Assembly: GCA_902801485.1 (NCBI GenBank)
Contig: CADCIP010000016.1
Location: forward strand, 30,314 to 94,313
Direction: 5' to 3'
Length of the DNA: 64,000 nt
Source: an uncultured Bacteroidales bacterium
GTDB taxonomy: Bacteria; Bacteroidota; Bacteroidia; Bacteroidales; Bacteroidaceae
The position numbers and the translations under genes were made by a program. Each line of letters begins with the position of its first letter. The stretch's first letter is position 1. Positions 1 through 64,000 of the stretch are shown here, piece after piece. The notes beneath the pieces are model-generated. The model was not told where the DNA came from, did no database searches, and was given only the letters and a program-made list of their open reading frames with translations.

Positions 1-287
1 CAGCTCCTTGGGCAATCATTGGTCCAAATTCAGCATTAAGAATTTGCTCAGAATCCTCCTCCCAAAGATTTGCGGCCTTAGCCCATTGTTCAATTAATTG
101 TTCTTGTCGCTCGTCTATTTCCCAGTTGTTTGGGCAGCTTCCTTTGCTGCTTTCAGCATTGCAACTTGTTGTAAGGCTTGCTGTCGCGTTGCATGCGATG
201 ATGGACGCGCCCCAATAAGAGGCGCGCCTCCCTTGCAGAGTCCTGCATGCTCTGATAGATTGAATCGAGGAAAATCTTCTGTTCCAT
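1..287 (-). pseudogene. Decayed, edge-truncated mobile-element gene
   Basis: Read on the minus strand, three short open stretches in different frames follow one another. The first starts at an ATG at 287 (MEQKIFLDSIYQSMQDS..., 44 codons) and stops at 153. The second covers about 160-115 (MLKAAKEAAQTTGK). The third covers about 120-1 and runs off the window (IDERQEQLIEQWAKAANLW...FGPMIAQGA). All three have protein-like composition, and the last resembles the start of the putative polyvalent kinase-like proteins that I recall from Bacteroidetes mobile elements. The simplest reading is one gene broken by frameshifts, although overlapping small genes are possible. The product is not firmly recognised. 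The IS4 transposase remnant just upstream supports a mobile, decaying context. Confidence 0.45.
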
Positions 288-348
288 TTTGTATCTTTTT
301 AACGTAGTTATCCATTAGTGTCCCGTTAAAATTGGGACGAGTTAATTA

Positions 349-606
349 TTAATCAAACAACCCCGGAATAAGGGGACCTGATAGCTCTTTGACATCATTG
401 GAATAAGTCTTTTCGAATAGTTCTCTGAGCAGTGTTTTGTCCGTGAGTGACATGCTGAGGATCTGCAAGACCTCATAGGTCGAGCGCTTTAACTCCATGT
501 CATGCCGGACAATCGCCACAAGGCTGTAGGCGGTAATTGCTGCAGAGATCTGTATTCTGACAGCGTTCTCAGTAGTGCCCCAGAACTTCTTGATTTTGAG
601 GTGTTG
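349..606 (-). pseudogene. IS4-family transposase, C-terminal remnant
   Basis: The minus strand encodes about 85 residues starting QHLKIKKFWGTTENAVRIQI and ending at a TAA at 349-351 (...GPLIPGLFD). The KIKxFWGTTENAVxIQI stretch is typical of the C-terminal part of the DDE transposase of Bacteroides IS4-type elements. A TAA codon (607-609) lies directly in front of the homologous part and the DDE catalytic core is absent, so this is a 3' relic and not an active element. Just beyond the stop, near 328-341, GTCCC and GGGAC arms flank an AT-rich centre and may be the remains of the element's terminal repeat. The remnant sits next to the decayed gene at 1-287. Confidence 0.75.
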
Positions 607-662
607 TTAACAAAATGGACGCTTTTTTTCTGGCTTTCCGTCAATATTCAAAATATTATTTA

Positions 663-670
663 TAACTTTG
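663..670 (+). promoter_or_regulatory. Bacteroidetes -7 element (TAACTTTG)
   Basis: TAACTTTG matches the Bacteroidetes primary-sigma -7 consensus TAnnTTTG and lies 31 bases before the ATG of the AAA/DUF4143 gene. No convincing -33 TTG was assigned. Confidence 0.6.
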
Positions 671-701
671 CGTCATAAATTCAAAATGGCAGTTTGAAGA
701 T

Positions 702-1976
702 ATGATTAACAAAGTTGTATTGAAACAGATTCTGGCATCCAATCAAAAGGATGTAGAACAGTATCAGATTGTGCCTCGTGAGCTACCTTCCGACGAGTTT
801 GAACGTCGCGTGTTCATTGGCGTTCGTCGTGCAGGCAAGACATTCATGCTCTATCAGAAGATGCAGCAGATGTTGGCAGAAGGTCATAGTTGGACTGATA
901 TGCTTTATCTTAACTTCGAGGATGACCGTTTGGCAGACTTCAAGGCAGAGGATTTTGAACTAATATTGGAATGCCATGCTGAAATGTACGATAAGCGTCC
1001 AATGCTGTTTCTCGACGAGGTACAGAATATCGATGGGTGGGAGAAGTATGCCCGCCGTCTGGCAGATGCTAAATACAAGGTCTGGATTACTGGCAGCAAC
1101 GCTAAGATGCTTTCATCAGAGATTATGACTACCCTTGGTGGCCGTTATCTATCTACCGAGGTCTACCCCTATAGTTTTCAGGAATTTCTCAAGATTAAAG
1201 GAGTACCCTATGACGAGAATACTCTGCTAGCCACTGAGTCACGTGCCAAAATGCTACGTGCTTGGAACGAGTATTTCGAATGGGGAGGCCTGCCAGAGTC
1301 TGTTTCTTTGAGTGTCAAGCGTGATTATCTGACTAGTACCCTACAGAAAATTTATCTTGGTGACATCGTTAACCGCAACAAGATTTCAAACGCCAATCTT
1401 CTGCGACTACTCCTCAAAAAGATTGCGGAGAGCGTCAAACAACCTATATCCTACAATCGCCTTTCTAACGTTCTGTCCTCAGTAAGCGGTAAGATTACCA
1501 TGCCTACCGTGAGCAAATACATTGAATATAGTGAATCGGCCTGGCTCTTGCTGCGTCTGCGAAATATCTCTGCAGCCTTTGCAGATAAGGAATCGCTATG
1601 TAAATACTACTTTATCGATAACGGCGTACTCCACCTCTTCCTACTGGATAGCGACACTGCACTTCTTGAGAACCTGACTGCCTTGACCTTGTTCTGTAAG
1701 TATGGACATGATAAGGACAACGAACGTGTGTTTTTCTATAATGACAAGGTCGAAGTGGACTTCTATATCCCAGAAGAGAAGTTGGCAATTCAGGCATCGT
1801 ACAGCCTGTCAGGGGCCGATTCAACTTATGACCGCGAGGTAGATGCTTTAAAGAAGGTTCCCAATGTGCTCGAATGTAATCGCCGCGTCATCCTCACCTA
1901 CGATGAGTCTGACACTATTACCGACGAGTATGGCACCATCGAAGTGATGCCACTGTGGAAGTGGATTCTAGAATAA
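702..1976 (+). CDS. AAA ATPase with DUF4143 C-terminal domain
   Basis: This 424-residue protein has a Walker A motif GVRRAGKT (about 40-47), a Walker B motif MLFLDEVQ (101-108) and a sensor-like WITGSNA (128-134). The second half has the look of DUF4143, the usual partner of the AAA_14 ATPase domain. Such proteins are very common in Bacteroidetes and often sit alone near mobile DNA; their cellular role is not established, and DNA- or restriction-related roles have only been suggested. The ATG follows a -7 element by 31 bases. The gene stands alone, between transposase debris on the left and a repeat-rich gap on the right, which suggests an accessory origin. It is intact, with no frameshift seen. 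Confidence 0.85.
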   Translation: MINKVVLKQILASNQKDVEQYQIVPRELPSDEFERRVFIGVRRAGKTFMLYQKMQQMLAEGHSWTDMLYLNFEDDRLADFKAEDFELILECHAEMYDKRPMLFLDEVQNIDGWEKYARRLADAKYKVWITGSNAKMLSSEIMTTLGGRYLSTEVYPYSFQEFLKIKGVPYDENTLLATESRAKMLRAWNEYFEWGGLPESVSLSVKRDYLTSTLQKIYLGDIVNRNKISNANLLRLLLKKIAESVKQPISYNRLSNVLSSVSGKITMPTVSKYIEYSESAWLLLRLRNISAAFADKESLCKYYFIDNGVLHLFLLDSDTALLENLTALTLFCKYGHDKDNERVFFYNDKVEVDFYIPEEKLAIQASYSLSGADSTYDREVDALKKVPNVLECNRRVILTYDESDTITDEYGTIEVMPLWKWILE

Positions 1977-2150
1977 ACCATGCCTGCCACTCATCCAACG
2001 ATGCGGTTCTGGTGAACCTATTATATCAGTTTTTCTTCGCCAATTTTTAGAGAAAAGCGGAGACTTTGAGATTGGTGTGACTTAGTCTTTTGGCGTACGT
2101 ACTTCCAAAAATGATGAGCTACCGATGTGGTAAAGTTTAAAGTTTAAGGT

Positions 2151-2460
2151 CGCTGCTCTTTCGGTTCGGAAAAGAAAAGAAAAACGGCTTTTCTTTTGCT
2201 TTTCTCTATTCGTAACTCTGAACTTCGTTCTAACTTACTTTCGCTGACTTCGTCGACCTCAAACGCGACTCGGCCAAATGAAAGTAGGCTTTCTATGGCC
2301 CTCGCTGCTCTTTCGGTTCGGAAAAGAAAAGAAAAAAAACGGCTTTTCTTTTGCTTTTCTCTCGCTTATTCGTAACTCTGAACTTCGTTCTAACTTACTT
2401 TCGCTCGGAAAAGAAAAGAAAAACGGCTTTTCTTTTGCTTTTCTCTCGCTTATTCGTAAC
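2151..2460. repeat. Three copies of an AAAAGAAAAG/CTTTTCTTTT hairpin repeat
   Basis: Copy A spans about 2151-2244, copy B about 2303-2405 and copy C, shortened, about 2406-2460. The shared part begins CGGAAAAG at 2167, 2319 and 2406. Each copy has a purine arm AAAAGAAAAG, a short ACGG-type spacer and the complementary CTTTTCTTTT arm, followed by TTTTCTC and TATTCGTAAC. Copies A and B then share a TCTGAACTTCGTTCTAACTT tail. Copy C ends in TAAC, which joins TTTG to make the -7 element of the GH92 operon. The copies differ by small indels. The role is unknown; an RNA hairpin, or a repeat family that donates promoters, would fit. Confidence 0.8.
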
Positions 2461-2464
2461 TTTG
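2457..2464 (+). promoter_or_regulatory. -7 element TAACTTTG of the mannosidase operon
   Basis: TAACTTTG fits TAnnTTTG and lies 53 bases before the GH92 ATG. Its first half is the end of repeat copy C. The next 11 bases repeat the pattern (ACTTTGTGCCA twice), giving a second, weaker CAACTTTG. A TTG about 17 bases upstream, inside the pyrimidine arm of the repeat, could act as the -33 element. Confidence 0.6.
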
Positions 2465-2517
2465 TGCCAACTTTGTGCCAAATATTATTAATTTCAATAG
2501 AAAAAATACAAAATTCA

Positions 2518-4677
2518 ATGAAAAGTAAACTTTTATTTGTCGGTCTGCTCCTAAGTATGACAGCAATGGCTGACAATCTTGCAAAGTACGTTGATCCCCG
2601 TATCGGTACAGGCGACCACGGTCATGTGTTTGTTGGTGCAAACGTTCCCTTCGGCATGGTAAATGCCGGACCTACTCAAATAGAGCAGGGTTGGGACTGG
2701 TGCTCCGGATATCACGAAAGCGGTAAACAGATTATCGGCTTTGCCCAGATGCACCTTAGCGGTACAGGCTGTGGCGACCTCGGCGACATCTCCCTGATGC
2801 CTGCTTATGGCGATCTTGAACTCTCCCGTAAAGGCTTGGCCAGCGACTACCGTCACGAGACCGAAGTAATGATTCCCGGTTACTATCGCGTTCTGTTGGA
2901 TCGCTTCAGCATTATGGCCGAGGTAACGGCAACAGAGCGTGTAGCTCTCTATCGCTTCACTTACCCCAAGGGTAGCAACAACGCCCGTATTATCATCGAC
3001 CTTGATAATACCGTTGGTGATGACACACGCGAGGCAAGAGCCATTCAGATTGACGACTATACCCTGATGGGATATCGCCGTAGCGCCGGATGGGCTTCAG
3101 ACCAGCGCGTATTCTTCTGCATCCGTTTCAGCCATCCTATGCATTACTGGCTTTCAGAGGGTGTGAATGCCAAGTACGGTCAGGCTACCTTCGAGGTTGG
3201 TCCTGGCGACCAGATTCTGGCTAAGGTGGCTATCTCTCCTACCAGCGAGGCAAACGCTCTTATCAATATGAATGCCGAGATGCCTGGCTTTAACTTCAAC
3301 GAAATTGCTGACGCAGCCAGTCAGGCTTGGGATAAGGAACTGAGCCGCATCAAGGCAACCTTCCGCACGGAACGCGAGCGTACCATCTTCTATACAGCCA
3401 TGTATCACTATATGGTAGCTCCTCAGATTTGGAACGACGTAACTGGCGACTATATGGGTTGCGACCTGAAGGTTCATCGCGGTGCCGACTTTACCAACCT
3501 TACAACATGGAGCCTTTGGGATACCTATCGTGCTGCACATCCGCTGGCAACTCTTATCATGCCCGACCGTATGCGCGACTATGCCCACACCATGATGAAT
3601 ATGTATTACGAGTGGGGTGAGCTGCCCGTATGGCACTTGGTAAGCAACGATACCTATTGTATGGTAGGCGAGCCTGGCGTTCCCGTTCTGGCAGATATCA
3701 TCCTGAAGGGTGAGTGCAAAGATATCGATGCCGAGAAGATGTACGAGGCTATCAGGGCCAGTATGCTGCCCACCGAGTTTGCCAAGAACCGTCGTGTTCC
3801 CCTGCGAGGTAAGGACTACCTGGCTGAGTTGGGCTATCTGCCCTATGACGGTCGCGAAGGCGAGGTTGTAGGTAAGAGCATGGAGTACTATATTGCTGCC
3901 TGGGCTGCTGCTCAGGTTGCCGGCAAGTTGGGCCACAAGGAAGACAGCGTTCGTTTCTACAACATCAGTCAGGGTTACAGAAAGCTGTGGGATGCACGTG
4001 TTAAGTGCATGCGTGCTTTGGATATGAAGGGCGAATTCCGTCCTTTGCCCGAGAACTTCAACCCCAACCGTCAGACCCGCGACTATACCGAGGGTAACCC
4101 CTGGCAATATACCTTCCTGGTTCCCCACGACGTAAAGGGTCTTGCCAGCCTGATGGGTGGCGACAAGGCTTTAGGTGACCATCTGGATGCTCTTTTGGCT
4201 GCTGACAGCGACCTGGGCGAAGGCGCCGCTCCTGACATCTCTGGTTTGGTCGGTCAGTATGCTCACGGAAATGAGCCCAGCCACCACGTATTGTATATGT
4301 ATAACTATGTAGGCCAGCCCCGTAAGACGCAGAAGTGGGTTCGCTATGTGATGGACGAGCTTTATACCGACCAGCCTGCCGGTCTTTGCGGCAACGAGGA
4401 CGTTGGTCAGATGTCTGCATGGTACATCCTCTCTGCACTGGGTCTTTATCAGGTTGAGCCTTGCGGCGGTGTTTACCAGCTGGGTTCTCCCATCGTAGAG
4501 GAAGCCGTTATTCCCGTTGGCGAGGGCAAAACCTTCACCATCCGTACACATGGTGGCAGCAAGGAAGCCGTCTATGTCAAGAAGTATGTGCTGAACGGCA
4601 AGCAACTGAAGGGTACTACCATCACGCACGACCAGATTATGGCTGGCGGTGTACTGGATGTTTACATGACGAAGTAA
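2518..4677 (+). CDS. GH92 alpha-mannosidase, secreted
   Basis: The 719-residue product is a glycoside hydrolase family 92 exo-alpha-mannosidase, a calcium-dependent enzyme family that trims terminal mannose (often alpha-1,2) from N-glycans or mannan. The ATG at 2518 opens with a clean signal peptide (MKSKLLFVGLLLSMTAMA), followed at once by the family's opening motif YVDPRIGTGDHGH; an upstream in-frame ATG would only add repeat-derived residues. Near the C-terminus are GNEPSHHVLYMYNY (about 584) and GNEDVGQMSAW (about 624), which carry conserved active-site residues of the family. There is no lipobox, so it is probably periplasmic or exported. It heads a same-strand cassette with GH125 and a transglutaminase-like lipoprotein, which points to alpha-mannoside breakdown. 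Confidence 0.92.
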   Translation: MKSKLLFVGLLLSMTAMADNLAKYVDPRIGTGDHGHVFVGANVPFGMVNAGPTQIEQGWDWCSGYHESGKQIIGFAQMHLSGTGCGDLGDISLMPAYGDLELSRKGLASDYRHETEVMIPGYYRVLLDRFSIMAEVTATERVALYRFTYPKGSNNARIIIDLDNTVGDDTREARAIQIDDYTLMGYRRSAGWASDQRVFFCIRFSHPMHYWLSEGVNAKYGQATFEVGPGDQILAKVAISPTSEANALINMNAEMPGFNFNEIADAASQAWDKELSRIKATFRTERERTIFYTAMYHYMVAPQIWNDVTGDYMGCDLKVHRGADFTNLTTWSLWDTYRAAHPLATLIMPDRMRDYAHTMMNMYYEWGELPVWHLVSNDTYCMVGEPGVPVLADIILKGECKDIDAEKMYEAIRASMLPTEFAKNRRVPLRGKDYLAELGYLPYDGREGEVVGKSMEYYIAAWAAAQVAGKLGHKEDSVRFYNISQGYRKLWDARVKCMRALDMKGEFRPLPENFNPNRQTRDYTEGNPWQYTFLVPHDVKGLASLMGGDKALGDHLDALLAADSDLGEGAAPDISGLVGQYAHGNEPSHHVLYMYNYVGQPRKTQKWVRYVMDELYTDQPAGLCGNEDVGQMSAWYILSALGLYQVEPCGGVYQLGSPIVEEAVIPVGEGKTFTIRTHGGSKEAVYVKKYVLNGKQLKGTTITHDQIMAGGVLDVYMTK

Positions 4678-4697
4678 CGCCCCTCTCCAACCCCAAA

Positions 4698-4725
4698 CCC
4701 CTCCTCCCCCAAATGGGAGGTGGGG
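4698..4725. repeat. Dispersed G/C palindrome, intergenic copy
   Basis: A C-rich arm CCCCTCCTCCCCC (4698-4710), an AAA spacer and TGGGAGGTGGGG (4714-4725) form an imperfect hairpin between GH92 and GH125. It belongs to the same family as the copies inside queA, asnS and rluB. CCCCTCTCCAACCCC precedes it, a flank also seen in abbreviated form at other copies. Confidence 0.75.
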
Positions 4726-4762
4726 AAAATTATTTAGAAACCAAAACCACAACACGAATATT

Positions 4763-6235
4763 ATGAATAGGAATAAGAAATTCTCCCCCACCGGGGGAGT
4801 CAGAGAGGGGCTCCTTCTTTTAACCATGTTGCTGGGTGCTCCCATAGTGGCAAACAGCGCCAATTTCTACGAGGCTCCTGAAAAAGCCAAGAAGCAGGAA
4901 GTGGCTGTACAGTCAACCATCAAGGACTTGCGTCCTGCTCCCGAGAAGCGTCTCTTCCGCAGCGAGGCTGTTGAAAAGCAGATTCTCGACCTCAAATCGA
5001 AGCTTACAGCCATCGACCCCAAACTCTACTGGATGTTTGTAAACTGCTTCCCCAACACATTGGATACAACCGTTTGGTACAGCAAGGAGAGCGGTGACGA
5101 TGACACCTTCGTTATCACTGGCGACATCGAGGCAATGTGGCTGCGTGACAGCGCTGCACAGGTATGGCCCTATCTGCGTTATGTCAAGCAGGACGAACCC
5201 CTGCGTCACCTTATCCGTGGCGTTATCCGCCGTCAGTTGGCCTGCATCCTCATCGATCCGTACGCCAACGCCTTCAATATAGGTCCCACCGGTGGAGAAT
5301 GGCAGTCAGACAATACCAAGATGAAGAAGGAACTGCACGAGCGTAAGTACGAGATTGACTCGCTCTGCTATCCCTTGCGTCTGGCTTACGCCTACTGGCA
5401 GCAGACAGGCGACACCAGCATCTTCGACGAGAAGTGGCTACAGGCCATCCGCGAGATTCTGCACGTCTTCCAAGACCAGCAGAACTGGAACGGTCCTATC
5501 ACCAACTACCGTTTCACCCGCAAGACAGAGGCTTTGCACGATACACGTTCCAACAGAGGTTACGGTCATCCCGGTAAACCTTGCGGACTGATTGCCAGTG
5601 CCTTCCGTCCCTCTGACGACAGTACCATCTTCCCCTATCTGGTTCCCAGCAACTTCTTTGCCGTAAGTGTATTGCGCAAGGCTGCTATCATCCTGAACGA
5701 TGTGAATAAGGAATACGGACTGGCCAGCGACTGCCGCCGTATGGCAACCCAGGTGGAAGAGGCTCTGGAGAAATATGCTGTTGTGGAGCATTCCAAGTAT
5801 GGCAAGATTTATGCCTTCGAGGTTGACGGCTATGGTTCTGCTCTTCTGATGGATGACTCCAATGCGCCCAGCCTGCTCTGTCTGCCTTATCTGACCGATG
5901 TGTCTATCGATGACCCCATCTACCAGAATACCCGTAAGTTTGTCTGGAGTGAGGATAATCCTTACTTCTTCAAGGGTAAGGCCGGTGAAGGTATCGGCGG
6001 TCCTCACTGCGGTCTGAACAAGCCTTGGCCTATGAGTCTGGTCATGAAAGCCTTCACTACCAACGACCGTGCCGAGAAGGAATGGTGCGTTCAGCAGATT
6101 CTGAAGACCGATGGTGACACAGGTTTCATGCATGAGTCTTTCAACAAGGACGATGCCAAGGACTTCACCCGTTCTTGGTTCGCATGGGCCAACACGCTGT
6201 TTGGCGAACTTATTGTTGATATGTACGCTCAGTAA
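4763..6235 (+). CDS. GH125 exo-alpha-1,6-mannosidase
   Basis: The 490-residue protein is a glycoside hydrolase family 125 (formerly DUF1237) enzyme, a family known for exo-alpha-1,6-mannosidase activity. Family hallmarks include GDIEAMWLRDSAAQVWPYL (about 119-137), the GLIASAFRPSDD stretch, and FMHESFNKDD...RSWFAWANTLFGEL at the end, which contains a likely catalytic glutamate. The N-terminus is a signal peptide with an odd n-region (KKFSPTGGVREG), because a dispersed palindrome lies inside the codons. The gene follows GH92 by 85 bases and abuts the next gene. Together, GH92 and GH125 would remove alpha-1,2- and alpha-1,6-linked mannose from high-mannose glycans or fungal mannan. No SusC/SusD pair is present in the window. 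Confidence 0.92.
   Translation: MNRNKKFSPTGGVREGLLLLTMLLGAPIVANSANFYEAPEKAKKQEVAVQSTIKDLRPAPEKRLFRSEAVEKQILDLKSKLTAIDPKLYWMFVNCFPNTLDTTVWYSKESGDDDTFVITGDIEAMWLRDSAAQVWPYLRYVKQDEPLRHLIRGVIRRQLACILIDPYANAFNIGPTGGEWQSDNTKMKKELHERKYEIDSLCYPLRLAYAYWQQTGDTSIFDEKWLQAIREILHVFQDQQNWNGPITNYRFTRKTEALHDTRSNRGYGHPGKPCGLIASAFRPSDDSTIFPYLVPSNFFAVSVLRKAAIILNDVNKEYGLASDCRRMATQVEEALEKYAVVEHSKYGKIYAFEVDGYGSALLMDDSNAPSLLCLPYLTDVSIDDPIYQNTRKFVWSEDNPYFFKGKAGEGIGGPHCGLNKPWPMSLVMKAFTTNDRAEKEWCVQQILKTDGDTGFMHESFNKDDAKDFTRSWFAWANTLFGELIVDMYAQ
4783..4799. repeat. Dispersed palindrome inside the GH125 signal peptide
   Basis: CTCCCCCACCGGGGGAG (17 bp) sits seven codons into the GH125 gene and is translated as part of SPTGGV. 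It is a member of the same palindrome family as the intergenic copy 85 bases upstream. Confidence 0.8.
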
Positions 6236-6244
6236 ATGATATTT

Positions 6245-8758
6245 ATGAGAAATCAGAAACATACCTTTTGGGGAGCCTTATCATTAGGGCTCCTCATGGT
6301 TTTTACGGTAGGGTGCAACAATCAGTCGGAACAGCAGGTGCAGGAGGCAATGGACTTCCTTTATGCCAGTATGCCCTTGCCCGATAGCGTGGATTATCCC
6401 CGTGAATTCTGGGAGGCAAATGTCAGGGCCACTTTAAAGGCCCGTCAGGAGATGCCTTGGGGCGAGAAGGTTCCCGAGCGCGAGTGGAAGCATTTTGTGC
6501 TTCCCCTGCGTGTCAATAACGAGAATCTGGACTCTGCCCGAATCGTTCTCTACGAAACCCTGAAGAACCGTGTAAAGGACAAGAATATGTACGATGCCGT
6601 TCTGGAGGTCAACCATTGGTGTCACGAGTTTGTCACATACGCTCCTTCCGACGGCCGTACCAAATCTCCCCTTGTTACCATGCGCTCCGCTACGGGTCGT
6701 TGCGGCGAGGAAAGCACGTTTACCGTTGCGGCACTCAGAGCTGTAGGCATTCCTGCCCGTCAGGTCTATACCCCACGCTGGGCGCATACCGATGACAACC
6801 ACGCTTGGGTAGAGGCTTGGGTAAACGGGCGCTGGTACTTCATGGGAGCCTGCGAACCCCTTCCCGTACTGAATATGGGTTGGTTCAACGAGCCCGCTTC
6901 CCGTGGTATGCTCATGCACACCAAGGTCTTTGGCAATTACAACGGACCCGAGGAAGTTGTGAGTCGCAACAATTGCTACACCGAGATTAACGTCACCAGC
7001 AACTATGCCGAGACAGATACCATCAATGTTAAGGTACTTAATGCCGAGGGTGCTCCGCTGCAGGATGCAAAGGTCGATTTCCGCCTGTACAACTATGCCG
7101 AGTTCTATACGCTGGTTTCCAAACAGTCCGATGCCAACGGACAGACTTGGTTGGGATGCGGCAAGGGTGACCTTGTTGTTTGGGTCAGCAAGGACGGATT
7201 GTTCGGTTTCGAGAAAGCCAGCGTAGGTCAGCAAGATACGGTAACGGTGGTAGTGGATAAGGACGACAGCTTTACGGGTGCATTTGACCTCGACCTTGTT
7301 CCTCCCGAATCTAAAGAGTACAAACCGGACCTCTCGGAGAGCCAGATACGGACAAACAGGCAACGTCTGCAGCGGGAAGACAGCCTGCGAAATGCTTATA
7401 TGGAGCAGACTTTCAGCAAGGAGGAAGACCTGAAGGACGCCCGTCAGAACTGGCAGGTAATAAAGGTATTCCAGTCTCACCATCTCGGCAAAGAGGTTAT
7501 CGCTACCTTACGGAAGAAGGACCTTTGCGATGTTTCTATGGAGGTACTGACTGATGCCGCTGATAACACGCCCTCGTCCGCTTCTCCCCTTTGGGAGCAG
7601 TATGTGCTGGCTCCACGTATCAGCAACGAGATGCTTACCCCTTACCGCAAAGTGCTGAGTCCTGTCTTTAAGGGTATGGAAGCTGCTGCTATTGCCCAAT
7701 GGGTGACAGACAGCATCAGCATAGACAATACACGCAATCCGCAGAAACTCTGCATGAGTCCCGAGGGTGTTTACCGCCATCGTACAACAGATGCCCACAG
7801 CCGCGATATCTTCTTTGTGGCTGCCTGCCGTAGTGCCGGTGTACCAGCCCGTATCGATGAGGTGACAGGTAAGGTGCAGATTTTGGCCTCACCCCAGCCC
7901 TCTCCTGTGGGAGAGGGAGAGCCAGAAGTCAAGGGGCAAGAGGTTTGGGTGGATGTCACCTTTGGTCAGGCCGTTCAGGAAACAGCGCCTCAGGGAACAC
8001 TCAGCCTTGCCTATTCCGATTTTGCCATCAAGGAGAATCCTTCTTATTATTCGCAATTCAGTCTCTCACGCCTTCAGAACGGGACCCTCGCCTTGCAGGA
8101 ATTCCCCGAGGAAGCCACCTGGAAAGATACCTTCGCCAATGGTGTGCAGATGGATGCAGGTCAGTATCTGCTGGTTTCAGGTACCCGTATGGCTGACGGT
8201 AGCGTACTGGCACATCTGGAGTTCTTTGGCCTGAAGGCTAATACAGCGCAGAAGCAAGTTCTCAAATTGCGCGACAATGCCGACGAATTGCGTGTGATAG
8301 GCAGCTTCAACTGCGAAAACTATTTCACCAACTACAAGGGAGTACACAAGACCTTGTTGGAGAGTACGGGCAGAGGTTATTATGTGGTAGCGCTGATTCG
8401 CGACAATCACGAACCCAGCACACATATTCTGCACGAATGCGAGGATGCCAACATCTACCTCTCCCAGTGGCCTCACCTCTTTGTCATGCTGTTCCCCACA
8501 CAGGAAGAGCTCCAGTCGTTCCGGTCACACCGCAAGGATTTCGACAGACTGCCCGACAACTTCATTTTCGGTGTAGCCGACCCGGAGACCATCGAGGCCA
8601 TGCACATTCAGGAACTCACACACGGCAGCCAGGAGTTACCTATCCTCATGATGGCCGACACCTTCAACCGCGTGGTTTGGTTCCATCAGGGATATACGAT
8701 AGGAATTGCAGATCAGATTATGAGTGTCATCCGACAGCTGACAATACACGAGAAATAG
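6245..8758 (+). CDS. Lipoprotein with two transglutaminase-like domains
   Basis: The 837-residue product begins with a lipoprotein signal (lipobox VFTVGC, Cys24). An ATG nine bases earlier, touching the GH125 stop, is also possible. Domain 1 (about 95-235) is a transglutaminase/protease-like fold with Cys153 in GRCGEE and His186 in DDNHAW. After a beta-sandwich-like middle part comes a second, similar segment (about 490-590) in which DAHSRDIFFVAACRSAGVPAR aligns with domain 1 but has Ala517 where Cys153 would be. The last 160 residues (LPILMMADTFNRVVWFHQGY) resemble a thioredoxin fold without CXXC. Such proteins accompany glycan-degrading loci in Bacteroidetes; the substrate is unknown. A palindrome copy lies inside domain 2. 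Its 3' end overlaps cutC on the other strand by 32 bases. Confidence 0.8.
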   Translation: MRNQKHTFWGALSLGLLMVFTVGCNNQSEQQVQEAMDFLYASMPLPDSVDYPREFWEANVRATLKARQEMPWGEKVPEREWKHFVLPLRVNNENLDSARIVLYETLKNRVKDKNMYDAVLEVNHWCHEFVTYAPSDGRTKSPLVTMRSATGRCGEESTFTVAALRAVGIPARQVYTPRWAHTDDNHAWVEAWVNGRWYFMGACEPLPVLNMGWFNEPASRGMLMHTKVFGNYNGPEEVVSRNNCYTEINVTSNYAETDTINVKVLNAEGAPLQDAKVDFRLYNYAEFYTLVSKQSDANGQTWLGCGKGDLVVWVSKDGLFGFEKASVGQQDTVTVVVDKDDSFTGAFDLDLVPPESKEYKPDLSESQIRTNRQRLQREDSLRNAYMEQTFSKEEDLKDARQNWQVIKVFQSHHLGKEVIATLRKKDLCDVSMEVLTDAADNTPSSASPLWEQYVLAPRISNEMLTPYRKVLSPVFKGMEAAAIAQWVTDSISIDNTRNPQKLCMSPEGVYRHRTTDAHSRDIFFVAACRSAGVPARIDEVTGKVQILASPQPSPVGEGEPEVKGQEVWVDVTFGQAVQETAPQGTLSLAYSDFAIKENPSYYSQFSLSRLQNGTLALQEFPEEATWKDTFANGVQMDAGQYLLVSGTRMADGSVLAHLEFFGLKANTAQKQVLKLRDNADELRVIGSFNCENYFTNYKGVHKTLLESTGRGYYVVALIRDNHEPSTHILHECEDANIYLSQWPHLFVMLFPTQEELQSFRSHRKDFDRLPDNFIFGVADPETIEAMHIQELTHGSQELPILMMADTFNRVVWFHQGYTIGIADQIMSVIRQLTIHEK
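7898..7916. repeat. Dispersed palindrome inside the transglutaminase-like gene
   Basis: CCCTCTCC-TGT-GGAGAGGG is translated within LASPQPSPVGEGEPE. It falls between the segment equivalent to the catalytic-Cys helix and the segment equivalent to the His strand of the second domain, in a likely surface loop. Confidence 0.8.
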
Positions 8759-9440
8759 TCTCGTGCACCATTACGGCATCGGTATGACCGTTCTTTCTAA
8801 GGGAGCCATGGATTTCTGTGGCTCCCGTTTCTATTATGATACGGGCAGCATTCTGGGGCGTCACACCTGCTCCCGGCATTATGCGGAAGTCACTTCCCCT
8901 AACGCCACAACCTTCCCGTGGTTCGAAGGTTTTGGTCTCAGCCACCAGTTCTCTCAGCAAACCGATTCCTTCTTCGGCCTTGGGAGCTAAGCCACTGGTT
9001 AGCAGACGGTCGCAACCCAGGGAATAGATTTCCAGCAACGATTCCTTAGGATTCTTGCACACATCAAAGGCACGATGGAAAGTAATGTGCATCCTGTCGC
9101 CTGCCGCTTCTACCATACGGTGGCAAGCCTGAATGTCTATGTCACCATTGGGTGTTAGCGCACCTATCACCACACCTTGGGCACCCAACTTACGAGCCAT
9201 CCCGATGTCGTAAATCATACAGTCCACCTCATCCTCGGAATACACAAAGTTGCCGCCACGGGGCCGGATAAGCACATGCGTGGTAATGCCGCTGTTCACA
9301 GCCAACTCTATCATGCCGGCCGATGGGGTAAGACCGTCCACATCAAGCGCCTGACACAACTCCACCCTGTGTGCGCCACCAGCTATTGCTGCACGCAGAC
9401 TGGGCAGGTCGGCACAACAAACTTCTAACTTAAAATCCAT
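8727..9440 (-). CDS. cutC: CutC family protein
   Basis: The 237-residue protein starts MDFKLEVCCADLPS and folds as a TIM barrel of the CutC family. RPRGGNFVYS, GVVIGALTPNGDID and ITFHRAFDV are family motifs. CutC was linked to copper homeostasis in E. coli, but its biochemical activity is still unsettled, so the name is by family only. I chose the ATG at 9440 because upstream codons would enter the promoter region; a TATTTTTG -7 element lies 22 bases before it. The gene is divergent from queA and its 3' end overlaps the transglutaminase-like gene by 32 bases on the opposite strand. Confidence 0.9.
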   Translation of the reverse strand: MDFKLEVCCADLPSLRAAIAGGAHRVELCQALDVDGLTPSAGMIELAVNSGITTHVLIRPRGGNFVYSEDEVDCMIYDIGMARKLGAQGVVIGALTPNGDIDIQACHRMVEAAGDRMHITFHRAFDVCKNPKESLLEIYSLGCDRLLTSGLAPKAEEGIGLLRELVAETKTFEPREGCGVRGSDFRIMPGAGVTPQNAARIIIETGATEIHGSLRKNGHTDAVMVHETISRVLSAVG

Positions 9441-9461
9441 GCTTTTTTTCTTTTTTGACTG

Positions 9462-9469
9462 CAAAAATA
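9462..9469 (-). promoter_or_regulatory. -7 element TATTTTTG for cutC
   Basis: On the minus strand TATTTTTG fits TAnnTTTG and lies 22 bases before the cutC ATG. It is packed back to back with the queA -7 element, so the two promoters share about 30 bp. Confidence 0.55.
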
Positions 9470-9482
9470 GCATTTTTATTTG

Positions 9483-9490
9483 TAATTTTG
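9483..9490 (+). promoter_or_regulatory. -7 element TAATTTTG for queA
   Basis: TAATTTTG fits TAnnTTTG and lies 16 bases before the queA ATG, giving a very short leader. A TTG lies upstream at 9456-9458, but at a longer spacing than usual. Confidence 0.6.
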
Positions 9491-9505
9491 CACAAAATTT
9501 GAAAA

Positions 9506-10821
<1,316 letters not shown>

Positions 10822-10825
<4 letters not shown>

Positions 10826-11337
10826 TAGCAGACGGAAAAGATAACAGTCAGGAGTTGTTCCCCGTTGTGGATGAGGAAGGCAATATCCTTTCAGCCGCCA
10901 CACGAGGCGAGTGTCATGGCGGCAGTATGTTGCTGCACCCCGTTGTACACCTTCATGTGTTTAATTCCCAAGGGGAGTTGTACCTTCAGAAACGTCCGGC
11001 TTGGAAAGATATCCAGCCCGACAAGTGGGATACAGCTGTTGGCGGACACGTAGATTTGGGCGAGAGTATTCATCAGGCACTCCTTCGCGAAGTGCGGGAG
11101 GAGTTGGGCATTACCGATTTCGAGCCGCAAGCCCTACCCCATTACGTCTTTCAGTCTGAACGCGAGCGTGAACTGGTCTTTCCCTTCCGCACTATATACG
11201 ATGGCGCCATCCATCCCAGTAAAGAGACAGACGGCGGTCGTTTCTGGTCTATCCCAGAGATAGAAGCCTCCTTAGGCAAAGACGTTTTCACCCCCAACTT
11301 CGAAAGCGAATACCAAAAGGTAATAAAGTCTCACTAA
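10822..11337 (+). CDS. NUDIX hydrolase (isopentenyl-diphosphate-isomerase-like type)
   Basis: The 171-residue protein has a complete NUDIX box at about residues 74-96: GGHVDLGESI... then REVREELGI, fitting GX5EX7REUXEEXGU. The order of segments (FPVVDEEGNILSAATRGE at the start, HLHVFNSQGELYLQKRP before the box) is that of the Idi/YfcD-like NUDIX group. These proteins hydrolyse nucleoside-diphosphate-linked compounds or isomerise isopentenyl diphosphate; the substrate cannot be read from the sequence. It overlaps the queA stop by four bases, so the two are co-translated. No further gene follows on this strand; GH106 converges on it from the right. Confidence 0.88.
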
Positions 11338-11399
11338 AAGTGTAGCAAGAACCTATCACTTCAGGTAGAGTTCAGAGCGTAGAGGTTAAAGCCAAAGAG

Positions 11400-14300
11400 T
11401 CATTTTACTGCTTTCTGAAGTTTAAGAATTGTTTTAACCTGGGGTTGTATGGTGACGGGACCCATTAAACCGGCTGGCTGTAATGGACTGTCGGCATTCC
11501 AATGCTTCCACGTTGCCGTACCTAACTTCTCCGCTTGGGGTTGCTCATCACCAATAAGCCGGTTGACCCAAGGATTGCTGACGGTTACTTCCAACAGGTT
11601 TTCGCCCGCTTGCGCTGCATCACCGATAAAGAGACGGTACGGAGCTTTCCATGCAGTTCCCAAAGAATGTCCATTAAGACGGACGGATGCTATGACACCT
11701 ACATTACCCAAATTGAGCTGCAGCTCTGTACCCTGCTGAAGATACTTCTTGGGAATATTAAATCGTTTGGTATATACAGCAGTACCGGCAAAGTAGCGGA
11801 TGCCAGGGACGGTTGACTTGCTAAAGGAATAAAGACTGTCGAACACAGCTGTTTCCGGAGCCATCCTTCCCGGTTGGAAGGTAACATCCCAGGATCCTGC
11901 CAGAGTAATCGGTTGGGGAACAGACTTCACGCGTGCACTGTAGACATTACCTGATGCCGTACGAACGGTTTGTGTACCTGACTTGGTAGTTGTCCAAACG
12001 AAGTTTTCGTCCTTGAGAACTAAGGTTCCATCATTGCCATGATAGGTAAAGTCCACCTGTGCACCTTCCCTGATTTCGCGTTCGACGACTATCCCTTCTG
12101 TCTCGTAGGTGAGGCGGAGTAATTTGTTCTGTCCATAGACGGGGGTGCCTGCCAGCTCGTCGTTTACAGAAAGGACATACTTACCCTCATCAATGCACTT
12201 CTGCAAGTTGCTGATGACATTAACAGGTTTCTGCGGACGCTGACTGTCGAAATTGGAAGGGATAGGACCGTAAAAAGCACGTGCCACCTTGAGTTCTCCC
12301 TTTTCGTGAGCCTCGGGTATCTGAATGCGTGCATTCTCGGGAGAATAGGCAGTAAGCTCTTTGCCATCCAGCGTATAGTGGATAACCAGTGTCTTGACCT
12401 GTCCGAAGCAGGGATCGCCACCCAGGGTTCCGTTGTCGCTCTGTATATCGAGTTTATTGTCGCGAACCTTGCCGGCAACCAAATCAGTTACATCATTGAT
12501 TCCATGCGGAAGGAAGGCTCCGTACTCGGCTCGGGTGATGGTGAGGTTAGGAACAGGAACTTCTCTGGCATCGTCGTAAAGGGTATTGACGTCAGTCACA
12601 CAGGCATCAGTCTCTGCAGAAGAAGGACGGAAGATGATGAAAGCGCTCTGTTCGGGTTCGAAGTGGAGGTCTACCAACGTTCCATATTCGCCCTTTCTGT
12701 AGGGAATAGCAGCAATCTGTCCCGTCTGGGCATCCCAGCGCTCGGGAACCATTCCCTGAACACGGAACTCGCAGGTCTCATTACGGTATTGTTTCTCGGG
12801 ATTAGCCACGAAATAGATTTCTCCCTCGGGACAGGAACGATGGATAAAGCGAAGGTCCTGTCCTGTGGTGCCGGGACGGAAATCAGGTTTAACCTGCAGT
12901 TTCTGTAAAGCCTCAGAAACAGTAATATCCTTGACTAACCCCTTATCCCATAATTCTTTAGCCAGTTGTTCTACCTGGTCATCACACGTGGGGTAATCCT
13001 CCAAACTGGGTGACTTGGCAGGACGGGGACCGATGATGGTTGCACCCTGAAGTGCCAACCGGTGAAGGATACGCAATGTCTTGGGTGTCATCCACGAGGT
13101 ATCGAACAGCGTAAGCAGACGATACTCACCGCCGCTACGGGTGATGAGCCGTCCGTTGCGCACCTGCAGCTGGGCCATCTGATCTGTCCATATCTCATCG
13201 TAGTCGTAGCCAAGGTCCTTAATGTCCTTGCGGCTGCAGCCGTCATTGGGCGATACCTCGCCTACATAGACTAACACGTCACCGACAAAACGTCCCTGTT
13301 GGAGCAAGTATTGCGAACGTGTTACATATTTCATATAAGGTATGGCAGCATCCCATAATGTGTTGAGCCGGTTAAAATGTGAGCCAAACTCTCCGAGTGT
13401 GTAACCGGGTCCTTTGTCATTCGGCTGATGAACGAAGGTGTGGAAGATATAGTGGTTGATACCATCGGTCCATGCCATATCACCCAATGCCTTCATTTTA
13501 GCAGGACTTCCGTCCCAACCGGCCTGGTCGCTTCCCGCGGTGAAGGATTCGGCACCTACTACAGTGTTTCCGTTGATATGGGCAATGGAAGCTGCCGTCT
13601 TGGTTGAGGAGGGCATAGCTACATTTCCCATCCAGAATTCACCCATTACAATATCAGAACTGGCACCGACTTCCATATCGTTGAATGGCCCTGTATAAGG
13701 CTCTACAGAGTATTTAAGTCCATTCTGGTGGCAAAGTTCACTGAACCGGTCGTAATAGTTGGCAGCCATCAGATCATTGACAGTCTTGCGCAGGTCCCAC
13801 AAGAAACGTTCGCTCTGCTCGCTGCTTCCTACATAGAAACCGGCTATAGCAGGGAAATACAATAGAGGGTTATAGCCACGCAGTCGCTGAAACTCCTGGT
13901 CGAAACCATCCGTCCAGTTTCCGCATCCTACTTCATAGCTATCCACCAGGCAATTGGTTAGAGCTGTACCAACCAACGGGCCCAAATAGTCCAGAATAGG
14001 TTGGACACCATCCTTCCAATACTGGTCGAGCGCCTTGCGACTCATCTTGTCCACCTCGAGTCCACCACCTGTGGCAGCCGTTGAGGGATGACTTTTCTCC
14101 CCTGTTGTGGTGTGACCCATACGAAGAACTATCCATTCTCCCACTGGCGCCTGCCAAGTAAGATTGCCGTCTGCATCCATCAGGTTGGTGAGGTTCTGAA
14201 TATCGGAAATTCTGACAACCTCCTCATCCTTCACGACCTCAGGCTTGGGCATTAGGATATTGGGATAGCTGTTGGAACCAAGGCTTTTGATTACATAATC

Positions 14301-14825
14301 AGTAATCTTGCGGTCGGAAATTGGCCGGGGGAAAGCCAGGACAACAATATCATTGTACCAGTCATGCTGTGCCTTAGGTTGCTCCAAACGTATAGTCTGT
14401 TTCTTGCCGGAACCCGTCAGATGCGTTTCTGTCCAGACAACACGCTGCATGCTTTGTTCCGGCTTCACCCAAAAACCGCCACTGCTGGACCAACCAGGAC
14501 CATTATGGAAGCATAGTTCCATACCCAAACGCTTTGCCTCGATAGCTGCCCATTTGAAGAGCTCAAGCCACTCAGATGAGAGATATTTGGCTGTACCTTC
14601 AGGGTAACCGTACCCTACATTGAAAATCTGGGCCTCGTGGTATCCTGCCCGACTCATAGCCTCCAGGTCGGCGGTAATACCTTCACGGGTTACATTACAA
14701 TCCAGCCAGTGCCACCATGTGCAGGGACGGCTTAGGGGAGAACCCTCGTTCCACTTTTCGAGGGACTGGGCACAAACGGTCATACAGACAGAAAGCAATA
14801 CGGAAAAGAGAACCTTTTTCTTCAT
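11400..14825 (-). CDS. GH106 alpha-L-rhamnosidase-like protein
   Basis: The 1141-residue protein has a signal peptide ending near CAQS and opens with RPCTWWHWLDCNVTREGI, followed by DLEAMSRAGYHEAQIFNVGY, which is typical of glycoside hydrolase family 106 (alpha-L-rhamnosidases acting on pectin side chains and other rhamnose glycans). The central VMGEFWMGN and VVGAESFTAG segments hold conserved glutamates that are candidate catalytic residues. The C-terminal 170 residues (VTFQPGRMAPE..., LNLGNVGVIASVRLNGH, LLEVTVSNPWVNRLIG) form a GH2-like galactose-binding beta-sandwich. It stands alone, with its own -7 element, so its partners for rhamnoside use are elsewhere. The exact linkage is unknown. 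Confidence 0.85.
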   Translation of the reverse strand: MKKKVLFSVLLSVCMTVCAQSLEKWNEGSPLSRPCTWWHWLDCNVTREGITADLEAMSRAGYHEAQIFNVGYGYPEGTAKYLSSEWLELFKWAAIEAKRLGMELCFHNGPGWSSSGGFWVKPEQSMQRVVWTETHLTGSGKKQTIRLEQPKAQHDWYNDIVVLAFPRPISDRKITDYVIKSLGSNSYPNILMPKPEVVKDEEVVRISDIQNLTNLMDADGNLTWQAPVGEWIVLRMGHTTTGEKSHPSTAATGGGLEVDKMSRKALDQYWKDGVQPILDYLGPLVGTALTNCLVDSYEVGCGNWTDGFDQEFQRLRGYNPLLYFPAIAGFYVGSSEQSERFLWDLRKTVNDLMAANYYDRFSELCHQNGLKYSVEPYTGPFNDMEVGASSDIVMGEFWMGNVAMPSSTKTAASIAHINGNTVVGAESFTAGSDQAGWDGSPAKMKALGDMAWTDGINHYIFHTFVHQPNDKGPGYTLGEFGSHFNRLNTLWDAAIPYMKYVTRSQYLLQQGRFVGDVLVYVGEVSPNDGCSRKDIKDLGYDYDEIWTDQMAQLQVRNGRLITRSGGEYRLLTLFDTSWMTPKTLRILHRLALQGATIIGPRPAKSPSLEDYPTCDDQVEQLAKELWDKGLVKDITVSEALQKLQVKPDFRPGTTGQDLRFIHRSCPEGEIYFVANPEKQYRNETCEFRVQGMVPERWDAQTGQIAAIPYRKGEYGTLVDLHFEPEQSAFIIFRPSSAETDACVTDVNTLYDDAREVPVPNLTITRAEYGAFLPHGINDVTDLVAGKVRDNKLDIQSDNGTLGGDPCFGQVKTLVIHYTLDGKELTAYSPENARIQIPEAHEKGELKVARAFYGPIPSNFDSQRPQKPVNVISNLQKCIDEGKYVLSVNDELAGTPVYGQNKLLRLTYETEGIVVEREIREGAQVDFTYHGNDGTLVLKDENFVWTTTKSGTQTVRTASGNVYSARVKSVPQPITLAGSWDVTFQPGRMAPETAVFDSLYSFSKSTVPGIRYFAGTAVYTKRFNIPKKYLQQGTELQLNLGNVGVIASVRLNGHSLGTAWKAPYRLFIGDAAQAGENLLEVTVSNPWVNRLIGDEQPQAEKLGTATWKHWNADSPLQPAGLMGPVTIQPQVKTILKLQKAVK

Positions 14826-14855
14826 AATAAAAACAATATGATATGATTAATACTG

Positions 14856-14863
14856 CAAAAATA
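14856..14863 (-). promoter_or_regulatory. -7 element TATTTTTG for GH106
   Basis: On the minus strand TATTTTTG fits TAnnTTTG and lies 31 bases before the GH106 ATG, in an AT-rich gap. Confidence 0.5.
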
Positions 14864-14945
14864 CTGTATTAACGCCTTTGCGCCTTTAAATAATTGACAT
14901 TTTGGCTACACAAAATGACATAAGGCACTTAGACCAACAAGTCAG

Positions 14946-16238
14946 TTAATCAGCTAAAGTGAAGGGAGTGGTATATGTTGTGCGAATACGCCACTGATCG
15001 GGATATAAATTATTGATGCGATTACCAACACACTTGCCAGGACCAAGGACATAGCCTTTATAACAGAGCAGGACCATCCCCCTTGGTGCCGGAACCCGGA
15101 CGGCTTCACGACGTAGATATTGCAGAGCCTCGTTGTAATTGAGTTCCACGCGAGGGGTGTCTGGGTCTGTAGTGAAGGCGGGAGGAAGGACATTGAGAGT
15201 GCAGCCTCTTCTACCCCCTCCCAAGGAGGTAAAAACATCCTCAAGACGACCTAATCCTTCACCCCTCCTTGGGAGGGGACGGGGGAGGCTTGTTTTTCGG
15301 ATGGCGGCACAATAGAAGCCTTCTCCCCTATCGCGACCGGGCAGAAAATGACGTTCCTCCAAGAGTTCACCTCCAAGGGTATCGCAAATCCAACGGACAT
15401 TGTCTTCGTCCTCGAAATGGTTGAAGGTACAGGTGCTGTAGATAAGCAGAGCGCCGGGCTTGAGCACATGCCAGATGTCGTGCATAATCTCGCGCTGACG
15501 CTGCCAGCAGCGTTCAACATTCTCAAGGTTCCAATCCTTTATGGCTACCTCGTCCTTACGGAACATCCCCTCACCAGAGCAGGGTACATCGGTCACCAAC
15601 AAATCAAAAGTATCAGAGAAAGCAGCAAAATCGGCAGGATAGTTCTGTGTTACAAAACAGCGGACCGGATATTCTCCTTCTGCCATGCGTGTCCATTTCT
15701 GTATATTCTCTGATAGCACCTGTGCCCGTTTGGGCATGGGCTCATTGCAGACAAGCACAGAACCTTCGGGCAATATACCCGCTAACAAAGTACTTTTGCC
15801 GCCAGGGGCAGCACAAAGGTCTAAAGCAACAAGGGGAGCCCCCTCCCCGCTCCCCCTTTGGGGGAGTGAACATTGACAGTTGACAGTTGCCTGTTGGCTA
15901 TTTGAATCATGAATCATGAAACTTGGATCCTGAATCATATACTTGCGGAGGAGTTCCGCAATGTACATGGAGGAAGCTTCCTGCACGTAATAGGCACCAG
16001 CATGTAGCAGGGGATCGAAGGTGAAAGCCGGACGGTCGCTCAGATAATAGGCATCGGGGCACCAAGGCACAGCCTCCGCGCGTACATTATTATTTATAAT
16101 AAGGGACTTTCCCTTGCGAGGATTCAGTCGGACAGAAACTTCAGGCTCTGTTTCCATAAGGGCATGGCACAAGGAGCCTGCAGTATCATTACCATACTGC
16201 TCTTGCATCATACGGACAAAATCCTGCGGCAACTGCAT
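14946..16238 (-). CDS. rRNA (cytosine-C5) methyltransferase, NOL1/NOP2/Sun family
   Basis: This 430-residue enzyme resembles RsmF-type rRNA m5C methyltransferases. It has the AdoMet-binding ALDLCAAPGGKSTLLAG, the catalytic-cysteine motif VTDVPCSGEGMFRKD and the second cysteine motif IYSTCTFNHFEDEDNV. The C-terminal part (YNEALQYLRREAVRVPAPRG...) is the usual RNA-binding extension. Two segments are repeat-derived: about residues 111-135 just before the AdoMet motif (IHDSNSQQATVNCQCSLPQRGSGEG region) and about 314-345 (LPRPLPRRGEG...SLGGGRRG). Both keep the frame and fall between conserved blocks. It starts two bases after thyA stops, so thyA and this gene are one transcript, behind folA. Confidence 0.88.
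   Translation of the reverse strand: MQLPQDFVRMMQEQYGNDTAGSLCHALMETEPEVSVRLNPRKGKSLIINNNVRAEAVPWCPDAYYLSDRPAFTFDPLLHAGAYYVQEASSMYIAELLRKYMIQDPSFMIHDSNSQQATVNCQCSLPQRGSGEGAPLVALDLCAAPGGKSTLLAGILPEGSVLVCNEPMPKRAQVLSENIQKWTRMAEGEYPVRCFVTQNYPADFAAFSDTFDLLVTDVPCSGEGMFRKDEVAIKDWNLENVERCWQRQREIMHDIWHVLKPGALLIYSTCTFNHFEDEDNVRWICDTLGGELLEERHFLPGRDRGEGFYCAAIRKTSLPRPLPRRGEGLGRLEDVFTSLGGGRRGCTLNVLPPAFTTDPDTPRVELNYNEALQYLRREAVRVPAPRGMVLLCYKGYVLGPGKCVGNRINNLYPDQWRIRTTYTTPFTLAD
15212..15285. repeat. Two palindrome copies inside the rRNA methyltransferase gene
   Basis: A first copy (CCCCCTCCCAAGGAGG, about 15213-15228) and a second (CCCCTCCTTGGGAGGGG, about 15262-15278, with an extra GACGGGGGAGG) lie about 50 bp apart. 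On the coding strand they give LPRPLPRRGEG and SLGGGRRG. Confidence 0.75.
15850..15866. repeat. Dispersed palindrome with flanking short repeats inside the methyltransferase gene
   Basis: The perfect core CTCCCCCTTTGGGGGAG is followed (15873-15945) by duplicated ACAGTTG and GAATCAT words. Together they encode an insert directly before the AdoMet-binding motif. The same 17-bp core occurs at 45072-45088 in rluB. Confidence 0.85.
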
Positions 16239-16240
16239 CC

Positions 16241-17038
16241 TTATACACTTACCACGCCTTTAATGGCGGGCCACGGGTCGTAATCCTGAAGTTGGAAGTC
16301 TTCGTACTTAAAGTCGAAGATATTCTTCACCTCTGGATTGATAATCATCTTGGGCAGTTTGCGAGGCTCACGACTGAGTTGCAGATGAACCTGATCCAAA
16401 TGATTAAGATAGATATGCGTGTCGCCTGTAGTATGGATGAACTCGCCTGGTTTCAGCCCACAAACCTGAGCCATCATCATACAGAGGAGGGCATACGAGG
16501 CTATATTAAAGGGAACACCCAGGAAACAATCGGCACTGCGCTGATAAAGCTGTAGGCTGAGTTTCCCGTCTGCTACATAGAACTGGAAGAAAGCATGGCA
16601 GGGCGGCAGATTCATATTCTTCAGGTCGGCCACATTCCAGGAACTGACGATTATACGACGACAATTAGGATCTTTCTTAATGGTATCAACAGCCTGCTGA
16701 ATCTGATCGATGAAACCTCCGTCATAATCGGGCCATGAACGCCACTGGTAGCCGTAGATATGTCCTAAGTCGCCTGTCTCGGGATCTGCCCACTCGTTCC
16801 AGATACGAACGCCTCGTTCTTGCAGCCAACGGGCATTTGTATTCCCTTGCAAGAACCAGAGCAATTCGTAGATAATACTCTTGAGATGTACCTTCTTGGT
16901 GGTGAGAAGGGGGAAGCCCTCCTCCAAATTGAAACGCATCTGATGTCCGAAAATACTGATGGTACCCGTTCCTGTACGGTCTTCTTTCTTGTGTCCCTCA
17001 TCAAGGATACGTTGTAATAGGTCGAGATATTGTTTCAT
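16241..17038 (-). CDS. thyA: Thymidylate synthase
   Basis: The 265-residue protein has the full ThyA layout: an N-terminal [18 protein letters not shown], the catalytic [13 protein letters not shown] with Cys147, and the C-terminal nucleotide/folate-binding segments. It converts dUMP to dTMP with methylene-tetrahydrofolate and yields dihydrofolate, which the neighbouring FolA recycles. The length equals the usual 264. folA lies 52 bases upstream on the same strand and probably shares its promoter; the rRNA methyltransferase follows after two bases. Confidence 0.97.
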
Positions 17039-17090
17039 TTACCATTGACTATTTAATCATTTACCATTTATCTGCGATTTGTAAATCCTA

Positions 17091-17591
17091 CTATTTGTTG
17101 GAGTTAGAAGCCCTAACATAATCTACAAATCGGTAAGGATGAGTATGACGCTCATCCGGTTGATGTTCTTCAACCCAAGTCTCCTTCCACTCTTCGTGCG
17201 AGAACTGTGGGAAAAAGGCATCGGCCAAGGCAGGGGTATCCTGAACCTCTGTCAGGCAAAGGCGGTCGGCAAGAGACAGTGCCTCCTTGTAAACACTGGC
17301 ACCACCAATGATGTAAATATCTTCCTCCGAAGCACAAGAAGTCAAAGCGTCTTGTAGCGAGGTGTAAACCTCTGCACCCGGGAATGTTGACTGTGAGCGT
17401 GTTAGCACGACATTACGTCTGTTTGGCAGGGCACCCTTCGGCAATGACTCGAAGGTCTTTCTACCCATAATAATGGTATGGCCTGTGGTGAGCGCCTTAA
17501 AACGCTTCAAATCGTTTGGCAGCCAATAGAGCAGTTTATTCTCGTACCCTATAGCCAAATTCTGCGCTACAGCTGCAATAATACTTATCAT
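17091..17591 (-). CDS. folA: Dihydrofolate reductase
   Basis: This 166-residue protein has the standard DHFR sequence: ISIIAAVAQNLAIGYENKLLYWLPNDLKRFK, of which the WLPNDLKRF part covers the folate site, then IIMGRKTFESLPKG and IYIIGGASVYKEAL for NADPH binding. The usual acidic active-site residue is Asp27 in PNDLKRF. It regenerates tetrahydrofolate after thymidylate synthesis, which fits its place just before thyA. A TACTTTTG -7 element lies 27 bases before the ATG and is squeezed against the terminator of the exb operon. Confidence 0.96.
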   Translation of the reverse strand: MISIIAAVAQNLAIGYENKLLYWLPNDLKRFKALTTGHTIIMGRKTFESLPKGALPNRRNVVLTRSQSTFPGAEVYTSLQDALTSCASEEDIYIIGGASVYKEALSLADRLCLTEVQDTPALADAFFPQFSHEEWKETWVEEHQPDERHTHPYRFVDYVRASNSNK

Positions 17592-17618
17592 AAAGAATGC
17601 GGCATTTTATTATGGACG

Positions 17619-17626
17619 CAAAAGTA
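17619..17626 (-). promoter_or_regulatory. -7 element TACTTTTG for folA-thyA
   Basis: On the minus strand TACTTTTG fits TAnnTTTG and lies 27 bases before the folA ATG. The T-run of the exb terminator ends at the first base of this element, so the previous operon's terminator and this promoter overlap. Confidence 0.65.
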
Positions 17627-17634
17627 CAAAAAAA

Positions 17635-17660
17635 AGGTGACTTACGAAAACAAGTCACCT
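17635..17660 (-). terminator. Rho-independent terminator after the exb operon
   Basis: AGGTGACTT (17635-17643) pairs with AAGTCACCT (17652-17660) around an eight-base loop. On the minus strand the hairpin is followed by a run of at least eight T. On the plus strand CTTTTTT follows, so it may work in both directions. Confidence 0.85.
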
Positions 17661-17687
17661 CTTTTTTATAGGAATATCTGAGTTTTA

Positions 17688-18149
17688 TCAGTTACGTCGA
17701 GAAGCTGAATAATTTATCCTAAGAGCCCAGGACTTACGCAACACTTCCTTGATATCGGTTATGTAACCCATCTGTGTGCCCCTATCGGCCTTGATAGAGA
17801 TAACCTGCTCTGTCTGATTCCGCATACCCTGACGCTCGGCAGCAACGAAATCCATTATTTCCTTTGGTTCGGCATAACGGTCATTCAGCTGAATACGTGT
17901 GCCACTACCCATCTGAGCACGAAGCTGATCTGTTGGAGGACCAACGTAGATGAATGATACAGCAGACTTCTTCTCCAGTTTCTCCAATTCAGTACCCTGA
18001 GGAACAACAAACTTAACCTTGAGTGTTACCTCACGCATGGTAGTTACCATCATAAAGAAGAACAAGATGGTAAAAATCAAGTCGGGCAGAGATGATGTAT
18101 TCATCTCGACCATCTCACGACCTTCTTTTCTCTTAAATCCTGCTGCCAT
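17688..18149 (-). CDS. exbD: ExbD/TolR biopolymer transport protein (second copy)
   Basis: The 153-residue protein has a short cytoplasmic start, one membrane segment (about 24-42, LPDLIFTILFFFMMVTTM) with the conserved aspartate of ExbD, and a periplasmic domain. ExbD works with ExbB as the proton-driven stator that energises TonB. Its ATG shares one base with the stop of the preceding exbD (TAATG), so translation is coupled. Two different ExbD proteins per operon is usual in Bacteroidetes and suggests a hetero-oligomeric stator. It is last in its operon, followed by a strong terminator. Confidence 0.92.
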   Translation of the reverse strand: MAAGFKRKEGREMVEMNTSSLPDLIFTILFFFMMVTTMREVTLKVKFVVPQGTELEKLEKKSAVSFIYVGPPTDQLRAQMGSGTRIQLNDRYAEPKEIMDFVAAERQGMRNQTEQVISIKADRGTQMGYITDIKEVLRKSWALRINYSASRRN

Positions 18150-18754
18150 TATTTGGTTCCTCCATACTTTTTAGGTTCTGCCTCTGAAATGTTCTGAGGA
18201 TAATATTGCTTACGGATGACTTCCTTTATCTCATCATCCAAATACTGGTATTCACGTCCGAACTTCTCCTTTGCCAACTCATTACGTAACTCAGAATATG
18301 CTGCTACCAACTCGTTCTGAACCTGGAAATACGCATCGTATGGGGTTCCACGGTCAGTCTGCACAGAGATAACATGCTTATCAGTAACATAGCAACGACC
18401 CAGATGATCAAGAATCTTCACATGCTTCTCAGGCCATTTGCTATAGTTCTGCTCATTCTTAACGAACTCTTTCACACGCTGACGTAACTCTTTAATGTCG
18501 GCATAGCCTCTGGTGGTCTCATCCTCTATCCATAACTGACCTTCGAAGTTCAAGCGAACATACAAGATATTTCTTGCCTTGATGTCAACCTGAGCATCCT
18601 CCTGATCTGGATCTGGCGGTTGGGGCAGGTGTCGAGCCAAACCCATATCCGTATCCATAGATGTAGTTACCAGGAAGAAGATAAGCAACATGAAAGAAAT
18701 ATCTGCCGTTGAACTGGTGTTCAGACCAGGCATTTTCTTTTTCTTCTTTGCCAT
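18149..18754 (-). CDS. exbD: ExbD/TolR biopolymer transport protein (first copy)
   Basis: This 201-residue ExbD begins with a lysine-rich tail (MAKKKKKMPGLNTSS), then one membrane segment (TADISFMLLIFFLVTTSMD) carrying the conserved Asp, and a long periplasmic part (LPQPPDPDQEDAQVDIK...). It is about 50 residues longer than the second copy, mostly in the periplasmic domain. It is the third gene of the exbB operon, 22 bases after the small membrane protein, and overlaps the second exbD by one base. Confidence 0.92.
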   Translation of the reverse strand: MAKKKKKMPGLNTSSTADISFMLLIFFLVTTSMDTDMGLARHLPQPPDPDQEDAQVDIKARNILYVRLNFEGQLWIEDETTRGYADIKELRQRVKEFVKNEQNYSKWPEKHVKILDHLGRCYVTDKHVISVQTDRGTPYDAYFQVQNELVAAYSELRNELAKEKFGREYQYLDDEIKEVIRKQYYPQNISEAEPKKYGGTK

Positions 18755-18776
18755 ATCTTACATTATTTTAAGGATG

Positions 18777-19265
18777 TTACTTTTTAATAGCGCTTTTGGT
18801 AAGAACGCCAGTCATGCTAACAATAACGGCAGCAGCAGCAGCAACGATAAGGATACCGATAGACACACAGAATGCATCTACAACAGTAACCCATCCGGCT
18901 GTAGTAACAGTGCCGTCAGCAGCCTTGAAATCAGACTCACCTAAGCCTAATACCAGACCAATTACCATTGAAACAATGAACAGGCCCCAAGTGATGAGGG
19001 AAACCTTACCGCCAGGAACACCGGTGGAAGCGGCAGCGTCTGTACCCTTGCTGCTTGCCATACCCCTGAAACCTGACCAAATAGTAAGTCCTGCTGTTGC
19101 AATTACCATCAGATACATCAACCACATGATGATATCTGTAAGTATTGGCTCATTGTTGTCACCCACAGGATTATCATAGCCGATCGTCAAGAACAATGCG
19201 AAGGATACCAAGATAATTCCAATGCAGATGTACAACGCCATCTGGGAAATTTTCTCTATCTTCAT
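18777..19265 (-). CDS. Small polytopic membrane protein of the exb operon
   Basis: I do not assign a family function. The 162-residue protein has about four membrane segments: about 8-29, 45-64, 91-109 and 129-152, the last rich in alanine (GILIVAAAAAVIVSMTG). It lies between exbB and the first exbD, 24 and 22 bases from them, so it is part of the same transcript. Similar small membrane proteins occur at this place in other Bacteroidales exb operons as far as I recall. A structural or accessory role in the ExbB-ExbD stator is an inference from position only. Confidence 0.8.
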   Translation of the reverse strand: MKIEKISQMALYICIGIILVSFALFLTIGYDNPVGDNNEPILTDIIMWLMYLMVIATAGLTIWSGFRGMASSKGTDAAASTGVPGGKVSLITWGLFIVSMVIGLVLGLGESDFKAADGTVTTAGWVTVVDAFCVSIGILIVAAAAAVIVSMTGVLTKSAIKK

Positions 19266-19289
19266 AATTCTCTCTCTAAAAATCGGTTA

Positions 19290-20126
19290 TTACTTTTTGC
19301 ACTTATCAGACTGAACGCACATAGTCAGCAACTCCTGTGCAGCCTCTTCCATATTACTGGTCAGAGATTCAACCTTAGCCAGAATATAGTTGTAGAACAC
19401 CTGCAGAATCAAGGCTACGATGATACCGAAGATAGTGGTAATCAAAGCCACCTTCATACCACCGGCAACAACGGTAGGACTGATATCACCTGCACGCTGG
19501 ATGTCATCGAATGCCATAACCATACCGATTACAGTACCCAAGAATCCGAGAGATGGAGCCATAGCAATGAAAAGGGTAATCCATGAGCAGTTCTGCTCGA
19601 GGTAAGAGCCCTGAACCTCAGCCTCCATGTTGATAGTACTCTCGATGGTACCGATATCGTTGCGGTCTGTACTTGCCAAGCACTCCATAGCCTTGCGGCT
19701 TACCTGAGCTACTGGTCCGCGAGTACCCTTGCAGAAGTCGATAGCACCATTAACATCACCAGCAGCAACCTTAGCAGCCAAGTCCTTTGTGAACTTACGG
19801 GTATTAATCTGTGCAAGAGACAGATAGATAACGCGCTCGATACAGAATGCAAGACCCAGTACCAAAGCGATAGCAACCAATGACATGAAGCCTGCACCAC
19901 CCTCGATGTACTTCGTCTTCAATGTCTTAAAAATACCTTCACTCTCTTCCTCCACAACGGGAGCAGCTTCTGTTGTTTCTGCTTCAGCTTCTTCTTCTAC
20001 AGCAGCGGTATCTACAGCAGCTGTATCTACCTGTTCAGTAGCAACGTCTTCCTGAGCCATTACAGCTGATGTAACTCCAAAAGTAAATGCTGCTACAATC
20101 GCAACAATTGCAAATAACTTTTTCAT
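19290..20126 (-). CDS. exbB: ExbB/MotA/TolQ-family proton channel protein
   Basis: The 278-residue protein has an ExbB core from about 70 onwards: a membrane segment at about 78-98, a cytoplasmic loop, then WITLFIAMAPSLGFLGTVIGMVMAF and GGMKVALITTIFGIIVALILQVFYNYIL, which carry the family's GxxGTVxGM and threonine-containing signatures. Unlike E. coli ExbB it begins with a cleavable-looking signal sequence (MKKLFAIVAIVAAFTFGVTSAVMAQ) and a 40-residue acidic Ala/Glu/Val/Thr linker. It heads the operon exbB, small membrane protein, exbD, exbD. No clear TAnnTTTG was found directly upstream. The likely partner TonB is encoded 2.3 kb away. Confidence 0.93.
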   Translation of the reverse strand: MKKLFAIVAIVAAFTFGVTSAVMAQEDVATEQVDTAAVDTAAVEEEAEAETTEAAPVVEEESEGIFKTLKTKYIEGGAGFMSLVAIALVLGLAFCIERVIYLSLAQINTRKFTKDLAAKVAAGDVNGAIDFCKGTRGPVAQVSRKAMECLASTDRNDIGTIESTINMEAEVQGSYLEQNCSWITLFIAMAPSLGFLGTVIGMVMAFDDIQRAGDISPTVVAGGMKVALITTIFGIIVALILQVFYNYILAKVESLTSNMEEAAQELLTMCVQSDKCKK

Positions 20127-20202
20127 TTTGTGTTTGTTTAAATTGATTAATGTTATTACTTTTTTTACTTAAAATTATTTTCGTTTGGTATCGGTTTGTC
20201 AT

Positions 20203-20334
20203 TTATCTCCTGCGGAGAGACGGGGATTCGCGAAGGCTTTCTGCCTTTCTGGCTTTGAACCCCGTTTTATCTCCTGCGGAGAGACGGGGATTCGCGAAGG
20301 CTTTCTGCCTTTCTGGCTTTGAACCCCGTTTTAT
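20203..20334. repeat. 64-bp tandem repeat copied from the tRNA-Ser 3' end
   Basis: Two complete 64-bp units begin TTATCTCCTGCGGAGAGACG, with CTCC at 20207, 20271 and 20335 (the third inside the tRNA region). Each unit holds the acceptor strand and half of the T arm of the adjacent tRNA-Ser (GGAGAGACGGGGATTCG), then a block of about 27 bases (CGAAGGCTTTCTGCCTTTCT and on), then the other T-arm half (GAACCCCG). In the true tRNA the two T-arm halves are joined directly. The repeats therefore look like tRNA 3' ends with an insert at the T loop, in tandem. Confidence 0.9.
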
Positions 20335-20340
20335 CTCCTG

Positions 20341-20428
20341 CGGAGAGACGGGGATTCGAACCCCGGATACGCTTTTGACGTATACACGCTTTCCAGGCGT
20401 GCCTCTTCAGCCACTCGAGCATCTCTCC
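20341..20428 (-). tRNA. tRNA-Ser (GGA)
   Basis: On the minus strand this folds as a class II tRNA: acceptor GGAGAGA/TCTCTCC, a D arm with CTCGAGTGGCTGAAGAG, anticodon stem CACGC/GCGTG with loop CTGGAAA (anticodon GGA, reading UCC/UCU), a long variable arm TATACG/CGTATC, and T arm GGGGTTCGAATCCCC. The discriminator base is G, as in tRNA-Ser. CCA is not encoded. The 3' end continues into the tandem repeat that copies part of the tRNA. Confidence 0.96.
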
Positions 20429-20476
20429 ATAGGCACTAACGCAATCATTCTGCGCCTATATATACGTTTTCGGTTA

Positions 20477-20484
20477 CAAAAATA
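20477..20484 (-). promoter_or_regulatory. -7 element TATTTTTG for tRNA-Ser
   Basis: On the minus strand TATTTTTG fits TAnnTTTG and lies about 48 bases before the mature tRNA 5' end. Confidence 0.5.
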
Positions 20485-20568
20485 TCTTTTTTTTTGAACA
20501 TTACCACATGTTATTGCAAAAAACTTTCGGGTAAAGTGGTTTTTTTCAACTATTTGCACATAAGAATA

Positions 20569-21345
20569 CTATTTTACACGCAAAAAAACACGTTTTACAT
20601 TAGCATTGGTTACCTTTTCCACTTCTTCGGGCAATACATTATATATACATGCCATTTTCTGCATTATTTCTGCAACATAAGCCGGTTCGTTTCGCTTTCC
20701 ACGATACGGAACAGGAGCAAGATAAGGAGAGTCTGTTTCCAAAACGATACGCTGAAGAGGAACAGATTGCAAGATTTCCGGCAATGGGGATTTCTTGAAT
20801 GTTGCAACTCCTCCGATGCCCAACATAAAACCTTCGAAAGAGAGCAATTCCCGGGCCTCATCAAGCGTTCCACCGAAACAATGGAAAACTCCGGACAGTC
20901 CCTCTGAAACGTACGGACGAATGGACCGCACCAACTCGGCATGCGCAGAACGGGAATGAATCATCAGGGGAAGCCTGTACCGGACAGCCCACTCTATCTG
21001 TCGGGTAAAAGCATCTATCTGTTGTCGGGAACGACTGGCATCCCAATAAAAATCAAGACCGACTTCTCCTATAGCAATATAAGGATGGGATGGGTCTTTC
21101 AGCAGTTCTTCCATCTTGTCCAGGACTTCTGAATAATCATCGGCAACATCTTCGGGATGTAAGCCCATCATGGGATAGCAGTAGCCCGGGTACAAATCAC
21201 AGAGGGAAAGCATGGGACCTATGGATGCCTCATTGATGTTTGGTAGCAAAATACGCTCAACACCTGCCTGCCGGGCCCTTTGGACGACAAGTTCACGATC
21301 CTCGTCAAACTCAGGCTCATAAATATGACTATGCGTGTCTGTCAT
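20569..21345 (-). CDS. tatD: TatD family metal-dependent hydrolase
   Basis: The 258-residue protein has TatD family metal-site motifs in order: THSH at the N-terminus, GEVGLDFYW, MIHSRSAHAE, HCFGG and ETDSPYLAP. TatD-like enzymes are 3'-5' DNA exonucleases or related phosphodiesterases in DNA repair and turnover. It overlaps the polyprenyl synthase stop by four bases (ATGA) and is its downstream partner. Length and motifs are normal for the family. Confidence 0.93.
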   Translation of the reverse strand: MTDTHSHIYEPEFDEDRELVVQRARQAGVERILLPNINEASIGPMLSLCDLYPGYCYPMMGLHPEDVADDYSEVLDKMEELLKDPSHPYIAIGEVGLDFYWDASRSRQQIDAFTRQIEWAVRYRLPLMIHSRSAHAELVRSIRPYVSEGLSGVFHCFGGTLDEARELLSFEGFMLGIGGVATFKKSPLPEILQSVPLQRIVLETDSPYLAPVPYRGKRNEPAYVAEIMQKMACIYNVLPEEVEKVTNANVKRVFLRVK

Positions 21346-22316
21346 GACTTACGGTTAAGCATAGACTGGGCATAATCCCAAAGTACTGCGGTACGCTCCT
21401 GAGGCAAGGAAACACGCAATAAGGCCTGGGCTGCTTCCAGATAATACTGATTTATTTTATTACTAACCAGCTCCGGGACACCAATCTCATTATAAAGACG
21501 GGTAACAGCCGCTACCTTTTCTTCTCTCAGGGGATTCTCCTTATTCAGCCATGAATGCAGTTCGCGGGCTTGTTCTTCGTTGGCCAGCAAATGGGCATTA
21601 ATAAGCATATAAGTTTTCTTGTTGCACATGATATCGCCGCCTATTTGCTTTCCGAATGTCTTGAAATCTCCATATACATCCAGGTAATCATCCTGCAGTT
21701 GGAAGGCAAGTCCCAACTTTTCTCCGAACTCATACAATGCCTCAGCATCTTGGTCTGAAGCACCACCCAAGATAGCTCCGATTTTGAGTGCACAAGCCAA
21801 AAGAACAGAGGTTTTCAAGCGTATCATTTCTATATATTCAGCTTCGGTGACGTCAGAACGACTTTCAAAGTCAATATCATACTGCTGCCCTTCATCAATC
21901 TCAAGAGCTGTTTCCGTAAACAAACGCAGAACAGCCGGCATGTATTTCTCATCGCACTGGAGCATACGGTAAAAAGCCAGCACCAACATATTATCACCAC
22001 TCAGAATGGCCGCATTCTCGTTCCATTTCTTATGTACACAAGGTTTCCCCCTACGAACATCTGAACGGTCCATAAGATCGTCATGAAGAAGAGTAAAATT
22101 ATGATAAGTCTCTATGGCAACGGCAGGCATCAGAATACTTTCAACATCATCCCTGTACATATTGTAGGCCATCAGCATTAATACAGGACGCAAGCGTTTC
22201 CCCCCCAACGACAAGACGTATTTGATAGGGTCATACAGAGCAAAGGGTTTCCTGTCGTAAGGTAACATCATGATGGTATTGTTTACCATCTGCATAAGTT
22301 CACTACTGCTATACAT
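21342..22316 (-). CDS. Polyprenyl diphosphate synthase
   Basis: The 324-residue protein is a trans-prenyltransferase with YVLSLGGKRLRPVL at the N-terminus, the first Asp-rich motif in LLHDDLMDRSDVRRG, and the second in LAFQLQDDYLDVYGD. It condenses isopentenyl diphosphate with allylic diphosphates to make C15-C20 or longer chains; chain length cannot be fixed by eye. I chose the ATG at 22316 (MYSSSELMQ) since the longer reading adds a non-conserved lead and runs into the terminator of tonB. Four bases overlap tatD. ispH and uppS elsewhere in the window belong to the same isoprenoid supply. Confidence 0.9.
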   Translation of the reverse strand: MYSSSELMQMVNNTIMMLPYDRKPFALYDPIKYVLSLGGKRLRPVLMLMAYNMYRDDVESILMPAVAIETYHNFTLLHDDLMDRSDVRRGKPCVHKKWNENAAILSGDNMLVLAFYRMLQCDEKYMPAVLRLFTETALEIDEGQQYDIDFESRSDVTEAEYIEMIRLKTSVLLACALKIGAILGGASDQDAEALYEFGEKLGLAFQLQDDYLDVYGDFKTFGKQIGGDIMCNKKTYMLINAHLLANEEQARELHSWLNKENPLREEKVAAVTRLYNEIGVPELVSNKINQYYLEAAQALLRVSLPQERTAVLWDYAQSMLNRKS

Positions 22317-22352
22317 TAAAATATATATATTTACAAATTGATATGGAAAAAC

Positions 22353-22383
22353 AAGGCTGCCCACCCAGAAGGAGAGCAGCCTT
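22353..22383 (-). terminator. Rho-independent terminator after tonB
   Basis: AAGGCTGC (22353-22360) pairs with GCAGCCTT (22376-22383) with a 15-base loop. On the minus strand it is followed by GTTTTTCC. It lies 21 bases after the tonB stop. Confidence 0.8.
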
Positions 22384-22403
22384 ACATCTATTTAACTATC
22401 GCA

Positions 22404-23117
22404 TTAGCTCAAACGGAAATTAACAGGAAGGTTGAAACGAGAACGAACAGTTTTGTTTCCCTGTCTTGCGGGCTTCCACTTAGGCATCATCTTTACTACG
22501 CGCTCAGCCTCCTTAGATAAGTTTGGATCGGGAGAACGTAATATCTTCACATCAACAATACTTCCGTCACGGTTGACAACAAAGCCTACCTGAACACGCC
22601 CCTGCACATTCTGCTCGATACAGATCTGAGGATACTTGATATGCTCCTGCAACCACTTCATACATGCCTCGTCACCGCCGGGGAACTGAGCATTTTCTTC
22701 TACAACATCAAAAATTCGATCATCATCGTCAGCTTCAACAACAGGACCTACCGGACCGGAAACAACTGCTGTGGGAGCACCTGTTCCCACAACGGTGGTG
22801 ATAGCCTGATTAACTTCCTCGGCAGTCTGAATCTCCTCCTCGGGAAGTTCGGTATCATCCTCAACCTCGTTGATAACCTCCATTACGGTTGGAGCAGCAG
22901 CTGGGGGAGGTGCCATCATCTCTTCCTGATGTGTGATAGGAATCATATCCTCTTCCATTTTGAAATCGTAAATCTTGCCTTCTTCAACAACTTTCACCTC
23001 ACGCTGGGTGTACTCGAAGGCAACAAACATAAGAGCCAAGGACAATACGTAACCAATAAGGATATTGGTGGATTTCTGCCCCTGCAGTTCTTCGTTCACA
23101 GTTTTGTTAGCATCCAT
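22404..23117 (-). CDS. tonB: TonB family energy transducer
   Basis: The 237-residue protein has a single N-terminal membrane anchor (about 19-36), an acidic, proline- and alanine-containing periplasmic linker (about 50-135) and a C-terminal TonB domain: ENAQFPGGDEACMKWLQEH, then QNVQGRVQVGFVVNRDGSI and PKWKPARQGNKTVRSRFNLP. TonB carries energy from ExbB/ExbD to outer-membrane receptors such as SusC-like importers. It is monocistronic, with its own -7 element and terminator, near but not within the exb operon. The linker is acidic rather than Pro-Lys rich. Confidence 0.93.
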   Translation of the reverse strand: MDANKTVNEELQGQKSTNILIGYVLSLALMFVAFEYTQREVKVVEEGKIYDFKMEEDMIPITHQEEMMAPPPAAAPTVMEVINEVEDDTELPEEEIQTAEEVNQAITTVVGTGAPTAVVSGPVGPVVEADDDDRIFDVVEENAQFPGGDEACMKWLQEHIKYPQICIEQNVQGRVQVGFVVNRDGSIVDVKILRSPDPNLSKEAERVVKMMPKWKPARQGNKTVRSRFNLPVNFRLS

Positions 23118-23163
23118 AATATTTATTTTTCTTGTTTTTAGTCGAAATGGTATCTATTTGGGG

Positions 23164-23171
23164 CAAATTTA
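23164..23171 (-). promoter_or_regulatory. -7 element TAAATTTG for tonB
   Basis: On the minus strand TAAATTTG fits TAnnTTTG and lies 46 bases before the tonB ATG. Confidence 0.5.
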
Positions 23172-23267
23172 GCACATTTTTTTTATTCCACGCATCTATC
23201 AAGTATATTTTTTTGGATTCAATTTAATTTTTGTGCCATAATTGGACAATATTGACAGAAAATGCAC

Positions 23268-23275
23268 TAACTTTG
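23268..23275 (+). promoter_or_regulatory. -7 element TAACTTTG for porQ-cmk-ispH
   Basis: TAACTTTG fits TAnnTTTG and ends 20 bases before the ATG at 23296. This supports that start over the longer reading from 23242, which would begin upstream of the promoter element. Confidence 0.65.
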
Positions 23276-23295
23276 AGCGCAAATTACGAAAACAA

Positions 23296-24297
23296 ATGAC
23301 AAAGAAGCATATACTTCCACTTATTTTGGCATTATTTTTAGTGCAAGCGGAATCATTCTGCCAGGAAAGTACCAGCATTTTCAACTTTCTTAGCCTCCCC
23401 AGTTCTTCACACATGGTGGGATTAGGTGGCAAAAACATATCACTGGTACAAGATGAAATCCACACTGCAGCCGCAAATCCTGCATTGCTCTCCAACATAA
23501 GCGACAAGAGTGTTGGCGTTAATTTCATGTCGTATATGCAAGGATGTAAGGCTGGTGGTGCTGCCTACGCCCAAACAGCTGGCAGCAGAGGAACATGGGG
23601 CGTTTATGCCCAATTTGTGGGTTACGGTTCCATGAAAGAGACAAATCTGGCAGGAGAAATCTTAGGAGACATGAAGCCTTTGGACTTTTGCATAGGCGGG
23701 CAATATAGCTATATGCTTACAGAAAGATTGTCGGGAGGAGCCACAGGAAAGATTATTTACTCTCATTACGGTGAATTCTCGTCTTGCGCCCTTGCTGTAG
23801 ATCTTGGTTTAAATTACTTTTGGGAAGAAAAAAACTTTTCCATTTCTGCCGTTGCCAGGAATATCGGTGGTCAGGTAAAGAGGTTCGGCAACGTTGGAGA
23901 ACGCCTGCCCTTTGATATGCGAATAGGTTTTACCAAAGGACTTGGACACGCCCCTATCGACATATCCTTAACAATGGTGGACCTGACCCATTGGAGCCAG
24001 AGTGACTATTTCTCTTCAGACGGTCAGGTTAGCGGGGGACGAATCTTTACCAACCACTTTGAGATTGGCGTTGACGCTTACCCTATTCCTATTATATATA
24101 TTTGTGCCGGATTTAATTTCCGACGAGCCTTCGAAATGCAGGCAGCCGGCAGTTCACATGCTGCAGGACTCTCGTTCGGCGCAGGTGTCAACCTCAAGAA
24201 ACTGAAGGTAGGAATTGCCTACGCGAAATACCACATCGGGGCTCCTACTCTTTCACTTAACTTTGCATATAGTTTTCAGAAATCAGATAAAGAATAA
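23296..24297 (+). CDS. porQ: Type IX secretion protein PorQ
   Basis: The 333-residue protein has a signal peptide (MTKKHILPLILALFLVQAESFCQ) and then the pattern of a PorV/PorQ outer-membrane beta-barrel: STSIFNFLSLPSSSHMVGLGGKNISL, DEIHTAAANPALLSN and many alternating strands ending in LSLNFAYSF. PorQ is a helper of type IX secretion that acts at the outer membrane, where related PorV shuttles cargo. It is followed by cmk after 15 bases. The presence of PorQ implies that the organism, or an ancestor, carries a T9SS. Confidence 0.87.
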   Translation: MTKKHILPLILALFLVQAESFCQESTSIFNFLSLPSSSHMVGLGGKNISLVQDEIHTAAANPALLSNISDKSVGVNFMSYMQGCKAGGAAYAQTAGSRGTWGVYAQFVGYGSMKETNLAGEILGDMKPLDFCIGGQYSYMLTERLSGGATGKIIYSHYGEFSSCALAVDLGLNYFWEEKNFSISAVARNIGGQVKRFGNVGERLPFDMRIGFTKGLGHAPIDISLTMVDLTHWSQSDYFSSDGQVSGGRIFTNHFEIGVDAYPIPIIYICAGFNFRRAFEMQAAGSSHAAGLSFGAGVNLKKLKVGIAYAKYHIGAPTLSLNFAYSFQKSDKE

Positions 24298-24312
24298 ACT
24301 ACGTATTTTATT

Positions 24313-25002
24313 ATGAACAAGATAACAATAGCCATTGACGGGCACTCTTCGTGCGGTAAGAGTACGATGGCAAAAGATTTGGCAAAAGAGATTGGATATG
24401 TGTACATAGACACAGGAGCCATGTACAGAGCTGTAACACTTTTCTGTTTGCAGAACGGACTCATCAAGGATGAGGTCATCAACACAGAGGAGCTAAAAAA
24501 ACGCATGAACGATATCTCCATAACTTTTCAGCTGAATCCTGCCACAGGCAGGCCCGATACATATCTGAACGGCATCTGCGTAGAAAACAAGATACGCACC
24601 TTAGAAGTTTCCGGAAAAGTGAGCTATGTTGCCGCACTGGATTTTGTCAGAGAGGCAATGGTTGACCTGCAAAGACTAATGGGAGAGGCAAAAGGCGTTA
24701 TCATGGATGGCAGAGACATCGGTACCGTTGTTTTCCCCAATGCAGAATTGAAAATATTTGTGACGGCAAGCGATGAGATTCGAGCACAGAGAAGATATGA
24801 CGAACTGATCGCCAAAGGGGAAAAATGCAATATGGAGGAGATTCTTACCAATATACGCGAACGCGACAGGATAGACAGTACACGTGCCGTCAGTCCACTC
24901 AGGAAAGCCGAGGACGCTATTGTCTTGGACAACAGCCACATGACTATTCCCGAACAAAAGGAATGGCTGCTGGCTCAATTCCAACGCGTAACAGCAGGAT
25001 GA
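24313..25002 (+). CDS. cmk: Cytidylate kinase
   Basis: The 229-residue protein has a P-loop ([15 protein letters not shown]) at the N-terminus, [14 protein letters not shown], and [23 protein letters not shown], all typical of CMP/dCMP kinase. It makes CDP from CMP. It lies between porQ and ispH on one strand and overlaps ispH by four bases (ATGA). The cmk-ispH pair is common in Bacteroidetes. Confidence 0.96.
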
Positions 25003-25871
25003 ACATCGAGATTGACCACGGATCGGGCTTTTGTTTCGGTGTAACACGCGCCATAGGAAAAGCTGAGGAAGAACTGAAAAAAGACGGTCGCCTGTTCTGT
25101 CTGGGCGACATTGTCCATAACGGGAAGGAGTGCGACCGCTTGCAGCGTTTGGGTCTTACCGCCATCAATCACGAAGAACTGAAAGGCATTCAGAAATCTA
25201 AAGTCCTGCTGAGGGCACATGGAGAGCCACCTTCTACTTACCTCCTTGCCCAAAAGAACGAAATAGAGATTATAGATGCCACGTGTCCCGTTGTACTGCA
25301 TCTTCAGGAACGTATCAAGAAAGAGTACAACACAGACCTTGAGCACAAGAAGCAGATTGTCATCTTTGGCAAAAACGGTCATGCTGAAGTACTTGGCTTG
25401 GTAGGACAGACAGAAGGTACGGCCATTGTCATTGAGTCGACAGAAGACCTTCACAAACTGGATTACCATAAAGATATCTGTCTGTACTCACAGACAACCA
25501 AGCCCCTTGATGAGTTCAGGCGCATTGTTGAATACATAAAGCAGCACATTGGCAGCAATGCCACGTTTACCTTCTACGACACCATCTGCCGACAAGTGGC
25601 AAACAGAATGCCTAACATCAGAGAGTTTGCCAACAAGCATGACGTTGTACTTTTTGTTTGTGGGAAGAAAAGCAGTAACGGGAAGGTGTTATTCAAGGAA
25701 TGCAAGGACGCAAACCCCCAATCTTATATGATAGATACAGCCAACGAAATTGACCTTCGTTGGCTGCAAGATTGTAATTCTGTTGGTATATGTGGGGCTA
25801 CGAGCACCCCTAAATGGCTAATGGAGGAGTGCAAAATAAGAATCGAGGAGTTGCTTGGCAGCAATAAATGA
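24999..25871 (+). CDS. ispH: 4-hydroxy-3-methylbut-2-enyl diphosphate reductase
   Basis: IspH is the last enzyme of the non-mevalonate isoprenoid pathway and contains an iron-sulfur cluster. The 290-residue protein has the three cluster cysteines at Cys12 (GFCFGV), Cys96 (DATCPVV) and Cys197 (YDTICRQV), the same numbering as the E. coli enzyme, and RAHGEPP. The ATG at 24999 overlaps the cmk stop; a longer upstream reading lies inside cmk and is not used. Its 3' end overlaps meaB on the opposite strand by 54 bases. Confidence 0.96.
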
Positions 25872-26915
25872 CGACCGCCTTCCCTCTAACACACTCTTTT
25901 CAGCAGCCAGTAACATGTCTGCTATTGTGGGATTCTGATAGAAATTGTTACGCAACTGCTCATTTATACTCTCGTACATCCAATATTTTGACTGTTCAGC
26001 ACGACGGTACTCAAAGTATCCGTTCTTCTTAACATAGTCTATATATTCATATATCATATCCCAAATCTCCTTGATTCCCAACGCATAGAAGCCACTGTAA
26101 GTAAGAACCTTTGGCTGCCATCCGCTATCTGGCATAGGGAACAATTGCAGGGCATTTCGGAACTGTGTGGCAGCTAACTGGCATTTGTCCACATTGTTAC
26201 CGTCGCATTTATTAATGACGATACCGTCTGCCATTTCCATAATGCCTCGTTTGATTCCCTGCAATTCGTCGCCTGTACCAGCCAACTGGATGAGCAGGAA
26301 AAAATCAACCATAGAATGACAGGCTGTCTCACTTTGCCCCACTCCGACTGTCTCTACGAAAATCTTATCGAATCCTGCAGCTTCACATAGGACAATCGTT
26401 TCGCGTGTCTTTCTGGCAACACCACCCAAGCTTCCAGCCGAGGGACTAGGACGAATGAATGAATCCGGATGAACAGAAAGTTTCTCCATTCGGGTCTTGT
26501 CACCCAATATGCTTCCTTTGGAACGCTCACTGCTGGGGTCTATAGCCAATACAGCCAACCTTCCGCCATACTCTTTCAGCACGTGTATGCCAAATTCATC
26601 TATACTTGTACTCTTTCCTGCCCCGGGAACTCCACTGATGCCCACCCTGACACTATTTCCGGAATAGGGTAAACATTTCTCTATTACTTCCTGGGCAATA
26701 GACTGATGAGAGGGGTTCGTACTCTCGACAAGCGTGACAGCCTGACCCAATATCGAGACATTGCCTCGTAAGATTCCTTCCACGTAATCTCCTGCCGTCA
26801 GCTGGTGACGTGCAAACCGGCCACGTTTCAGATAAGGATTGACTATAGAAACAGGCCCCACGCCACTATTAACGGTCAGGCCTTCATACTCTGGACTGTT
26901 TTCGGGATGCTCCAT
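25818..26915 (-). CDS. meaB: Methylmalonyl-CoA mutase-associated GTPase MeaB
   Basis: The 365-residue G3E-type GTPase has a P-loop GVPGAGKSTSIDEFG, AIDPSSERSKGSILGDKTRM, ETVGVGQSE and INKCDGNN. MeaB/ArgK proteins protect and load adenosylcobalamin-dependent methylmalonyl-CoA mutase, which Bacteroidales use to make propionate from succinate. The mutase genes are not in the window. The last 18 codons overlap the end of ispH on the opposite strand; the C-terminal helix there ([14 protein letters not shown]) looks natural, so the overlap is likely real. Confidence 0.93.
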   Translation of the reverse strand: MEHPENSPEYEGLTVNSGVGPVSIVNPYLKRGRFARHQLTAGDYVEGILRGNVSILGQAVTLVESTNPSHQSIAQEVIEKCLPYSGNSVRVGISGVPGAGKSTSIDEFGIHVLKEYGGRLAVLAIDPSSERSKGSILGDKTRMEKLSVHPDSFIRPSPSAGSLGGVARKTRETIVLCEAAGFDKIFVETVGVGQSETACHSMVDFFLLIQLAGTGDELQGIKRGIMEMADGIVINKCDGNNVDKCQLAATQFRNALQLFPMPDSGWQPKVLTYSGFYALGIKEIWDMIYEYIDYVKKNGYFEYRRAEQSKYWMYESINEQLRNNFYQNPTIADMLLAAEKSVLEGRRSSFIAAKQLLDSYFALLH

Positions 26916-26925
26916 ATCTAATGCT

Positions 26926-27993
26926 TTATTGTTTTACATCGATGTTAATAACTGTCTTTGGCTTTGAAGGGTCGTTGGTTATCAGTAAAACCCTTGGACG
27001 CCATTTTTCACGCTTCAGGTATTTCGGTGTTACACTTACCTTTAACTTCGTACTTGCTCCGGGTTTCAGCTCTCTGTTCCCTAAACTTACGGAAACGGCC
27101 TTATTAAAGACTTGCACCTGTTCAATGCGCAAATTGCTTTTTCCCCTGTTAAAGAGAAGGAGCGTACGGGTTAGCTTTGACTTTCCTGTCAAAGGACCGA
27201 ATTCTATAGAAGGTTCTGCAAGATATAATTCAGGAGCATTTTTTCTCTCCTCATCTGTCATCTTCGAAAAATCAGGCAGCAAAATGGCAGAAATCTGAAT
27301 CTCATTGGCTTCATTTATCTTGTCGCCCAAATAACGGGAGAAATACACCGATGTCTTGTTTAGTCCCAGCTGCAACAACTTGTCGCTATCCAACGTCAAC
27401 TTAATGAGTCCCTTCTTTCCCGCAGGCACATTCTCCGGGATATACTCCGCTGAAAGATAGGCAGGCAAATGCATGAGTTTCGGTCGGAAAGCGGTATGTT
27501 CCTTATTTATCAATGCCACTTCTACCACAGGGTGTTCACCTTTATGTACATCGTCGAACTCCAGATAGTTGGTCTGTATCTGAACATTTCCCAAATCTAT
27601 CGGATAATCATCGTCAACATTCTGAACTTCTGTAACTACAGTGCCTTGCATCCCCAGATATACGGGAGACTCGGATGCATTTGTCATCACTTCCACTTCC
27701 TTAAAGAAAGTTCCCAATGTGCTGGCATCATAAACCACCGCTATCTCGCCGCTCCCACCTGCAGGAACAGCATCTTTGGGATAAGAAACATCCATACAGC
27801 CACAAGAAGCTTTTGCAGAAGAAATCGTAAGAGGCTGATTTCCTTTATTAACAAAGCTAAACACCACCCGCTTGGGTTGCTGGAATTCCACCTCGCCCAG
27901 TTTCTTTATCTCCGCCTCTGGAACAAAGCGAGGCTGTGCATGCAGAGTCGCTGCACTCATTATACCAAAAAGGAACAAATATATTGGTTTCAT
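26926..27993 (-). CDS. DUF1573 domain protein, exported
   Basis: The 355-residue protein has a signal peptide (MKPIYLFLFGIMSAATLHAQ) and repeated immunoglobulin-like beta domains of the DUF1573 type: the hallmark KRVVFSFVNKGNQPLTISSAKASCGCMDV is followed by a similar second and third unit (for example RTLLLFNRGKSNLRIEQVQV). The CGC cysteine pair is typical. The function is unknown; a periplasmic or surface binding role is only a guess. It overlaps the preceding DUF4837 lipoprotein gene by four bases, forming a two-gene operon. Confidence 0.85.
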   Translation of the reverse strand: MKPIYLFLFGIMSAATLHAQPRFVPEAEIKKLGEVEFQQPKRVVFSFVNKGNQPLTISSAKASCGCMDVSYPKDAVPAGGSGEIAVVYDASTLGTFFKEVEVMTNASESPVYLGMQGTVVTEVQNVDDDYPIDLGNVQIQTNYLEFDDVHKGEHPVVEVALINKEHTAFRPKLMHLPAYLSAEYIPENVPAGKKGLIKLTLDSDKLLQLGLNKTSVYFSRYLGDKINEANEIQISAILLPDFSKMTDEERKNAPELYLAEPSIEFGPLTGKSKLTRTLLLFNRGKSNLRIEQVQVFNKAVSVSLGNRELKPGASTKLKVSVTPKYLKREKWRPRVLLITNDPSKPKTVINIDVKQ

Positions 27994-28988
27994 TTCTGTT
28001 TGTCTGTCTTATACAATGTTCTTAATGACGCCTCCAAAGTACGTAGCAAATCGCGCTTATCCGTTGAGGGTGAATACACGAACCCCTCGGTGACAATTAT
28101 CTTGCTATTTGCTGAATCAACCCTTGTCTGCGAAACGAAAGGTCCGCCCAGTGCACCATTTCTCATCTCCCACAGTCCACGTACCTCGTAAACTCTCTGT
28201 TCACCAATATCACGCATATTGGGAAACAGAACAGGAGAACCGTCAATCTTTGTCGTCTGCATCCACTGGTCCGGTCTGCTCCCGGGGATATTCTCACGCA
28301 TTACGGAATCACGGCAAGCCACAAAATACTCTGTATCTGAAATATCCTTGCCATCCCATGGTAATGTATAGAGGACAATATTCAGGTCTTTTTCATTCAG
28401 ATTTGTCCCCGCCCAGACAAAATTCTTTCCTATTTTGCTGGCCCTGATCTGCCTGGGAACTTTCAGGCCGTACCCCAACATAGATGCAAACCTCTGGGAC
28501 AAATCCCTGTTATAATGTTTACGCATTTCTGCCGCACGCATCTCAATCTGCGCATCATCTATTATGCCGCGAATATACATAGCTTTTTCCGAGAGGAACT
28601 CGCGTAACGATTCCAAATTGGGGGCTGACACCGTCACTTCTATCTGGGGCTTTGCCACAACGTCTCTGGAAACACCCACCATAGCACACTTCAAGTTGCC
28701 ATCCAAATGTACAAAGAGTTTACTGTGGAACGTCGTGTATGTCTGCGTATAATGGCGCGAAGATATCCTGACAGTTTGGAAATAGGGCTCATGACGCATC
28801 AGCCCGGGAACAGAACCTTGGGTTATCTCCTTTAACGAATCTGCTATATCGCTTTGCCAGATTTTGTCATCGACCACCAAAAGGAGTTCGCTTGGCAAAC
28901 CTTTCGAGGCCACAATCCTGACTTTCCTATCCCTTGAAGTACAAGAAATAAGGCAAGATAACAACATTATAACAAATAACAATCTCAT
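27990..28988 (-). CDS. DUF4837 family lipoprotein
   Basis: The 332-residue protein begins with a lipoprotein signal (MRLLFVIMLLSCLISC, lipobox LISC) and continues with GLPSELLLVVDDKIW and FVWAGTNLNEKDLNIVLYTLP, matching DUF4837 as I recall it. The function is unknown. It is the first gene of the pair with DUF1573 (ATGA overlap) and has its own -7 element. It probably sits in the inner leaflet of the outer membrane. Confidence 0.8.
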   Translation of the reverse strand: MRLLFVIMLLSCLISCTSRDRKVRIVASKGLPSELLLVVDDKIWQSDIADSLKEITQGSVPGLMRHEPYFQTVRISSRHYTQTYTTFHSKLFVHLDGNLKCAMVGVSRDVVAKPQIEVTVSAPNLESLREFLSEKAMYIRGIIDDAQIEMRAAEMRKHYNRDLSQRFASMLGYGLKVPRQIRASKIGKNFVWAGTNLNEKDLNIVLYTLPWDGKDISDTEYFVACRDSVMRENIPGSRPDQWMQTTKIDGSPVLFPNMRDIGEQRVYEVRGLWEMRNGALGGPFVSQTRVDSANSKIIVTEGFVYSPSTDKRDLLRTLEASLRTLYKTDKQK

Positions 28989-29046
28989 ATCTGTTTCCTA
29001 TTCTCGTTATAGCAGACTGTTTTTACAGCTTTTTCATTCTCACCCA

Positions 29047-29054
29047 CAAAGGTA
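29047..29054 (-). promoter_or_regulatory. -7 element TACCTTTG for the DUF4837-DUF1573 operon
   Basis: On the minus strand TACCTTTG fits TAnnTTTG and lies 58 bases before the DUF4837 ATG. Confidence 0.5.
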
Positions 29055-29148
29055 TCTTCTTTTTCCGAAAATGGCAAAAACAAGTCCAAAAACTTCCACT
29101 CTTGTTGATTTTTTTAACAGATATAACGGTTGAATCAGAATAATAATG

Positions 29149-29156
29149 TAATTTTG
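29149..29156 (+). promoter_or_regulatory. -7 element TAATTTTG for the GT-C-like gene
   Basis: TAATTTTG fits TAnnTTTG and ends 19 bases before the ATG at 29176. A TTG at 29130-29132 lies 16 bases upstream. Confidence 0.6.
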
Positions 29157-29175
29157 CCGGCGAATATTAATAATA

Positions 29176-30735
29176 ATGTATTTTATGAAGCAAACGGACT
29201 GTCACGAGCCGCTATTCCTGTTCCTTTTCGCAGTACTCATATCCACATTGTTCAGTACATGTTCTTTTCTGTACCCGCTTAATCCGTGGGACGATGCCAA
29301 CGTGTATATGACCATAGGCAATGCCATGCTAAGCGGCAAGGAACTTTACGTAGATATATTCGACCACAAGGGGCCCGTTCTGTACCTCATGCACGAGATG
29401 GCAGCCATATTGTCACGCAACAGTTTTATCGGTATCTATATAATAGAGATTATCTGCAGTTTCTTCTTTATGTGGTACTCGCTACGTACCATGCGCCTTT
29501 TCACTTCTTCTAAAATAGTATTGCCGCTGACCTACCTCCTGGGTTGGCTTACGCTCTCTTCGGACTTTTTCTATTTTGGCGATAGCGTCGAGGAATTTTC
29601 GTTACCTATTCTGGCACATTGTCTGTACTTCATGCTCCGCTTTGTCAGAAACCGCCAAACTCCGCTTTGGTGGCAGTCACTTATCATGGGAGTGGGATTA
29701 GGCCTTATCTTTTGGACAAAGTTCAATATTCTGTTCTTCTATATCGGAGGCACGCTTGCCCTTGCCTATATTGCATGGAAACACCAACAGTTTAAGGATT
29801 TTCGGCGTACCATCCGATTTGTATGTTTCGGTTATGTACTGGCAACCATCCCCGTTCTGGCATATTTCATTACACACGGAACATTCGGGGCCCTCTTTGA
29901 TGCGTATTTTATGGTTAACCTTTTCCAGTATCACGGTACCGCCACCAATGGCGAGCCTGACTTCTGGTGGTTCCCGCTTGTTAAGCTTTCTATCTGGACC
30001 GTATTTGTACTGCCTATCTTCTTTGCCCGTACACGATGGGAAATTAAACTGCTTATATTAGGCACATTCGGTATCCTTTTGCTTTCATTCGCCACTATGA
30101 CTGTACAATTCTACTACGTACTGCTGATGTACGTATTTGCACCACTATTAATATATTTCTTCAGAAACCACATACCTACGTTACGTACATACATCATTCT
30201 GGGAATGATAGCCTTTGTATCCGCCGCCACCAACTGGAATATCGTTACGCTCTTGAACGGAACATTCCCCCGTTGCGTTCTTGAAATGGCCGAAATAATA
30301 AATGCCAACGAGAGCGACGATAGCGAAGTGCTTACCTTCAGTTCGTACGATACAGGAATTTACCAGCACACGCGGCATCTGCCCCCTAACAAGAATTACT
30401 TTATGTCCAGCATTCTTGATCCGGAAATACGTAAGGAACAGGCCGACTTGGTTGCTTCCGGTAAGGTACGCTATCTGGTACGTGAAATCGGAGCTATCAT
30501 AACCTGCCATAAGTACTACGATGTTCCTATACCTGACAACTATCGTTGCATCTACGACAAGGAAGAATTGTTCCGCTATCGTTTAATAACCACGCCCCTG
30601 AAGTTCCTTTGGAACCTTACTTACCCTCGCGTGTTGCTTAAACATATCATGAAACCTGTCACGGTAAACCAACGTATGCTGATTTACGAAAGGGAGCCTT
30701 CAAAAGATTCTGAAGATAATAGAATTAACTATTGA
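29176..30735 (+). CDS. Polytopic membrane protein, glycosyltransferase 39/GT-C-like
   Basis: The 519-residue protein has about ten hydrophobic segments in the first 370 residues and a soluble C-terminus. After the first membrane segment it has NPWDDANVYMTIGNAML and DIFDHKGPVLYLMHEMA, an acidic-pair loop typical of GT-C lipid-linked sugar transferases of the ArnT/PMT type. Such proteins move sugars from polyprenyl-phosphate carriers onto lipids or surface glycans. The acceptor and donor are unknown. The start could be ATG 29176 or the ATG nine bases later. It converges on a GtrA gene, itself a class linked to polyprenyl-linked sugar transport. Confidence 0.75.
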   Translation: MYFMKQTDCHEPLFLFLFAVLISTLFSTCSFLYPLNPWDDANVYMTIGNAMLSGKELYVDIFDHKGPVLYLMHEMAAILSRNSFIGIYIIEIICSFFFMWYSLRTMRLFTSSKIVLPLTYLLGWLTLSSDFFYFGDSVEEFSLPILAHCLYFMLRFVRNRQTPLWWQSLIMGVGLGLIFWTKFNILFFYIGGTLALAYIAWKHQQFKDFRRTIRFVCFGYVLATIPVLAYFITHGTFGALFDAYFMVNLFQYHGTATNGEPDFWWFPLVKLSIWTVFVLPIFFARTRWEIKLLILGTFGILLLSFATMTVQFYYVLLMYVFAPLLIYFFRNHIPTLRTYIILGMIAFVSAATNWNIVTLLNGTFPRCVLEMAEIINANESDDSEVLTFSSYDTGIYQHTRHLPPNKNYFMSSILDPEIRKEQADLVASGKVRYLVREIGAIITCHKYYDVPIPDNYRCIYDKEELFRYRLITTPLKFLWNLTYPRVLLKHIMKPVTVNQRMLIYEREPSKDSEDNRINY

Positions 30736-30738
30736 CTT

Positions 30739-31140
30739 TTATTCGGTTTTTCTCACTACTGTGCGTATTATCAGGAAGTTTGTTACGGCACTGATAATAG
30801 CCATTGGTATATAAGCGACGGAATCATCCATATCGAATACTTCTACAAACAACCACATCAATCCCATGCGTACCACGAAGAGATTAAACATGTGTGCACC
30901 GATGACTCCTACTAAATTATGAACCGATGGAGTAGTCCTGAAAGTCCAATATATGGTAAGGAAATAATTAACACTAAGCGAGATGAGGTAGCCAGAGATA
31001 AGTGCCACCTGATATGGTGCAAAAAGACGCACAATATAGAATATTGCAGCATCAATCAAGGCACATGTTCCACCCACAATGCAGAAACGGACGAACTGCC
31101 TTGTCTCGTCTTTGTTAACTATCTTCTTTACCTTATTCAT
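30739..31140 (-). CDS. GtrA family membrane protein
   Basis: The 133-residue protein has four membrane segments and the GtrA opening RQFVRFCIVGGTCALIDAAIFYI. GtrA-like proteins are thought to flip polyprenyl-phosphate-linked sugars across the inner membrane or to help surface polysaccharide assembly. The ATG directly abuts the murI stop (31141), so it is the last gene of the long minus-strand envelope cluster. The convergent GT-C-like gene ends three bases away. Confidence 0.88.
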   Translation of the reverse strand: MNKVKKIVNKDETRQFVRFCIVGGTCALIDAAIFYIVRLFAPYQVALISGYLISLSVNYFLTIYWTFRTTPSVHNLVGVIGAHMFNLFVVRMGLMWLFVEVFDMDDSVAYIPMAIISAVTNFLIIRTVVRKTE

Positions 31141-31989
31141 TTATTCCAAATATACTCTTTTTGCAGTAAGCGGTTCACTCATAAAAGCCGCGGCATTACT
31201 CTGGAAAGCCTCAGCCTGTTCTGTGGTCAGAAAACGGGTTGTACCTCCACAAGTGACTTGCGCCCCCATCTCGGGATGACGATTCAGGTAGTCACGTAAA
31301 CTGTCTGCCACATAAAAACCTTGCTCAATGACGTGTACACCAGAAGGCATGTATCTGCTAATCTTGTTCATCAACAGCGGATAATGAGTACAACCTAGAA
31401 TTACACTGTCAATCTGAGGGTCCCGTCCAAACAGATTATCAATATTCTTCTTTACAAAATAGTCTGCGCCAGGACTGTCATACTCGTCATTTTCCACCAA
31501 TGGCACCCACATCGGGCAGGCCTCGCCTGTAACTTGGATGTCAGGATGCAGTTTGGCAATTTCCAACTCGTATGTAGCACTACGTACAGTACCCGAAGTA
31601 GCCATGATACCCACATGGCGGCTCTTGGAAATAGTGCCGACAACCTCGACCGTGGGGCGAATCACTCCCAGCACCCGACGTTGCGGATCCATCTTTGGAA
31701 GGTCGTTTTGCTGTATGCTACGCAGGGCTTTCGCCGAAGCCGTATTACAGCCCAGAATTACCAAGTGGCAACCTTGTTCAAAGAGATACCGTACTGCCTG
31801 CAAGGTAAATTCATAAACTATGTCAAAAGAACGCATTCCGTATGGGGCCCTGGCATTATCACCCAAATACAGATAGTCGTACTGCGGCATTAACAAACGT
31901 ATTTGCCGCAGTATTGTAAGACCTCCATAACCCGAATCGAAAATACCAATCGGGCCAGGATCCTGTGGGAACTTATTCGTTCTGATCAT
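31141..31989 (-). CDS. murI: Glutamate racemase
   Basis: The 282-residue enzyme makes D-glutamate for peptidoglycan. The two catalytic cysteines are Cys81 in LGCNTASAKAL and Cys200 in LGCTHYPLL, and the N-terminal IGIFDSGYGGLT matches the family. The first 17 bases overlap the end of the last skp/ompH gene. It lies within the cluster porG, uppS, bamA, skp genes, which groups wall and outer-membrane assembly. Confidence 0.96.
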   Translation of the reverse strand: MIRTNKFPQDPGPIGIFDSGYGGLTILRQIRLLMPQYDYLYLGDNARAPYGMRSFDIVYEFTLQAVRYLFEQGCHLVILGCNTASAKALRSIQQNDLPKMDPQRRVLGVIRPTVEVVGTISKSRHVGIMATSGTVRSATYELEIAKLHPDIQVTGEACPMWVPLVENDEYDSPGADYFVKKNIDNLFGRDPQIDSVILGCTHYPLLMNKISRYMPSGVHVIEQGFYVADSLRDYLNRHPEMGAQVTCGGTTRFLTTEQAEAFQSNAAAFMSEPLTAKRVYLE

Positions 31990-32503
31990 CTTGAGATGGC
32001 GCTGTTAGGCCAAGTTTCTGGCGTACCAGCTCAGTTACATCTACGCCAACTACGGGATTAATATACGGGCAAGCGTTGTCGTCTGTATTCAGAATATAGC
32101 CGTATCCATACTCCACGCCAACTTCCAGTAGCACTCTGTTCAGTTTCTTCTGAACCTCGGCAACCAAATCCTTCTCGGCCTGAGCTATAAGGCCTTGCAC
32201 CTGTACACGGAAGGCTACACCGTTATCCATCAACGTCTGAAGTTCTGCCTGGCGTTTCTGCATGATAGACTGCGGGAAGTCCTTTTGCCCCTGTAAGAAA
32301 TCCACAAATTTCTTTTGGAACTCAGCCTCTCCTCTTGCTGCTTCTTCGTCATACTTGGCCTTTAGAGTTTGCAACTCCTGCATAGCCTGAGCATACTCCG
32401 GCATTTCCTTCAGCACTTGCTGATAGCTTAAATAGCCAAACTGAATCTGTGCCGAAGCAATTACAGGAATAAGGACGAAGAATAATAAAAAAAGGCGTTT
32501 CAT
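31973..32503 (-). CDS. OmpH/Skp-like periplasmic chaperone (third copy)
   Basis: The 176-residue protein has a signal peptide (MKRLFLLFFVLIPVIASAQ), the Skp opening FGYLSYQQVLKEMPEYAQAM, a long charged coiled coil (about 45-125) and a beta-type end (YGYILNTDDNACPYINP). Skp-like proteins hold unfolded outer-membrane proteins on their way to BamA. This copy ends with a distinct charged tail (APSQDDQNE) and overlaps murI by 17 bases. It is the most diverged of the three tandem copies. Confidence 0.87.
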   Translation of the reverse strand: MKRLFLLFFVLIPVIASAQIQFGYLSYQQVLKEMPEYAQAMQELQTLKAKYDEEAARGEAEFQKKFVDFLQGQKDFPQSIMQKRQAELQTLMDNGVAFRVQVQGLIAQAEKDLVAEVQKKLNRVLLEVGVEYGYGYILNTDDNACPYINPVVGVDVTELVRQKLGLTAPSQDDQNE

Positions 32504-32517
32504 AATTCCTTATTTAT

Positions 32518-33021
32518 TTACTGCTGAATGCCAACTTCCTTCTTTATCAGATCAGTGACATCGGTGCTCAGTTGTGAGTTAACAAATGGAATTGCTCCAG
32601 TGTTAAGATCAACAACGTAAACGTAGCCGCCTGATTCGCCAACCTTCTTAACAGCTGCTATAACCTTCTCGTTAATAGCACCCATCTTCTCCATACGAGC
32701 TTTTTCCAAAGCCTGTTGGTTATCTTGGTACGACTGCTGCAAACGCTGGTACAGGTCCTGCAGTTCCTGCTCACGACGCTGACGGACATTCTCCAAAAGG
32801 TTTGCCTGTTCCTTCTGGTACTCATCCCCCTTCTTCTGCAGTTCTTCTTGCATCAGCTTCATGTCATCCTCATACTGCTTAGCCATAGCCTGTATTTCCT
32901 CTGTAGCAGTTACATACTCCTTCATGTTGGAAATAATGTCAGCACTATTGAAATGAGCAAACTTCTGTGCATTCATACTCAGGGGAGCTATCATCAAGAT
33001 AGCAATCACAAATTTCTTCAT
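32518..33021 (-). CDS. OmpH/Skp-like periplasmic chaperone (second copy)
   Basis: The 167-residue protein has a signal peptide (MKKFVIAILMIAPLSMNAQ), the opening FAHFNSADIISNMKEYVTA, a long Glu/Gln-rich coiled coil (about 45-110) and the end YVYVVDLNTGAIPFVNSQLS. It is 14 bases upstream of the third copy and 42 bases after the first. Three skp-like genes in a row directly after bamA imply chaperones with different clients or mixed trimers. Confidence 0.9.
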   Translation of the reverse strand: MKKFVIAILMIAPLSMNAQKFAHFNSADIISNMKEYVTATEEIQAMAKQYEDDMKLMQEELQKKGDEYQKEQANLLENVRQRREQELQDLYQRLQQSYQDNQQALEKARMEKMGAINEKVIAAVKKVGESGGYVYVVDLNTGAIPFVNSQLSTDVTDLIKKEVGIQQ

Positions 33022-33063
33022 AATCTTTATTAATAATTGTTGTTTGTTAAAATATTATTCTTA

Positions 33064-33570
33064 TTAATTATATCCCAGTTTAGAAAGCACTTCGTTAGAG
33101 ATATCTATCTTTGGATTAGCAAAGATAATACCAGAATCGCTGGCACGATCCAGAATCAGGCTGTAACCTTTCATGTCCGAGATATCCTTCACAGCATTGT
33201 AGATTTCGTCCTGAATAGGTGCCATCAGACTCTCGCGTTTCTTGTAGAGTTCGCCTTCGGGACCGAAATATTTTCTTTTCAGTTCAGCAGCTTCCTTTTC
33301 CTTTGCCACAACAGCCTCCTCACGCTGTGTTTTCTGCTCGTTACTCAGAAAAACAGCCTCCGACTGATAATTCTTGTACAAAGTCTGCGCCTCTTGTGTC
33401 AAGGCATCCACTTCTGCCTGCCATTTCTTACTTACCTGATTCAGTTGTTCGTTCGCACGTTCATAGGCAGGAATGTTCTTCAGAATATATTCCATATCTA
33501 TCAAGGCAAACTTCTGTGCCATAGCATCGGCACTAACCATGACCATTAAAATCAAAAATAACTTTTTCAT
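33064..33570 (-). CDS. OmpH/Skp-like periplasmic chaperone (first copy)
   Basis: The 168-residue protein has a signal peptide (MKKLFLILMVMVSADAMAQ), the family opening FALIDMEYILKNIPAYERA, a coiled coil (about 40-120) and the end GYSLILDRASDSGIIFANP. It starts 26 bases after the bamA stop. The arrangement bamA followed by skp is classical for both Proteobacteria and Bacteroidetes. Confidence 0.92.
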   Translation of the reverse strand: MKKLFLILMVMVSADAMAQKFALIDMEYILKNIPAYERANEQLNQVSKKWQAEVDALTQEAQTLYKNYQSEAVFLSNEQKTQREEAVVAKEKEAAELKRKYFGPEGELYKKRESLMAPIQDEIYNAVKDISDMKGYSLILDRASDSGIIFANPKIDISNEVLSKLGYN

Positions 33571-33596
33571 ATACGTAAACTTATGATATGTTATTA

Positions 33597-36224
33597 TTAA
33601 AACTCTTGTCCCAAAACAAAGTGGAAGTGACTTCCGCTGTATGTCCTGCTTCCGAAAACAGGATCGAATCCGTATGCCCAGTCTATACCTAACATACCTA
33701 CCATAGGCAGGAAGATACGGACACCTACACCGGCCGATTTCTTCATATCGAATGGATTGAATTTCTTTACCTCATCCCAAGCATTTCCGCCTTCCAAGAA
33801 GGCAAGGCCGTAGATATTTGTGCTGGCACCCAAAATAAAGGGATAACGCAACTCCACAGAGAATCGGTCGTAGGCAAAGCCGTTATAACCATTCGGTGTA
33901 AGCGAACCGTTGTCATATCCGCGCAAACCGATAGTTTCGGTTGCATAAGTATAACTGTAACCGCTCATACCGTCGCCACCCATATAATATGTCTCAAACG
34001 GGGAACGCTTGTTTTTGTTGTAATGTCCCAGCATACCGAATTCTACACGGGTTGACAGAACGAAACACTTATTGCCGCCGGAAAGAGCCGTATAGGTTCT
34101 GTTCTTGAATTTCCACTTATGGTACTCTACCCATTTGTGTTTCTCCTGCATCTCCTTTTGGTAATTCTCGCTGTAGATATCTTTGGCTAAATTGGCATAG
34201 TCTTTATTATCGAATAAACTATAGGGAGGAGTAAGCGAGACACTCATCAGGAATTCAGAACCGCTGCGGGGGTAAATGGGATTGTCAACATTGTTTCTGC
34301 TAAGTGTCAGACCCAGGCTGATGTTGTTACAGTTACCATTATTGATAATGAAATACTGCCAGTCCTTCATCATATAACGGACATAGCTTAACTCTGCTGT
34401 CAGGGAGAAATAGTCATCGGGCCAACGCAGACGTTTTCCCCAGCCGACACTCAGGCTGAAAGTCATGAACGACTTGTCGGGGTCATAATAGTTCTCGTAA
34501 TAATTATAGCCGTAACCGGTACCCATGCCATACAGGAAACTGCTGTAATAATTATTGTAATAGGCCGAGTTATAATAATTGTCGCTGATGTCGGTCTGTT
34601 TACTGAACGAAGCACCTATACTGAGGGTATTGGGACGCTTGCCGCCAAACCAGGGATTTATATAGCTTAAGCTATAACTCTGGAAATACCTGCCGTTTGT
34701 CTGACCGCTGATACTGAATGTCTCACCGTTACCTTGTGGCAGTAATCCACGTCTTATGCCATTCTTCTTAAACAGATTAGCCATACAGAAGTTAGTAAAC
34801 TTCAAACCGATTTTTCCCACAACGCCAGTCTGGCCGTAACCCAGCGAGAACTCTATCTGGTCGCTGCTCTTGGATGTCAGGCCCCAGTTAATATCTACTG
34901 TTCCATTGGTGGCATCAGGCTTAATATCAGGGTTGATGCTTTCTGCATCGAAATGTCCCAGGGCTGCAATCTCTCGATAAGAACGCATCAGGGCATCTTT
35001 GGAAAACAGGTCGCCTGGCTTGTTTTTCAGTTCCCTGCGCACCACGTTCTCATAGACACGGTCGTTTCCTGAGATTCTGACGTGACTGATGTGAGCTTGA
35101 ACGCCTTCGAAAATACGAATTTCCAAATCTACCGAGTCTTCTATTACGTTCACGACAACAGGATCCAACTGAGAGAAGACATATCCGTTGTTATAATAGA
35201 GGTTTCCTACGGCATCGTCATCTCCCTTCAACCTGTCGTTCAAATGCTTCTGGTTAAACACATCACCCTTTTCCATTCGCAGCACTTGCTTCAGGCCCTC
35301 AGTAGGATAGAGTGTGTTACCCACCCATTCTATATTTCTGACGTAATACTTCTGGCCTTCTTCTACAGTCAGGTAGATGTCAACATTATCACCATAGGGA
35401 ACCACACTGTCTGCAACCAAGAGGGCATCCATATAACCCAATTCACCGTACTTCTCCATCAGGTTCTCTTTGGCTTCCTTGTATTTTGCTTCGGTAAACT
35501 TCTTGCTACGGAACAAGCCGGCCAGGGAGCCCTTCTCATGTATTTTCTTCAAGATACCGGGCTTTATCAGGTTACCTTTTATCTTAGCCGTCGTCAGATG
35601 TTCATTTCCCGAAATATAAATCTTGTGAACCTTTACCTTACCTTTCTTGTCAACATTGACATCCAAAATAACCTTATCAGGCTGGCTGGCATCATCACGT
35701 TGCATGATGCTTACTTCAGCATTCTTGAAACCCTTTTCTTCGAAATATCTCTTGCACAACAGTTTTGCCCTGTCCAGCATATTAGGGGTCATCTGATTAT
35801 CTTTTATCAGTCCCAGCTTCTCCTGCAAATCGTCGCGTTCGTTTTTTCTTACTCCATTGTAATTTATCTGGGAGATTCTAGGCCTCTGGGCCAACTGAAT
35901 GTGCAGATAAACCGAGTCGTTCACCAAGCTGTCCACACTGATGGAAACATTGCTGAACAATCCGTTTCTCCAGTAGCGTTTCACAGCCTTCGTAATCTCA
36001 TCGCTAGGTATGGTGATGGGCTGTCCAACCGTCAGTCCGCTCAAGCCTATAAGGAGGTAATCATCATAGTTATTGATACCGTCCACCGTGATATTACCAA
36101 TATAATAGGTTCTTGGGGTACGGCTATAGTCTATCGTCGGCTTTATCTCACGCTGCACCACCTGACCGTATATATCAGACAGCAGTGCAGTCAATAATAA
36201 TATAACAAGGTATATTCTTTTCAC
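33597..36224 (-). CDS. bamA: Outer membrane assembly factor BamA
   Basis: BamA is the core of the machine that folds beta-barrel proteins into the outer membrane. I place the start at the GTG at 36224, giving VKRIYLVILLLTALLSDIYG as signal peptide; no ATG lies nearby and the first upstream in-frame ATG (36398) would sit inside uppS. The 875-residue product has five POTRA-like repeats (for example YIGNITVDGINNYDDYLLI, VRNIEWVGNTLYPTEGLKQ) and a C-terminal barrel with GGDGMSGYSYTYATETIGLRG, and ends GSHFHFVLGQEF with a terminal aromatic residue. It lies 28 bases after uppS and before three skp-like genes. Confidence 0.93.
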   Translation of the reverse strand: MKRIYLVILLLTALLSDIYGQVVQREIKPTIDYSRTPRTYYIGNITVDGINNYDDYLLIGLSGLTVGQPITIPSDEITKAVKRYWRNGLFSNVSISVDSLVNDSVYLHIQLAQRPRISQINYNGVRKNERDDLQEKLGLIKDNQMTPNMLDRAKLLCKRYFEEKGFKNAEVSIMQRDDASQPDKVILDVNVDKKGKVKVHKIYISGNEHLTTAKIKGNLIKPGILKKIHEKGSLAGLFRSKKFTEAKYKEAKENLMEKYGELGYMDALLVADSVVPYGDNVDIYLTVEEGQKYYVRNIEWVGNTLYPTEGLKQVLRMEKGDVFNQKHLNDRLKGDDDAVGNLYYNNGYVFSQLDPVVVNVIEDSVDLEIRIFEGVQAHISHVRISGNDRVYENVVRRELKNKPGDLFSKDALMRSYREIAALGHFDAESINPDIKPDATNGTVDINWGLTSKSSDQIEFSLGYGQTGVVGKIGLKFTNFCMANLFKKNGIRRGLLPQGNGETFSISGQTNGRYFQSYSLSYINPWFGGKRPNTLSIGASFSKQTDISDNYYNSAYYNNYYSSFLYGMGTGYGYNYYENYYDPDKSFMTFSLSVGWGKRLRWPDDYFSLTAELSYVRYMMKDWQYFIINNGNCNNISLGLTLSRNNVDNPIYPRSGSEFLMSVSLTPPYSLFDNKDYANLAKDIYSENYQKEMQEKHKWVEYHKWKFKNRTYTALSGGNKCFVLSTRVEFGMLGHYNKNKRSPFETYYMGGDGMSGYSYTYATETIGLRGYDNGSLTPNGYNGFAYDRFSVELRYPFILGASTNIYGLAFLEGGNAWDEVKKFNPFDMKKSAGVGVRIFLPMVGMLGIDWAYGFDPVFGSRTYSGSHFHFVLGQEF

Positions 36225-36252
36225 AGCTCTTACCTTAATTCCGTCTCCTTTT

Positions 36253-37002
36253 TTATTTATTCTTTTCCTCCTCGATTTGATCACCGGTTTTACCAAATCT
36301 GCGTTGGCGTCTTTGGTACTCAGCAATGGCTTTATGCAAATCCTCCTCTTTGAAGTCTGGCCAGTATGTGTCGCAAAAATAAAACTCGCTATAGGCACAC
36401 TGCCACAAGAGGTAGTTGCTGATTCTCAGCTCTCCTCCCGTACGTATCAGCAGATCCGGATCTGTCATGAAGTTTGTCTCCAGATGGGCCGAAACATAAT
36501 GCTCGTCGATTTCCTCTGGTTTTACCTTTCCCGCCGCAGCATCTCTTGCCACCTGTTGCATCGTCTTTGTCAACTCCCACCGACTGCTGTAGTTAAGAGC
36601 GGTTATGGCAGTCATTCTGGTATTATTGGCTGTATTTGCCATACATTCCTCCAGACGTTGTCTGGCATGCTGAGGCAAACGTGTGATATCACCTATTAGG
36701 CGGAAACGCACATTATTCTTCATGAATATTTCGTCTTCCAACTTAGTGGCAATCAGGTTCATCAGCGCAGCCACCTCTGGTTCCGGGCGATTCCAGTTTT
36801 CCGTAGAGAAGGTGTACATTGTCAGGTACTTAACCCCCAGACGCGCACACTCCGATGTAATGCGTGTTACCGTCTCCACACCCTCTACATGTCCTGCAGA
36901 GCGAGGCAATCCCTTTTCTTTAGCCCACCGTCCGTTACCATCCATGATAATGGCTATAGACTCCGGGATATTGTTCATGTCGAGCTCTATCTTATTTTCC
37001 AT
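36253..37002 (-). CDS. uppS: Undecaprenyl diphosphate synthase
   Basis: The 249-residue cis-prenyltransferase has the catalytic Asp21 in [14 protein letters not shown], then [11 protein letters not shown] and the [19 protein letters not shown] region (the usual RTSGE/RTGGE motif). It makes the C55 lipid carrier for peptidoglycan and surface glycans. In Porphyromonas the order porG, uppS, bamA, skp is the same as here, as I recall. The spacing to bamA is 28 bases. Confidence 0.96.
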
Positions 37003-37061
37003 TTAATCTTATTTATCTTAAAAACTCGTCAACTTGTTTTTCAAACAACTTGCCAACTATC

Positions 37062-37802
37062 TTAATTATTGCATTTCCTCAACTTGGGCATAAACTCATA
37101 CGTCAGATAAACCATTGTAAAGTTATAGCAATCCTTGTTCTTCAGTCCTACGCTCTTTATTCCGTAAGGATGTACCAACTGGGTTGTGCCCTCGGGCGTT
37201 GCATCCAGTCTGTCGCTGGTGGTAAAGCGCATAGTCCATTCGAAGCCGAGGTTCAGGCGTGGTTTCAACTTGTATTTCACACCAACTCCCACAGGCAAGC
37301 ACAAGGCACCGCAAGCACTGGCTCCGCCTCCCATTCCTACTGTCAGACCCATGCCGGCCAAAATATAGGGGGTGATTCTGCTCAGACCCTTATAGCCTCC
37401 TCCCATGCCGAAACCCCAGAAATTCAGTTCAAACTGAGCACCGATATCCAACACATTGCGCGAGAAGTCCACCTTCACCGGTATGCCGCCCTCTGCAGTG
37501 CCGCTTAACGGGTCCAAGGGAATAAAGCCATCCGTACTTCCGCTCAGATGTCCCATTGCTATGTTCATCTTCACTGCCATTCTCGGATTCAAGATGCGCC
37601 TGGCAGTTATGCCGCCCATGAACCCCATGTGGGCATACGGAGTACTGTTTCCGTCACCCATATAGAAGCAAGTCCCAAGGGCCGCTCCAATATCCATCTT
37701 GTATTCCAGATCCTCTGCTCTCAGCCGGCCGGAAAAGGAACACAACAGGAACAGCAGCGTTATTGACGCAAAAAGTCCAGTCTGTTCAGTTTTCCTCGCC
37801 AT
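37062..37802 (-). CDS. porG: Outer-membrane beta-barrel protein PorG (DUF6089 type)
   Basis: The 246-residue protein starts with a signal peptide (about 1-29, hydrophobic ASITLLFLLCSFSG) and then shows barrel strands: MDIGAALGTCFYMGDGNSTPY, MGFMGGITARRILNPRMAVK and FEWTMRFTTSDRL. This matches the DUF6089/PorG family, which in Porphyromonas links the T9SS PorKN ring to the outer membrane. The gene order before uppS-bamA-skp supports the call. Its start overlaps the end of the DUF6242 gene by 43 bases; no later start keeps the signal peptide. With porQ this is the second T9SS gene in the window. Confidence 0.83.
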   Translation of the reverse strand: MARKTEQTGLFASITLLFLLCSFSGRLRAEDLEYKMDIGAALGTCFYMGDGNSTPYAHMGFMGGITARRILNPRMAVKMNIAMGHLSGSTDGFIPLDPLSGTAEGGIPVKVDFSRNVLDIGAQFELNFWGFGMGGGYKGLSRITPYILAGMGLTVGMGGGASACGALCLPVGVGVKYKLKPRLNLGFEWTMRFTTSDRLDATPEGTTQLVHPYGIKSVGLKNKDCYNFTMVYLTYEFMPKLRKCNN

Positions 37803-39163
37803 ACTTCACCATTGGCAATTATCCATATAACATTATTTCCGTCAACCACACTTACGATAGGACCGCTAACACCCTTCAGATCTTTGGGCAGATGCAGTTC
37901 CGAATCGGTACGCCAGGAAATACCATAGTCCTCACTGACATAGAGTGCATCCATTGCCTTGTTTGTACCCTTGCCTGTTACCGAGGCACCACCAAAGGCC
38001 ATGCACTTCCCGTCGTATTGTATCAGGTTCAGATATTCCAACTGCGGCAATGTACACTTGTTGTCGGTAGTCTGATTCATGAACATCCATACGGCATTTG
38101 TTTCCGAAATATCTTCGTTCCACATTTTATTCCACACTACGGATGTCTTGTCGGCCTCCGCAGTCCTGTTGCCCACCATTACCAGACGGTTGTTTCCGTT
38201 TTTCTGATTAATCATCAATGACTTTACATCCCTCGAAGGCAGATAGGCAGAACTTTCGTCTAAGCCTTCAGGTTGGAAGTCCCATTCGCCCTGTTCATTC
38301 TCGCTGCACCTGTACAACTCTCCATCCATAAGGGTGTACAGATAACTGGGGGTTGCAGCCACCAGCACCCTGCCTGGATGCTGTGCAATATCCAGTTTTT
38401 TCCAATCCTTACCGTCTGTCGTGGTGTATATATCGCCACTCAAAGTGGATATGTAGAAGGCATTACCTTTCTTGTTAACCGTTTGGACATCGGCATCCGA
38501 AGGCAAGTTTGTGGGCGTTTCATTCCACACACCATCAGATGAACATTCCACAAAAGATATAGCATCACTCTTCTTACCAAGGACTGCCACATGGTCTTGT
38601 ACTACGAGCGCACGCTGCTGACTAAAGCCCCGCAACTGCGGAACAGCAGCACCGGCTTTATTCCAATATAGCGAATCGCCTTCCATCTGGTGGACCTTAA
38701 CGGTAAGGGTATAATATCTTGTACTCATACCGTCGGAGGCTATTAACATCAACTCCAGCGGTTTACGCAAATCTATACTGTCACTCGAGCTGTAACTCAC
38801 CCAGACAGTATCTGTTTCTGTTTCTTTGAGATAAAGCAAGTTGGAACCGGTAAAGGAGATGTCCACCAACACGGCATCCAATAGAGAGCCGTACAACAAC
38901 GAATCTCTGTTCTCTATTGTCAGCGAGCGCTGGTTGATGGTCATGCCAAAGTTGCTTCCTGTGTATGTGGTTCTGATGATTGTATCATGCCCTAAAGAAT
39001 CCAGCATGTGAACCTGACGTTTAATGTTCCCCAACTGTACATCGTAGATATAACAATAATCATCAGTCACAACCTCCTTGTCGGAGATACACGAACCCGA
39101 CAGGAAAGTTATTGTCGCCAGCAGCAACATCCAATATTTTTTTATTCTCTTATGTGCGCACAT
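37760..39163 (-). CDS. DUF6242-type lipoprotein
   Basis: The 467-residue protein starts with a basic stretch (MCAHKRIKKYW) and a lipoprotein signal ending LSGSC. The N-terminal third is beta-rich (YDVQLGNIKRQVHMLDSLG); the rest resembles a beta-propeller with exo-alpha-sialidase-like blades, such as YTTTDGKDWKKLD and YVSEDYGISWRTDSEL. It seems to belong to DUF6242, whose function is unknown. It heads the envelope operon: a TACCTTTG -7 element lies 27 bases before its ATG, and porG overlaps its end. Confidence 0.75.
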   Translation of the reverse strand: MCAHKRIKKYWMLLLATITFLSGSCISDKEVVTDDYCYIYDVQLGNIKRQVHMLDSLGHDTIIRTTYTGSNFGMTINQRSLTIENRDSLLYGSLLDAVLVDISFTGSNLLYLKETETDTVWVSYSSSDSIDLRKPLELMLIASDGMSTRYYTLTVKVHQMEGDSLYWNKAGAAVPQLRGFSQQRALVVQDHVAVLGKKSDAISFVECSSDGVWNETPTNLPSDADVQTVNKKGNAFYISTLSGDIYTTTDGKDWKKLDIAQHPGRVLVAATPSYLYTLMDGELYRCSENEQGEWDFQPEGLDESSAYLPSRDVKSLMINQKNGNNRLVMVGNRTAEADKTSVVWNKMWNEDISETNAVWMFMNQTTDNKCTLPQLEYLNLIQYDGKCMAFGGASVTGKGTNKAMDALYVSEDYGISWRTDSELHLPKDLKGVSGPIVSVVDGNNVIWIIANGEVWRGKLNRLDFLRQ

Positions 39164-39190
39164 TTATTATGGTATATTTTAACCAAGGTG

Positions 39191-39198
39191 CAAAGGTA
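39191..39198 (-). promoter_or_regulatory. -7 element TACCTTTG for the DUF6242-porG-uppS-bamA operon
   Basis: On the minus strand TACCTTTG fits TAnnTTTG and lies 27 bases before the DUF6242 ATG. No other clear element was seen before murI/gtrA, so this may drive the whole cluster. Confidence 0.6.
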
Positions 39199-39290
39199 TA
39201 GTTAATATTTGACATTACATCAAATTCCGCTTAAGAATTAAGTAAAATTAGGGTTTATCCGACTTAAAGTGGCTGTTTTTGCTGTTTTTT

Positions 39291-40280
39291 TTACATTTCG
39301 CGACTATAGTTAAGGATTTTTCTGCTATCTTCCGATAGTTCTGTTCTCAGGTTCTCCTCCTTCATCTGGGGCACAGAAACGCCCCGGCCCAGACAGAAAG
39401 GCGCAATCTCCACACGAGCCTCATCCCACAAGCCTTCATCTATGAAATGCTGCAACAGCCGGGCTCCGCCCTCCACCATCAGCGACTGAATACCACGTTT
39501 ATACAAATCACCCAGAATCTCCCTCAAATTGCCTGTATGATAGATTACCGTCGGCACTGTTCCGTCTTTCAGATGAACAGACTCAGACAAGACGCCTTTC
39601 CGGTCGATGGATACTCTCAGCGGATCAGGTCCTTCCCACAGACGGTTTGTCAGCGTGGGATTATCCGTCAGAACAGTTCTGGTACCCACCATGATGGCCT
39701 GATGCATGGCCCGCATCCGGTGGACAAGTGTTTGGGTGAAAGTTGTCGAGAATTTGACGGGTTTATCACTTTTGCTTCGCTCGGCATCCATAAAACCGTC
39801 TTCGCTCTGTGCCCATTTCAGGGTTACGAAGGGACGGTGTTGCCGGTGAAAGGTAATGAACCTTTTGTTCAGTTCCAGGCATTCTTTCTCCAGTACGCCT
39901 ACCTCCACTTCTATTCCAGCATCTCGCAACTTCTTGATTCCCTGCCCGTTCACCTTGGCAAAGGGATCCAGGCAGCCGACCACCACACGCGGAATCTGCT
40001 TTTCTATTATCAGGTCGGCACACGGCGGTGTCTTTCCGTAATGCGAACAAGGTTCCAGGCTTACATAGATAGTGCTATCCTTCAGCAGGGATTCATCCCG
40101 TACGCTACGGATGGCATTCACCTCGGCATGGGGACCGCCACACCTTCTATGAAAACCCTCGCCGATTATCTTCCCTTCATGCACAACCACAGCACCCACC
40201 ATCGGGTTGGGAGGAGCACCCATCACACCACACTTGGCTAATTGGATGCAACGCTGCATGTATTTTAATTCATAATTCAT
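39291..40280 (-). CDS. ribD: Riboflavin biosynthesis deaminase/reductase RibD
   Basis: The 329-residue protein is a two-domain RibD. The N-terminal deaminase has the zinc motif His51 in HAEVNAI and Cys78/Cys87 in LEPCSHYGKTPPC; the C-terminal reductase begins near RPFVTLKWAQSEDG and ends with MVEGGARLLQHFIDEGLWDE. It performs two consecutive steps between the GTP cyclohydrolase II product and the ribityl compound. It is divergent from prmC and separated by 33 bases. No FMN riboswitch is visible upstream, since the gap is too short. Confidence 0.95.
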   Translation of the reverse strand: MNYELKYMQRCIQLAKCGVMGAPPNPMVGAVVVHEGKIIGEGFHRRCGGPHAEVNAIRSVRDESLLKDSTIYVSLEPCSHYGKTPPCADLIIEKQIPRVVVGCLDPFAKVNGQGIKKLRDAGIEVEVGVLEKECLELNKRFITFHRQHRPFVTLKWAQSEDGFMDAERSKSDKPVKFSTTFTQTLVHRMRAMHQAIMVGTRTVLTDNPTLTNRLWEGPDPLRVSIDRKGVLSESVHLKDGTVPTVIYHTGNLREILGDLYKRGIQSLMVEGGARLLQHFIDEGLWDEARVEIAPFCLGRGVSVPQMKEENLRTELSEDSRKILNYSREM

Positions 40281-40301
40281 AAAATGTTCACCTTTTTTTT
40301 G

Positions 40302-40309
40302 TACTTTTG
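40302..40309 (+). promoter_or_regulatory. -7 element TACTTTTG directly before prmC
   Basis: TACTTTTG fits TAnnTTTG and ends four bases before the ATG at 40314. Transcription would start at or next to that ATG, so the mRNA would be leaderless, or translation starts at the ATG at 40323. It also argues against the longer reading from 40284. Confidence 0.6.
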
Positions 40310-40313
40310 CAGC

Positions 40314-41129
40314 ATGAATCCCATGCAGAGACTTTTATCCGTCTATCCGCAACGCGAGGCCCGTGCCCTCTACATGCTGGTTATGGAAGTCGCCTTTGGC
40401 TTGACTCCCACGCAAGTTTTGACAGGCAAAGATAACAAATTATCTTCAGACAAGCAGGCTTTGCTGCAAAATATTATCGACAGACTTCTCAGAAAAGAAC
40501 CGGTACAGTATATTCTGGGACAAGCAGATTTCTGCGGTCATACATTTCATGTAGCACCAGGTGTCCTGATTCCCAGACCCGAGACCGAGGGACTTGTCCG
40601 TCTTATCGGTCAGCATTCCCCCACCCCCTGCTCTGTTCTCGATATCGGGACAGGCAGCGGTTGTATAGCCGTTTCTCTGGCCTTGATGGGGCACAAGTTA
40701 ACAGCTATGGATGTTTCAGCCGACACCCTGAAGATAGCCCGCGAGAATGCCAGAACGCTTCAGGCCAATGTGGATTTTTGTCAAGAAGATATTTTACATC
40801 CGTCACACACGCAGCAGCAATGGGATGTCATTGTCAGCAATCCCCCTTATGTCTGCCAGAGGGAAGCCGGGCAGATGGACAGCAATGTGTTGGATTACGA
40901 GCCGCATCTGGCCCTTTTTGTACCCGACGACGATCCGCTTCTCTTCTATCGCGCCATTACCCTTTTTGCAGTCAAGCATCTTACAGCCAATGGACGCCTG
41001 TACTTCGAGATTAACCAGGAATACCCTGCAGAAACCGCATCATTACTGGAACAGGCGGGATTCCGTAAAGTCGAGGTTCACACAGATTGTTTCGATAAAC
41101 CAAGATTCATTTCAGCCATTAAAGCATGA
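40314..41129 (+). CDS. prmC: Peptide chain release factor N5-glutamine methyltransferase
   Basis: PrmC methylates the GGQ glutamine of release factors. The protein (271 residues from MNPMQRLLS) has the PrmC N-terminal helical part, SVLDIGTGSGCIAVSLAL for AdoMet, and the catalytic VSNPPYV. I prefer the ATG at 40314 or the one at 40323, because the promoter element lies between 40284 and 40314. It overlaps recX by four bases (ATGA). Confidence 0.92.
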   Translation: MNPMQRLLSVYPQREARALYMLVMEVAFGLTPTQVLTGKDNKLSSDKQALLQNIIDRLLRKEPVQYILGQADFCGHTFHVAPGVLIPRPETEGLVRLIGQHSPTPCSVLDIGTGSGCIAVSLALMGHKLTAMDVSADTLKIARENARTLQANVDFCQEDILHPSHTQQQWDVIVSNPPYVCQREAGQMDSNVLDYEPHLALFVPDDDPLLFYRAITLFAVKHLTANGRLYFEINQEYPAETASLLEQAGFRKVEVHTDCFDKPRFISAIKA

Positions 41130-41596
41130 AACCACTCACCTATGAACAAGCCCTGTCTCGTGCCGCTGCCCTTTGTAGCGGAAGCGAACATTGCAGCTCA
41201 GAGATACGAAAGAAACTGCTCCTCTGGGGCCTTTCTCCGACCCAGTCAGAGAAAGCAATAACCTTTCTGAATGAAGAGAAATATATTGACAGTCAGCGCT
41301 TCTGTCGTGCCTATTGTTTGGACAAGTTCCGTTATAATCATTGGGGACGCATCAAGATAAGTCAGATGCTTCGGTTGCTCGAAATGGACAGCACCGATAT
41401 CAACGAAGGCCTTGATGCCATTCCCGAGGAGGAATATCAGGAAGTCCTCCAGCATATCCTGGAGCAGAAAAACAAGCAGCTCCGCGATTCCGACCCATAT
41501 ATTCGCAAGGGCAAACTGGTTCGTCACGCCCTATCCCGCGGCTTCGAAACCCATCTTATCTTAGAGGCAACAGAAGCTCTCCTTCATGAGTCATAA
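41126..41596 (+). CDS. recX: Regulatory protein RecX
   Basis: The 156-residue protein matches RecX: helical repeats with CSGSEHCSSEIRKKLLLWGL, FLNEEKYIDSQRFCRAYCLDKF and GRIKISQMLRL. RecX binds and inhibits RecA filaments. It is translationally coupled to prmC. After its stop there are 257 bases with no gene before the MNT gene. Confidence 0.9.
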   Translation: MKPLTYEQALSRAAALCSGSEHCSSEIRKKLLLWGLSPTQSEKAITFLNEEKYIDSQRFCRAYCLDKFRYNHWGRIKISQMLRLLEMDSTDINEGLDAIPEEEYQEVLQHILEQKNKQLRDSDPYIRKGKLVRHALSRGFETHLILEATEALLHES

Positions 41597-41853
41597 GCCC
41601 AATGTTTAAGGTTTAACTATCTGATTTAAAAACAGTCCCACAACAGTAACATTAAGTGGAACCACGTGAAACTGCCAAGGGAATGAGAAGCAAGTATCAA
41701 GTAAAAACATGGAAAAATACCAATTAGTGTAGGCAGCATGTAGACTCTAAAGGGTAGCTTTGTAAATCCGTACTTCCGTAAAAAACACTATTATTCTTTG
41801 TACGTATTGGTAAAATCGTTTTTTTCGCAAAAAGAAACATCTAATGTCGTTAT

Positions 41854-42153
41854 ATGGACAGGCAGCAAATGATAGAGAAGATAGTCGAGTACTTCAAGAC
41901 TCAACCCGTCCTGAAAGCATGGCTTTTTGGCTCCTACTCTCGTGGTGAGGAACGTGCTGACAGCGATGTGGACATCTTGGTTACGCTTGATCAAGAGGCG
42001 AATGTAGGTCTGTTCAAATTGAGTGGAATGCATCTTGATTTACAGGATTTACTTCAGAAACCAGTTGATCTTGTTACAGACAAAGGCTTAATGCCTTTTG
42101 CTCGTCCGAGTGTAGAACGCGGCAGAAAATTAATATATGAGAGAACCGCTTAG
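41854..42153 (+). CDS. MNT-type nucleotidyltransferase (HEPN/MNT antitoxin)
   Basis: The 99-residue protein is a minimal nucleotidyltransferase with the GSYSRGEERADSDVDILV motif (Gly26-Ser27, Asp38, Asp40). In HEPN/MNT modules this protein is the antitoxin that modifies the HEPN RNase partner, for example by AMP addition to its Tyr. The gene looks intact. The overlapping downstream HEPN gene is broken, so the module is no longer functional as a pair. The prmC-recX operon lies upstream; the module is an isolated accessory insert. Confidence 0.87.
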   Translation: MDRQQMIEKIVEYFKTQPVLKAWLFGSYSRGEERADSDVDILVTLDQEANVGLFKLSGMHLDLQDLLQKPVDLVTDKGLMPFARPSVERGRKLIYERTA

Positions 42154-42308
42154 AGAGAAGGCACGTCAAACATATCTTAGATGCAATCAACAGGTTACAG
42201 ACTCATGCAGGATATTTGTCTAAGAGTCCTATATTTGATCTTAGTGGTCGAAGAGTTTCTGTACCAATGCAAAAAGGTATTTTCATTATTAACAGAAAAA
42301 AGTTATGA
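42137..42308 (+). pseudogene. HEPN toxin remnant, frameshifted, with T9SS-CTD-like tail
   Basis: An ATG at 42137, overlapping the MNT gene by 17 bases, starts MREPLREKAR, the usual opening of MNT-associated HEPN proteins. The reading then has to shift by one base near 42168 to continue as KHILDAINRLQTHAGYLSK, also HEPN-like. After that, HEPN sequence stops and SPIFDLSGRRV, then PMQKGIFIINRKKL, follows up to a TGA at 42306-42308. That end resembles the C-terminal sorting domain of T9SS cargo. About three quarters of a HEPN protein is missing. It appears to be a deletion fusion plus a frameshift. Confidence 0.7.
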
Positions 42309-42355
42309 TTGAGTAAATACCTTTTATAATCATAGCTTTCACCAACATTAAATAA

Positions 42356-42400
42356 AGTATCCGCTGTGCTGTAAACATTTGGCGTCAGCGGATACTTTTT
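42356..42400 (+). terminator. Rho-independent terminator after the MNT/HEPN locus
   Basis: AGTATCCGCTG (42356-42366) pairs perfectly with CAGCGGATACT (42386-42396), with a 19-base loop, followed by a T-run (42396-42400). Confidence 0.75.
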
Positions 42401-42503
42401 CTACTTGTTTTGTGATATCCAGTTATAGAAAAGTGGCTTGCCCTCCTATTCCTAACGGGGTTCCTTTGCTGTCAGCCACTTCCACGCCGGCACCACGGGT
42501 ATT

Positions 42504-42540
42504 CCAACCTCCGTGCCCTCCTCTTGGGAGGGGTTGGAGG
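42504..42540. repeat. Dispersed palindrome, intergenic copy
   Basis: CCAACC...GGTTGG outer arms enclose CCCTCC...GGGAGGGG inner arms. This is a longer variant of the palindrome family found in genes of this window. Confidence 0.75.
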
Positions 42541-42594
42541 CAGGCCAACATTAGACAATAGAAATCGTTTTTGGATCCTATAACAAGACATAAA

Positions 42595-42629
42595 ACAGAG
42601 GACATAACCTTAGGGGCTATGTCCTCTGT
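42595..42629 (-). terminator. Terminator after asnS
   Basis: ACAGAGGACATA (42595-42606) pairs with TATGTCCTCTGT (42618-42629), with an 11-base loop. On the minus strand TTTTATG follows, so it is a moderate terminator about 20 bases after the asnS stop. Confidence 0.7.
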
Positions 42630-42649
42630 GTAATTTATCAGAATGTAAA

Positions 42650-44116
42650 TTAAAATTCTGCGTTCTTGGGAGTACGGGGGAAGGGGATGACATCACGGAT
42701 GTTCTGCATACCGGTTACGAAGAGTATCAGACGTTCGAAACCGAGGCCGAAACCTGCATGGGGGCAGCTTCCGTACTTGCGGGTATCAAGATACCACCAC
42801 AAATGGGTCATATCCATCTTACGACGCTCTATCTCTGCCATCAGCTTGTCATAGCTTGCCTCACGGACAGAACCGCCTATAATCTCGCCGATAGAGGGGA
42901 AAAGAACATCGGTGCCCTGCATAGTAGGACCAGGTGCTACGCAACCTTTGTAACCTACAGAACCGCCTTCGGGCGTTGCAGGGTTCTGCTTCATATAGAA
43001 TGACTTGATAGCTGTGGGATAGTCGGTCATGATGACAGGCTTCTTGAAATGCTCCTCTACCAGGTAGCGCTCATGCTCAGAGGCTAAGTCGTCGCCCCAG
43101 TTGCAGGGGAACTCGAACTTCTTACCGTTCTTGATGGCTTCCTGCAGGATGTTGATACCCTCGGTGTAGGGCAGACGAACGAAGTTGTCCTTCAGTACAC
43201 CCTCGAGACGAGGAATCAAATCCTGATTTGGGGTAATAAACTTGTTGTTGTTGATAAATTCCAGGTCGTCCTTGCATTTCTCTAATGCCCAGCGCACGCA
43301 GTATTTGATGAAGTCTTCTTCCAAGTCCATCAACTCTTCCTGGTCAAGAAAAGCAACCTCAGGCTCTATCATCCAGAACTCTGCCAAATGACGCGGGGTA
43401 TTGCTGTTTTCGGCACGGAAGGTAGGACCGAAGGTGTAAATGGCACCCAGCGCAGTTGCTCCTAACTCGCCTTCCAACTGACCAGATACGGTAAGAGAGG
43501 TCTGCTCGCCAAAGAAATCATCGTCGTAGATAATCTTTCCCTGCTCGTCCTTCTTCAGGTCGTAAAGGTTCTTGGTGGTTACCTGGAACATATTTCCTGC
43601 ACCCTCGCAGTCGGAGGCTGTGATAAGGGGCGTGTGGAAATAGAAGTATCCGTGCTCATGGAAATAAGTATGGATGGCCATTGCCATATTGTGGCGGATA
43701 CGCAGGATGGCGCCAAAGAGGTTGGTGCGGGGACGCAGATGAGCCACGGTGCGAAGATATTCCATAGAAGCACCTTTCTTCTGCAGAGGATAGGTGTTAT
43801 CACAATCGCCTAAAATCTCTATGGCTGTTGCCTGAATTTCACTGGCCTGACCGGCTGCGGGACTTTCAACCAACTTGCCTTCGACACTGATGCAGGCACC
43901 TGTGGTGATACGTTTGATGGTCTCCTCGGGAAAGTTGGCCTCGTCGCCTACAATCTGTACGCTTTTGACGGTGCTACCATCGTTCAGGGCTATAAAGAAT
44001 ATACCCTTGGAACCACGCTTAGAGCGCACCCAACCCTTTACACAAATGGAAGCCTCCTCGCTCCCCCCCTGGGGGAGTGCCATGTTGAGGACATCTATTA
44101 TTTTTGTTCTTTTCAT
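42650..44116 (-). CDS. asnS: Asparaginyl-tRNA synthetase
   Basis: The 488-residue class II synthetase charges tRNA-Asn. It has an OB-fold start ([23 protein letters not shown]), motif 2 ([20 protein letters not shown]) and motif 3 ([15 protein letters not shown]). Two features are odd. The N-terminus ([14 protein letters not shown]) is partly translated palindrome, and near residue 370 [20 protein letters not shown] stands between MKQN and GTDVLFP, where I recall only about six residues in the E. coli enzyme. Both are in frame and outside the catalytic motifs. It stands between the palindrome-rich gap and rluB. Confidence 0.95.
44061..44076. repeat. Dispersed palindrome inside asnS
   Basis: CTCCCCCCCTGGGGGAG-type palindrome, translated as LPQGGS at residues 14-19 of AsnRS. 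Confidence 0.8.
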
Positions 44117-44151
44117 CTTGCTTTCTGTTTATTCTTATTTCGATAATTCCA

Positions 44152-44169
44152 CTCCCCTAGGGGGGGGGG
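44152..44169. repeat. Dispersed palindrome between rluB and asnS
   Basis: CTCCCCTAGGGGGGGGGA, an imperfect copy ending about 13 bases after the rluB stop (minus strand). A GACGGAGAGGG flank follows. Confidence 0.7.
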
Positions 44170-44181
44170 ACGGAGAGGGTC

Positions 44182-45471
44182 TTATTCAAACGCTCCCATG
44201 CGCAGCATGTTCACTTCCTGCTCTGTGAGGAAGCGCCAGTCGCCACGACGAACATTCTTCTTGGTAAGACCGGCAAAGAATACACGGTCCAACTTGATTA
44301 CCTTATAACCCAGACTTTCGAAGATACGGCGTACAATACGGTTTCGTCCGCTGTGAATCTCGATGCCTACCTGCTTGTGGTCTGTTTCGCTGGCATACTC
44401 GATGGCATCAGCATGAATTTCGCCATCCTCCAACTGGATGCCCTCGGCAATCATGCGCATGTCGGCAGCGGTAACATTTTTATTAAGGTACACATGATAA
44501 ATTTTCTTCTTCATAAACTGAGGATGGGTAAGCTTGCTGGCCAACTCGCCATCGTTGGTAAGCAGGAGCACACCCGTTGTGTTGCGGTCCAGGCGACCAA
44601 CGGGATAGATACGCTCGCGACAAGCACCCTTAACAAGATCCATAACGGTCTTGCGGTTCTGCGGGTCATCGCTGGTAGTAACATAATCCTTGGGTTTGTT
44701 CAGGAGAATATAAACCTTCTTCTCTATGCTTACCAACTGGTCGTGGAACAACACGGAATCTGAACGCTTAACCTTGGTACCCAACTCGGTAACGACCTGA
44801 CCGTTCACCTTTACTACGCCAGCTTCGATGAAGGTATCTGCCTCACGACGACTGCATACGCCGGCGTTGGCAAGAAATTTATTCAGACGGATTGGTTCAT
44901 CGGGATCTATGTGAGTCTCCTTGTACTCAATCTGCTTTTTCATGCTGTACTTGGCATTCGGATTGTAACCGCCTGTGCGGGGGCGCATACCGGGTCTTCC
45001 ACCCTTAGGAGCGTAGCCTGAACCAGCAACACGATTATAACCGCCTGTGCGGGGACGGAAGCCCCCTCTATCTCCCCCTTTGGGGGAGTATCCTTCGCCG
45101 CCTGCATTATAGCGGGGACGGGGCTGATAGCCTCCCTCGCGGGGCTGACGGGACTGATAACCGCCTTCTTCACCTGCATTATAGCGGGGACGGGGCTGAT
45201 AGCCTCCCTCGCGGGACTGACGGGGCTGATAGCCGCCTTCGCCACCTGCATTATAGCGAGGACGGGGCTGATAAGGTCTGCTGACCTGACCCTCTGAATT
45301 GCTGCTGAATGCTGGGCGGTTGATACGCGGACGCAAAGTACGTCCCTGAGCGTTATATCTAGGGGGATAATTGTTTTCACTTCCATAATGCTGAGGGCGG
45401 TAACCATCGCGGCCTTCACTCTCACTCTTCTCGGAGAACTTTTCTCTCCAGCTTTCGTCTTCTGTAATCAT
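44182..45471 (-). CDS. rluB: 23S rRNA pseudouridine synthase (RluB-like) with Arg/Gly-rich tail
   Basis: The last 240 residues are a classic S4-domain pseudouridine synthase: IRLNKFLANAGVCSRREADTF (S4), then YPVGRLDRNTTGVLLLTNDG with the catalytic Asp, then SGRNRIVRRIFESLGYKV. The target is probably U2605 of 23S rRNA. The first 190 residues are low complexity (Gly, Arg, Tyr, Pro, Gln), with the motif EGGYQPRPRYNAG in a 24-residue repeat present three times. Such a tail suggests RNA binding or phase behaviour, but this is inference. One palindrome copy lies in it (GYSPKGGDRGG). The core is normal length, the tail is the addition. Confidence 0.9.
   Translation of the reverse strand: MITEDESWREKFSEKSESEGRDGYRPQHYGSENNYPPRYNAQGRTLRPRINRPAFSSNSEGQVSRPYQPRPRYNAGGEGGYQPRQSREGGYQPRPRYNAGEEGGYQSRQPREGGYQPRPRYNAGGEGYSPKGGDRGGFRPRTGGYNRVAGSGYAPKGGRPGMRPRTGGYNPNAKYSMKKQIEYKETHIDPDEPIRLNKFLANAGVCSRREADTFIEAGVVKVNGQVVTELGTKVKRSDSVLFHDQLVSIEKKVYILLNKPKDYVTTSDDPQNRKTVMDLVKGACRERIYPVGRLDRNTTGVLLLTNDGELASKLTHPQFMKKKIYHVYLNKNVTAADMRMIAEGIQLEDGEIHADAIEYASETDHKQVGIEIHSGRNRIVRRIFESLGYKVIKLDRVFFAGLTKKNVRRGDWRFLTEQEVNMLRMGAFE
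45072..45088. repeat. Dispersed palindrome inside rluB
   Basis: The perfect 17-bp core CTCCCCCTTTGGGGGAG, identical to that at 15850-15866, is translated as YSPKGG in the low-complexity tail of RluB. Confidence 0.88.
45101..45316. repeat. 72-bp tandem repeat in rluB
   Basis: The word CCTGCATTATAGCG starts at 45101, 45173 and 45245, so the period is 72 bp (24 codons). The unit encodes the Arg/Gly/Tyr-rich tail of RluB. Copy-number change would keep the frame. Confidence 0.85.
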
Positions 45472-45510
45472 AAATCTTTTTCCTTTTAAAAGTGCTTTTA
45501 TAAATAATAA

Positions 45511-46857
45511 TTATATACCTATATATGTGTGAGGAGTTATGGCCCGCAGCTCTTCCTTCACAGATTCGCTTACGTTGAGCTCCTCGATAAAATTCTTGAT
45601 TGTGGCCTCGTCAATTCCCTTTCCGGTACGGGTAAGAGCCTTGAGAGCCTCGTAGGGATGAGGATAAGCCTCACGACGAAGAATGGTCTGAATGGCCTCG
45701 GCGCAAACAGCCCAGCAGTTATCCAAATCGCGATTGATAGCCTCCTGATTCAATACCAACTTGCGCAAGCCTTTAAGAGTACTGCCAATACTGATGAGCA
45801 TATGGCCCATGGGAACACCTATATTGCGCAGAACGGTGCTATCCGTAAGGTCGCGTTGCAAACGGCTTACAGGTAACTTCTGGCTGAGGTGCAACAGGAT
45901 GGCATTGGCAATGCCCAGATTGCCCTCTGAGTTCTCGAAGTCGATGGGATTCACCTTATGGGGCATAGCACTGGATCCTACCTCTCCGGCCTTTATCTTC
46001 TGACGGAAATACTCCATAGAAACATACTGCCAGAAATCGCGGTCGAGGTCGATAATAATGGTGTTGATTCGCTTCATGGCATCGAAGATAGCGCCCAAGC
46101 AGTCGTAGTTACTAATCTGGGTGGTGTATTCCTCGCGTTCCAAGCCTAATTTCTCTGCGACGAACTTAGCCCCAAACTCGCGCCAGTCATACTGAGGATA
46201 AGCCACATGGTGAGCGTTGAAGTTTCCTGTAGCACCACCAAACTTAGCAGTTACAGGACACTGACGCAGCATTTCCAGCTGACGCTGCAGACGATACACG
46301 AATACCATTACCTCCTTACCCAAACGGGTGGGGCTGGCGGGCTGTCCGTGTGTCTTTGCCAACATGGGAACGTCTTTCCACTCTTCGGCATAAGCTGCCA
46401 GTTGATCTATCAGTTCCTGAAGAAGTGGGTAGTAAACCTGCTCCAGCGACTCTTTTACGCTTAAGGGTACACTGGTGTTATTGATATCCTGTGAGGTAAG
46501 TCCGAAATGGATAAACTCCTTGTAAGGCTCTAATCCGCCAATAGCATCGAACTGTTCCTTGATAAAATACTCGACAGCTTTAACATCATGATTGGTAACC
46601 TTTTCTATGTCCTTTACTCGTTGTGCGTCCTTCTCGGAGAAGTCCATATAGATCTTTCTTAAAACCACAAACAGATTCTGGGGGAAAGAAGCCAACTGAG
46701 GGAGGGGTAATTCACAAAGAGTAATGAAATACTCAATTTCAACCCTTACACGATAACGGATAAGAGCAAACTCTGAAAAATAACCAGCTAAGGTTTCTGT
46801 TTTTTTACGATAGCGACCGTCAACAGGGGAAATGGCCGTTAACAAATTTAGTTCCAT
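45511..46857 (-). CDS. purB: Adenylosuccinate lyase
   Basis: The 448-residue protein belongs to the fumarase/aspartase superfamily: AISPVDGRYRKKTETLAGYFSE at the start, TSQDINNTSVPL, and the signature GSSAMPHKVNPIDFENSEG. It catalyses two steps of purine synthesis (SAICAR and adenylosuccinate cleavage). It is 39 bases upstream of rluB on the same strand, with no obvious terminator between them. Confidence 0.96.
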   Translation of the reverse strand: MELNLLTAISPVDGRYRKKTETLAGYFSEFALIRYRVRVEIEYFITLCELPLPQLASFPQNLFVVLRKIYMDFSEKDAQRVKDIEKVTNHDVKAVEYFIKEQFDAIGGLEPYKEFIHFGLTSQDINNTSVPLSVKESLEQVYYPLLQELIDQLAAYAEEWKDVPMLAKTHGQPASPTRLGKEVMVFVYRLQRQLEMLRQCPVTAKFGGATGNFNAHHVAYPQYDWREFGAKFVAEKLGLEREEYTTQISNYDCLGAIFDAMKRINTIIIDLDRDFWQYVSMEYFRQKIKAGEVGSSAMPHKVNPIDFENSEGNLGIANAILLHLSQKLPVSRLQRDLTDSTVLRNIGVPMGHMLISIGSTLKGLRKLVLNQEAINRDLDNCWAVCAEAIQTILRREAYPHPYEALKALTRTGKGIDEATIKNFIEELNVSESVKEELRAITPHTYIGI

Positions 46858-46903
46858 AGCTAAACTACTAATACGTGCTTCAATTTTTTTTTCTGTGCAA
46901 AAG

Positions 46904-46981
46904 TGGTGGGCGTTGACGGATTCGAACCGCCGACCCTCTGCTTGTAAGGCAGATGCTCTGAACCAGCTGAGCTAAACGCCC
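46904..46981 (-). tRNA. tRNA-Val (TAC)
   Basis: On the minus strand GGGCGTT/AACGCCC forms the acceptor stem; the D arm is AGCTCAGCTGGTTCAGAGC, the anticodon stem is TCTGC/GCAGA with loop CTTACAA (anticodon TAC, reading GUA), and the T arm holds GGCGGTTCGAATCCGTC. Discriminator A at 46907 is followed by an encoded CCA (46904-46906). Confidence 0.97.
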
Positions 46982-47011
46982 GTTCACACGCCCCCTTCAA
47001 GAAATGCGGAG

Positions 47012-47019
47012 CAAAGTTA
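47012..47019 (-). promoter_or_regulatory. -7 element TAACTTTG for tRNA-Val
   Basis: On the minus strand TAACTTTG fits TAnnTTTG and lies about 30 bases before the mature tRNA 5' end. Confidence 0.6.
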
Positions 47020-47060
47020 GTACTTTTCTTCGGACTACCAAAACATTTCCATAAATATTT

Positions 47061-48161
47061 TTATTTAGATGCGAATCTGCGTGATTGCTCCTCGATAAGG
47101 GTGCTATCCTGGAAATAGTTTATCTTCATGGCGCGACGCACCTCGTCCATTGTCTGGCAGGCTGTCTCACGAGCAACTTCGCACCCCTTCTTCAGGATTT
47201 CATATACCTGTGGAATGTCCTTCTCGAACTCTGCACGACGCTGACGAATAGGCTCCAATGTTTCTTGTAATACACTCATTAAGAGTTTCTTGCATTTCAT
47301 GTCGCCCAAACCGCCACGTGTGTAGTGATCCTTCATTTCCTGCAGGGTCTGATAATCTGCGGTCATCGCAGCTACCATCTCATCTGTTGCAAAGGCATCC
47401 AGATAGGTAAATACGGTATTGCCCTCGAGATGTCCGGGGTCGTTTACTTGAAGGTGTGTGGGGTCTGTGTACATACCCTTTACTTTCCTGTTTACTTCAT
47501 CGGCTGAGTCGGAAAGATAAATGCAGTTACCAAGGCTCTTGCTCATCTTTGCCTTACCATCTGTGCCGGGCAGACGCAGACAGGCAGCATTCTCGGGCAA
47601 AAGAATGTTGGGCTCTATCAGGGTATCGCCATAAATATTGTTGAACTTGCGCACAATTTCGCGGCACTGCTCCAGCATAGGTTCCTGATCCTCGCCAGCT
47701 GGAACTGTGGTTGCCTTAAACATTGTTATATCTGCAGCCTGAGAGATCGGGTATGTGAAGAATCCTACGGGAATGCTCTCTCCGTTAAAACCACGCATCT
47801 GAACTTCGGTCTTAACGGTTGGGTTGCGTTGCAAGCGACTTACGCTAACCATATCCATGAAGTAGAAGGAGAGTTCGCAGAGCTCGGGAATCTGGCTTTG
47901 AATAAATAAGGTACTCTTGGAAGGGTCCAGTCCGGCAGCCAGATAATCCAGTGCTACCTCTATGACGTTCTGACGTACTTTCTCTGGATTTTCGATATTA
48001 TCGGTTAATGCTTGCGCATCGGCCTCGAAGATAAAAATCTTGTCGTACAAGCCTGAATTCTGCAGCTCAACTCTACGGCGGAGTGAGCCTACATAGTGGC
48101 CGATGTGCAGCTTTCCGGTTGGGCGGTCGCCCGTAAGAATAATCTTTTCTTTTGGTTCCAT
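47061..48161 (-). CDS. trpS: Tryptophanyl-tRNA synthetase
   Basis: The 366-residue class I synthetase charges tRNA-Trp. It has the HIGH motif at 19-22 ([18 protein letters not shown]), [14 protein letters not shown], and the KMSKS motif in [10 protein letters not shown]. Length is slightly above the usual 330-340. It stands alone between the tRNA-Val gene and an inverted-repeat gap before mutL. Confidence 0.96.
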
Positions 48162-48187
48162 TGTCTTTATATGTAATTAATATATTT

Positions 48188-48339
48188 AAGTTTCTGGAGT
48201 TATAAGATGAAGTTAAATAGGGAGTTATGCGCTACGCGCAGGAATTTAAGCCGGCAAGCTGGCTGGACGATAGAGTTGGATGCTGTCTGCCTATATGGTA
48301 TTTTCCTTTTTATAACTTCCATTTTTACTTCCGAAACTT
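48188..48339. repeat. Possible small inverted-repeat (MITE-like) element between mutL and trpS
   Basis: AAGTTTC near 48188 and GAAACTT near 48333 are complementary ends, and both are followed inwards by GGAGTTATAA/TTATAACTTCC-like words, imperfectly placed. The centre contains GCGCTACGCGC and GCCGGCAAGCTGGC palindromes. The 152-bp span has no reading frame. It may be a decayed MITE or a folded RNA; evidence is weak. Confidence 0.35.
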
Positions 48340-48352
48340 CAGTTAATTGATA

Positions 48353-50185
48353 TTAGCGCCCGAATAATTTGTCGATCTGAGTATGTTCCAAGATAGAAAC
48401 AATCACTTTTCCGGTAGGTGTAAGGTTAGGATTCTGGCATTGGAACAGTTCGCCAAGCAATGTTTCCATTTCTTGGTTGGTTAATGCCTGACCTGCTACA
48501 ATTGCTGCGTTGCGTGCCATTACCAGGGCTATGCGATGCTGTAATTCATTTTCCGCACCGGTTTCTTTTTCTTTGACAGTCTCCACCATTTGGTTAAGTA
48601 CTATTACAGGATTGGCACCTTCCAGTTCAGAAGGTACGCCGTTAATGGAAAAACTTCCTCCGCCTAACGATTCAATATCAAATCCAAGCGAGCGCAATTC
48701 GTCTGTCATATCCTGGAACAAAATGCAATCAGAGGGAGTCAGTTGCAATAGTTCAGGAAAAAGGAGCCCTTGCGAGGATGCTTTCTGCCCCTCTATTTGC
48801 TTTAGGAATTTTTCGTATAGAATACGTTCATGAGCCCTGTGCTGGTCCACCATCATCAAGCCCGTCTGTATCGGTGTGAGAATATACTGACCACGATATT
48901 GGAAATGGCTGTTGCTCATCTCCATCTGTTTCTGAGTTCCGTCAGTAAAAAGGTTATCTGTTTGTTCTGTCTGTTCTTCTATGTGATAATCTTCTGCGTT
49001 CTCTGCTTTCGGAAGGTTTGAATAGAGCTGTTCCCAATTAACAGGGGCCTGCTTCAGATGTTTCCCCTCATTGGACCGGAAAGGATTATAATTATTATCG
49101 ACTTGCACACGAGGCGCATGGACATCAGAGATTTGGGTGTTGTCGAAGGTGGGAATGTCCGGCCTTCCCTCTACGTCAAAATCTATAGTGGGAACTGCAT
49201 TGAACTTACCCAACGAATCCTTGATGGCTGCGACAAGAATTTGCCAAATGGCCGAATCGTTTTCGAATTTTATCTCCGTCTTGGTAGGATGTATATTGAC
49301 ATCTATGTTTGCAGGATCTACCTCGAAATAAAGGAAGTAAGGAATCTGCTCGCCCTCGGGAATGAGATGGGCAAAGGCCTCAAGCACTGCCTTGTGAAAA
49401 TAGGGATGGCGCATATAACGGCCATTTACGAAGAAGTACTGATTAGTATTCTTCTTACGTGCTGCCTCCGGTTTACCCACAAAACCCTTGATGCGGGCTA
49501 AGGTGGTATCAACCTCGACCGATAGAAGTTGCTCGTTCAACTTCTTCCCAAATACATTTACTATCCGCTGTCTGAGATTGCAGGCAGGAAGCTTAGTAAT
49601 TAACGTGCCATTATGGGAAAGGGAGAAGCTGACAGTTGGATTCACTAATACGATGCGCTCAAATTCCTGGATGATATTATTCAATTCCGTCTGGTTGGAT
49701 TTTAGGAATTTACGCCGGGCGGGAACATTGAAAAAAAGGTTGCGAACCTCGATGTTGGCACCTATAGGGCACGAACATACTTCCTGCCCGGTAACATGAG
49801 ACCCTTCGATAGTAAGGTCCGTGCCCAACTCACTTTCTATTGTTCGGGTAAGAAGGTGCACCTGTGCGACGGCAGCTATGGAAGGTAGAGCTTCACCCCT
49901 GAATCCCATGGTATGCAGCGAGAACAGGTCTTCTGCCTTTTGGATTTTAGAGGTAGCATGACGCTCGAAAGCCATACGGGCATCCTGTTCACTCATTCCC
50001 TTTCCATCATCTATTACTTGGATAGAGGTCCGGCCTGCATCTGCCACAAGTACATCCACCGTTGATGCACCTGCATCAACAGCATTTTCCATCAGTTCCT
50101 TGATAACAGAAGAGGGGCGCTGAACGACCTCACCTGCGGCAATCTGATTGGCAACCGAATCTGGAAGAAGATGAATGATATCCAT
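48353..50185 (-). CDS. mutL: DNA mismatch repair protein MutL
   Basis: The 610-residue protein has the GHKL ATPase motifs [33 protein letters not shown] and [15 protein letters not shown], a linker at about 330-420, and the C-terminal dimer domain. It carries [12 protein letters not shown], which matches the endonuclease motif DQHAX2EX4E with Arg in the fourth place; this variant is common in Bacteroidetes as I recall. It nicks DNA or recruits downstream repair factors after MutS. It is the downstream end of a run with the 97-residue protein and the OstA-like gene. Confidence 0.95.
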
Positions 50186-50189
50186 AGCT

Positions 50190-50483
50190 TTATCTCGTAC
50201 CTGTCATTATAAATCTCCAAATAATAAGTAAGACGACAATAAGGACTGCTGCCAACGGCCAGCCTATCCGGGCGCCATTCTCTTTATAACGTTGAGCACG
50301 AGGGGTGAAGTTGATAAAGGTGCCCTTGAACTTATCTGTATTGTAGGTTTTGTCTTCGGGTGTAAGTTCACCATTCTCACGCTTTGCCTGCTCAACTAAC
50401 TTCTGCAGTTTTTCCTTGCGCTCATCTGTATAAATGCTCACTCGTCTGAACTTGCGAGGCTGTCTGGTGCTGAACATTCCCAT
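50190..50483 (-). CDS. Small tail-anchored membrane protein, unknown function
   Basis: The 97-residue protein has a basic, soluble first part ([21 protein letters not shown], about 5-50), a middle ending [19 protein letters not shown], and one membrane segment at about 74-92 ([19 protein letters not shown]). I do not recognise a named family. It is four bases before mutL and eight after the OstA-like gene, in the same transcript, and seems to be conserved at this place in Bacteroidales. A helper of envelope assembly is possible but not shown. Confidence 0.82.
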
Positions 50484-50491
50484 AATCCTAA

Positions 50492-52159
50492 TTATTTATC
50501 TTGTTTAATATCTGACAACTTCTGTTTCGGAGCAACACGCTGTACACTCTTCTTCAGTTCACTTCCCGCTTTCTTTCCTCGCCAGTTGAAAACATCCATT
50601 TTATCTACAGGGCGGATATAATCAAACCAGGCAAAGTTCGCAAGGTACAATTCATCAGGCGGAATTAACGGAACAGGATACATGGTACCAGTAGCAGCCG
50701 GCATCCACACATAGTTGACCTTTCGATTCTCGATAAATAACTTCAGCAGACTGGTCTCAGTGTGGTTCATCTCCACCATAACGCTGTCTTCGTTAAAGGG
50801 ATAATAGTTGAAATATACATTACCCATAGTGGTAGAAAGGTACATTTCGCCTTCTTTGAAATAGAAATGCATTTCTTTACCGGCTATCTGGTTATAATGA
50901 ATACTGTCTATCTTTTCTACGGAAAGGGCTTGGCGTAAGACTTGAACACTATCTAACGTGCTGTCATTAAAAAACGACTTTATCTCTTCGCCTAACATCT
51001 GCTGCCCTTCTTGCCACAAGATAGGGTCGTAGTACATAACCAAACAGGAGTCCTTGGAATTGTAGACCATCGAATCGCACACAGCTTGCATATCTTCGCG
51101 GAAAGCACGTACTCGTCTGTATGCATGCAGAACTCTGTACATACTGTCTGTATCTATAAAGTATGTAAATAACTTAAAGGTGTCTGCATGGGCAAACAAA
51201 GTATCCTTCTGAGAGAAGTCTATCACCAAAGCACTGTCATATGCCTCGCAATAGCCTATACTATCGACATAATAACAATAATTACCTGTTAGCATATTCT
51301 TGTTCTCGTCATCTGTATAGATAAAGTTGCCAAAGGCCTCGCCGATTTTTGTTTCTCCGTTCCAGACAACACTGTCGCCCACTAAGCGTTTTCCTTCATT
51401 TACGAGAATACTCCGGTCCAGCATATAAGACTCATCGGTCTTTGTGTTGTAATAGCCTAGTTCGGAATATATGTGGCTTTCTCCATTCTCGATATTGGAA
51501 GGTCCGACCACATGAGCAATGGCAGAATTAGTATTATAGTATAATGTATCAGAGAGCAGAACAGTCTTTGGAGGTTCCGGAGGTTCTGGATTAACCATCC
51601 TGACATTATAGTTAAAGATTGCCTGGTGAGTGGACGGCTGGTATTGCCCCCAATCACTGGTCAATTCGTTGCCCTGATCCAGGAGCCGGCCACCCTCGAA
51701 AAAATATCCCAGGTCATAAATCCTATCATAATCCAGACTATCTGTGTACAGAACTGTTTTCAAGTGTTTCAGTACTACATTATAACGGGCACGTGCCAGG
51801 CGGTCTATACCATTATAATACAACACCTCGCTGGTAAGCGTAAGCGTGTCGCCCTGCACCATGCGTACGTTTCCGAAAGCATCAAATGAATTTGTAGCCT
51901 CGTAAAAAAGAGCACTGTCGCAATACATGAGTGTGCCCTCATGGTCGAACTTGACATTTCCAACCAAAAACTGAGCAGTCTGATGAAGATGGTCGTTGTA
52001 ATACAATTTGTCGGCATGTAGCAAATGGACACGGCTGTCTTTGTCCGACGTTTTTTTTCTATTATTATTTGCCGAATTCCCGACTGGAGTAACTGCAAAT
52101 AGAAGACAAACGCCAAATAAGATGAGTGTACATATTACGGACAGACGATGATTCATCAC
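50492..52159 (-). CDS. OstA-like (LptA/LptD-N type) protein
   Basis: The 555-residue protein has a signal anchor (about 7-27) and beta-jelly-roll repeats of the OstA type: LLHADKLYYNDHLHQTAQFLVG, DAFGNVRMVQGDTLTLTSEVL and EAFGNFIYTDDENKNMLTGNY. OstA domains form the lipopolysaccharide bridge across the periplasm (LptA, LptD N-terminus). The Bacteroidetes version carries more than one such unit and its exact place in the bridge is not settled. Its first four bases overlap the SurA-like gene (ATGA). Confidence 0.85.
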   Translation of the reverse strand: MMNHRLSVICTLILFGVCLLFAVTPVGNSANNNRKKTSDKDSRVHLLHADKLYYNDHLHQTAQFLVGNVKFDHEGTLMYCDSALFYEATNSFDAFGNVRMVQGDTLTLTSEVLYYNGIDRLARARYNVVLKHLKTVLYTDSLDYDRIYDLGYFFEGGRLLDQGNELTSDWGQYQPSTHQAIFNYNVRMVNPEPPEPPKTVLLSDTLYYNTNSAIAHVVGPSNIENGESHIYSELGYYNTKTDESYMLDRSILVNEGKRLVGDSVVWNGETKIGEAFGNFIYTDDENKNMLTGNYCYYVDSIGYCEAYDSALVIDFSQKDTLFAHADTFKLFTYFIDTDSMYRVLHAYRRVRAFREDMQAVCDSMVYNSKDSCLVMYYDPILWQEGQQMLGEEIKSFFNDSTLDSVQVLRQALSVEKIDSIHYNQIAGKEMHFYFKEGEMYLSTTMGNVYFNYYPFNEDSVMVEMNHTETSLLKLFIENRKVNYVWMPAATGTMYPVPLIPPDELYLANFAWFDYIRPVDKMDVFNWRGKKAGSELKKSVQRVAPKQKLSDIKQDK

Positions 52160-53535
52160 TTAATCCAACCAGGGTATTGGAATTCGCAGTCGCGCCAATC
52201 AGGATTAATCCTGATGTACGTTGTGCGCTGTTTTTCCTTTATCCAATCAAGAATAACCTTTTGTTTTTTCTCAGCTTCAACCTCTGCTTTCAGAATCTGA
52301 AAATCTTCAGCCATATTTGCTCTGTGAGAATTGATGCGGTTTCTCAGTTTGGCGATAGCACAGACTGTCTTGCCCTTGCTGTTTACCATTGTAAACGGCT
52401 TGGAGATTTCACCCACTTCCAATGTACTTACAACACGTGCTAATTCTGGCGAGAGGGAAGATAGCTCTCCCATTTCAAACTTTGTGGTTGTCACATGGCC
52501 TCCGTCCTCGATTTTGGTGTTGGACATGATACCATGGTTGTTACGCGTGTCTTTATCGTCAGAGGCAATCTTTACTGCATCTTCGAACGTAACTTTCTCT
52601 AATCGTATATGCTGAGCAATCGAATCCAGATGAGCCATTGCGGTGTCAATGTCTTCCTGCATAATCTCAGGGCGCTTTAGAATATGACGGCATTTAATTT
52701 TGTCACCGCGTTTGTCTATCAACTGGATTATGTGAAAACCAAACTCGCTCTGCGCTATTTTACTGACCTTGTTGGGATCGGTCAGGCCAAAGGCAACATT
52801 AGCAAAGCCGGGATCCAACTCACCACGTCCCATATAGGGCATCTCTCCACCTTGACGGGCAGATGCAGTATCTTCTGAATACAGACGTGCTAAAGTAGAA
52901 AAAGAGGTTGTCCCTGAATTTACGCGCTCGGCATATTCGCGGAGCGTATTCTTTACCCGGTCTAATTCCTCGGGGTGAACACGCGGCTGCTGCACCAGTA
53001 TCTGTACTTCTACTTGAGTAGGAATCAGGGGTAAACTGTCTTCTGACAAATCTTTGAAATAACGTCGGACCTCTGCAGGAGTAGCCTTAACATCTTCTGT
53101 AAGCTTCTCGCGCATCCTAAGCATCGTTAACTCATTTTTGTATTGATCAAAATAGTCCTCACGAATCTGAGTCATAGTCATTTGCATGTATTCTTCCAGT
53201 TTCTCCTTGGAACCCGCCAATAAGATGTTTTCATTGACTTTCTGTTCTACGTACTGATTAATGTCTGCATCTGCTACTTCAATACTATCTATGGCAGCCT
53301 GATGAATAAAGAGTTTCTGTATGGCCAGTTGCTCTGGTATAACACAGTACGGATTACCGGAGATAGAACTTCCGAATTGCAAACGTTGATGCTCAATTTC
53401 CGACTTCAGAATAGCATCATCGCCCACAACCCATACGACTTCATCTATTACATTATTTTGAGTGCTTTGAGCAAAAGTACAAATGTTATAGAGAAATAAG
53501 TTTATCAGAAATATATATCTGCCGTAAAACTTCAT
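52156..53535 (-). CDS. SurA-like peptidyl-prolyl isomerase
   Basis: The 459-residue protein has a signal peptide (ending FAQ), a SurA-like N-terminal chaperone part (WVVGDDAILKSEIEHQRLQFG) and a parvulin domain at about 170-280, with LVQQPRVHPE, ARQGGEMPYMGRGELDPGFA and SEFGFHIIQLIDKRGD; a second, weaker parvulin segment begins at KCRHILKRPEIM. SurA-like proteins fold outer-membrane barrels. It is followed by the OstA-like gene (overlap) and preceded by another PPIase after seven bases. Confidence 0.9.
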   Translation of the reverse strand: MKFYGRYIFLINLFLYNICTFAQSTQNNVIDEVVWVVGDDAILKSEIEHQRLQFGSSISGNPYCVIPEQLAIQKLFIHQAAIDSIEVADADINQYVEQKVNENILLAGSKEKLEEYMQMTMTQIREDYFDQYKNELTMLRMREKLTEDVKATPAEVRRYFKDLSEDSLPLIPTQVEVQILVQQPRVHPEELDRVKNTLREYAERVNSGTTSFSTLARLYSEDTASARQGGEMPYMGRGELDPGFANVAFGLTDPNKVSKIAQSEFGFHIIQLIDKRGDKIKCRHILKRPEIMQEDIDTAMAHLDSIAQHIRLEKVTFEDAVKIASDDKDTRNNHGIMSNTKIEDGGHVTTTKFEMGELSSLSPELARVVSTLEVGEISKPFTMVNSKGKTVCAIAKLRNRINSHRANMAEDFQILKAEVEAEKKQKVILDWIKEKQRTTYIRINPDWRDCEFQYPGWIK

Positions 53536-53542
53536 ACAAAGA

Positions 53543-54973
53543 TTAATGATTGTTTACTGTTTTCAGAACTTCCTCGTGAATTTCAACAGGATATCGCTTT
53601 CTTAATTCTGCCACATACTCATCCTCACGCATCCGCTGGTAGTCGGTTACAACCTGATTGCTGATATCTGTCCATTCTGCCGGTCCTTTCTTCAATACTT
53701 TTCCGACAACAGCTGCATACGGATAGTCTTTCAGAGGATTCAGCTTGGCACTCTTGTCTTTCAGAGCCAGCACATCAACATTGGCATTATCCCCTTTTTT
53801 GAAAAGGCGACGTTCCATACGAACTGTTACACTGTCTTTGTTAAACTGCTCACGAATCTTATTAGTCCACTTGTCCTCAGGAACGCCCTTCAGACACTTC
53901 TTTACCGCCTTAACATCGGCCTGATTCTTGCAATAATAGACTAAACCGCGAAAATGAGGCTCCTTCCAGGCATATTTATTTTTGTTAGTCTTGAAATAAG
54001 AAACTAAGCCTGTTGTGTCCTTGCTGGCAGGTTCCCACACATTTCTGCTGCATTCCTCGAAAAGCAACAGCCCGTCGTGATACTCTTGAACCAAATACTT
54101 CAATTCATTATCCTGAGCACAGAGACGTTCTGTTTCCTCGTCAAGAATTTCCTCAACGGTCTTTTGAGGTGAAGAATGATGAGACATAGAATCTAACACC
54201 TGAGCTGCGAGTTGGTTTTCCAGGCCCTGACTTTCCAGGAAACGACGGATGTTGTCTTTCAATTCATCATAGCTCTCCAAAGGCTTTTTATCCATCAGTT
54301 TAATAATATGGTATCCAACAGTAGAAAGGAAAGGATCAGAAACCTGACCAACTTCCAAACTATAGGCAACATCCTCGAACTCCTTCAATGTCTGATTGGG
54401 CCCAATCCATGGTAATAAACCGCCACGGGCAGCAGAACCTGGATCCTGAGAAACCTTCTTGGCTAATTCTGCGAAATCTGCTCCATTCTTCAGTTCCTGA
54501 GCAACAGAATCTATACGAGCCTTAGCTGTGGCCTGAACTTCCTCTGTTGCAGCCTGAGGAACACGCAAAAAGATATGCGCTGGCTGTAAAAGCTCCTTTC
54601 CTTGTAAACTGGCCAGCATTTGTTCATAATACTTCCGGCATTCTTCCTCCATAGCGTTTTGCGGAATCAACAAAGGACGAATCTGTTGGTCACGATACTG
54701 GCGGAACTCTTTCTGGTAGCTGGAAAGTGTATCCAAATGGTTGTCTAAGGCTGCCAATACTTTTAGCTTGTAATTGACAAAAAGCTGTGCATATTCCTCC
54801 ACATTCTTCTTGTCCAAGACACCTTCAGAGTTATTTTTGTTGTAGTTGTATTCAAACTCGCTTCTGGGAACGGGCTGTCCGTTCACATGCATCACAATAG
54901 GGTCATCTTGAGCGAAAGCGGAAAAAACAAGCCCAAAACTAATAATCAGAAAAAGGATTCGTTTCATATCCAT
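53543..54973 (-). CDS. PpiC-type peptidyl-prolyl isomerase
   Basis: The 476-residue protein has a signal peptide (ending SAFAQ), an N-terminal helical part (GQPVPRSEFEYNYNKNNSEG) and a parvulin domain at about 120-230 (PAHIFLRVPQAATEE, ARGGLLPWIGPNQTLKEFED, STVGYHIIKLMDKKP), then a long C-terminal helical part. It is paired with the SurA-like gene. It lies after guaB with 37 bases between them, an AT-rich stretch with short GAATTAT repeats. Confidence 0.88.
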   Translation of the reverse strand: MDMKRILFLIISFGLVFSAFAQDDPIVMHVNGQPVPRSEFEYNYNKNNSEGVLDKKNVEEYAQLFVNYKLKVLAALDNHLDTLSSYQKEFRQYRDQQIRPLLIPQNAMEEECRKYYEQMLASLQGKELLQPAHIFLRVPQAATEEVQATAKARIDSVAQELKNGADFAELAKKVSQDPGSAARGGLLPWIGPNQTLKEFEDVAYSLEVGQVSDPFLSTVGYHIIKLMDKKPLESYDELKDNIRRFLESQGLENQLAAQVLDSMSHHSSPQKTVEEILDEETERLCAQDNELKYLVQEYHDGLLLFEECSRNVWEPASKDTTGLVSYFKTNKNKYAWKEPHFRGLVYYCKNQADVKAVKKCLKGVPEDKWTNKIREQFNKDSVTVRMERRLFKKGDNANVDVLALKDKSAKLNPLKDYPYAAVVGKVLKKGPAEWTDISNQVVTDYQRMREDEYVAELRKRYPVEIHEEVLKTVNNH

Positions 54974-55010
54974 TAGAAATTATGAATTATGAATTGATAA
55001 TTGAAAGCAC

Positions 55011-56492
<1,482 letters not shown>

Positions 56493-56513
56493 TTATATAG
56501 AATTTATTGCGTG

Positions 56514-56521
56514 CAAAAGTA
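56514..56521 (-). promoter_or_regulatory. -7 element TACTTTTG for guaB
   Basis: On the minus strand TACTTTTG fits TAnnTTTG and lies 24 bases before the guaB ATG, followed upstream by an A/T run. Confidence 0.65.
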
Positions 56522-56565
56522 CAAAAAAAAACTGATTATACCGACACAAAAAATGCCAAATTTTC

Positions 56566-58737
56566 TTAATTAGCCATTTCTGAAAGGAACTTGATGCGAA
56601 CCAGCCTTATTTCTATCTCTGTATAGTCTTCTCCCAATGCATCTAACGCCTCATCCAAATCATCTGTTTCTGACTCTTCCATGAAGTAGTCATAGATGTC
56701 CTGCATGTCGTCCTCGTCCATTACATCTTCTATGTAATAGTCTATGTTCAGTTTGGTTCCGCTATATACGATAGATTCAATTTCATCCAGCAGTTCTTCC
56801 AAAGTGAGACCTTTTGCTTTCGCTATATCTTCAAATGCCTGCTTCCTGTCTATCCCTTCTATGATGCTTACTTTATTCTTGCTTTTGTTGGGTAATGTCC
56901 TGACACGTAAATCCTCCAAACGCTCAATCTCGTTTTCTTCACAATATTTAGCTATCAACTCACAGAACTCTTTACCATAACGAGCAGCTTTCCCATCTCC
57001 AACTCCTCTTATGTTCTTCAATTCATCAAGTGAGACAGGATAGGTAGTTGCCATATCTTCCAAAGAAGGATCTTGGAAAATCACATAAGGGGGGACGCCC
57101 TTCTTCTCTGCTATACTCTTACGCAATGACTTAAGCATACTGAAAAGAACTTCGTCCAAAACGGCCGATTCGCCAATGGCGGGTTCTTCATATTCGTCAA
57201 ACTCATTGTCCTTGGATATCCAGAATTCAACAGGCTTACGCATAAAGCGTCTCCCTTCTTCTGTAATTTTCAGAAGACCATAGTTTTCCACCTCTTTTTC
57301 TATATAGCCTGAAATCATACCTTGGCGTATGACCGCATTCCAAAAACTGGCCTCATGTTCATCACCGCTACCGAAGCATTCCAAATCTTCATGTCTGTGA
57401 GATATGACCTCTTCCGTCTCACGACCTACCAGCACATCTATTACATGGTTAACTTTGAAGTTTTCTTTTATAGCATCTATCACATGTAGAGCCAATATGA
57501 GCTCTTCTGATGCCTCCTGCTTTTCCTTAGGGAATCGGCAATTATCACAGTTCCCGCAGTTATCGGGTTCGTATTCTTCTCCAAAGTAGTGTAGCAGGAA
57601 CTTCCTACGGCAGATAGAGGTTTCTGCATAAGCAGATGTCTCCTGTAGCAATTGCCGTCCTATATCCTGTTCGGCAACGGGTTTGCCTTCCATGAATTTT
57701 TCCAGTTTACGCAAATCCTTGGGAGAATAAAACGTCAAACAATGTCCCTCACCACCGTCTCGTCCGGCACGGCCAGTCTCCTGATAATATCCCTCAAGAC
57801 TCTTAGGAATATCATAGTGAATCACAAAGCGCACGTCTGGTTTGTCTATTCCCATTCCGAATGCTATTGTGGCCACGATAACATCTATACGTTCCATGAG
57901 GAAATCATCCTGCGTTTGGCTTCGTACTGCCGACTCCATACCTGCGTGGTAGGCGCGGGCATTTATCTGGTTAGCACGTAAGACTTCTGCCAATTCCTCA
58001 ACTTTCTTGCGACTTAAGCAGTAAATGATACCACTTTTGCCTTTATGTTGCATGATGAAACGGATGATGTCTTTGTCCACATCCTTTGTCTTTGGACGAA
58101 CTTCATAATATAAGTTGGGACGGTTGAACGAGCTCTTGAACTCTGCTGCATCCATCATGCCTAGATTTTTCTTGATATCACCACGAACCTTATCCGTAGC
58201 AGTTGCAGTCAGTGCAATAATGGGTGCTTCGCCAATCTGATTTACTATGGGGCGGATTCGCCTGTATTCCGGACGGAAATCATGTCCCCATTCTGAGATA
58301 CAGTGAGCCTCATCTACGGCATAGAACGATATTTTCACGCTTGTCAGGAAACTTACATTATCTTCCTTTGTCAGGGATTCAGGGGCAACATATAGCAACT
58401 TGGTGCGACCCGATTTTACATCATTCTTAACGATGTCTGTTTGTGTCTTTGTGAGTGATGAATTCAAAAAGTGAGCTATTCCGTCGTCTTCACTTACCTG
58501 ACGGATGGCATCCACCTGATTCTTCATTAAAGCAATAAGCGGAGAAATCACTATTGCTGTTCCGTCCATCAGCAAAGCCGGCAACTGGTAGCACAAAGAT
58601 TTACCTCCTCCTGTTGGCATTAGCACAAAAGTATCATGTCCTGCCAAAACATTCCGTATAATAGCCTCCTGGTCGCCTTTGAAGCAATCAAAGCCGAAGT
58701 AATGTTTCAATTGTTCTGTCAGATTCCAGTTCTCCAT
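56566..58737 (-). CDS. recQ: ATP-dependent DNA helicase RecQ
   Basis: The 723-residue helicase has Walker A in MPTGGGKSLCYQLPAL, a DEAH box in VDEAHCISEWGHDFRPEY, motif VI in QETGRAGRDG, the RQC zinc cluster CRRKFLLHYFGEEY...CGNCDNC and a C-terminal HRDC domain (VPPYVIFQDPSLEDMATTYP). A further 100-residue acidic end (DVMDEDDMQDIYDYFMEESE) goes beyond the usual RecQ. The ATG at 58737 (MENWNLTEQLKHYFG) follows a -7 element by 22 bases; a longer reading would begin upstream of that promoter. It acts in recombination and replication-fork repair. Confidence 0.94.
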   Translation of the reverse strand: MENWNLTEQLKHYFGFDCFKGDQEAIIRNVLAGHDTFVLMPTGGGKSLCYQLPALLMDGTAIVISPLIALMKNQVDAIRQVSEDDGIAHFLNSSLTKTQTDIVKNDVKSGRTKLLYVAPESLTKEDNVSFLTSVKISFYAVDEAHCISEWGHDFRPEYRRIRPIVNQIGEAPIIALTATATDKVRGDIKKNLGMMDAAEFKSSFNRPNLYYEVRPKTKDVDKDIIRFIMQHKGKSGIIYCLSRKKVEELAEVLRANQINARAYHAGMESAVRSQTQDDFLMERIDVIVATIAFGMGIDKPDVRFVIHYDIPKSLEGYYQETGRAGRDGGEGHCLTFYSPKDLRKLEKFMEGKPVAEQDIGRQLLQETSAYAETSICRRKFLLHYFGEEYEPDNCGNCDNCRFPKEKQEASEELILALHVIDAIKENFKVNHVIDVLVGRETEEVISHRHEDLECFGSGDEHEASFWNAVIRQGMISGYIEKEVENYGLLKITEEGRRFMRKPVEFWISKDNEFDEYEEPAIGESAVLDEVLFSMLKSLRKSIAEKKGVPPYVIFQDPSLEDMATTYPVSLDELKNIRGVGDGKAARYGKEFCELIAKYCEENEIERLEDLRVRTLPNKSKNKVSIIEGIDRKQAFEDIAKAKGLTLEELLDEIESIVYSGTKLNIDYYIEDVMDEDDMQDIYDYFMEESETDDLDEALDALGEDYTEIEIRLVRIKFLSEMAN

Positions 58738-58759
58738 ATTGACATTCCAAAATTCCTTA

Positions 58760-58767
58760 CAAAGATA
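58760..58767 (-). promoter_or_regulatory. -7 element TATCTTTG for recQ
   Basis: On the minus strand TATCTTTG fits TAnnTTTG; TTTG at 58785-58788 lies 17 bases upstream as a -33 candidate. It supports the ATG at 58737. Confidence 0.65.
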
Positions 58768-58824
58768 TAATATTTTTTTTATATCAAACAAGTTTTGAAA
58801 CAATTATTTTGATATCCAACACAA

Positions 58825-58862
58825 AAAAAATGGGAGGAACTTTGCTTTTCTTCCCATTTTTT
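58825..58862 (-). terminator. Rho-independent terminator after clpX
   Basis: AAAAAATGGGA (58825-58835) pairs with TCCCATTTTTT (58852-58862) with a 16-base loop. A T-rich stretch follows on the minus strand. It is about 15 bases after the clpX stop. Confidence 0.75.
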
Positions 58863-58877
58863 ATATTTTCATTAGGT

Positions 58878-60107
58878 TTATGCTATAAGACGATGCGATT
58901 TCTCAATCTGTTTACGAGCATAGTCTTCTGTCACCACGAATTTCTTCACCTTGCCTGACGGTGCATCGTATTGTGCGTCTATCATAACAGCTTCCATAAT
59001 GCTGCGCAAGCCTCTGGCCCCCAGTTTATACTCTACAGCCTTATCCACTATATATTCCAGAGCCTCTGGTTCGAATATCAGTTTAATGCCGTCCATCTCA
59101 AAAAGCTTTATTTGCTGTTTAACCAGGGAATTCTTAGGCTCGGTGAGAATGTTACGCAGAGCTGTCCTGTCGAGTGGATTCAAATAGGTAAGTACCGGAA
59201 GGCGGCCTATTATCTCGGGAATCAGGCCAAAACTCTTCAAATCCTGCGGTACAATGTACTTCATCAGATTCTTTGAGTCTATCTTCTGCTTATTCTGTAC
59301 GCTATTGTAACCCACCACATGTGTATTCAGACGTTGGGCGATCTTTTTCTCAATACCATCAAAGGCACCGCCACAGATGAACAGGATGTTCCTTGTGTCA
59401 ACCTCTATGTAATCCTGGTCGGGATGCTTTCTGCCCCCCTTGGGCGGAACGTTTACCTTTGCTCCTTCCAAAAGTTTCAGTAATCCCTGCTGTACGCCCT
59501 CTCCGCTAACATCACGTGTGATGCTGGGATTATCTGACTTGCGGGCAATTTTATCGATCTCGTCAATAAATACAATACCACGTTCTGCAGCTTTCACATC
59601 ATAATTGGCAACCTGAAGCAGTCGGCTAAGGATACTCTCTACATCCTCACCTACATATCCGGCCTCTGTGAATACTGTAGCATCAACAATTGTAAAAGGA
59701 ACTTCAAGCAAGTTAGCAATAGTTCTTGCCAGCAAAGTCTTTCCTGTTCCAGTAGAGCCAACCATTATAACGTTGCTCTTTTCTATCTCAACACCATCAT
59801 TTTGTTTCTGTTGCCCTAATCTCTTATAGTGATTGTAAACAGAAACGGCCAGATAACGCTTAGCATCATCCTGACCAATTACATATTGGTCGAGATACTC
59901 TTTAATCTGCTTGGGCTTTGGAATATCGTTCAAGCCAAAAATGTTGGATGGCCCCGACGTTTTACCACCTAAGTTATCTTGCACAATACGATAGGCCTGC
60001 ATGGCACAATCGCTACAGATGAAACCGTTGATGCCAGCTAACAATAAGGGGACTTCCTTTTCGGGCCGACCACAAAAAGAACATTTGTCTGTCTTGTATG
60101 TTGCCAT
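58878..60107 (-). CDS. clpX: ClpX ATPase subunit of ClpXP protease
   Basis: The 409-residue protein has the N-terminal zinc domain ([14 protein letters not shown]...CSDCAM), Walker A in [13 protein letters not shown], Walker B in [13 protein letters not shown], and the VGYNSVQNK region where ClpX normally has its IGF ClpP-binding loop. ClpX unfolds tagged proteins and feeds them to ClpP. It starts three bases after the clpP stop, in the operon tig-clpP-clpX. Confidence 0.96.
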
Positions 60108-60110
60108 CTT

Positions 60111-60779
60111 TTATTGTTTCTTTGCCAATACTTGATCTATCATGCCGTACTCTTGTGCCTCCTGAGCCGTCATCCAATAGTCGCGGTCGCTATCGGCCCA
60201 TACTTTGTCGAAGTCGGTATGAGAATGGTTGGCAATGATGGTGTAAAGTTCTTTCTTCAGTTTCTGAATTTCGCGAGCAGTAATCTCTATGTCACTGGCC
60301 TGCCCTTGAGCACCGCCCATCGGCTGGTGAATCATCACGCGACTATGAGTCAGTGCACTACGCTTGCCCTCTGTTCCTGCCACCAGTAATACGGCAGCCA
60401 TACTGGCAGCCATACCTGTACAGATGGTAGCCACATCGCTGCTGATGAACTGCATGGTGTCATAAATACCCAAACCGGCATATACACTACCGCCAGGACT
60501 GTTAATATAAATGCTGATGTCTTTACCAGGGTCAACACTGTCAAGATACAACAATTGAGCCTGCAGGGTGTTGGCTGTATAGTCGTCAATCTGTGTGCCA
60601 AGGAAGATAATGCGATCCATCATCAAACGGCTGAACACATCCATCTGGGTAACATTCAATTGACGCTCCTCCAGAATATATGGATTAAGGTACTGGTTTT
60701 GTGTGCTTATAACATCATCCAATACCATGCTATTCATTCCCAAATGACGAGTAGCAAATTTTTTAAAGTCGTTGCTCAT
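60111..60779 (-). CDS. clpP: ClpP protease subunit
   Basis: The 222-residue serine protease has Ser126 in GMAASMAAVLL, His151 in MIHQPMGGAQGQ and an acidic residue in ADSDRDYWM. The start MSNDFKKFATRHLG is followed by the mature part (RIIFLGTQIDDYTAN). It forms the tetradecameric chamber used by ClpX. It lies 38 bases after tig. Confidence 0.96.
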   Translation of the reverse strand: MSNDFKKFATRHLGMNSMVLDDVISTQNQYLNPYILEERQLNVTQMDVFSRLMMDRIIFLGTQIDDYTANTLQAQLLYLDSVDPGKDISIYINSPGGSVYAGLGIYDTMQFISSDVATICTGMAASMAAVLLVAGTEGKRSALTHSRVMIHQPMGGAQGQASDIEITAREIQKLKKELYTIIANHSHTDFDKVWADSDRDYWMTAQEAQEYGMIDQVLAKKQ

Positions 60780-60817
60780 TCTGCTAACACTATATTAATT
60801 GCTTGTACGCGCGGTTC

Positions 60818-62209
60818 CTATTTAGTTTTTTTGGTTTTTGTTTTTTTGTTTTCCGACTCAAAGAGTTTGTTGAACTCTTCCAAAGATACTGCCTTTTCTG
60901 TCAGTTTAACAGTTTCCTTTGCTTTACCGACAATCTTGTTTTCTACCGTACGGGCAACCAGACCTTCTGCCTGCTGTTGGTTCTTTAGCATCTCGTTGGC
61001 ATAGTTTGTAAGCACGTCATCGGGCAAATTTGTCATACCATACTGAGCAAACTGCATACGAGTAGCAGCCTTAGCAGTCTCCATTACGTCGGCCTGTTCC
61101 ACCTTAATCTCGAACTGGTCGGAGAGTTGCTCCTTGATGAGATGCCAAGTCAGTTCATCAAGGCTAGCCTTGAAGCTCTCCTCAACGTATGCATCATCCT
61201 TGTCGGTATTATTCTGCTTCATGATGCGCTTGAGCATAGCCTCGGGATATTCCAGTTCACCGATTCTGCCAACCAAATAAGCGCGGAGATCCTGCAGGAA
61301 TTTGTAATCGCTGTCGGCAACGAAACTCTTCTTCATGTCCTCAGCAATATGTGTACGGAACTCCTTCTCGTCCTTAACAACACCTTCTCCCAACACCTGA
61401 TCAAAGAGATCCTGGTTCAGAGCAGCGGGCTCAAAACGGGTTATTTCTGTAACTTGGAAGCTGAAGTCCGACTTCACGTTAGCGGCATCTTCCTTGCTGA
61501 TCTTAAGCAGGCTTGCCAGCTCAACATCACTATCGTTGTAAGCCTTTGCGGGATTCAACACAATTACATCGTTTACCTTAGCACCTTCAAACTTACTCTT
61601 TTCATCATCATTCTTCATGTAGTTAGGAAGCATAACGGCGTTTTCTACCTGAATGCCACCTTCCAAGGTGTTACCCTTCTCGTCCAACTGTGCCAAAAGG
61701 CCCTTTACCATATCATTGTTCTGGTAACTGTCCACCTTTTGGTATTGTCCACCACGCTGGCAGTATGCCTGAATCTGCTGGTCAACCATAGCTTCGTCAA
61801 CGTTGATTGCGTAATAGTTCAGTTTGTCCTTTGCCGAGAGCTTAGCATCAAACTCAGGAGCCAATGCAATATCAAATGCAAAGGTAAACTCCTCCTGTGT
61901 AGCAAAATCAATAGCAGGAGTTTTCTCCTCGTTTGCCATAGGCTCGCCCAGAATGTTTACTTTCTGCTCGCGGATGTACTTATAGAGTTCGTGACTTAAA
62001 ATCTTATTTATCTCATCTGCAAGAATCTCTGTGCCGAAGCGTTTCTTCAGCAGTCCCATGGGAACCTGGCCGGTACGGAAACCGGGCAGATTTGCTTTCT
62101 TGCGGAAATCTTTCAATGCTTTTTCTACTTTTTCTGCGTAATCTGATTTCTCAATCTTCATGGTGAGCAATGCGCTCACTTTGTCTACGTTTTCGAATGA
62201 AATATTCAT
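60818..62209 (-). CDS. tig: Trigger factor
   Basis: The 463-residue ribosome-bound chaperone starts MNISFENVDKVSALLTMKIE and has the ribosome-binding motif in LPGFRTGQVPMGLLKKRFG, a short middle region in place of the full FKBP domain, and a helical C-terminal arm ending in a Lys/Thr-rich tail. Length is close to the usual 430-450. It leads the tig-clpP-clpX operon, a conserved protein-quality group. Confidence 0.94.
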   Translation of the reverse strand: MNISFENVDKVSALLTMKIEKSDYAEKVEKALKDFRKKANLPGFRTGQVPMGLLKKRFGTEILADEINKILSHELYKYIREQKVNILGEPMANEEKTPAIDFATQEEFTFAFDIALAPEFDAKLSAKDKLNYYAINVDEAMVDQQIQAYCQRGGQYQKVDSYQNNDMVKGLLAQLDEKGNTLEGGIQVENAVMLPNYMKNDDEKSKFEGAKVNDVIVLNPAKAYNDSDVELASLLKISKEDAANVKSDFSFQVTEITRFEPAALNQDLFDQVLGEGVVKDEKEFRTHIAEDMKKSFVADSDYKFLQDLRAYLVGRIGELEYPEAMLKRIMKQNNTDKDDAYVEESFKASLDELTWHLIKEQLSDQFEIKVEQADVMETAKAATRMQFAQYGMTNLPDDVLTNYANEMLKNQQQAEGLVARTVENKIVGKAKETVKLTEKAVSLEEFNKLFESENKKTKTKKTK

Positions 62210-62254
62210 TGCTTATTCTTTAATATAATTATACCTCTTTTTCAAAATTGGCTG

Positions 62255-62262
62255 CAAAGGTA
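62255..62262 (-). promoter_or_regulatory. -7 element TACCTTTG for tig-clpP-clpX
   Basis: On the minus strand TACCTTTG fits TAnnTTTG and lies 45 bases before the tig ATG. Confidence 0.6.
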
Positions 62263-62336
62263 CGACAAATAATTTATAATTCATAATTCTGAATTCATAA
62301 TTATTTGTTAATATACCTTATTTATTATGTTGGAAG

Positions 62337-63125
62337 CTATTCTGTTATGTTGCGTTCCCTGTCGATGGCCTCAAAATCTTTCATTCTGAGTACAAAACTG
62401 TTCGTCAGATACTTCTCTTTTACAATCGGATTTGCCGCCAGTTCTTCAGGTCTGCCCTTAAACAGAATCTGTCCTTCGAAAAGCATATAAGCCCGGTCTG
62501 TAATACAGAGGGTTTCCTCAACGTTGTGGTCGGTTATCAGCACACCTATATTGCGTTGTTTCAGTTTCCACACGATATACTGAATATCTTCTACAGCGAT
62601 GGGGTCCACACCAGCGAAAGGTTCGTCAAGCATGATAAACTTGGGGTCGATGGCCAAGCAGCGGGCAATCTCAGTACGTCGGCGTTCACCTCCAGAAAGC
62701 TGATCGCCCAAATTCTTACGCACTTTTTCCAAACGGAATTCGGCAATCAGGCTCTCCAACTTTTCTTTTTGATAGCTCCACGGTTTATCTGTCATTTCTA
62801 ACACGCTGGCTATATTGTCCTCAACGCTCATCTTACGGAATACACTGGCCTCTTGAGCCAAATAGCCAATTCCCAGACGGGCACGTTGGTAAACTGGCAA
62901 TTTGGTTATTTCCTGTCCACCCAGAAAGATATGTCCCTCGTTAGGAAGCACAAGTCCTGTAGTCATATAAAACGATGTAGTCTTTCCTGCTCCATTAGGT
63001 CCCAGCAGGCCCACAATTTCGCCTTGCTGAACGCTAAAACTGACATTGTTTACCACCATGCGCTTGCCATATATTTTAACAAGTCCCTCGCTTCTTAGCT
63101 CCAGTTTATCTGTTTCGTTGTCCAT
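62337..63125 (-). CDS. lptB: LPS export ABC transporter ATP-binding protein
   Basis: The 262-residue ABC ATPase has Walker [10 protein letters not shown], the signature [14 protein letters not shown], Walker [14 protein letters not shown] and H-loop TDHNVEET. LptB powers extraction of lipopolysaccharide from the inner membrane. Its permease partners LptF/LptG are not in the window. It has a short acidic lead and a C-terminal extension beyond the canonical 240 residues. It stands alone, with its own -7 element. Confidence 0.94.
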
Positions 63126-63143
63126 TCTTGTTTATTTTGAATG

Positions 63144-63151
63144 CAAAAGTA
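63144..63151 (-). promoter_or_regulatory. -7 element TACTTTTG for lptB
   Basis: On the minus strand TACTTTTG fits TAnnTTTG and lies 18 bases before the lptB ATG. A divergent -7 element for mlaE lies 55 bases away. Confidence 0.65.
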
Positions 63152-63205
63152 CGAAAAAAGATATGAATTTTTCACTTTTCACTTTTACCTTTTCCCTTTT
63201 CTTGT

Positions 63206-63213
63206 TACTTTTG
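63206..63213 (+). promoter_or_regulatory. -7 element TACTTTTG for mlaE
   Basis: TACTTTTG fits TAnnTTTG and ends 23 bases before the mlaE ATG. Confidence 0.65.
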
Positions 63214-63236
63214 CACCGTAAAAAGACAAGAAATAC

Positions 63237-63980
63237 ATGTTTATCGTTAACTTTCTGTCCGCTTTTGGACGTTACCTTATGCTAATGGGGCGTACTTTCA
63301 GTATCCCCGAGAGATGGCGTATGTTCCTAAAGCAATACATAAAAGAACTTTCTCAGTTGGGGGTAGATTCTATTGGTATTGTCTTGCTCATCTCTTTCTT
63401 TATCGGTGCGGTTATCTGCATCCAGATTAAGTTGAACATTGCCAGTCCTTGGATGCCTAATTTCACTACGGGATATACCACGCGAGAGATTATGGTGTTG
63501 GAATTTTCGAGTAGTATTATGTGTTTGATTCTATCCGGCAAGGTAGGCAGCAATATAGCCAGCGAAATTGGCACCATGCGTGTAACGCAGCAGATAGATG
63601 CTTTGGAGATTATGGGTGTTAACTCGGCTTCGTTTCTGATTCTGCCTAAGATTCTGGGGCTTATGACCATGATTCCCTGTCTGGTAGTCTTCAGTATGGC
63701 AGCTGGATTTGTGGGTGCCTACGCTAGTGCCTTAGTGGGAATCGTATCTGTTGACGACCTAACCATAGGTTTGCAACATGATTTCCGGCAGTGGTTTATC
63801 TGGATGTCTATGATTAAAAGCTTTGTTTTTGCTTTTATCATTGCCAGTGTCAGTTCTTTTTACGGATATACTGTGGAGGGCGGATCCTTCGATGTAGGAA
63901 AGGCCAGTACCGATGCTGTGGTACGAAGCAGTATGCTCATCCTATTTGCCGATATCTTCCTTACGCCATTACTTTCATAA
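63237..63980 (+). CDS. mlaE: MlaE-family phospholipid ABC transporter permease
   Basis: The 247-residue permease has about five membrane segments and MlaE motifs: IKELSQLGVDSIGIVLLISFFIGAV (about 37-61), VLEFSSSIMCLILSGKVGSNIASEIGTM, and ALEIMGVNSASFLILPKI. MlaE works with an MlaF ATPase and an MlaD/MCE protein to move phospholipids between the two membranes. The partner genes probably follow beyond the window edge, 20 bases after the stop. It is divergent from lptB, so two lipid transporters are placed back to back. Confidence 0.93.
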   Translation: MFIVNFLSAFGRYLMLMGRTFSIPERWRMFLKQYIKELSQLGVDSIGIVLLISFFIGAVICIQIKLNIASPWMPNFTTGYTTREIMVLEFSSSIMCLILSGKVGSNIASEIGTMRVTQQIDALEIMGVNSASFLILPKILGLMTMIPCLVVFSMAAGFVGAYASALVGIVSVDDLTIGLQHDFRQWFIWMSMIKSFVFAFIIASVSSFYGYTVEGGSFDVGKASTDAVVRSSMLILFADIFLTPLLS

Positions 63981-64000
63981 GGGAAAAGCCCACCCCCGGC

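What the first reader, a model, noticed from the sequence alone, without database searches (positions are those of the whole stretch)
4698..45088. A family of short G/C palindromes that invades reading frames
At least eleven copies of a 17-28 bp palindrome (core CTCCCCCTTTGGGGGAG and variants) occur in this window. Three are intergenic (4698, 42504, 44152). Eight lie inside GH125, the transglutaminase-like gene, queA, the rRNA methyltransferase (three copies), asnS and rluB, and all keep the frame. They give inserts such as SPTGG, PSPVGEGE, SSSPFRGR, LPRPLPRRGEG and LPQGGS in otherwise conserved proteins. Flanks are partly shared (CCCTCTCCnnCTCCCCC). This resembles the Rickettsia palindromic elements that insert into genes. 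A REP-like element so tolerant of coding sequence is unusual, and its mover (for instance a RAYT-type transposase) is not in the window.
Basis: partly seen in the sequence, partly recalled or inferred. Interest (0 to 1): 0.75.

Follow-up and report, generated by a model that had tools for sequence, protein, structure and literature searches.

The report
In-frame palindromic repeats colonising protein loops
Short GC-rich hairpin-forming DNA repeats, often in mirror-image pairs, have settled repeatedly inside ordinary genes of a genus of uncultured Prevotella-like bacteria, adding short peptides at tolerant loops without breaking the reading frame; this resembles a known type of bacterial repeat, but what moves them is not found.

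Summary
The repeated core is far above chance, but the eleven copies belong to at least four repeat families, not one. The main one, F1, is a 33-nt unit (AGCCCCCTCCCCGCTCCCCCTTTGGGGGAGTGC), open in all six frames, that elsewhere forms inverted doublets like REP dimers/REPINs. F1-like units occur in 21 of 37 genus genomes and 0 of 24 others, and in 1 of 393 genomes drawn from the order, the window's own. Orthologues lacking the insert exist for asnS, queA, the transglutaminase-like gene and RsmF. Of 21 doublet loci examined, 13 run in frame through genes (9 of 16 distinct sites). No target duplication was seen. None of 28 Y1/RAYT loci carries F1. The same loops in some other species hold other palindromes or heptamer arrays. 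Best reading: a new, untagged REP-dimer-like non-autonomous element family with an unidentified mover, whose genic copies persist where the protein tolerates them. It works like Rickettsia palindromic elements but fails the tag tests of the known REP families. The unexpected part is the shared landing sites.

The parts
4679..4720 (+). F4 unit, intergenic between the GH92 and GH125 genes
   Evidence: 0 substitutions to a consensus taken from this copy; hairpin core CCTCCCATTTGGGGGAG listed at 13 exact sites in the genome; no palindrome at the aligned place in G069, a different one in G071
4783..4812 (-). degenerate F1 unit in the N-terminal (signal peptide) codons of GH125
   Evidence: G071 and G069 have a different short N-terminus at this place
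7887..7917 (+). F3 unit in the transglutaminase-like gene, encoding SPQPSPVGEGE
   Evidence: consensus taken from this copy; shared with G071, absent as a 27-nt gap in G069
9733..9762 (+). degenerate F1 unit in queA, encoding TLSSSPFRGR
   Evidence: loop is short in 14 of 19 printed orthologues and holds an F1 unit in the other orientation in G071
9778..9810 (+). heptamer array (CAACTCT)n adjoining the palindrome in queA
   Evidence: period 7, 4.7 copies
10526..10561 (+). second heptamer array in queA
   Evidence: same place holds (TCAAAAT)n in G069, a palindrome pair in G071, no repeat in G077 and G084
15202..15231 (+). left arm of an F2 inverted doublet in the RsmF-like rRNA methyltransferase gene
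   Evidence: 8 substitutions; better preserved in G071 and G069, not seen in G077 and G084
15262..15291 (-). right arm of the F2 inverted doublet in the RsmF-like gene
15837..15868 (+). F1 unit, exact consensus copy, in the RsmF-like gene, encoding SLPQRGSGEGA on the minus strand
   Evidence: no F1 unit in the 19 other orthologues printed
15872..15895 (-). (AACTGTC)n heptamer tract next to the F1 unit
   Evidence: G071 and G069 hold heptamer arrays here without F1
42510..42541 (-). F2-like palindrome, intergenic downstream of asnS
   Evidence: (D18); not reached by the F2 pattern at 9 substitutions
44048..44079 (+). F1 unit in asnS, encoding [11 protein letters not shown] on the minus strand
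   Evidence: 7 substitutions; 20 of 23 parsed genus members lack it, G030 and G031 have F1 at the same place
44150..44181 (-). degenerate F1-like palindrome in the rluB-asnS spacer
   Evidence: other species carry different short-period repeats or none in this spacer
45059..45090 (+). F1 unit in the Gly/Arg-rich part of rluB, encoding YSPKGGDRGGF
   Evidence: 8 substitutions

Best explanation
F1 is a non-autonomous, REP-dimer-like repeat. Its unit is a hairpin of up to 9 bp with a one-sided GC-rich arm. Two units in inverted orientation, arms outward, with a 20-82 nt spacer, make an element of about 80-142 bp. Shown: unit, pairing, restriction to the genus in the samples searched, in-frame genic copies, lack of target duplication in the doublets examined, and descent of several shared copies together with their genes. 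Inferred: it spreads as a folded single strand, cut and joined in trans by an HUH-type enzyme that is absent from the held genomes or not linked to the repeat. Landing is assumed largely blind. Its consensus has no stop codon in any of the six frames, so copies that keep the frame and fall in loops, linkers or termini survive, while others are removed by selection. Singles, as in this window, are either single insertions or remnants of doublets. Confidence of 0.6 is for the REP-like mobile element with survival filter; for an HUH/RAYT-type mover in particular I give about 0.3.
For: Copy number above control. Sharp 33-nt consensus with variable outside sequence over 43 units from 21 loci, open in six frames. 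Inverted doublets with outer arms, gap sizes commonest at 34-36 and 45 nt. Very stable fold of one doublet (-69.4 kcal/mol, z -8.2). Orthologues without the insert. In-frame passage through 13 of 21 doublet loci (9 strict, 4 with a weak coding score) and through identified domains: glutamate synthase central, DUF5127 and CbiA domains, Radical_SAM, DEAD, NANM, ArsP_1. 0-1 nt direct repeats at the ends of all 21 doublets. At shared sites the spacer (253/297) diverges like the flanks (1716/2011), nine pairs that are not all independent. In the AsnS model the inserted residues are low-confidence coil between the first helix and the OB-fold (model of modest quality).
Against: No mover was found. 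None of 28 Y1 loci carries F1, and of nine genomes with eight or more copies only four have a Y1 match. Movement itself was not observed. Clean empty sites are scarce: in AsnS, RmlD, QueA and RhlE the native loop residues look replaced, not merely interrupted. Arms are more conserved than spacer and flanks (497/540), which plain neutral decay does not predict, though the pattern search favours conserved arms. In MetH the doublets of G012 and G027 are 95/96 identical while flanks are 193/240 (p=1e-6), which simple vertical descent does not explain. The degenerate window copy in queA folds only a little better than shuffles (z -1.3).
Confidence: 0.6

Rival explanations
1. The sites are exchangeable loop cassettes: conserved gene flanks recombine between species, swapping whatever filler lies between them, so that palindromes and heptamer arrays replace one another without transposition into each gene.
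For: The close pair G012 and G024 (93% identical over the asnS region) holds different fillers in MetH and RmlD, while G012 shares its fillers with G027, and G024 shares its MetH filler with G005. MetH doublet identity far exceeds the flanks. Native loops look replaced, not interrupted.
Against: It cannot explain how F1 came to dozens of unrelated sites in the first place. At the other shared sites the spacer diverges about like the flanks. Copies outside recognised ORFs are common.
Confidence: 0.2
2. F1 is a MITE of a cut-and-paste (DDE) insertion sequence, with 30-nt terminal inverted repeats.
For: Doublets have near-perfect inverted ends and a spacer.
Against: No direct repeat of 2 nt or more at the ends of 21 doublets; single units are common; no candidate mover gene was seen by eye between copies in the clusters fetched.
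Confidence: 0.08
3. The repeats are functional RNA or DNA hairpins, placed or kept by selection for mRNA stability, pausing or nucleoid binding.
For: Strong hairpins; arms more conserved than flanks.
Against: Patchy between related species; in-frame positions in unrelated proteins; in the window only a tRNA reached an Rfam gathering score.
Confidence: 0.08
4. The segments are ordinary low-complexity protein linkers whose codons happen to be GC-rich.
For: The further similar stretch at 7581 is exactly that.
Against: The same DNA occurs in several frames and both orientations and outside ORFs, above shuffled and reversed controls.
Confidence: 0.01

Closest known systems
CGTC-tagged REPs, including Rickettsia RPE-4 and RPE-6 (PMC3733652, abstract and passages seen)
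   Same: short palindromes mostly in inverted dimers, present inside genes, no transposase associated
   Different: F1 lacks the CGTC (or TGTC, CCTC) tag at the foot of the stem; it has a GC-rich one-sided arm; different host genus and sequence
Rickettsia palindromic elements (Ogata 2000, recalled; PMC10969869, passages seen)
   Same: palindromic elements inserted in frame in unrelated genes
   Different: no sequence relation tested; here several families share the same loops, and heptamer arrays take part
REPINs and GTAG REPs with RAYT transposases (PMC3733652 and PMC6006769, passages seen)
   Same: two inverted hairpin units with a spacer; no target duplication (that REPINs lack one is recalled)
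   Different: no GTAG foot, and no Y1 gene with F1 nearby in any of 28 loci; the genus has Y1-type genes flanked by other repeats
Cyanobacterial heptamer repeats (STRRs; recalled, no call)
   Same: tandem repeats with period 7
   Different: here they occupy the same protein loops as the palindromes, sometimes in inverted pairs (by eye)

Membership tests
GTAG REP / RAYT-mobilised REPIN | stem-loop with GTAG at its foot | tested here: not met
   consensus of 43 units has no GTAG
GTAG REP / RAYT-mobilised REPIN | two units in inverted orientation with a spacer | tested here: met
   20 of 20 fetched loci printed as doublets; these were chosen as +/- pairs from the capped list, and single units also exist
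GTAG REP / RAYT-mobilised REPIN | RAYT gene flanked by copies of the repeat | tested here: not met
   0 of 28 Y1 loci in the genus have a full unit at up to 5 substitutions; 8 of 28 show only a loose core match. Genomes are drafts, 61-97% complete, so an unseen linked gene is not excluded.
CGTC REP (with RPE-4, RPE-6) | CGTC, TGTC or CCTC tag directly at the foot of the stem | tested here: not met
   the four bases before the 9-bp stem read TCCC; a CCTC overlaps them further out in the arm
CGTC REP (with RPE-4, RPE-6) | no dedicated transposase | tested here: inconclusive
   consistent, but only Y1-type genes were searched, in draft genomes
Rickettsia palindromic element-like (works like) | in-frame insertion in unrelated protein genes | tested here: met
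Rickettsia palindromic element-like (works like) | host proteins remain active | not testable with these tools
   only open frames and matched domains were seen
MITE of a DDE insertion sequence | target site duplication | tested here: not met
   0 nt in 16 and 1 nt in 5 of 21 doublets, no more than at random positions

The most novel reading that the evidence does not exclude
In this genus a limited set of loops in core enzymes act as shared landing sites that are rewritten again and again: unrelated GC palindromes, inverted heptamer arrays and plain loops replace one another at the same codons, perhaps through one common route that recognises hairpins or single strands and replaces target sequence without a transposase of its own or a target duplication.
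Probability: 0.25. Interest if true: 0.8.

Novelty: new variant of a known kind. Interest (0 to 1): 0.55.

Why it matters
In-frame repeats inside working genes are a natural experiment in how proteins gain segments. Here one genus offers the same loops filled by different repeats in different species, with unfilled versions for comparison, so insertion, replacement and tolerance can be followed directly. It also poses again the open question, left by CGTC REPs and Rickettsia elements, of what moves hairpin repeats that have no transposase of their own.

Tried and rejected
Single-family reading: rejected, because four families recur separately in relatives. RAYT as mover: the two Y1-type genes in the genome (both below the NCBIfam cut-off for a REP-associated transposase) have no F1 nearby; L031 is flanked by an inverted GGGACGGG..CCTGTTTC pair (by eye), and L059 of G032 by a CAGGCGAATTTCGAAATTCGCCTG hairpin on both sides. 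The automatic parse covered 10 of the 28 loci, found no gene in L037-L041, and in L043 probably took a wrong frame. Clusters of F1 in G069 and of F2 in G071 were fetched to look for a mover gene; by eye, from ORF starts alone, only ordinary genes were seen. Phage and plasmid carriage: exact pattern 0 in viral contigs; no plasmid match for the 34-nt consensus (a short query). Clean empty sites: five sites in up to nine genomes; most relatives carry other fillers, so insertion and replacement could not be told apart. The clearest gap is the 27 nt at the F3 site. Period-7 arrays near sites: 7 of 71 against 38 of 1420 random positions, p=0.004, a modest enrichment that may only reflect shared tolerant places. 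Rfam: only a tRNA. AsnS model: mean pLDDT 64, used only for the N-terminal part. The third sequence was given with wrong coordinates and is disregarded. Papers searched for prior descriptions; nothing on such repeats in Prevotella-like genomes appeared in the listings shown, which cover open-licence papers only. Weak points of the controls: the loops were chosen because of G000 or G027; with the six ascertained cases (G000 in four loops, G027 and G036 in RhlE) subtracted by hand, 12 of 109 loops against 13 of 1093 control segments; 35 of 150 loop parses failed and were dropped. Codon scoring recovered the right frame in 94 of 124 test segments. The 71 sites leave out eight 3-mismatch hits that were not fetched or not scanned. 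The 21 doublets are a sample from a capped list, mostly from G027.
Full report
What was given. The window is a 64-kb stretch of a draft genome of 3.6 Mb in 85 contigs, 85% complete. By AsnS its nearest named relatives are mostly uncultured ruminant-gut bacteria labelled Prevotella or Bacteroidaceae.

The palindromes are real. At up to 3 mismatches the core gives 10 strand-hits at 6 sites in the window against 0.09 expected, and 91 in the genome against 3 for the reversed control. They are not one family. Searching relatives with window 2000-17000 showed separate recurrence of stretches that I call F1, F2, F3 and F4. In the window F1 matches at 15837, 44048 and 45059, F2 at 15202 and 15262 as one inverted pair, F3 at 7887, F4 at 4679. 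The other palindromes (4783, 9733, 44150, 42510) are degenerate and were assigned by eye.

The unit and its pair. From 43 units in 21 fetched loci the F1 consensus is AGCCCCCTCCCCGCTCCCCCTTTGGGGGAGTGC, with a sharp edge on the arm side and loss of conservation beyond 33 nt on the other. It folds as a 9-bp hairpin with the arm unpaired, -16.9 kcal/mol, z -2.9. In relatives many copies stand as inverted doublets with the arms outward and gaps of 20-82 nt, commonest 34-36 and 45. One doublet folds at -69.4 kcal/mol against -39.2 for shuffles; the degenerate queA copy of the window has z -1.3. No frame of either strand of the consensus contains a stop codon.

Distribution. F1-like units at up to 3 mismatches were found in 21 of 61 genomes searched: 21 of 37 in the genus and 0 of 24 outside; the reversed pattern gave none. 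At up to 2 mismatches in an even draw from the order, they were found in 1 of 393 genomes, the window's own. No exact viral match and no plasmid match to a 34-nt query.

Genes and spacers. In 65 stretches of the window's genome, 71 distinct sites of F1 or F4 type were scanned; eight 3-mismatch hits are not among them. 31 of 71 are inside an ORF of at least 100 aa with coding score, 22 of these with 20 or more residues on each side. 14 of 71 have coding signal in the same open frame on both sides; 3 have coding signal on one strand in different frames, 1 on different strands, 30 on one side only and 23 on neither. So in this mixed set genic copies are a minority. Of the 22 ORFs, 20 were scanned: the element lies inside a Pfam domain in glutamate synthase, a glutaminase A and a CbiA-type protein, among others, and between or beside domains in further cases; 3 of 20 had no Pfam match. 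For doublets, 21 loci were examined: 9 run in frame with good coding score on both sides, 4 in frame with a weaker score, 8 have no shared frame. Counting orthologous loci once (my grouping), that is 9 of 16 sites. They include a Radical_SAM protein that reads as MiaB, a DEAD-box helicase, a ketoacyl synthase (between its two domains), a phosphomethylpyrimidine kinase, a NANM protein, methionine synthase and an ArsP_1 permease, and a protein that reads as RmlD; one has no Pfam match. The names MiaB, RhlE and RmlD are read by eye from motifs.

Orthologues. In asnS, 20 of 23 parsed genus members have a short conserved loop; G000, G030 and G031 have a repeat-derived segment there, five residues longer (7 of 30 loci were not parsed). 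In queA 14 of 19 printed members have a short loop, G071 has an F1 unit in the other orientation, and G076, G005 and G036 have other GC-rich dyads (the last three by eye). In RsmF the window has F1 plus heptamers, G071 and G069 heptamers only, and most others short loops. The F2 pair in RsmF is shared by G000, G071 and G069 and is not seen in G077 and G084. The F3 unit is shared with G071 and absent in G069. In the DEAD-box helicase, G027, G020 and G036 share an F1 doublet, G013 and G033 have other palindrome pairs (by eye; the script flagged one of them), and most others plain loops.

Shared landing sites. At five loops, parsed in 115 of 150 cases, 18 carry F1, another GC palindrome or a heptamer array, against 13 of 1093 control segments of equal length. 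Without the six cases that led me to the loops the count is 12 of 109 (p=3e-7). The cases are species of one genus and not independent. In MetH and RmlD the close genomes G012 and G024 carry different fillers, and heptamer arrays, some in inverted pairs, stand where others have F1 doublets. Period 7 is the commonest period of exact short tandem arrays in the genus loci (4.6 per 100 kb), period 14 next (3.4), and period 7 also leads in other Bacteroidales (2.1).

How it moves. Direct repeats at doublet ends are 0 nt in 16 and 1 nt in 5 of 21, no more than at random positions. At nine ortholog pairs, not all independent, the arms are 497/540 identical, the spacer 253/297 and the flanks 1716/2011, so most of these shared copies look inherited with their genes; a tenth pair gave no result. 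MetH is an exception, with 95/96 in the doublet against 193/240 in the flanks. Y1-type genes were found in 22 of 61 genus genomes, 17 over the cut-off, and none of the 28 loci has a full F1 unit. Of nine genomes with eight or more F1 copies, four have a Y1 match. So an HUH-type mover acting in trans is possible but not supported by linkage. Other transposase classes were not searched for.

Comparison with what is known. PMC3733652 (abstract and passages) describes GTAG and CGTC REPs, their inverted dimers, their presence inside genes, among them Rickettsia elements, and the lack of a transposase for CGTC REPs; it also notes different REPs at about the same site of recB in two Xanthomonas species. 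PMC6006769 (abstract and passages) describes a Bacteroidetes-dominated TnpAREP subclass with atypical structures, whose NH[LIV]H and YIH[QN]NP signature fits the L031 protein by eye. PMC10969869 (passages) reviews Rickettsia elements. In PMC12306157 the word intragenic does not occur. F1 works like these, but it fails the GTAG and CGTC tag tests and has no linked RAYT, so I file it as a new variant and not as a member of either.

Verdict. The less expected result is that the same protein loops are filled by different repeats in different species.

Noticed in passing
window 2150-2470: A-T rich repeat (AAAAGAAAAACGGCTTTTCTTTTGCTTTTC...TTCGTAACTTTG) in tandem, read into the N-terminus of the GH92 ORF; dozens of similar stretches listed in four relatives. 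Its end resembles a Bacteroidetes promoter (recalled).
   Followed up: no
window 20202-20428: A tRNA-Ser gene (20340-20428) is followed by tandem 64-bp partial copies of its end.
   Followed up: no
window 45092-45307: 72-bp tandem repeats encode part of the Gly/Arg-rich N-terminal region of rluB; this region differs much in length and repeats among relatives.
   Followed up: partly
L031 1105-1902 and flanks: RAYT-like gene in the window's genome with an inverted pair GGGACGGG..CCTGTTTC on either side (by eye).
   Followed up: partly
L059 1311-2105 (G032): Y1-type gene flanked on both sides by the same 24-nt hairpin CAGGCGAATTTCGAAATTCGCCTG, a REPtron-like arrangement.
   Followed up: no
L393 (G000 helicase loop) and L275 (G069): The peptide GNRGIVAIGELCDGGQ occurs in the helicase loop and in an unrelated ORF of another species, so a further in-frame repeat family may exist.
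   Followed up: partly
L079 263-358 and L064: MetH doublets of two species are 95/96 identical while their flanks are 193/240, suggesting recent transfer or conversion of the filler.
   Followed up: partly
L253 (G071), transglutaminase-like gene: About 60 nt beyond the shared F3 unit G071 has what looks like a second, F1-like palindrome (GGCACTCGCCCAAAGGAGGAGCGGGGA) in the same gene.
   Followed up: no
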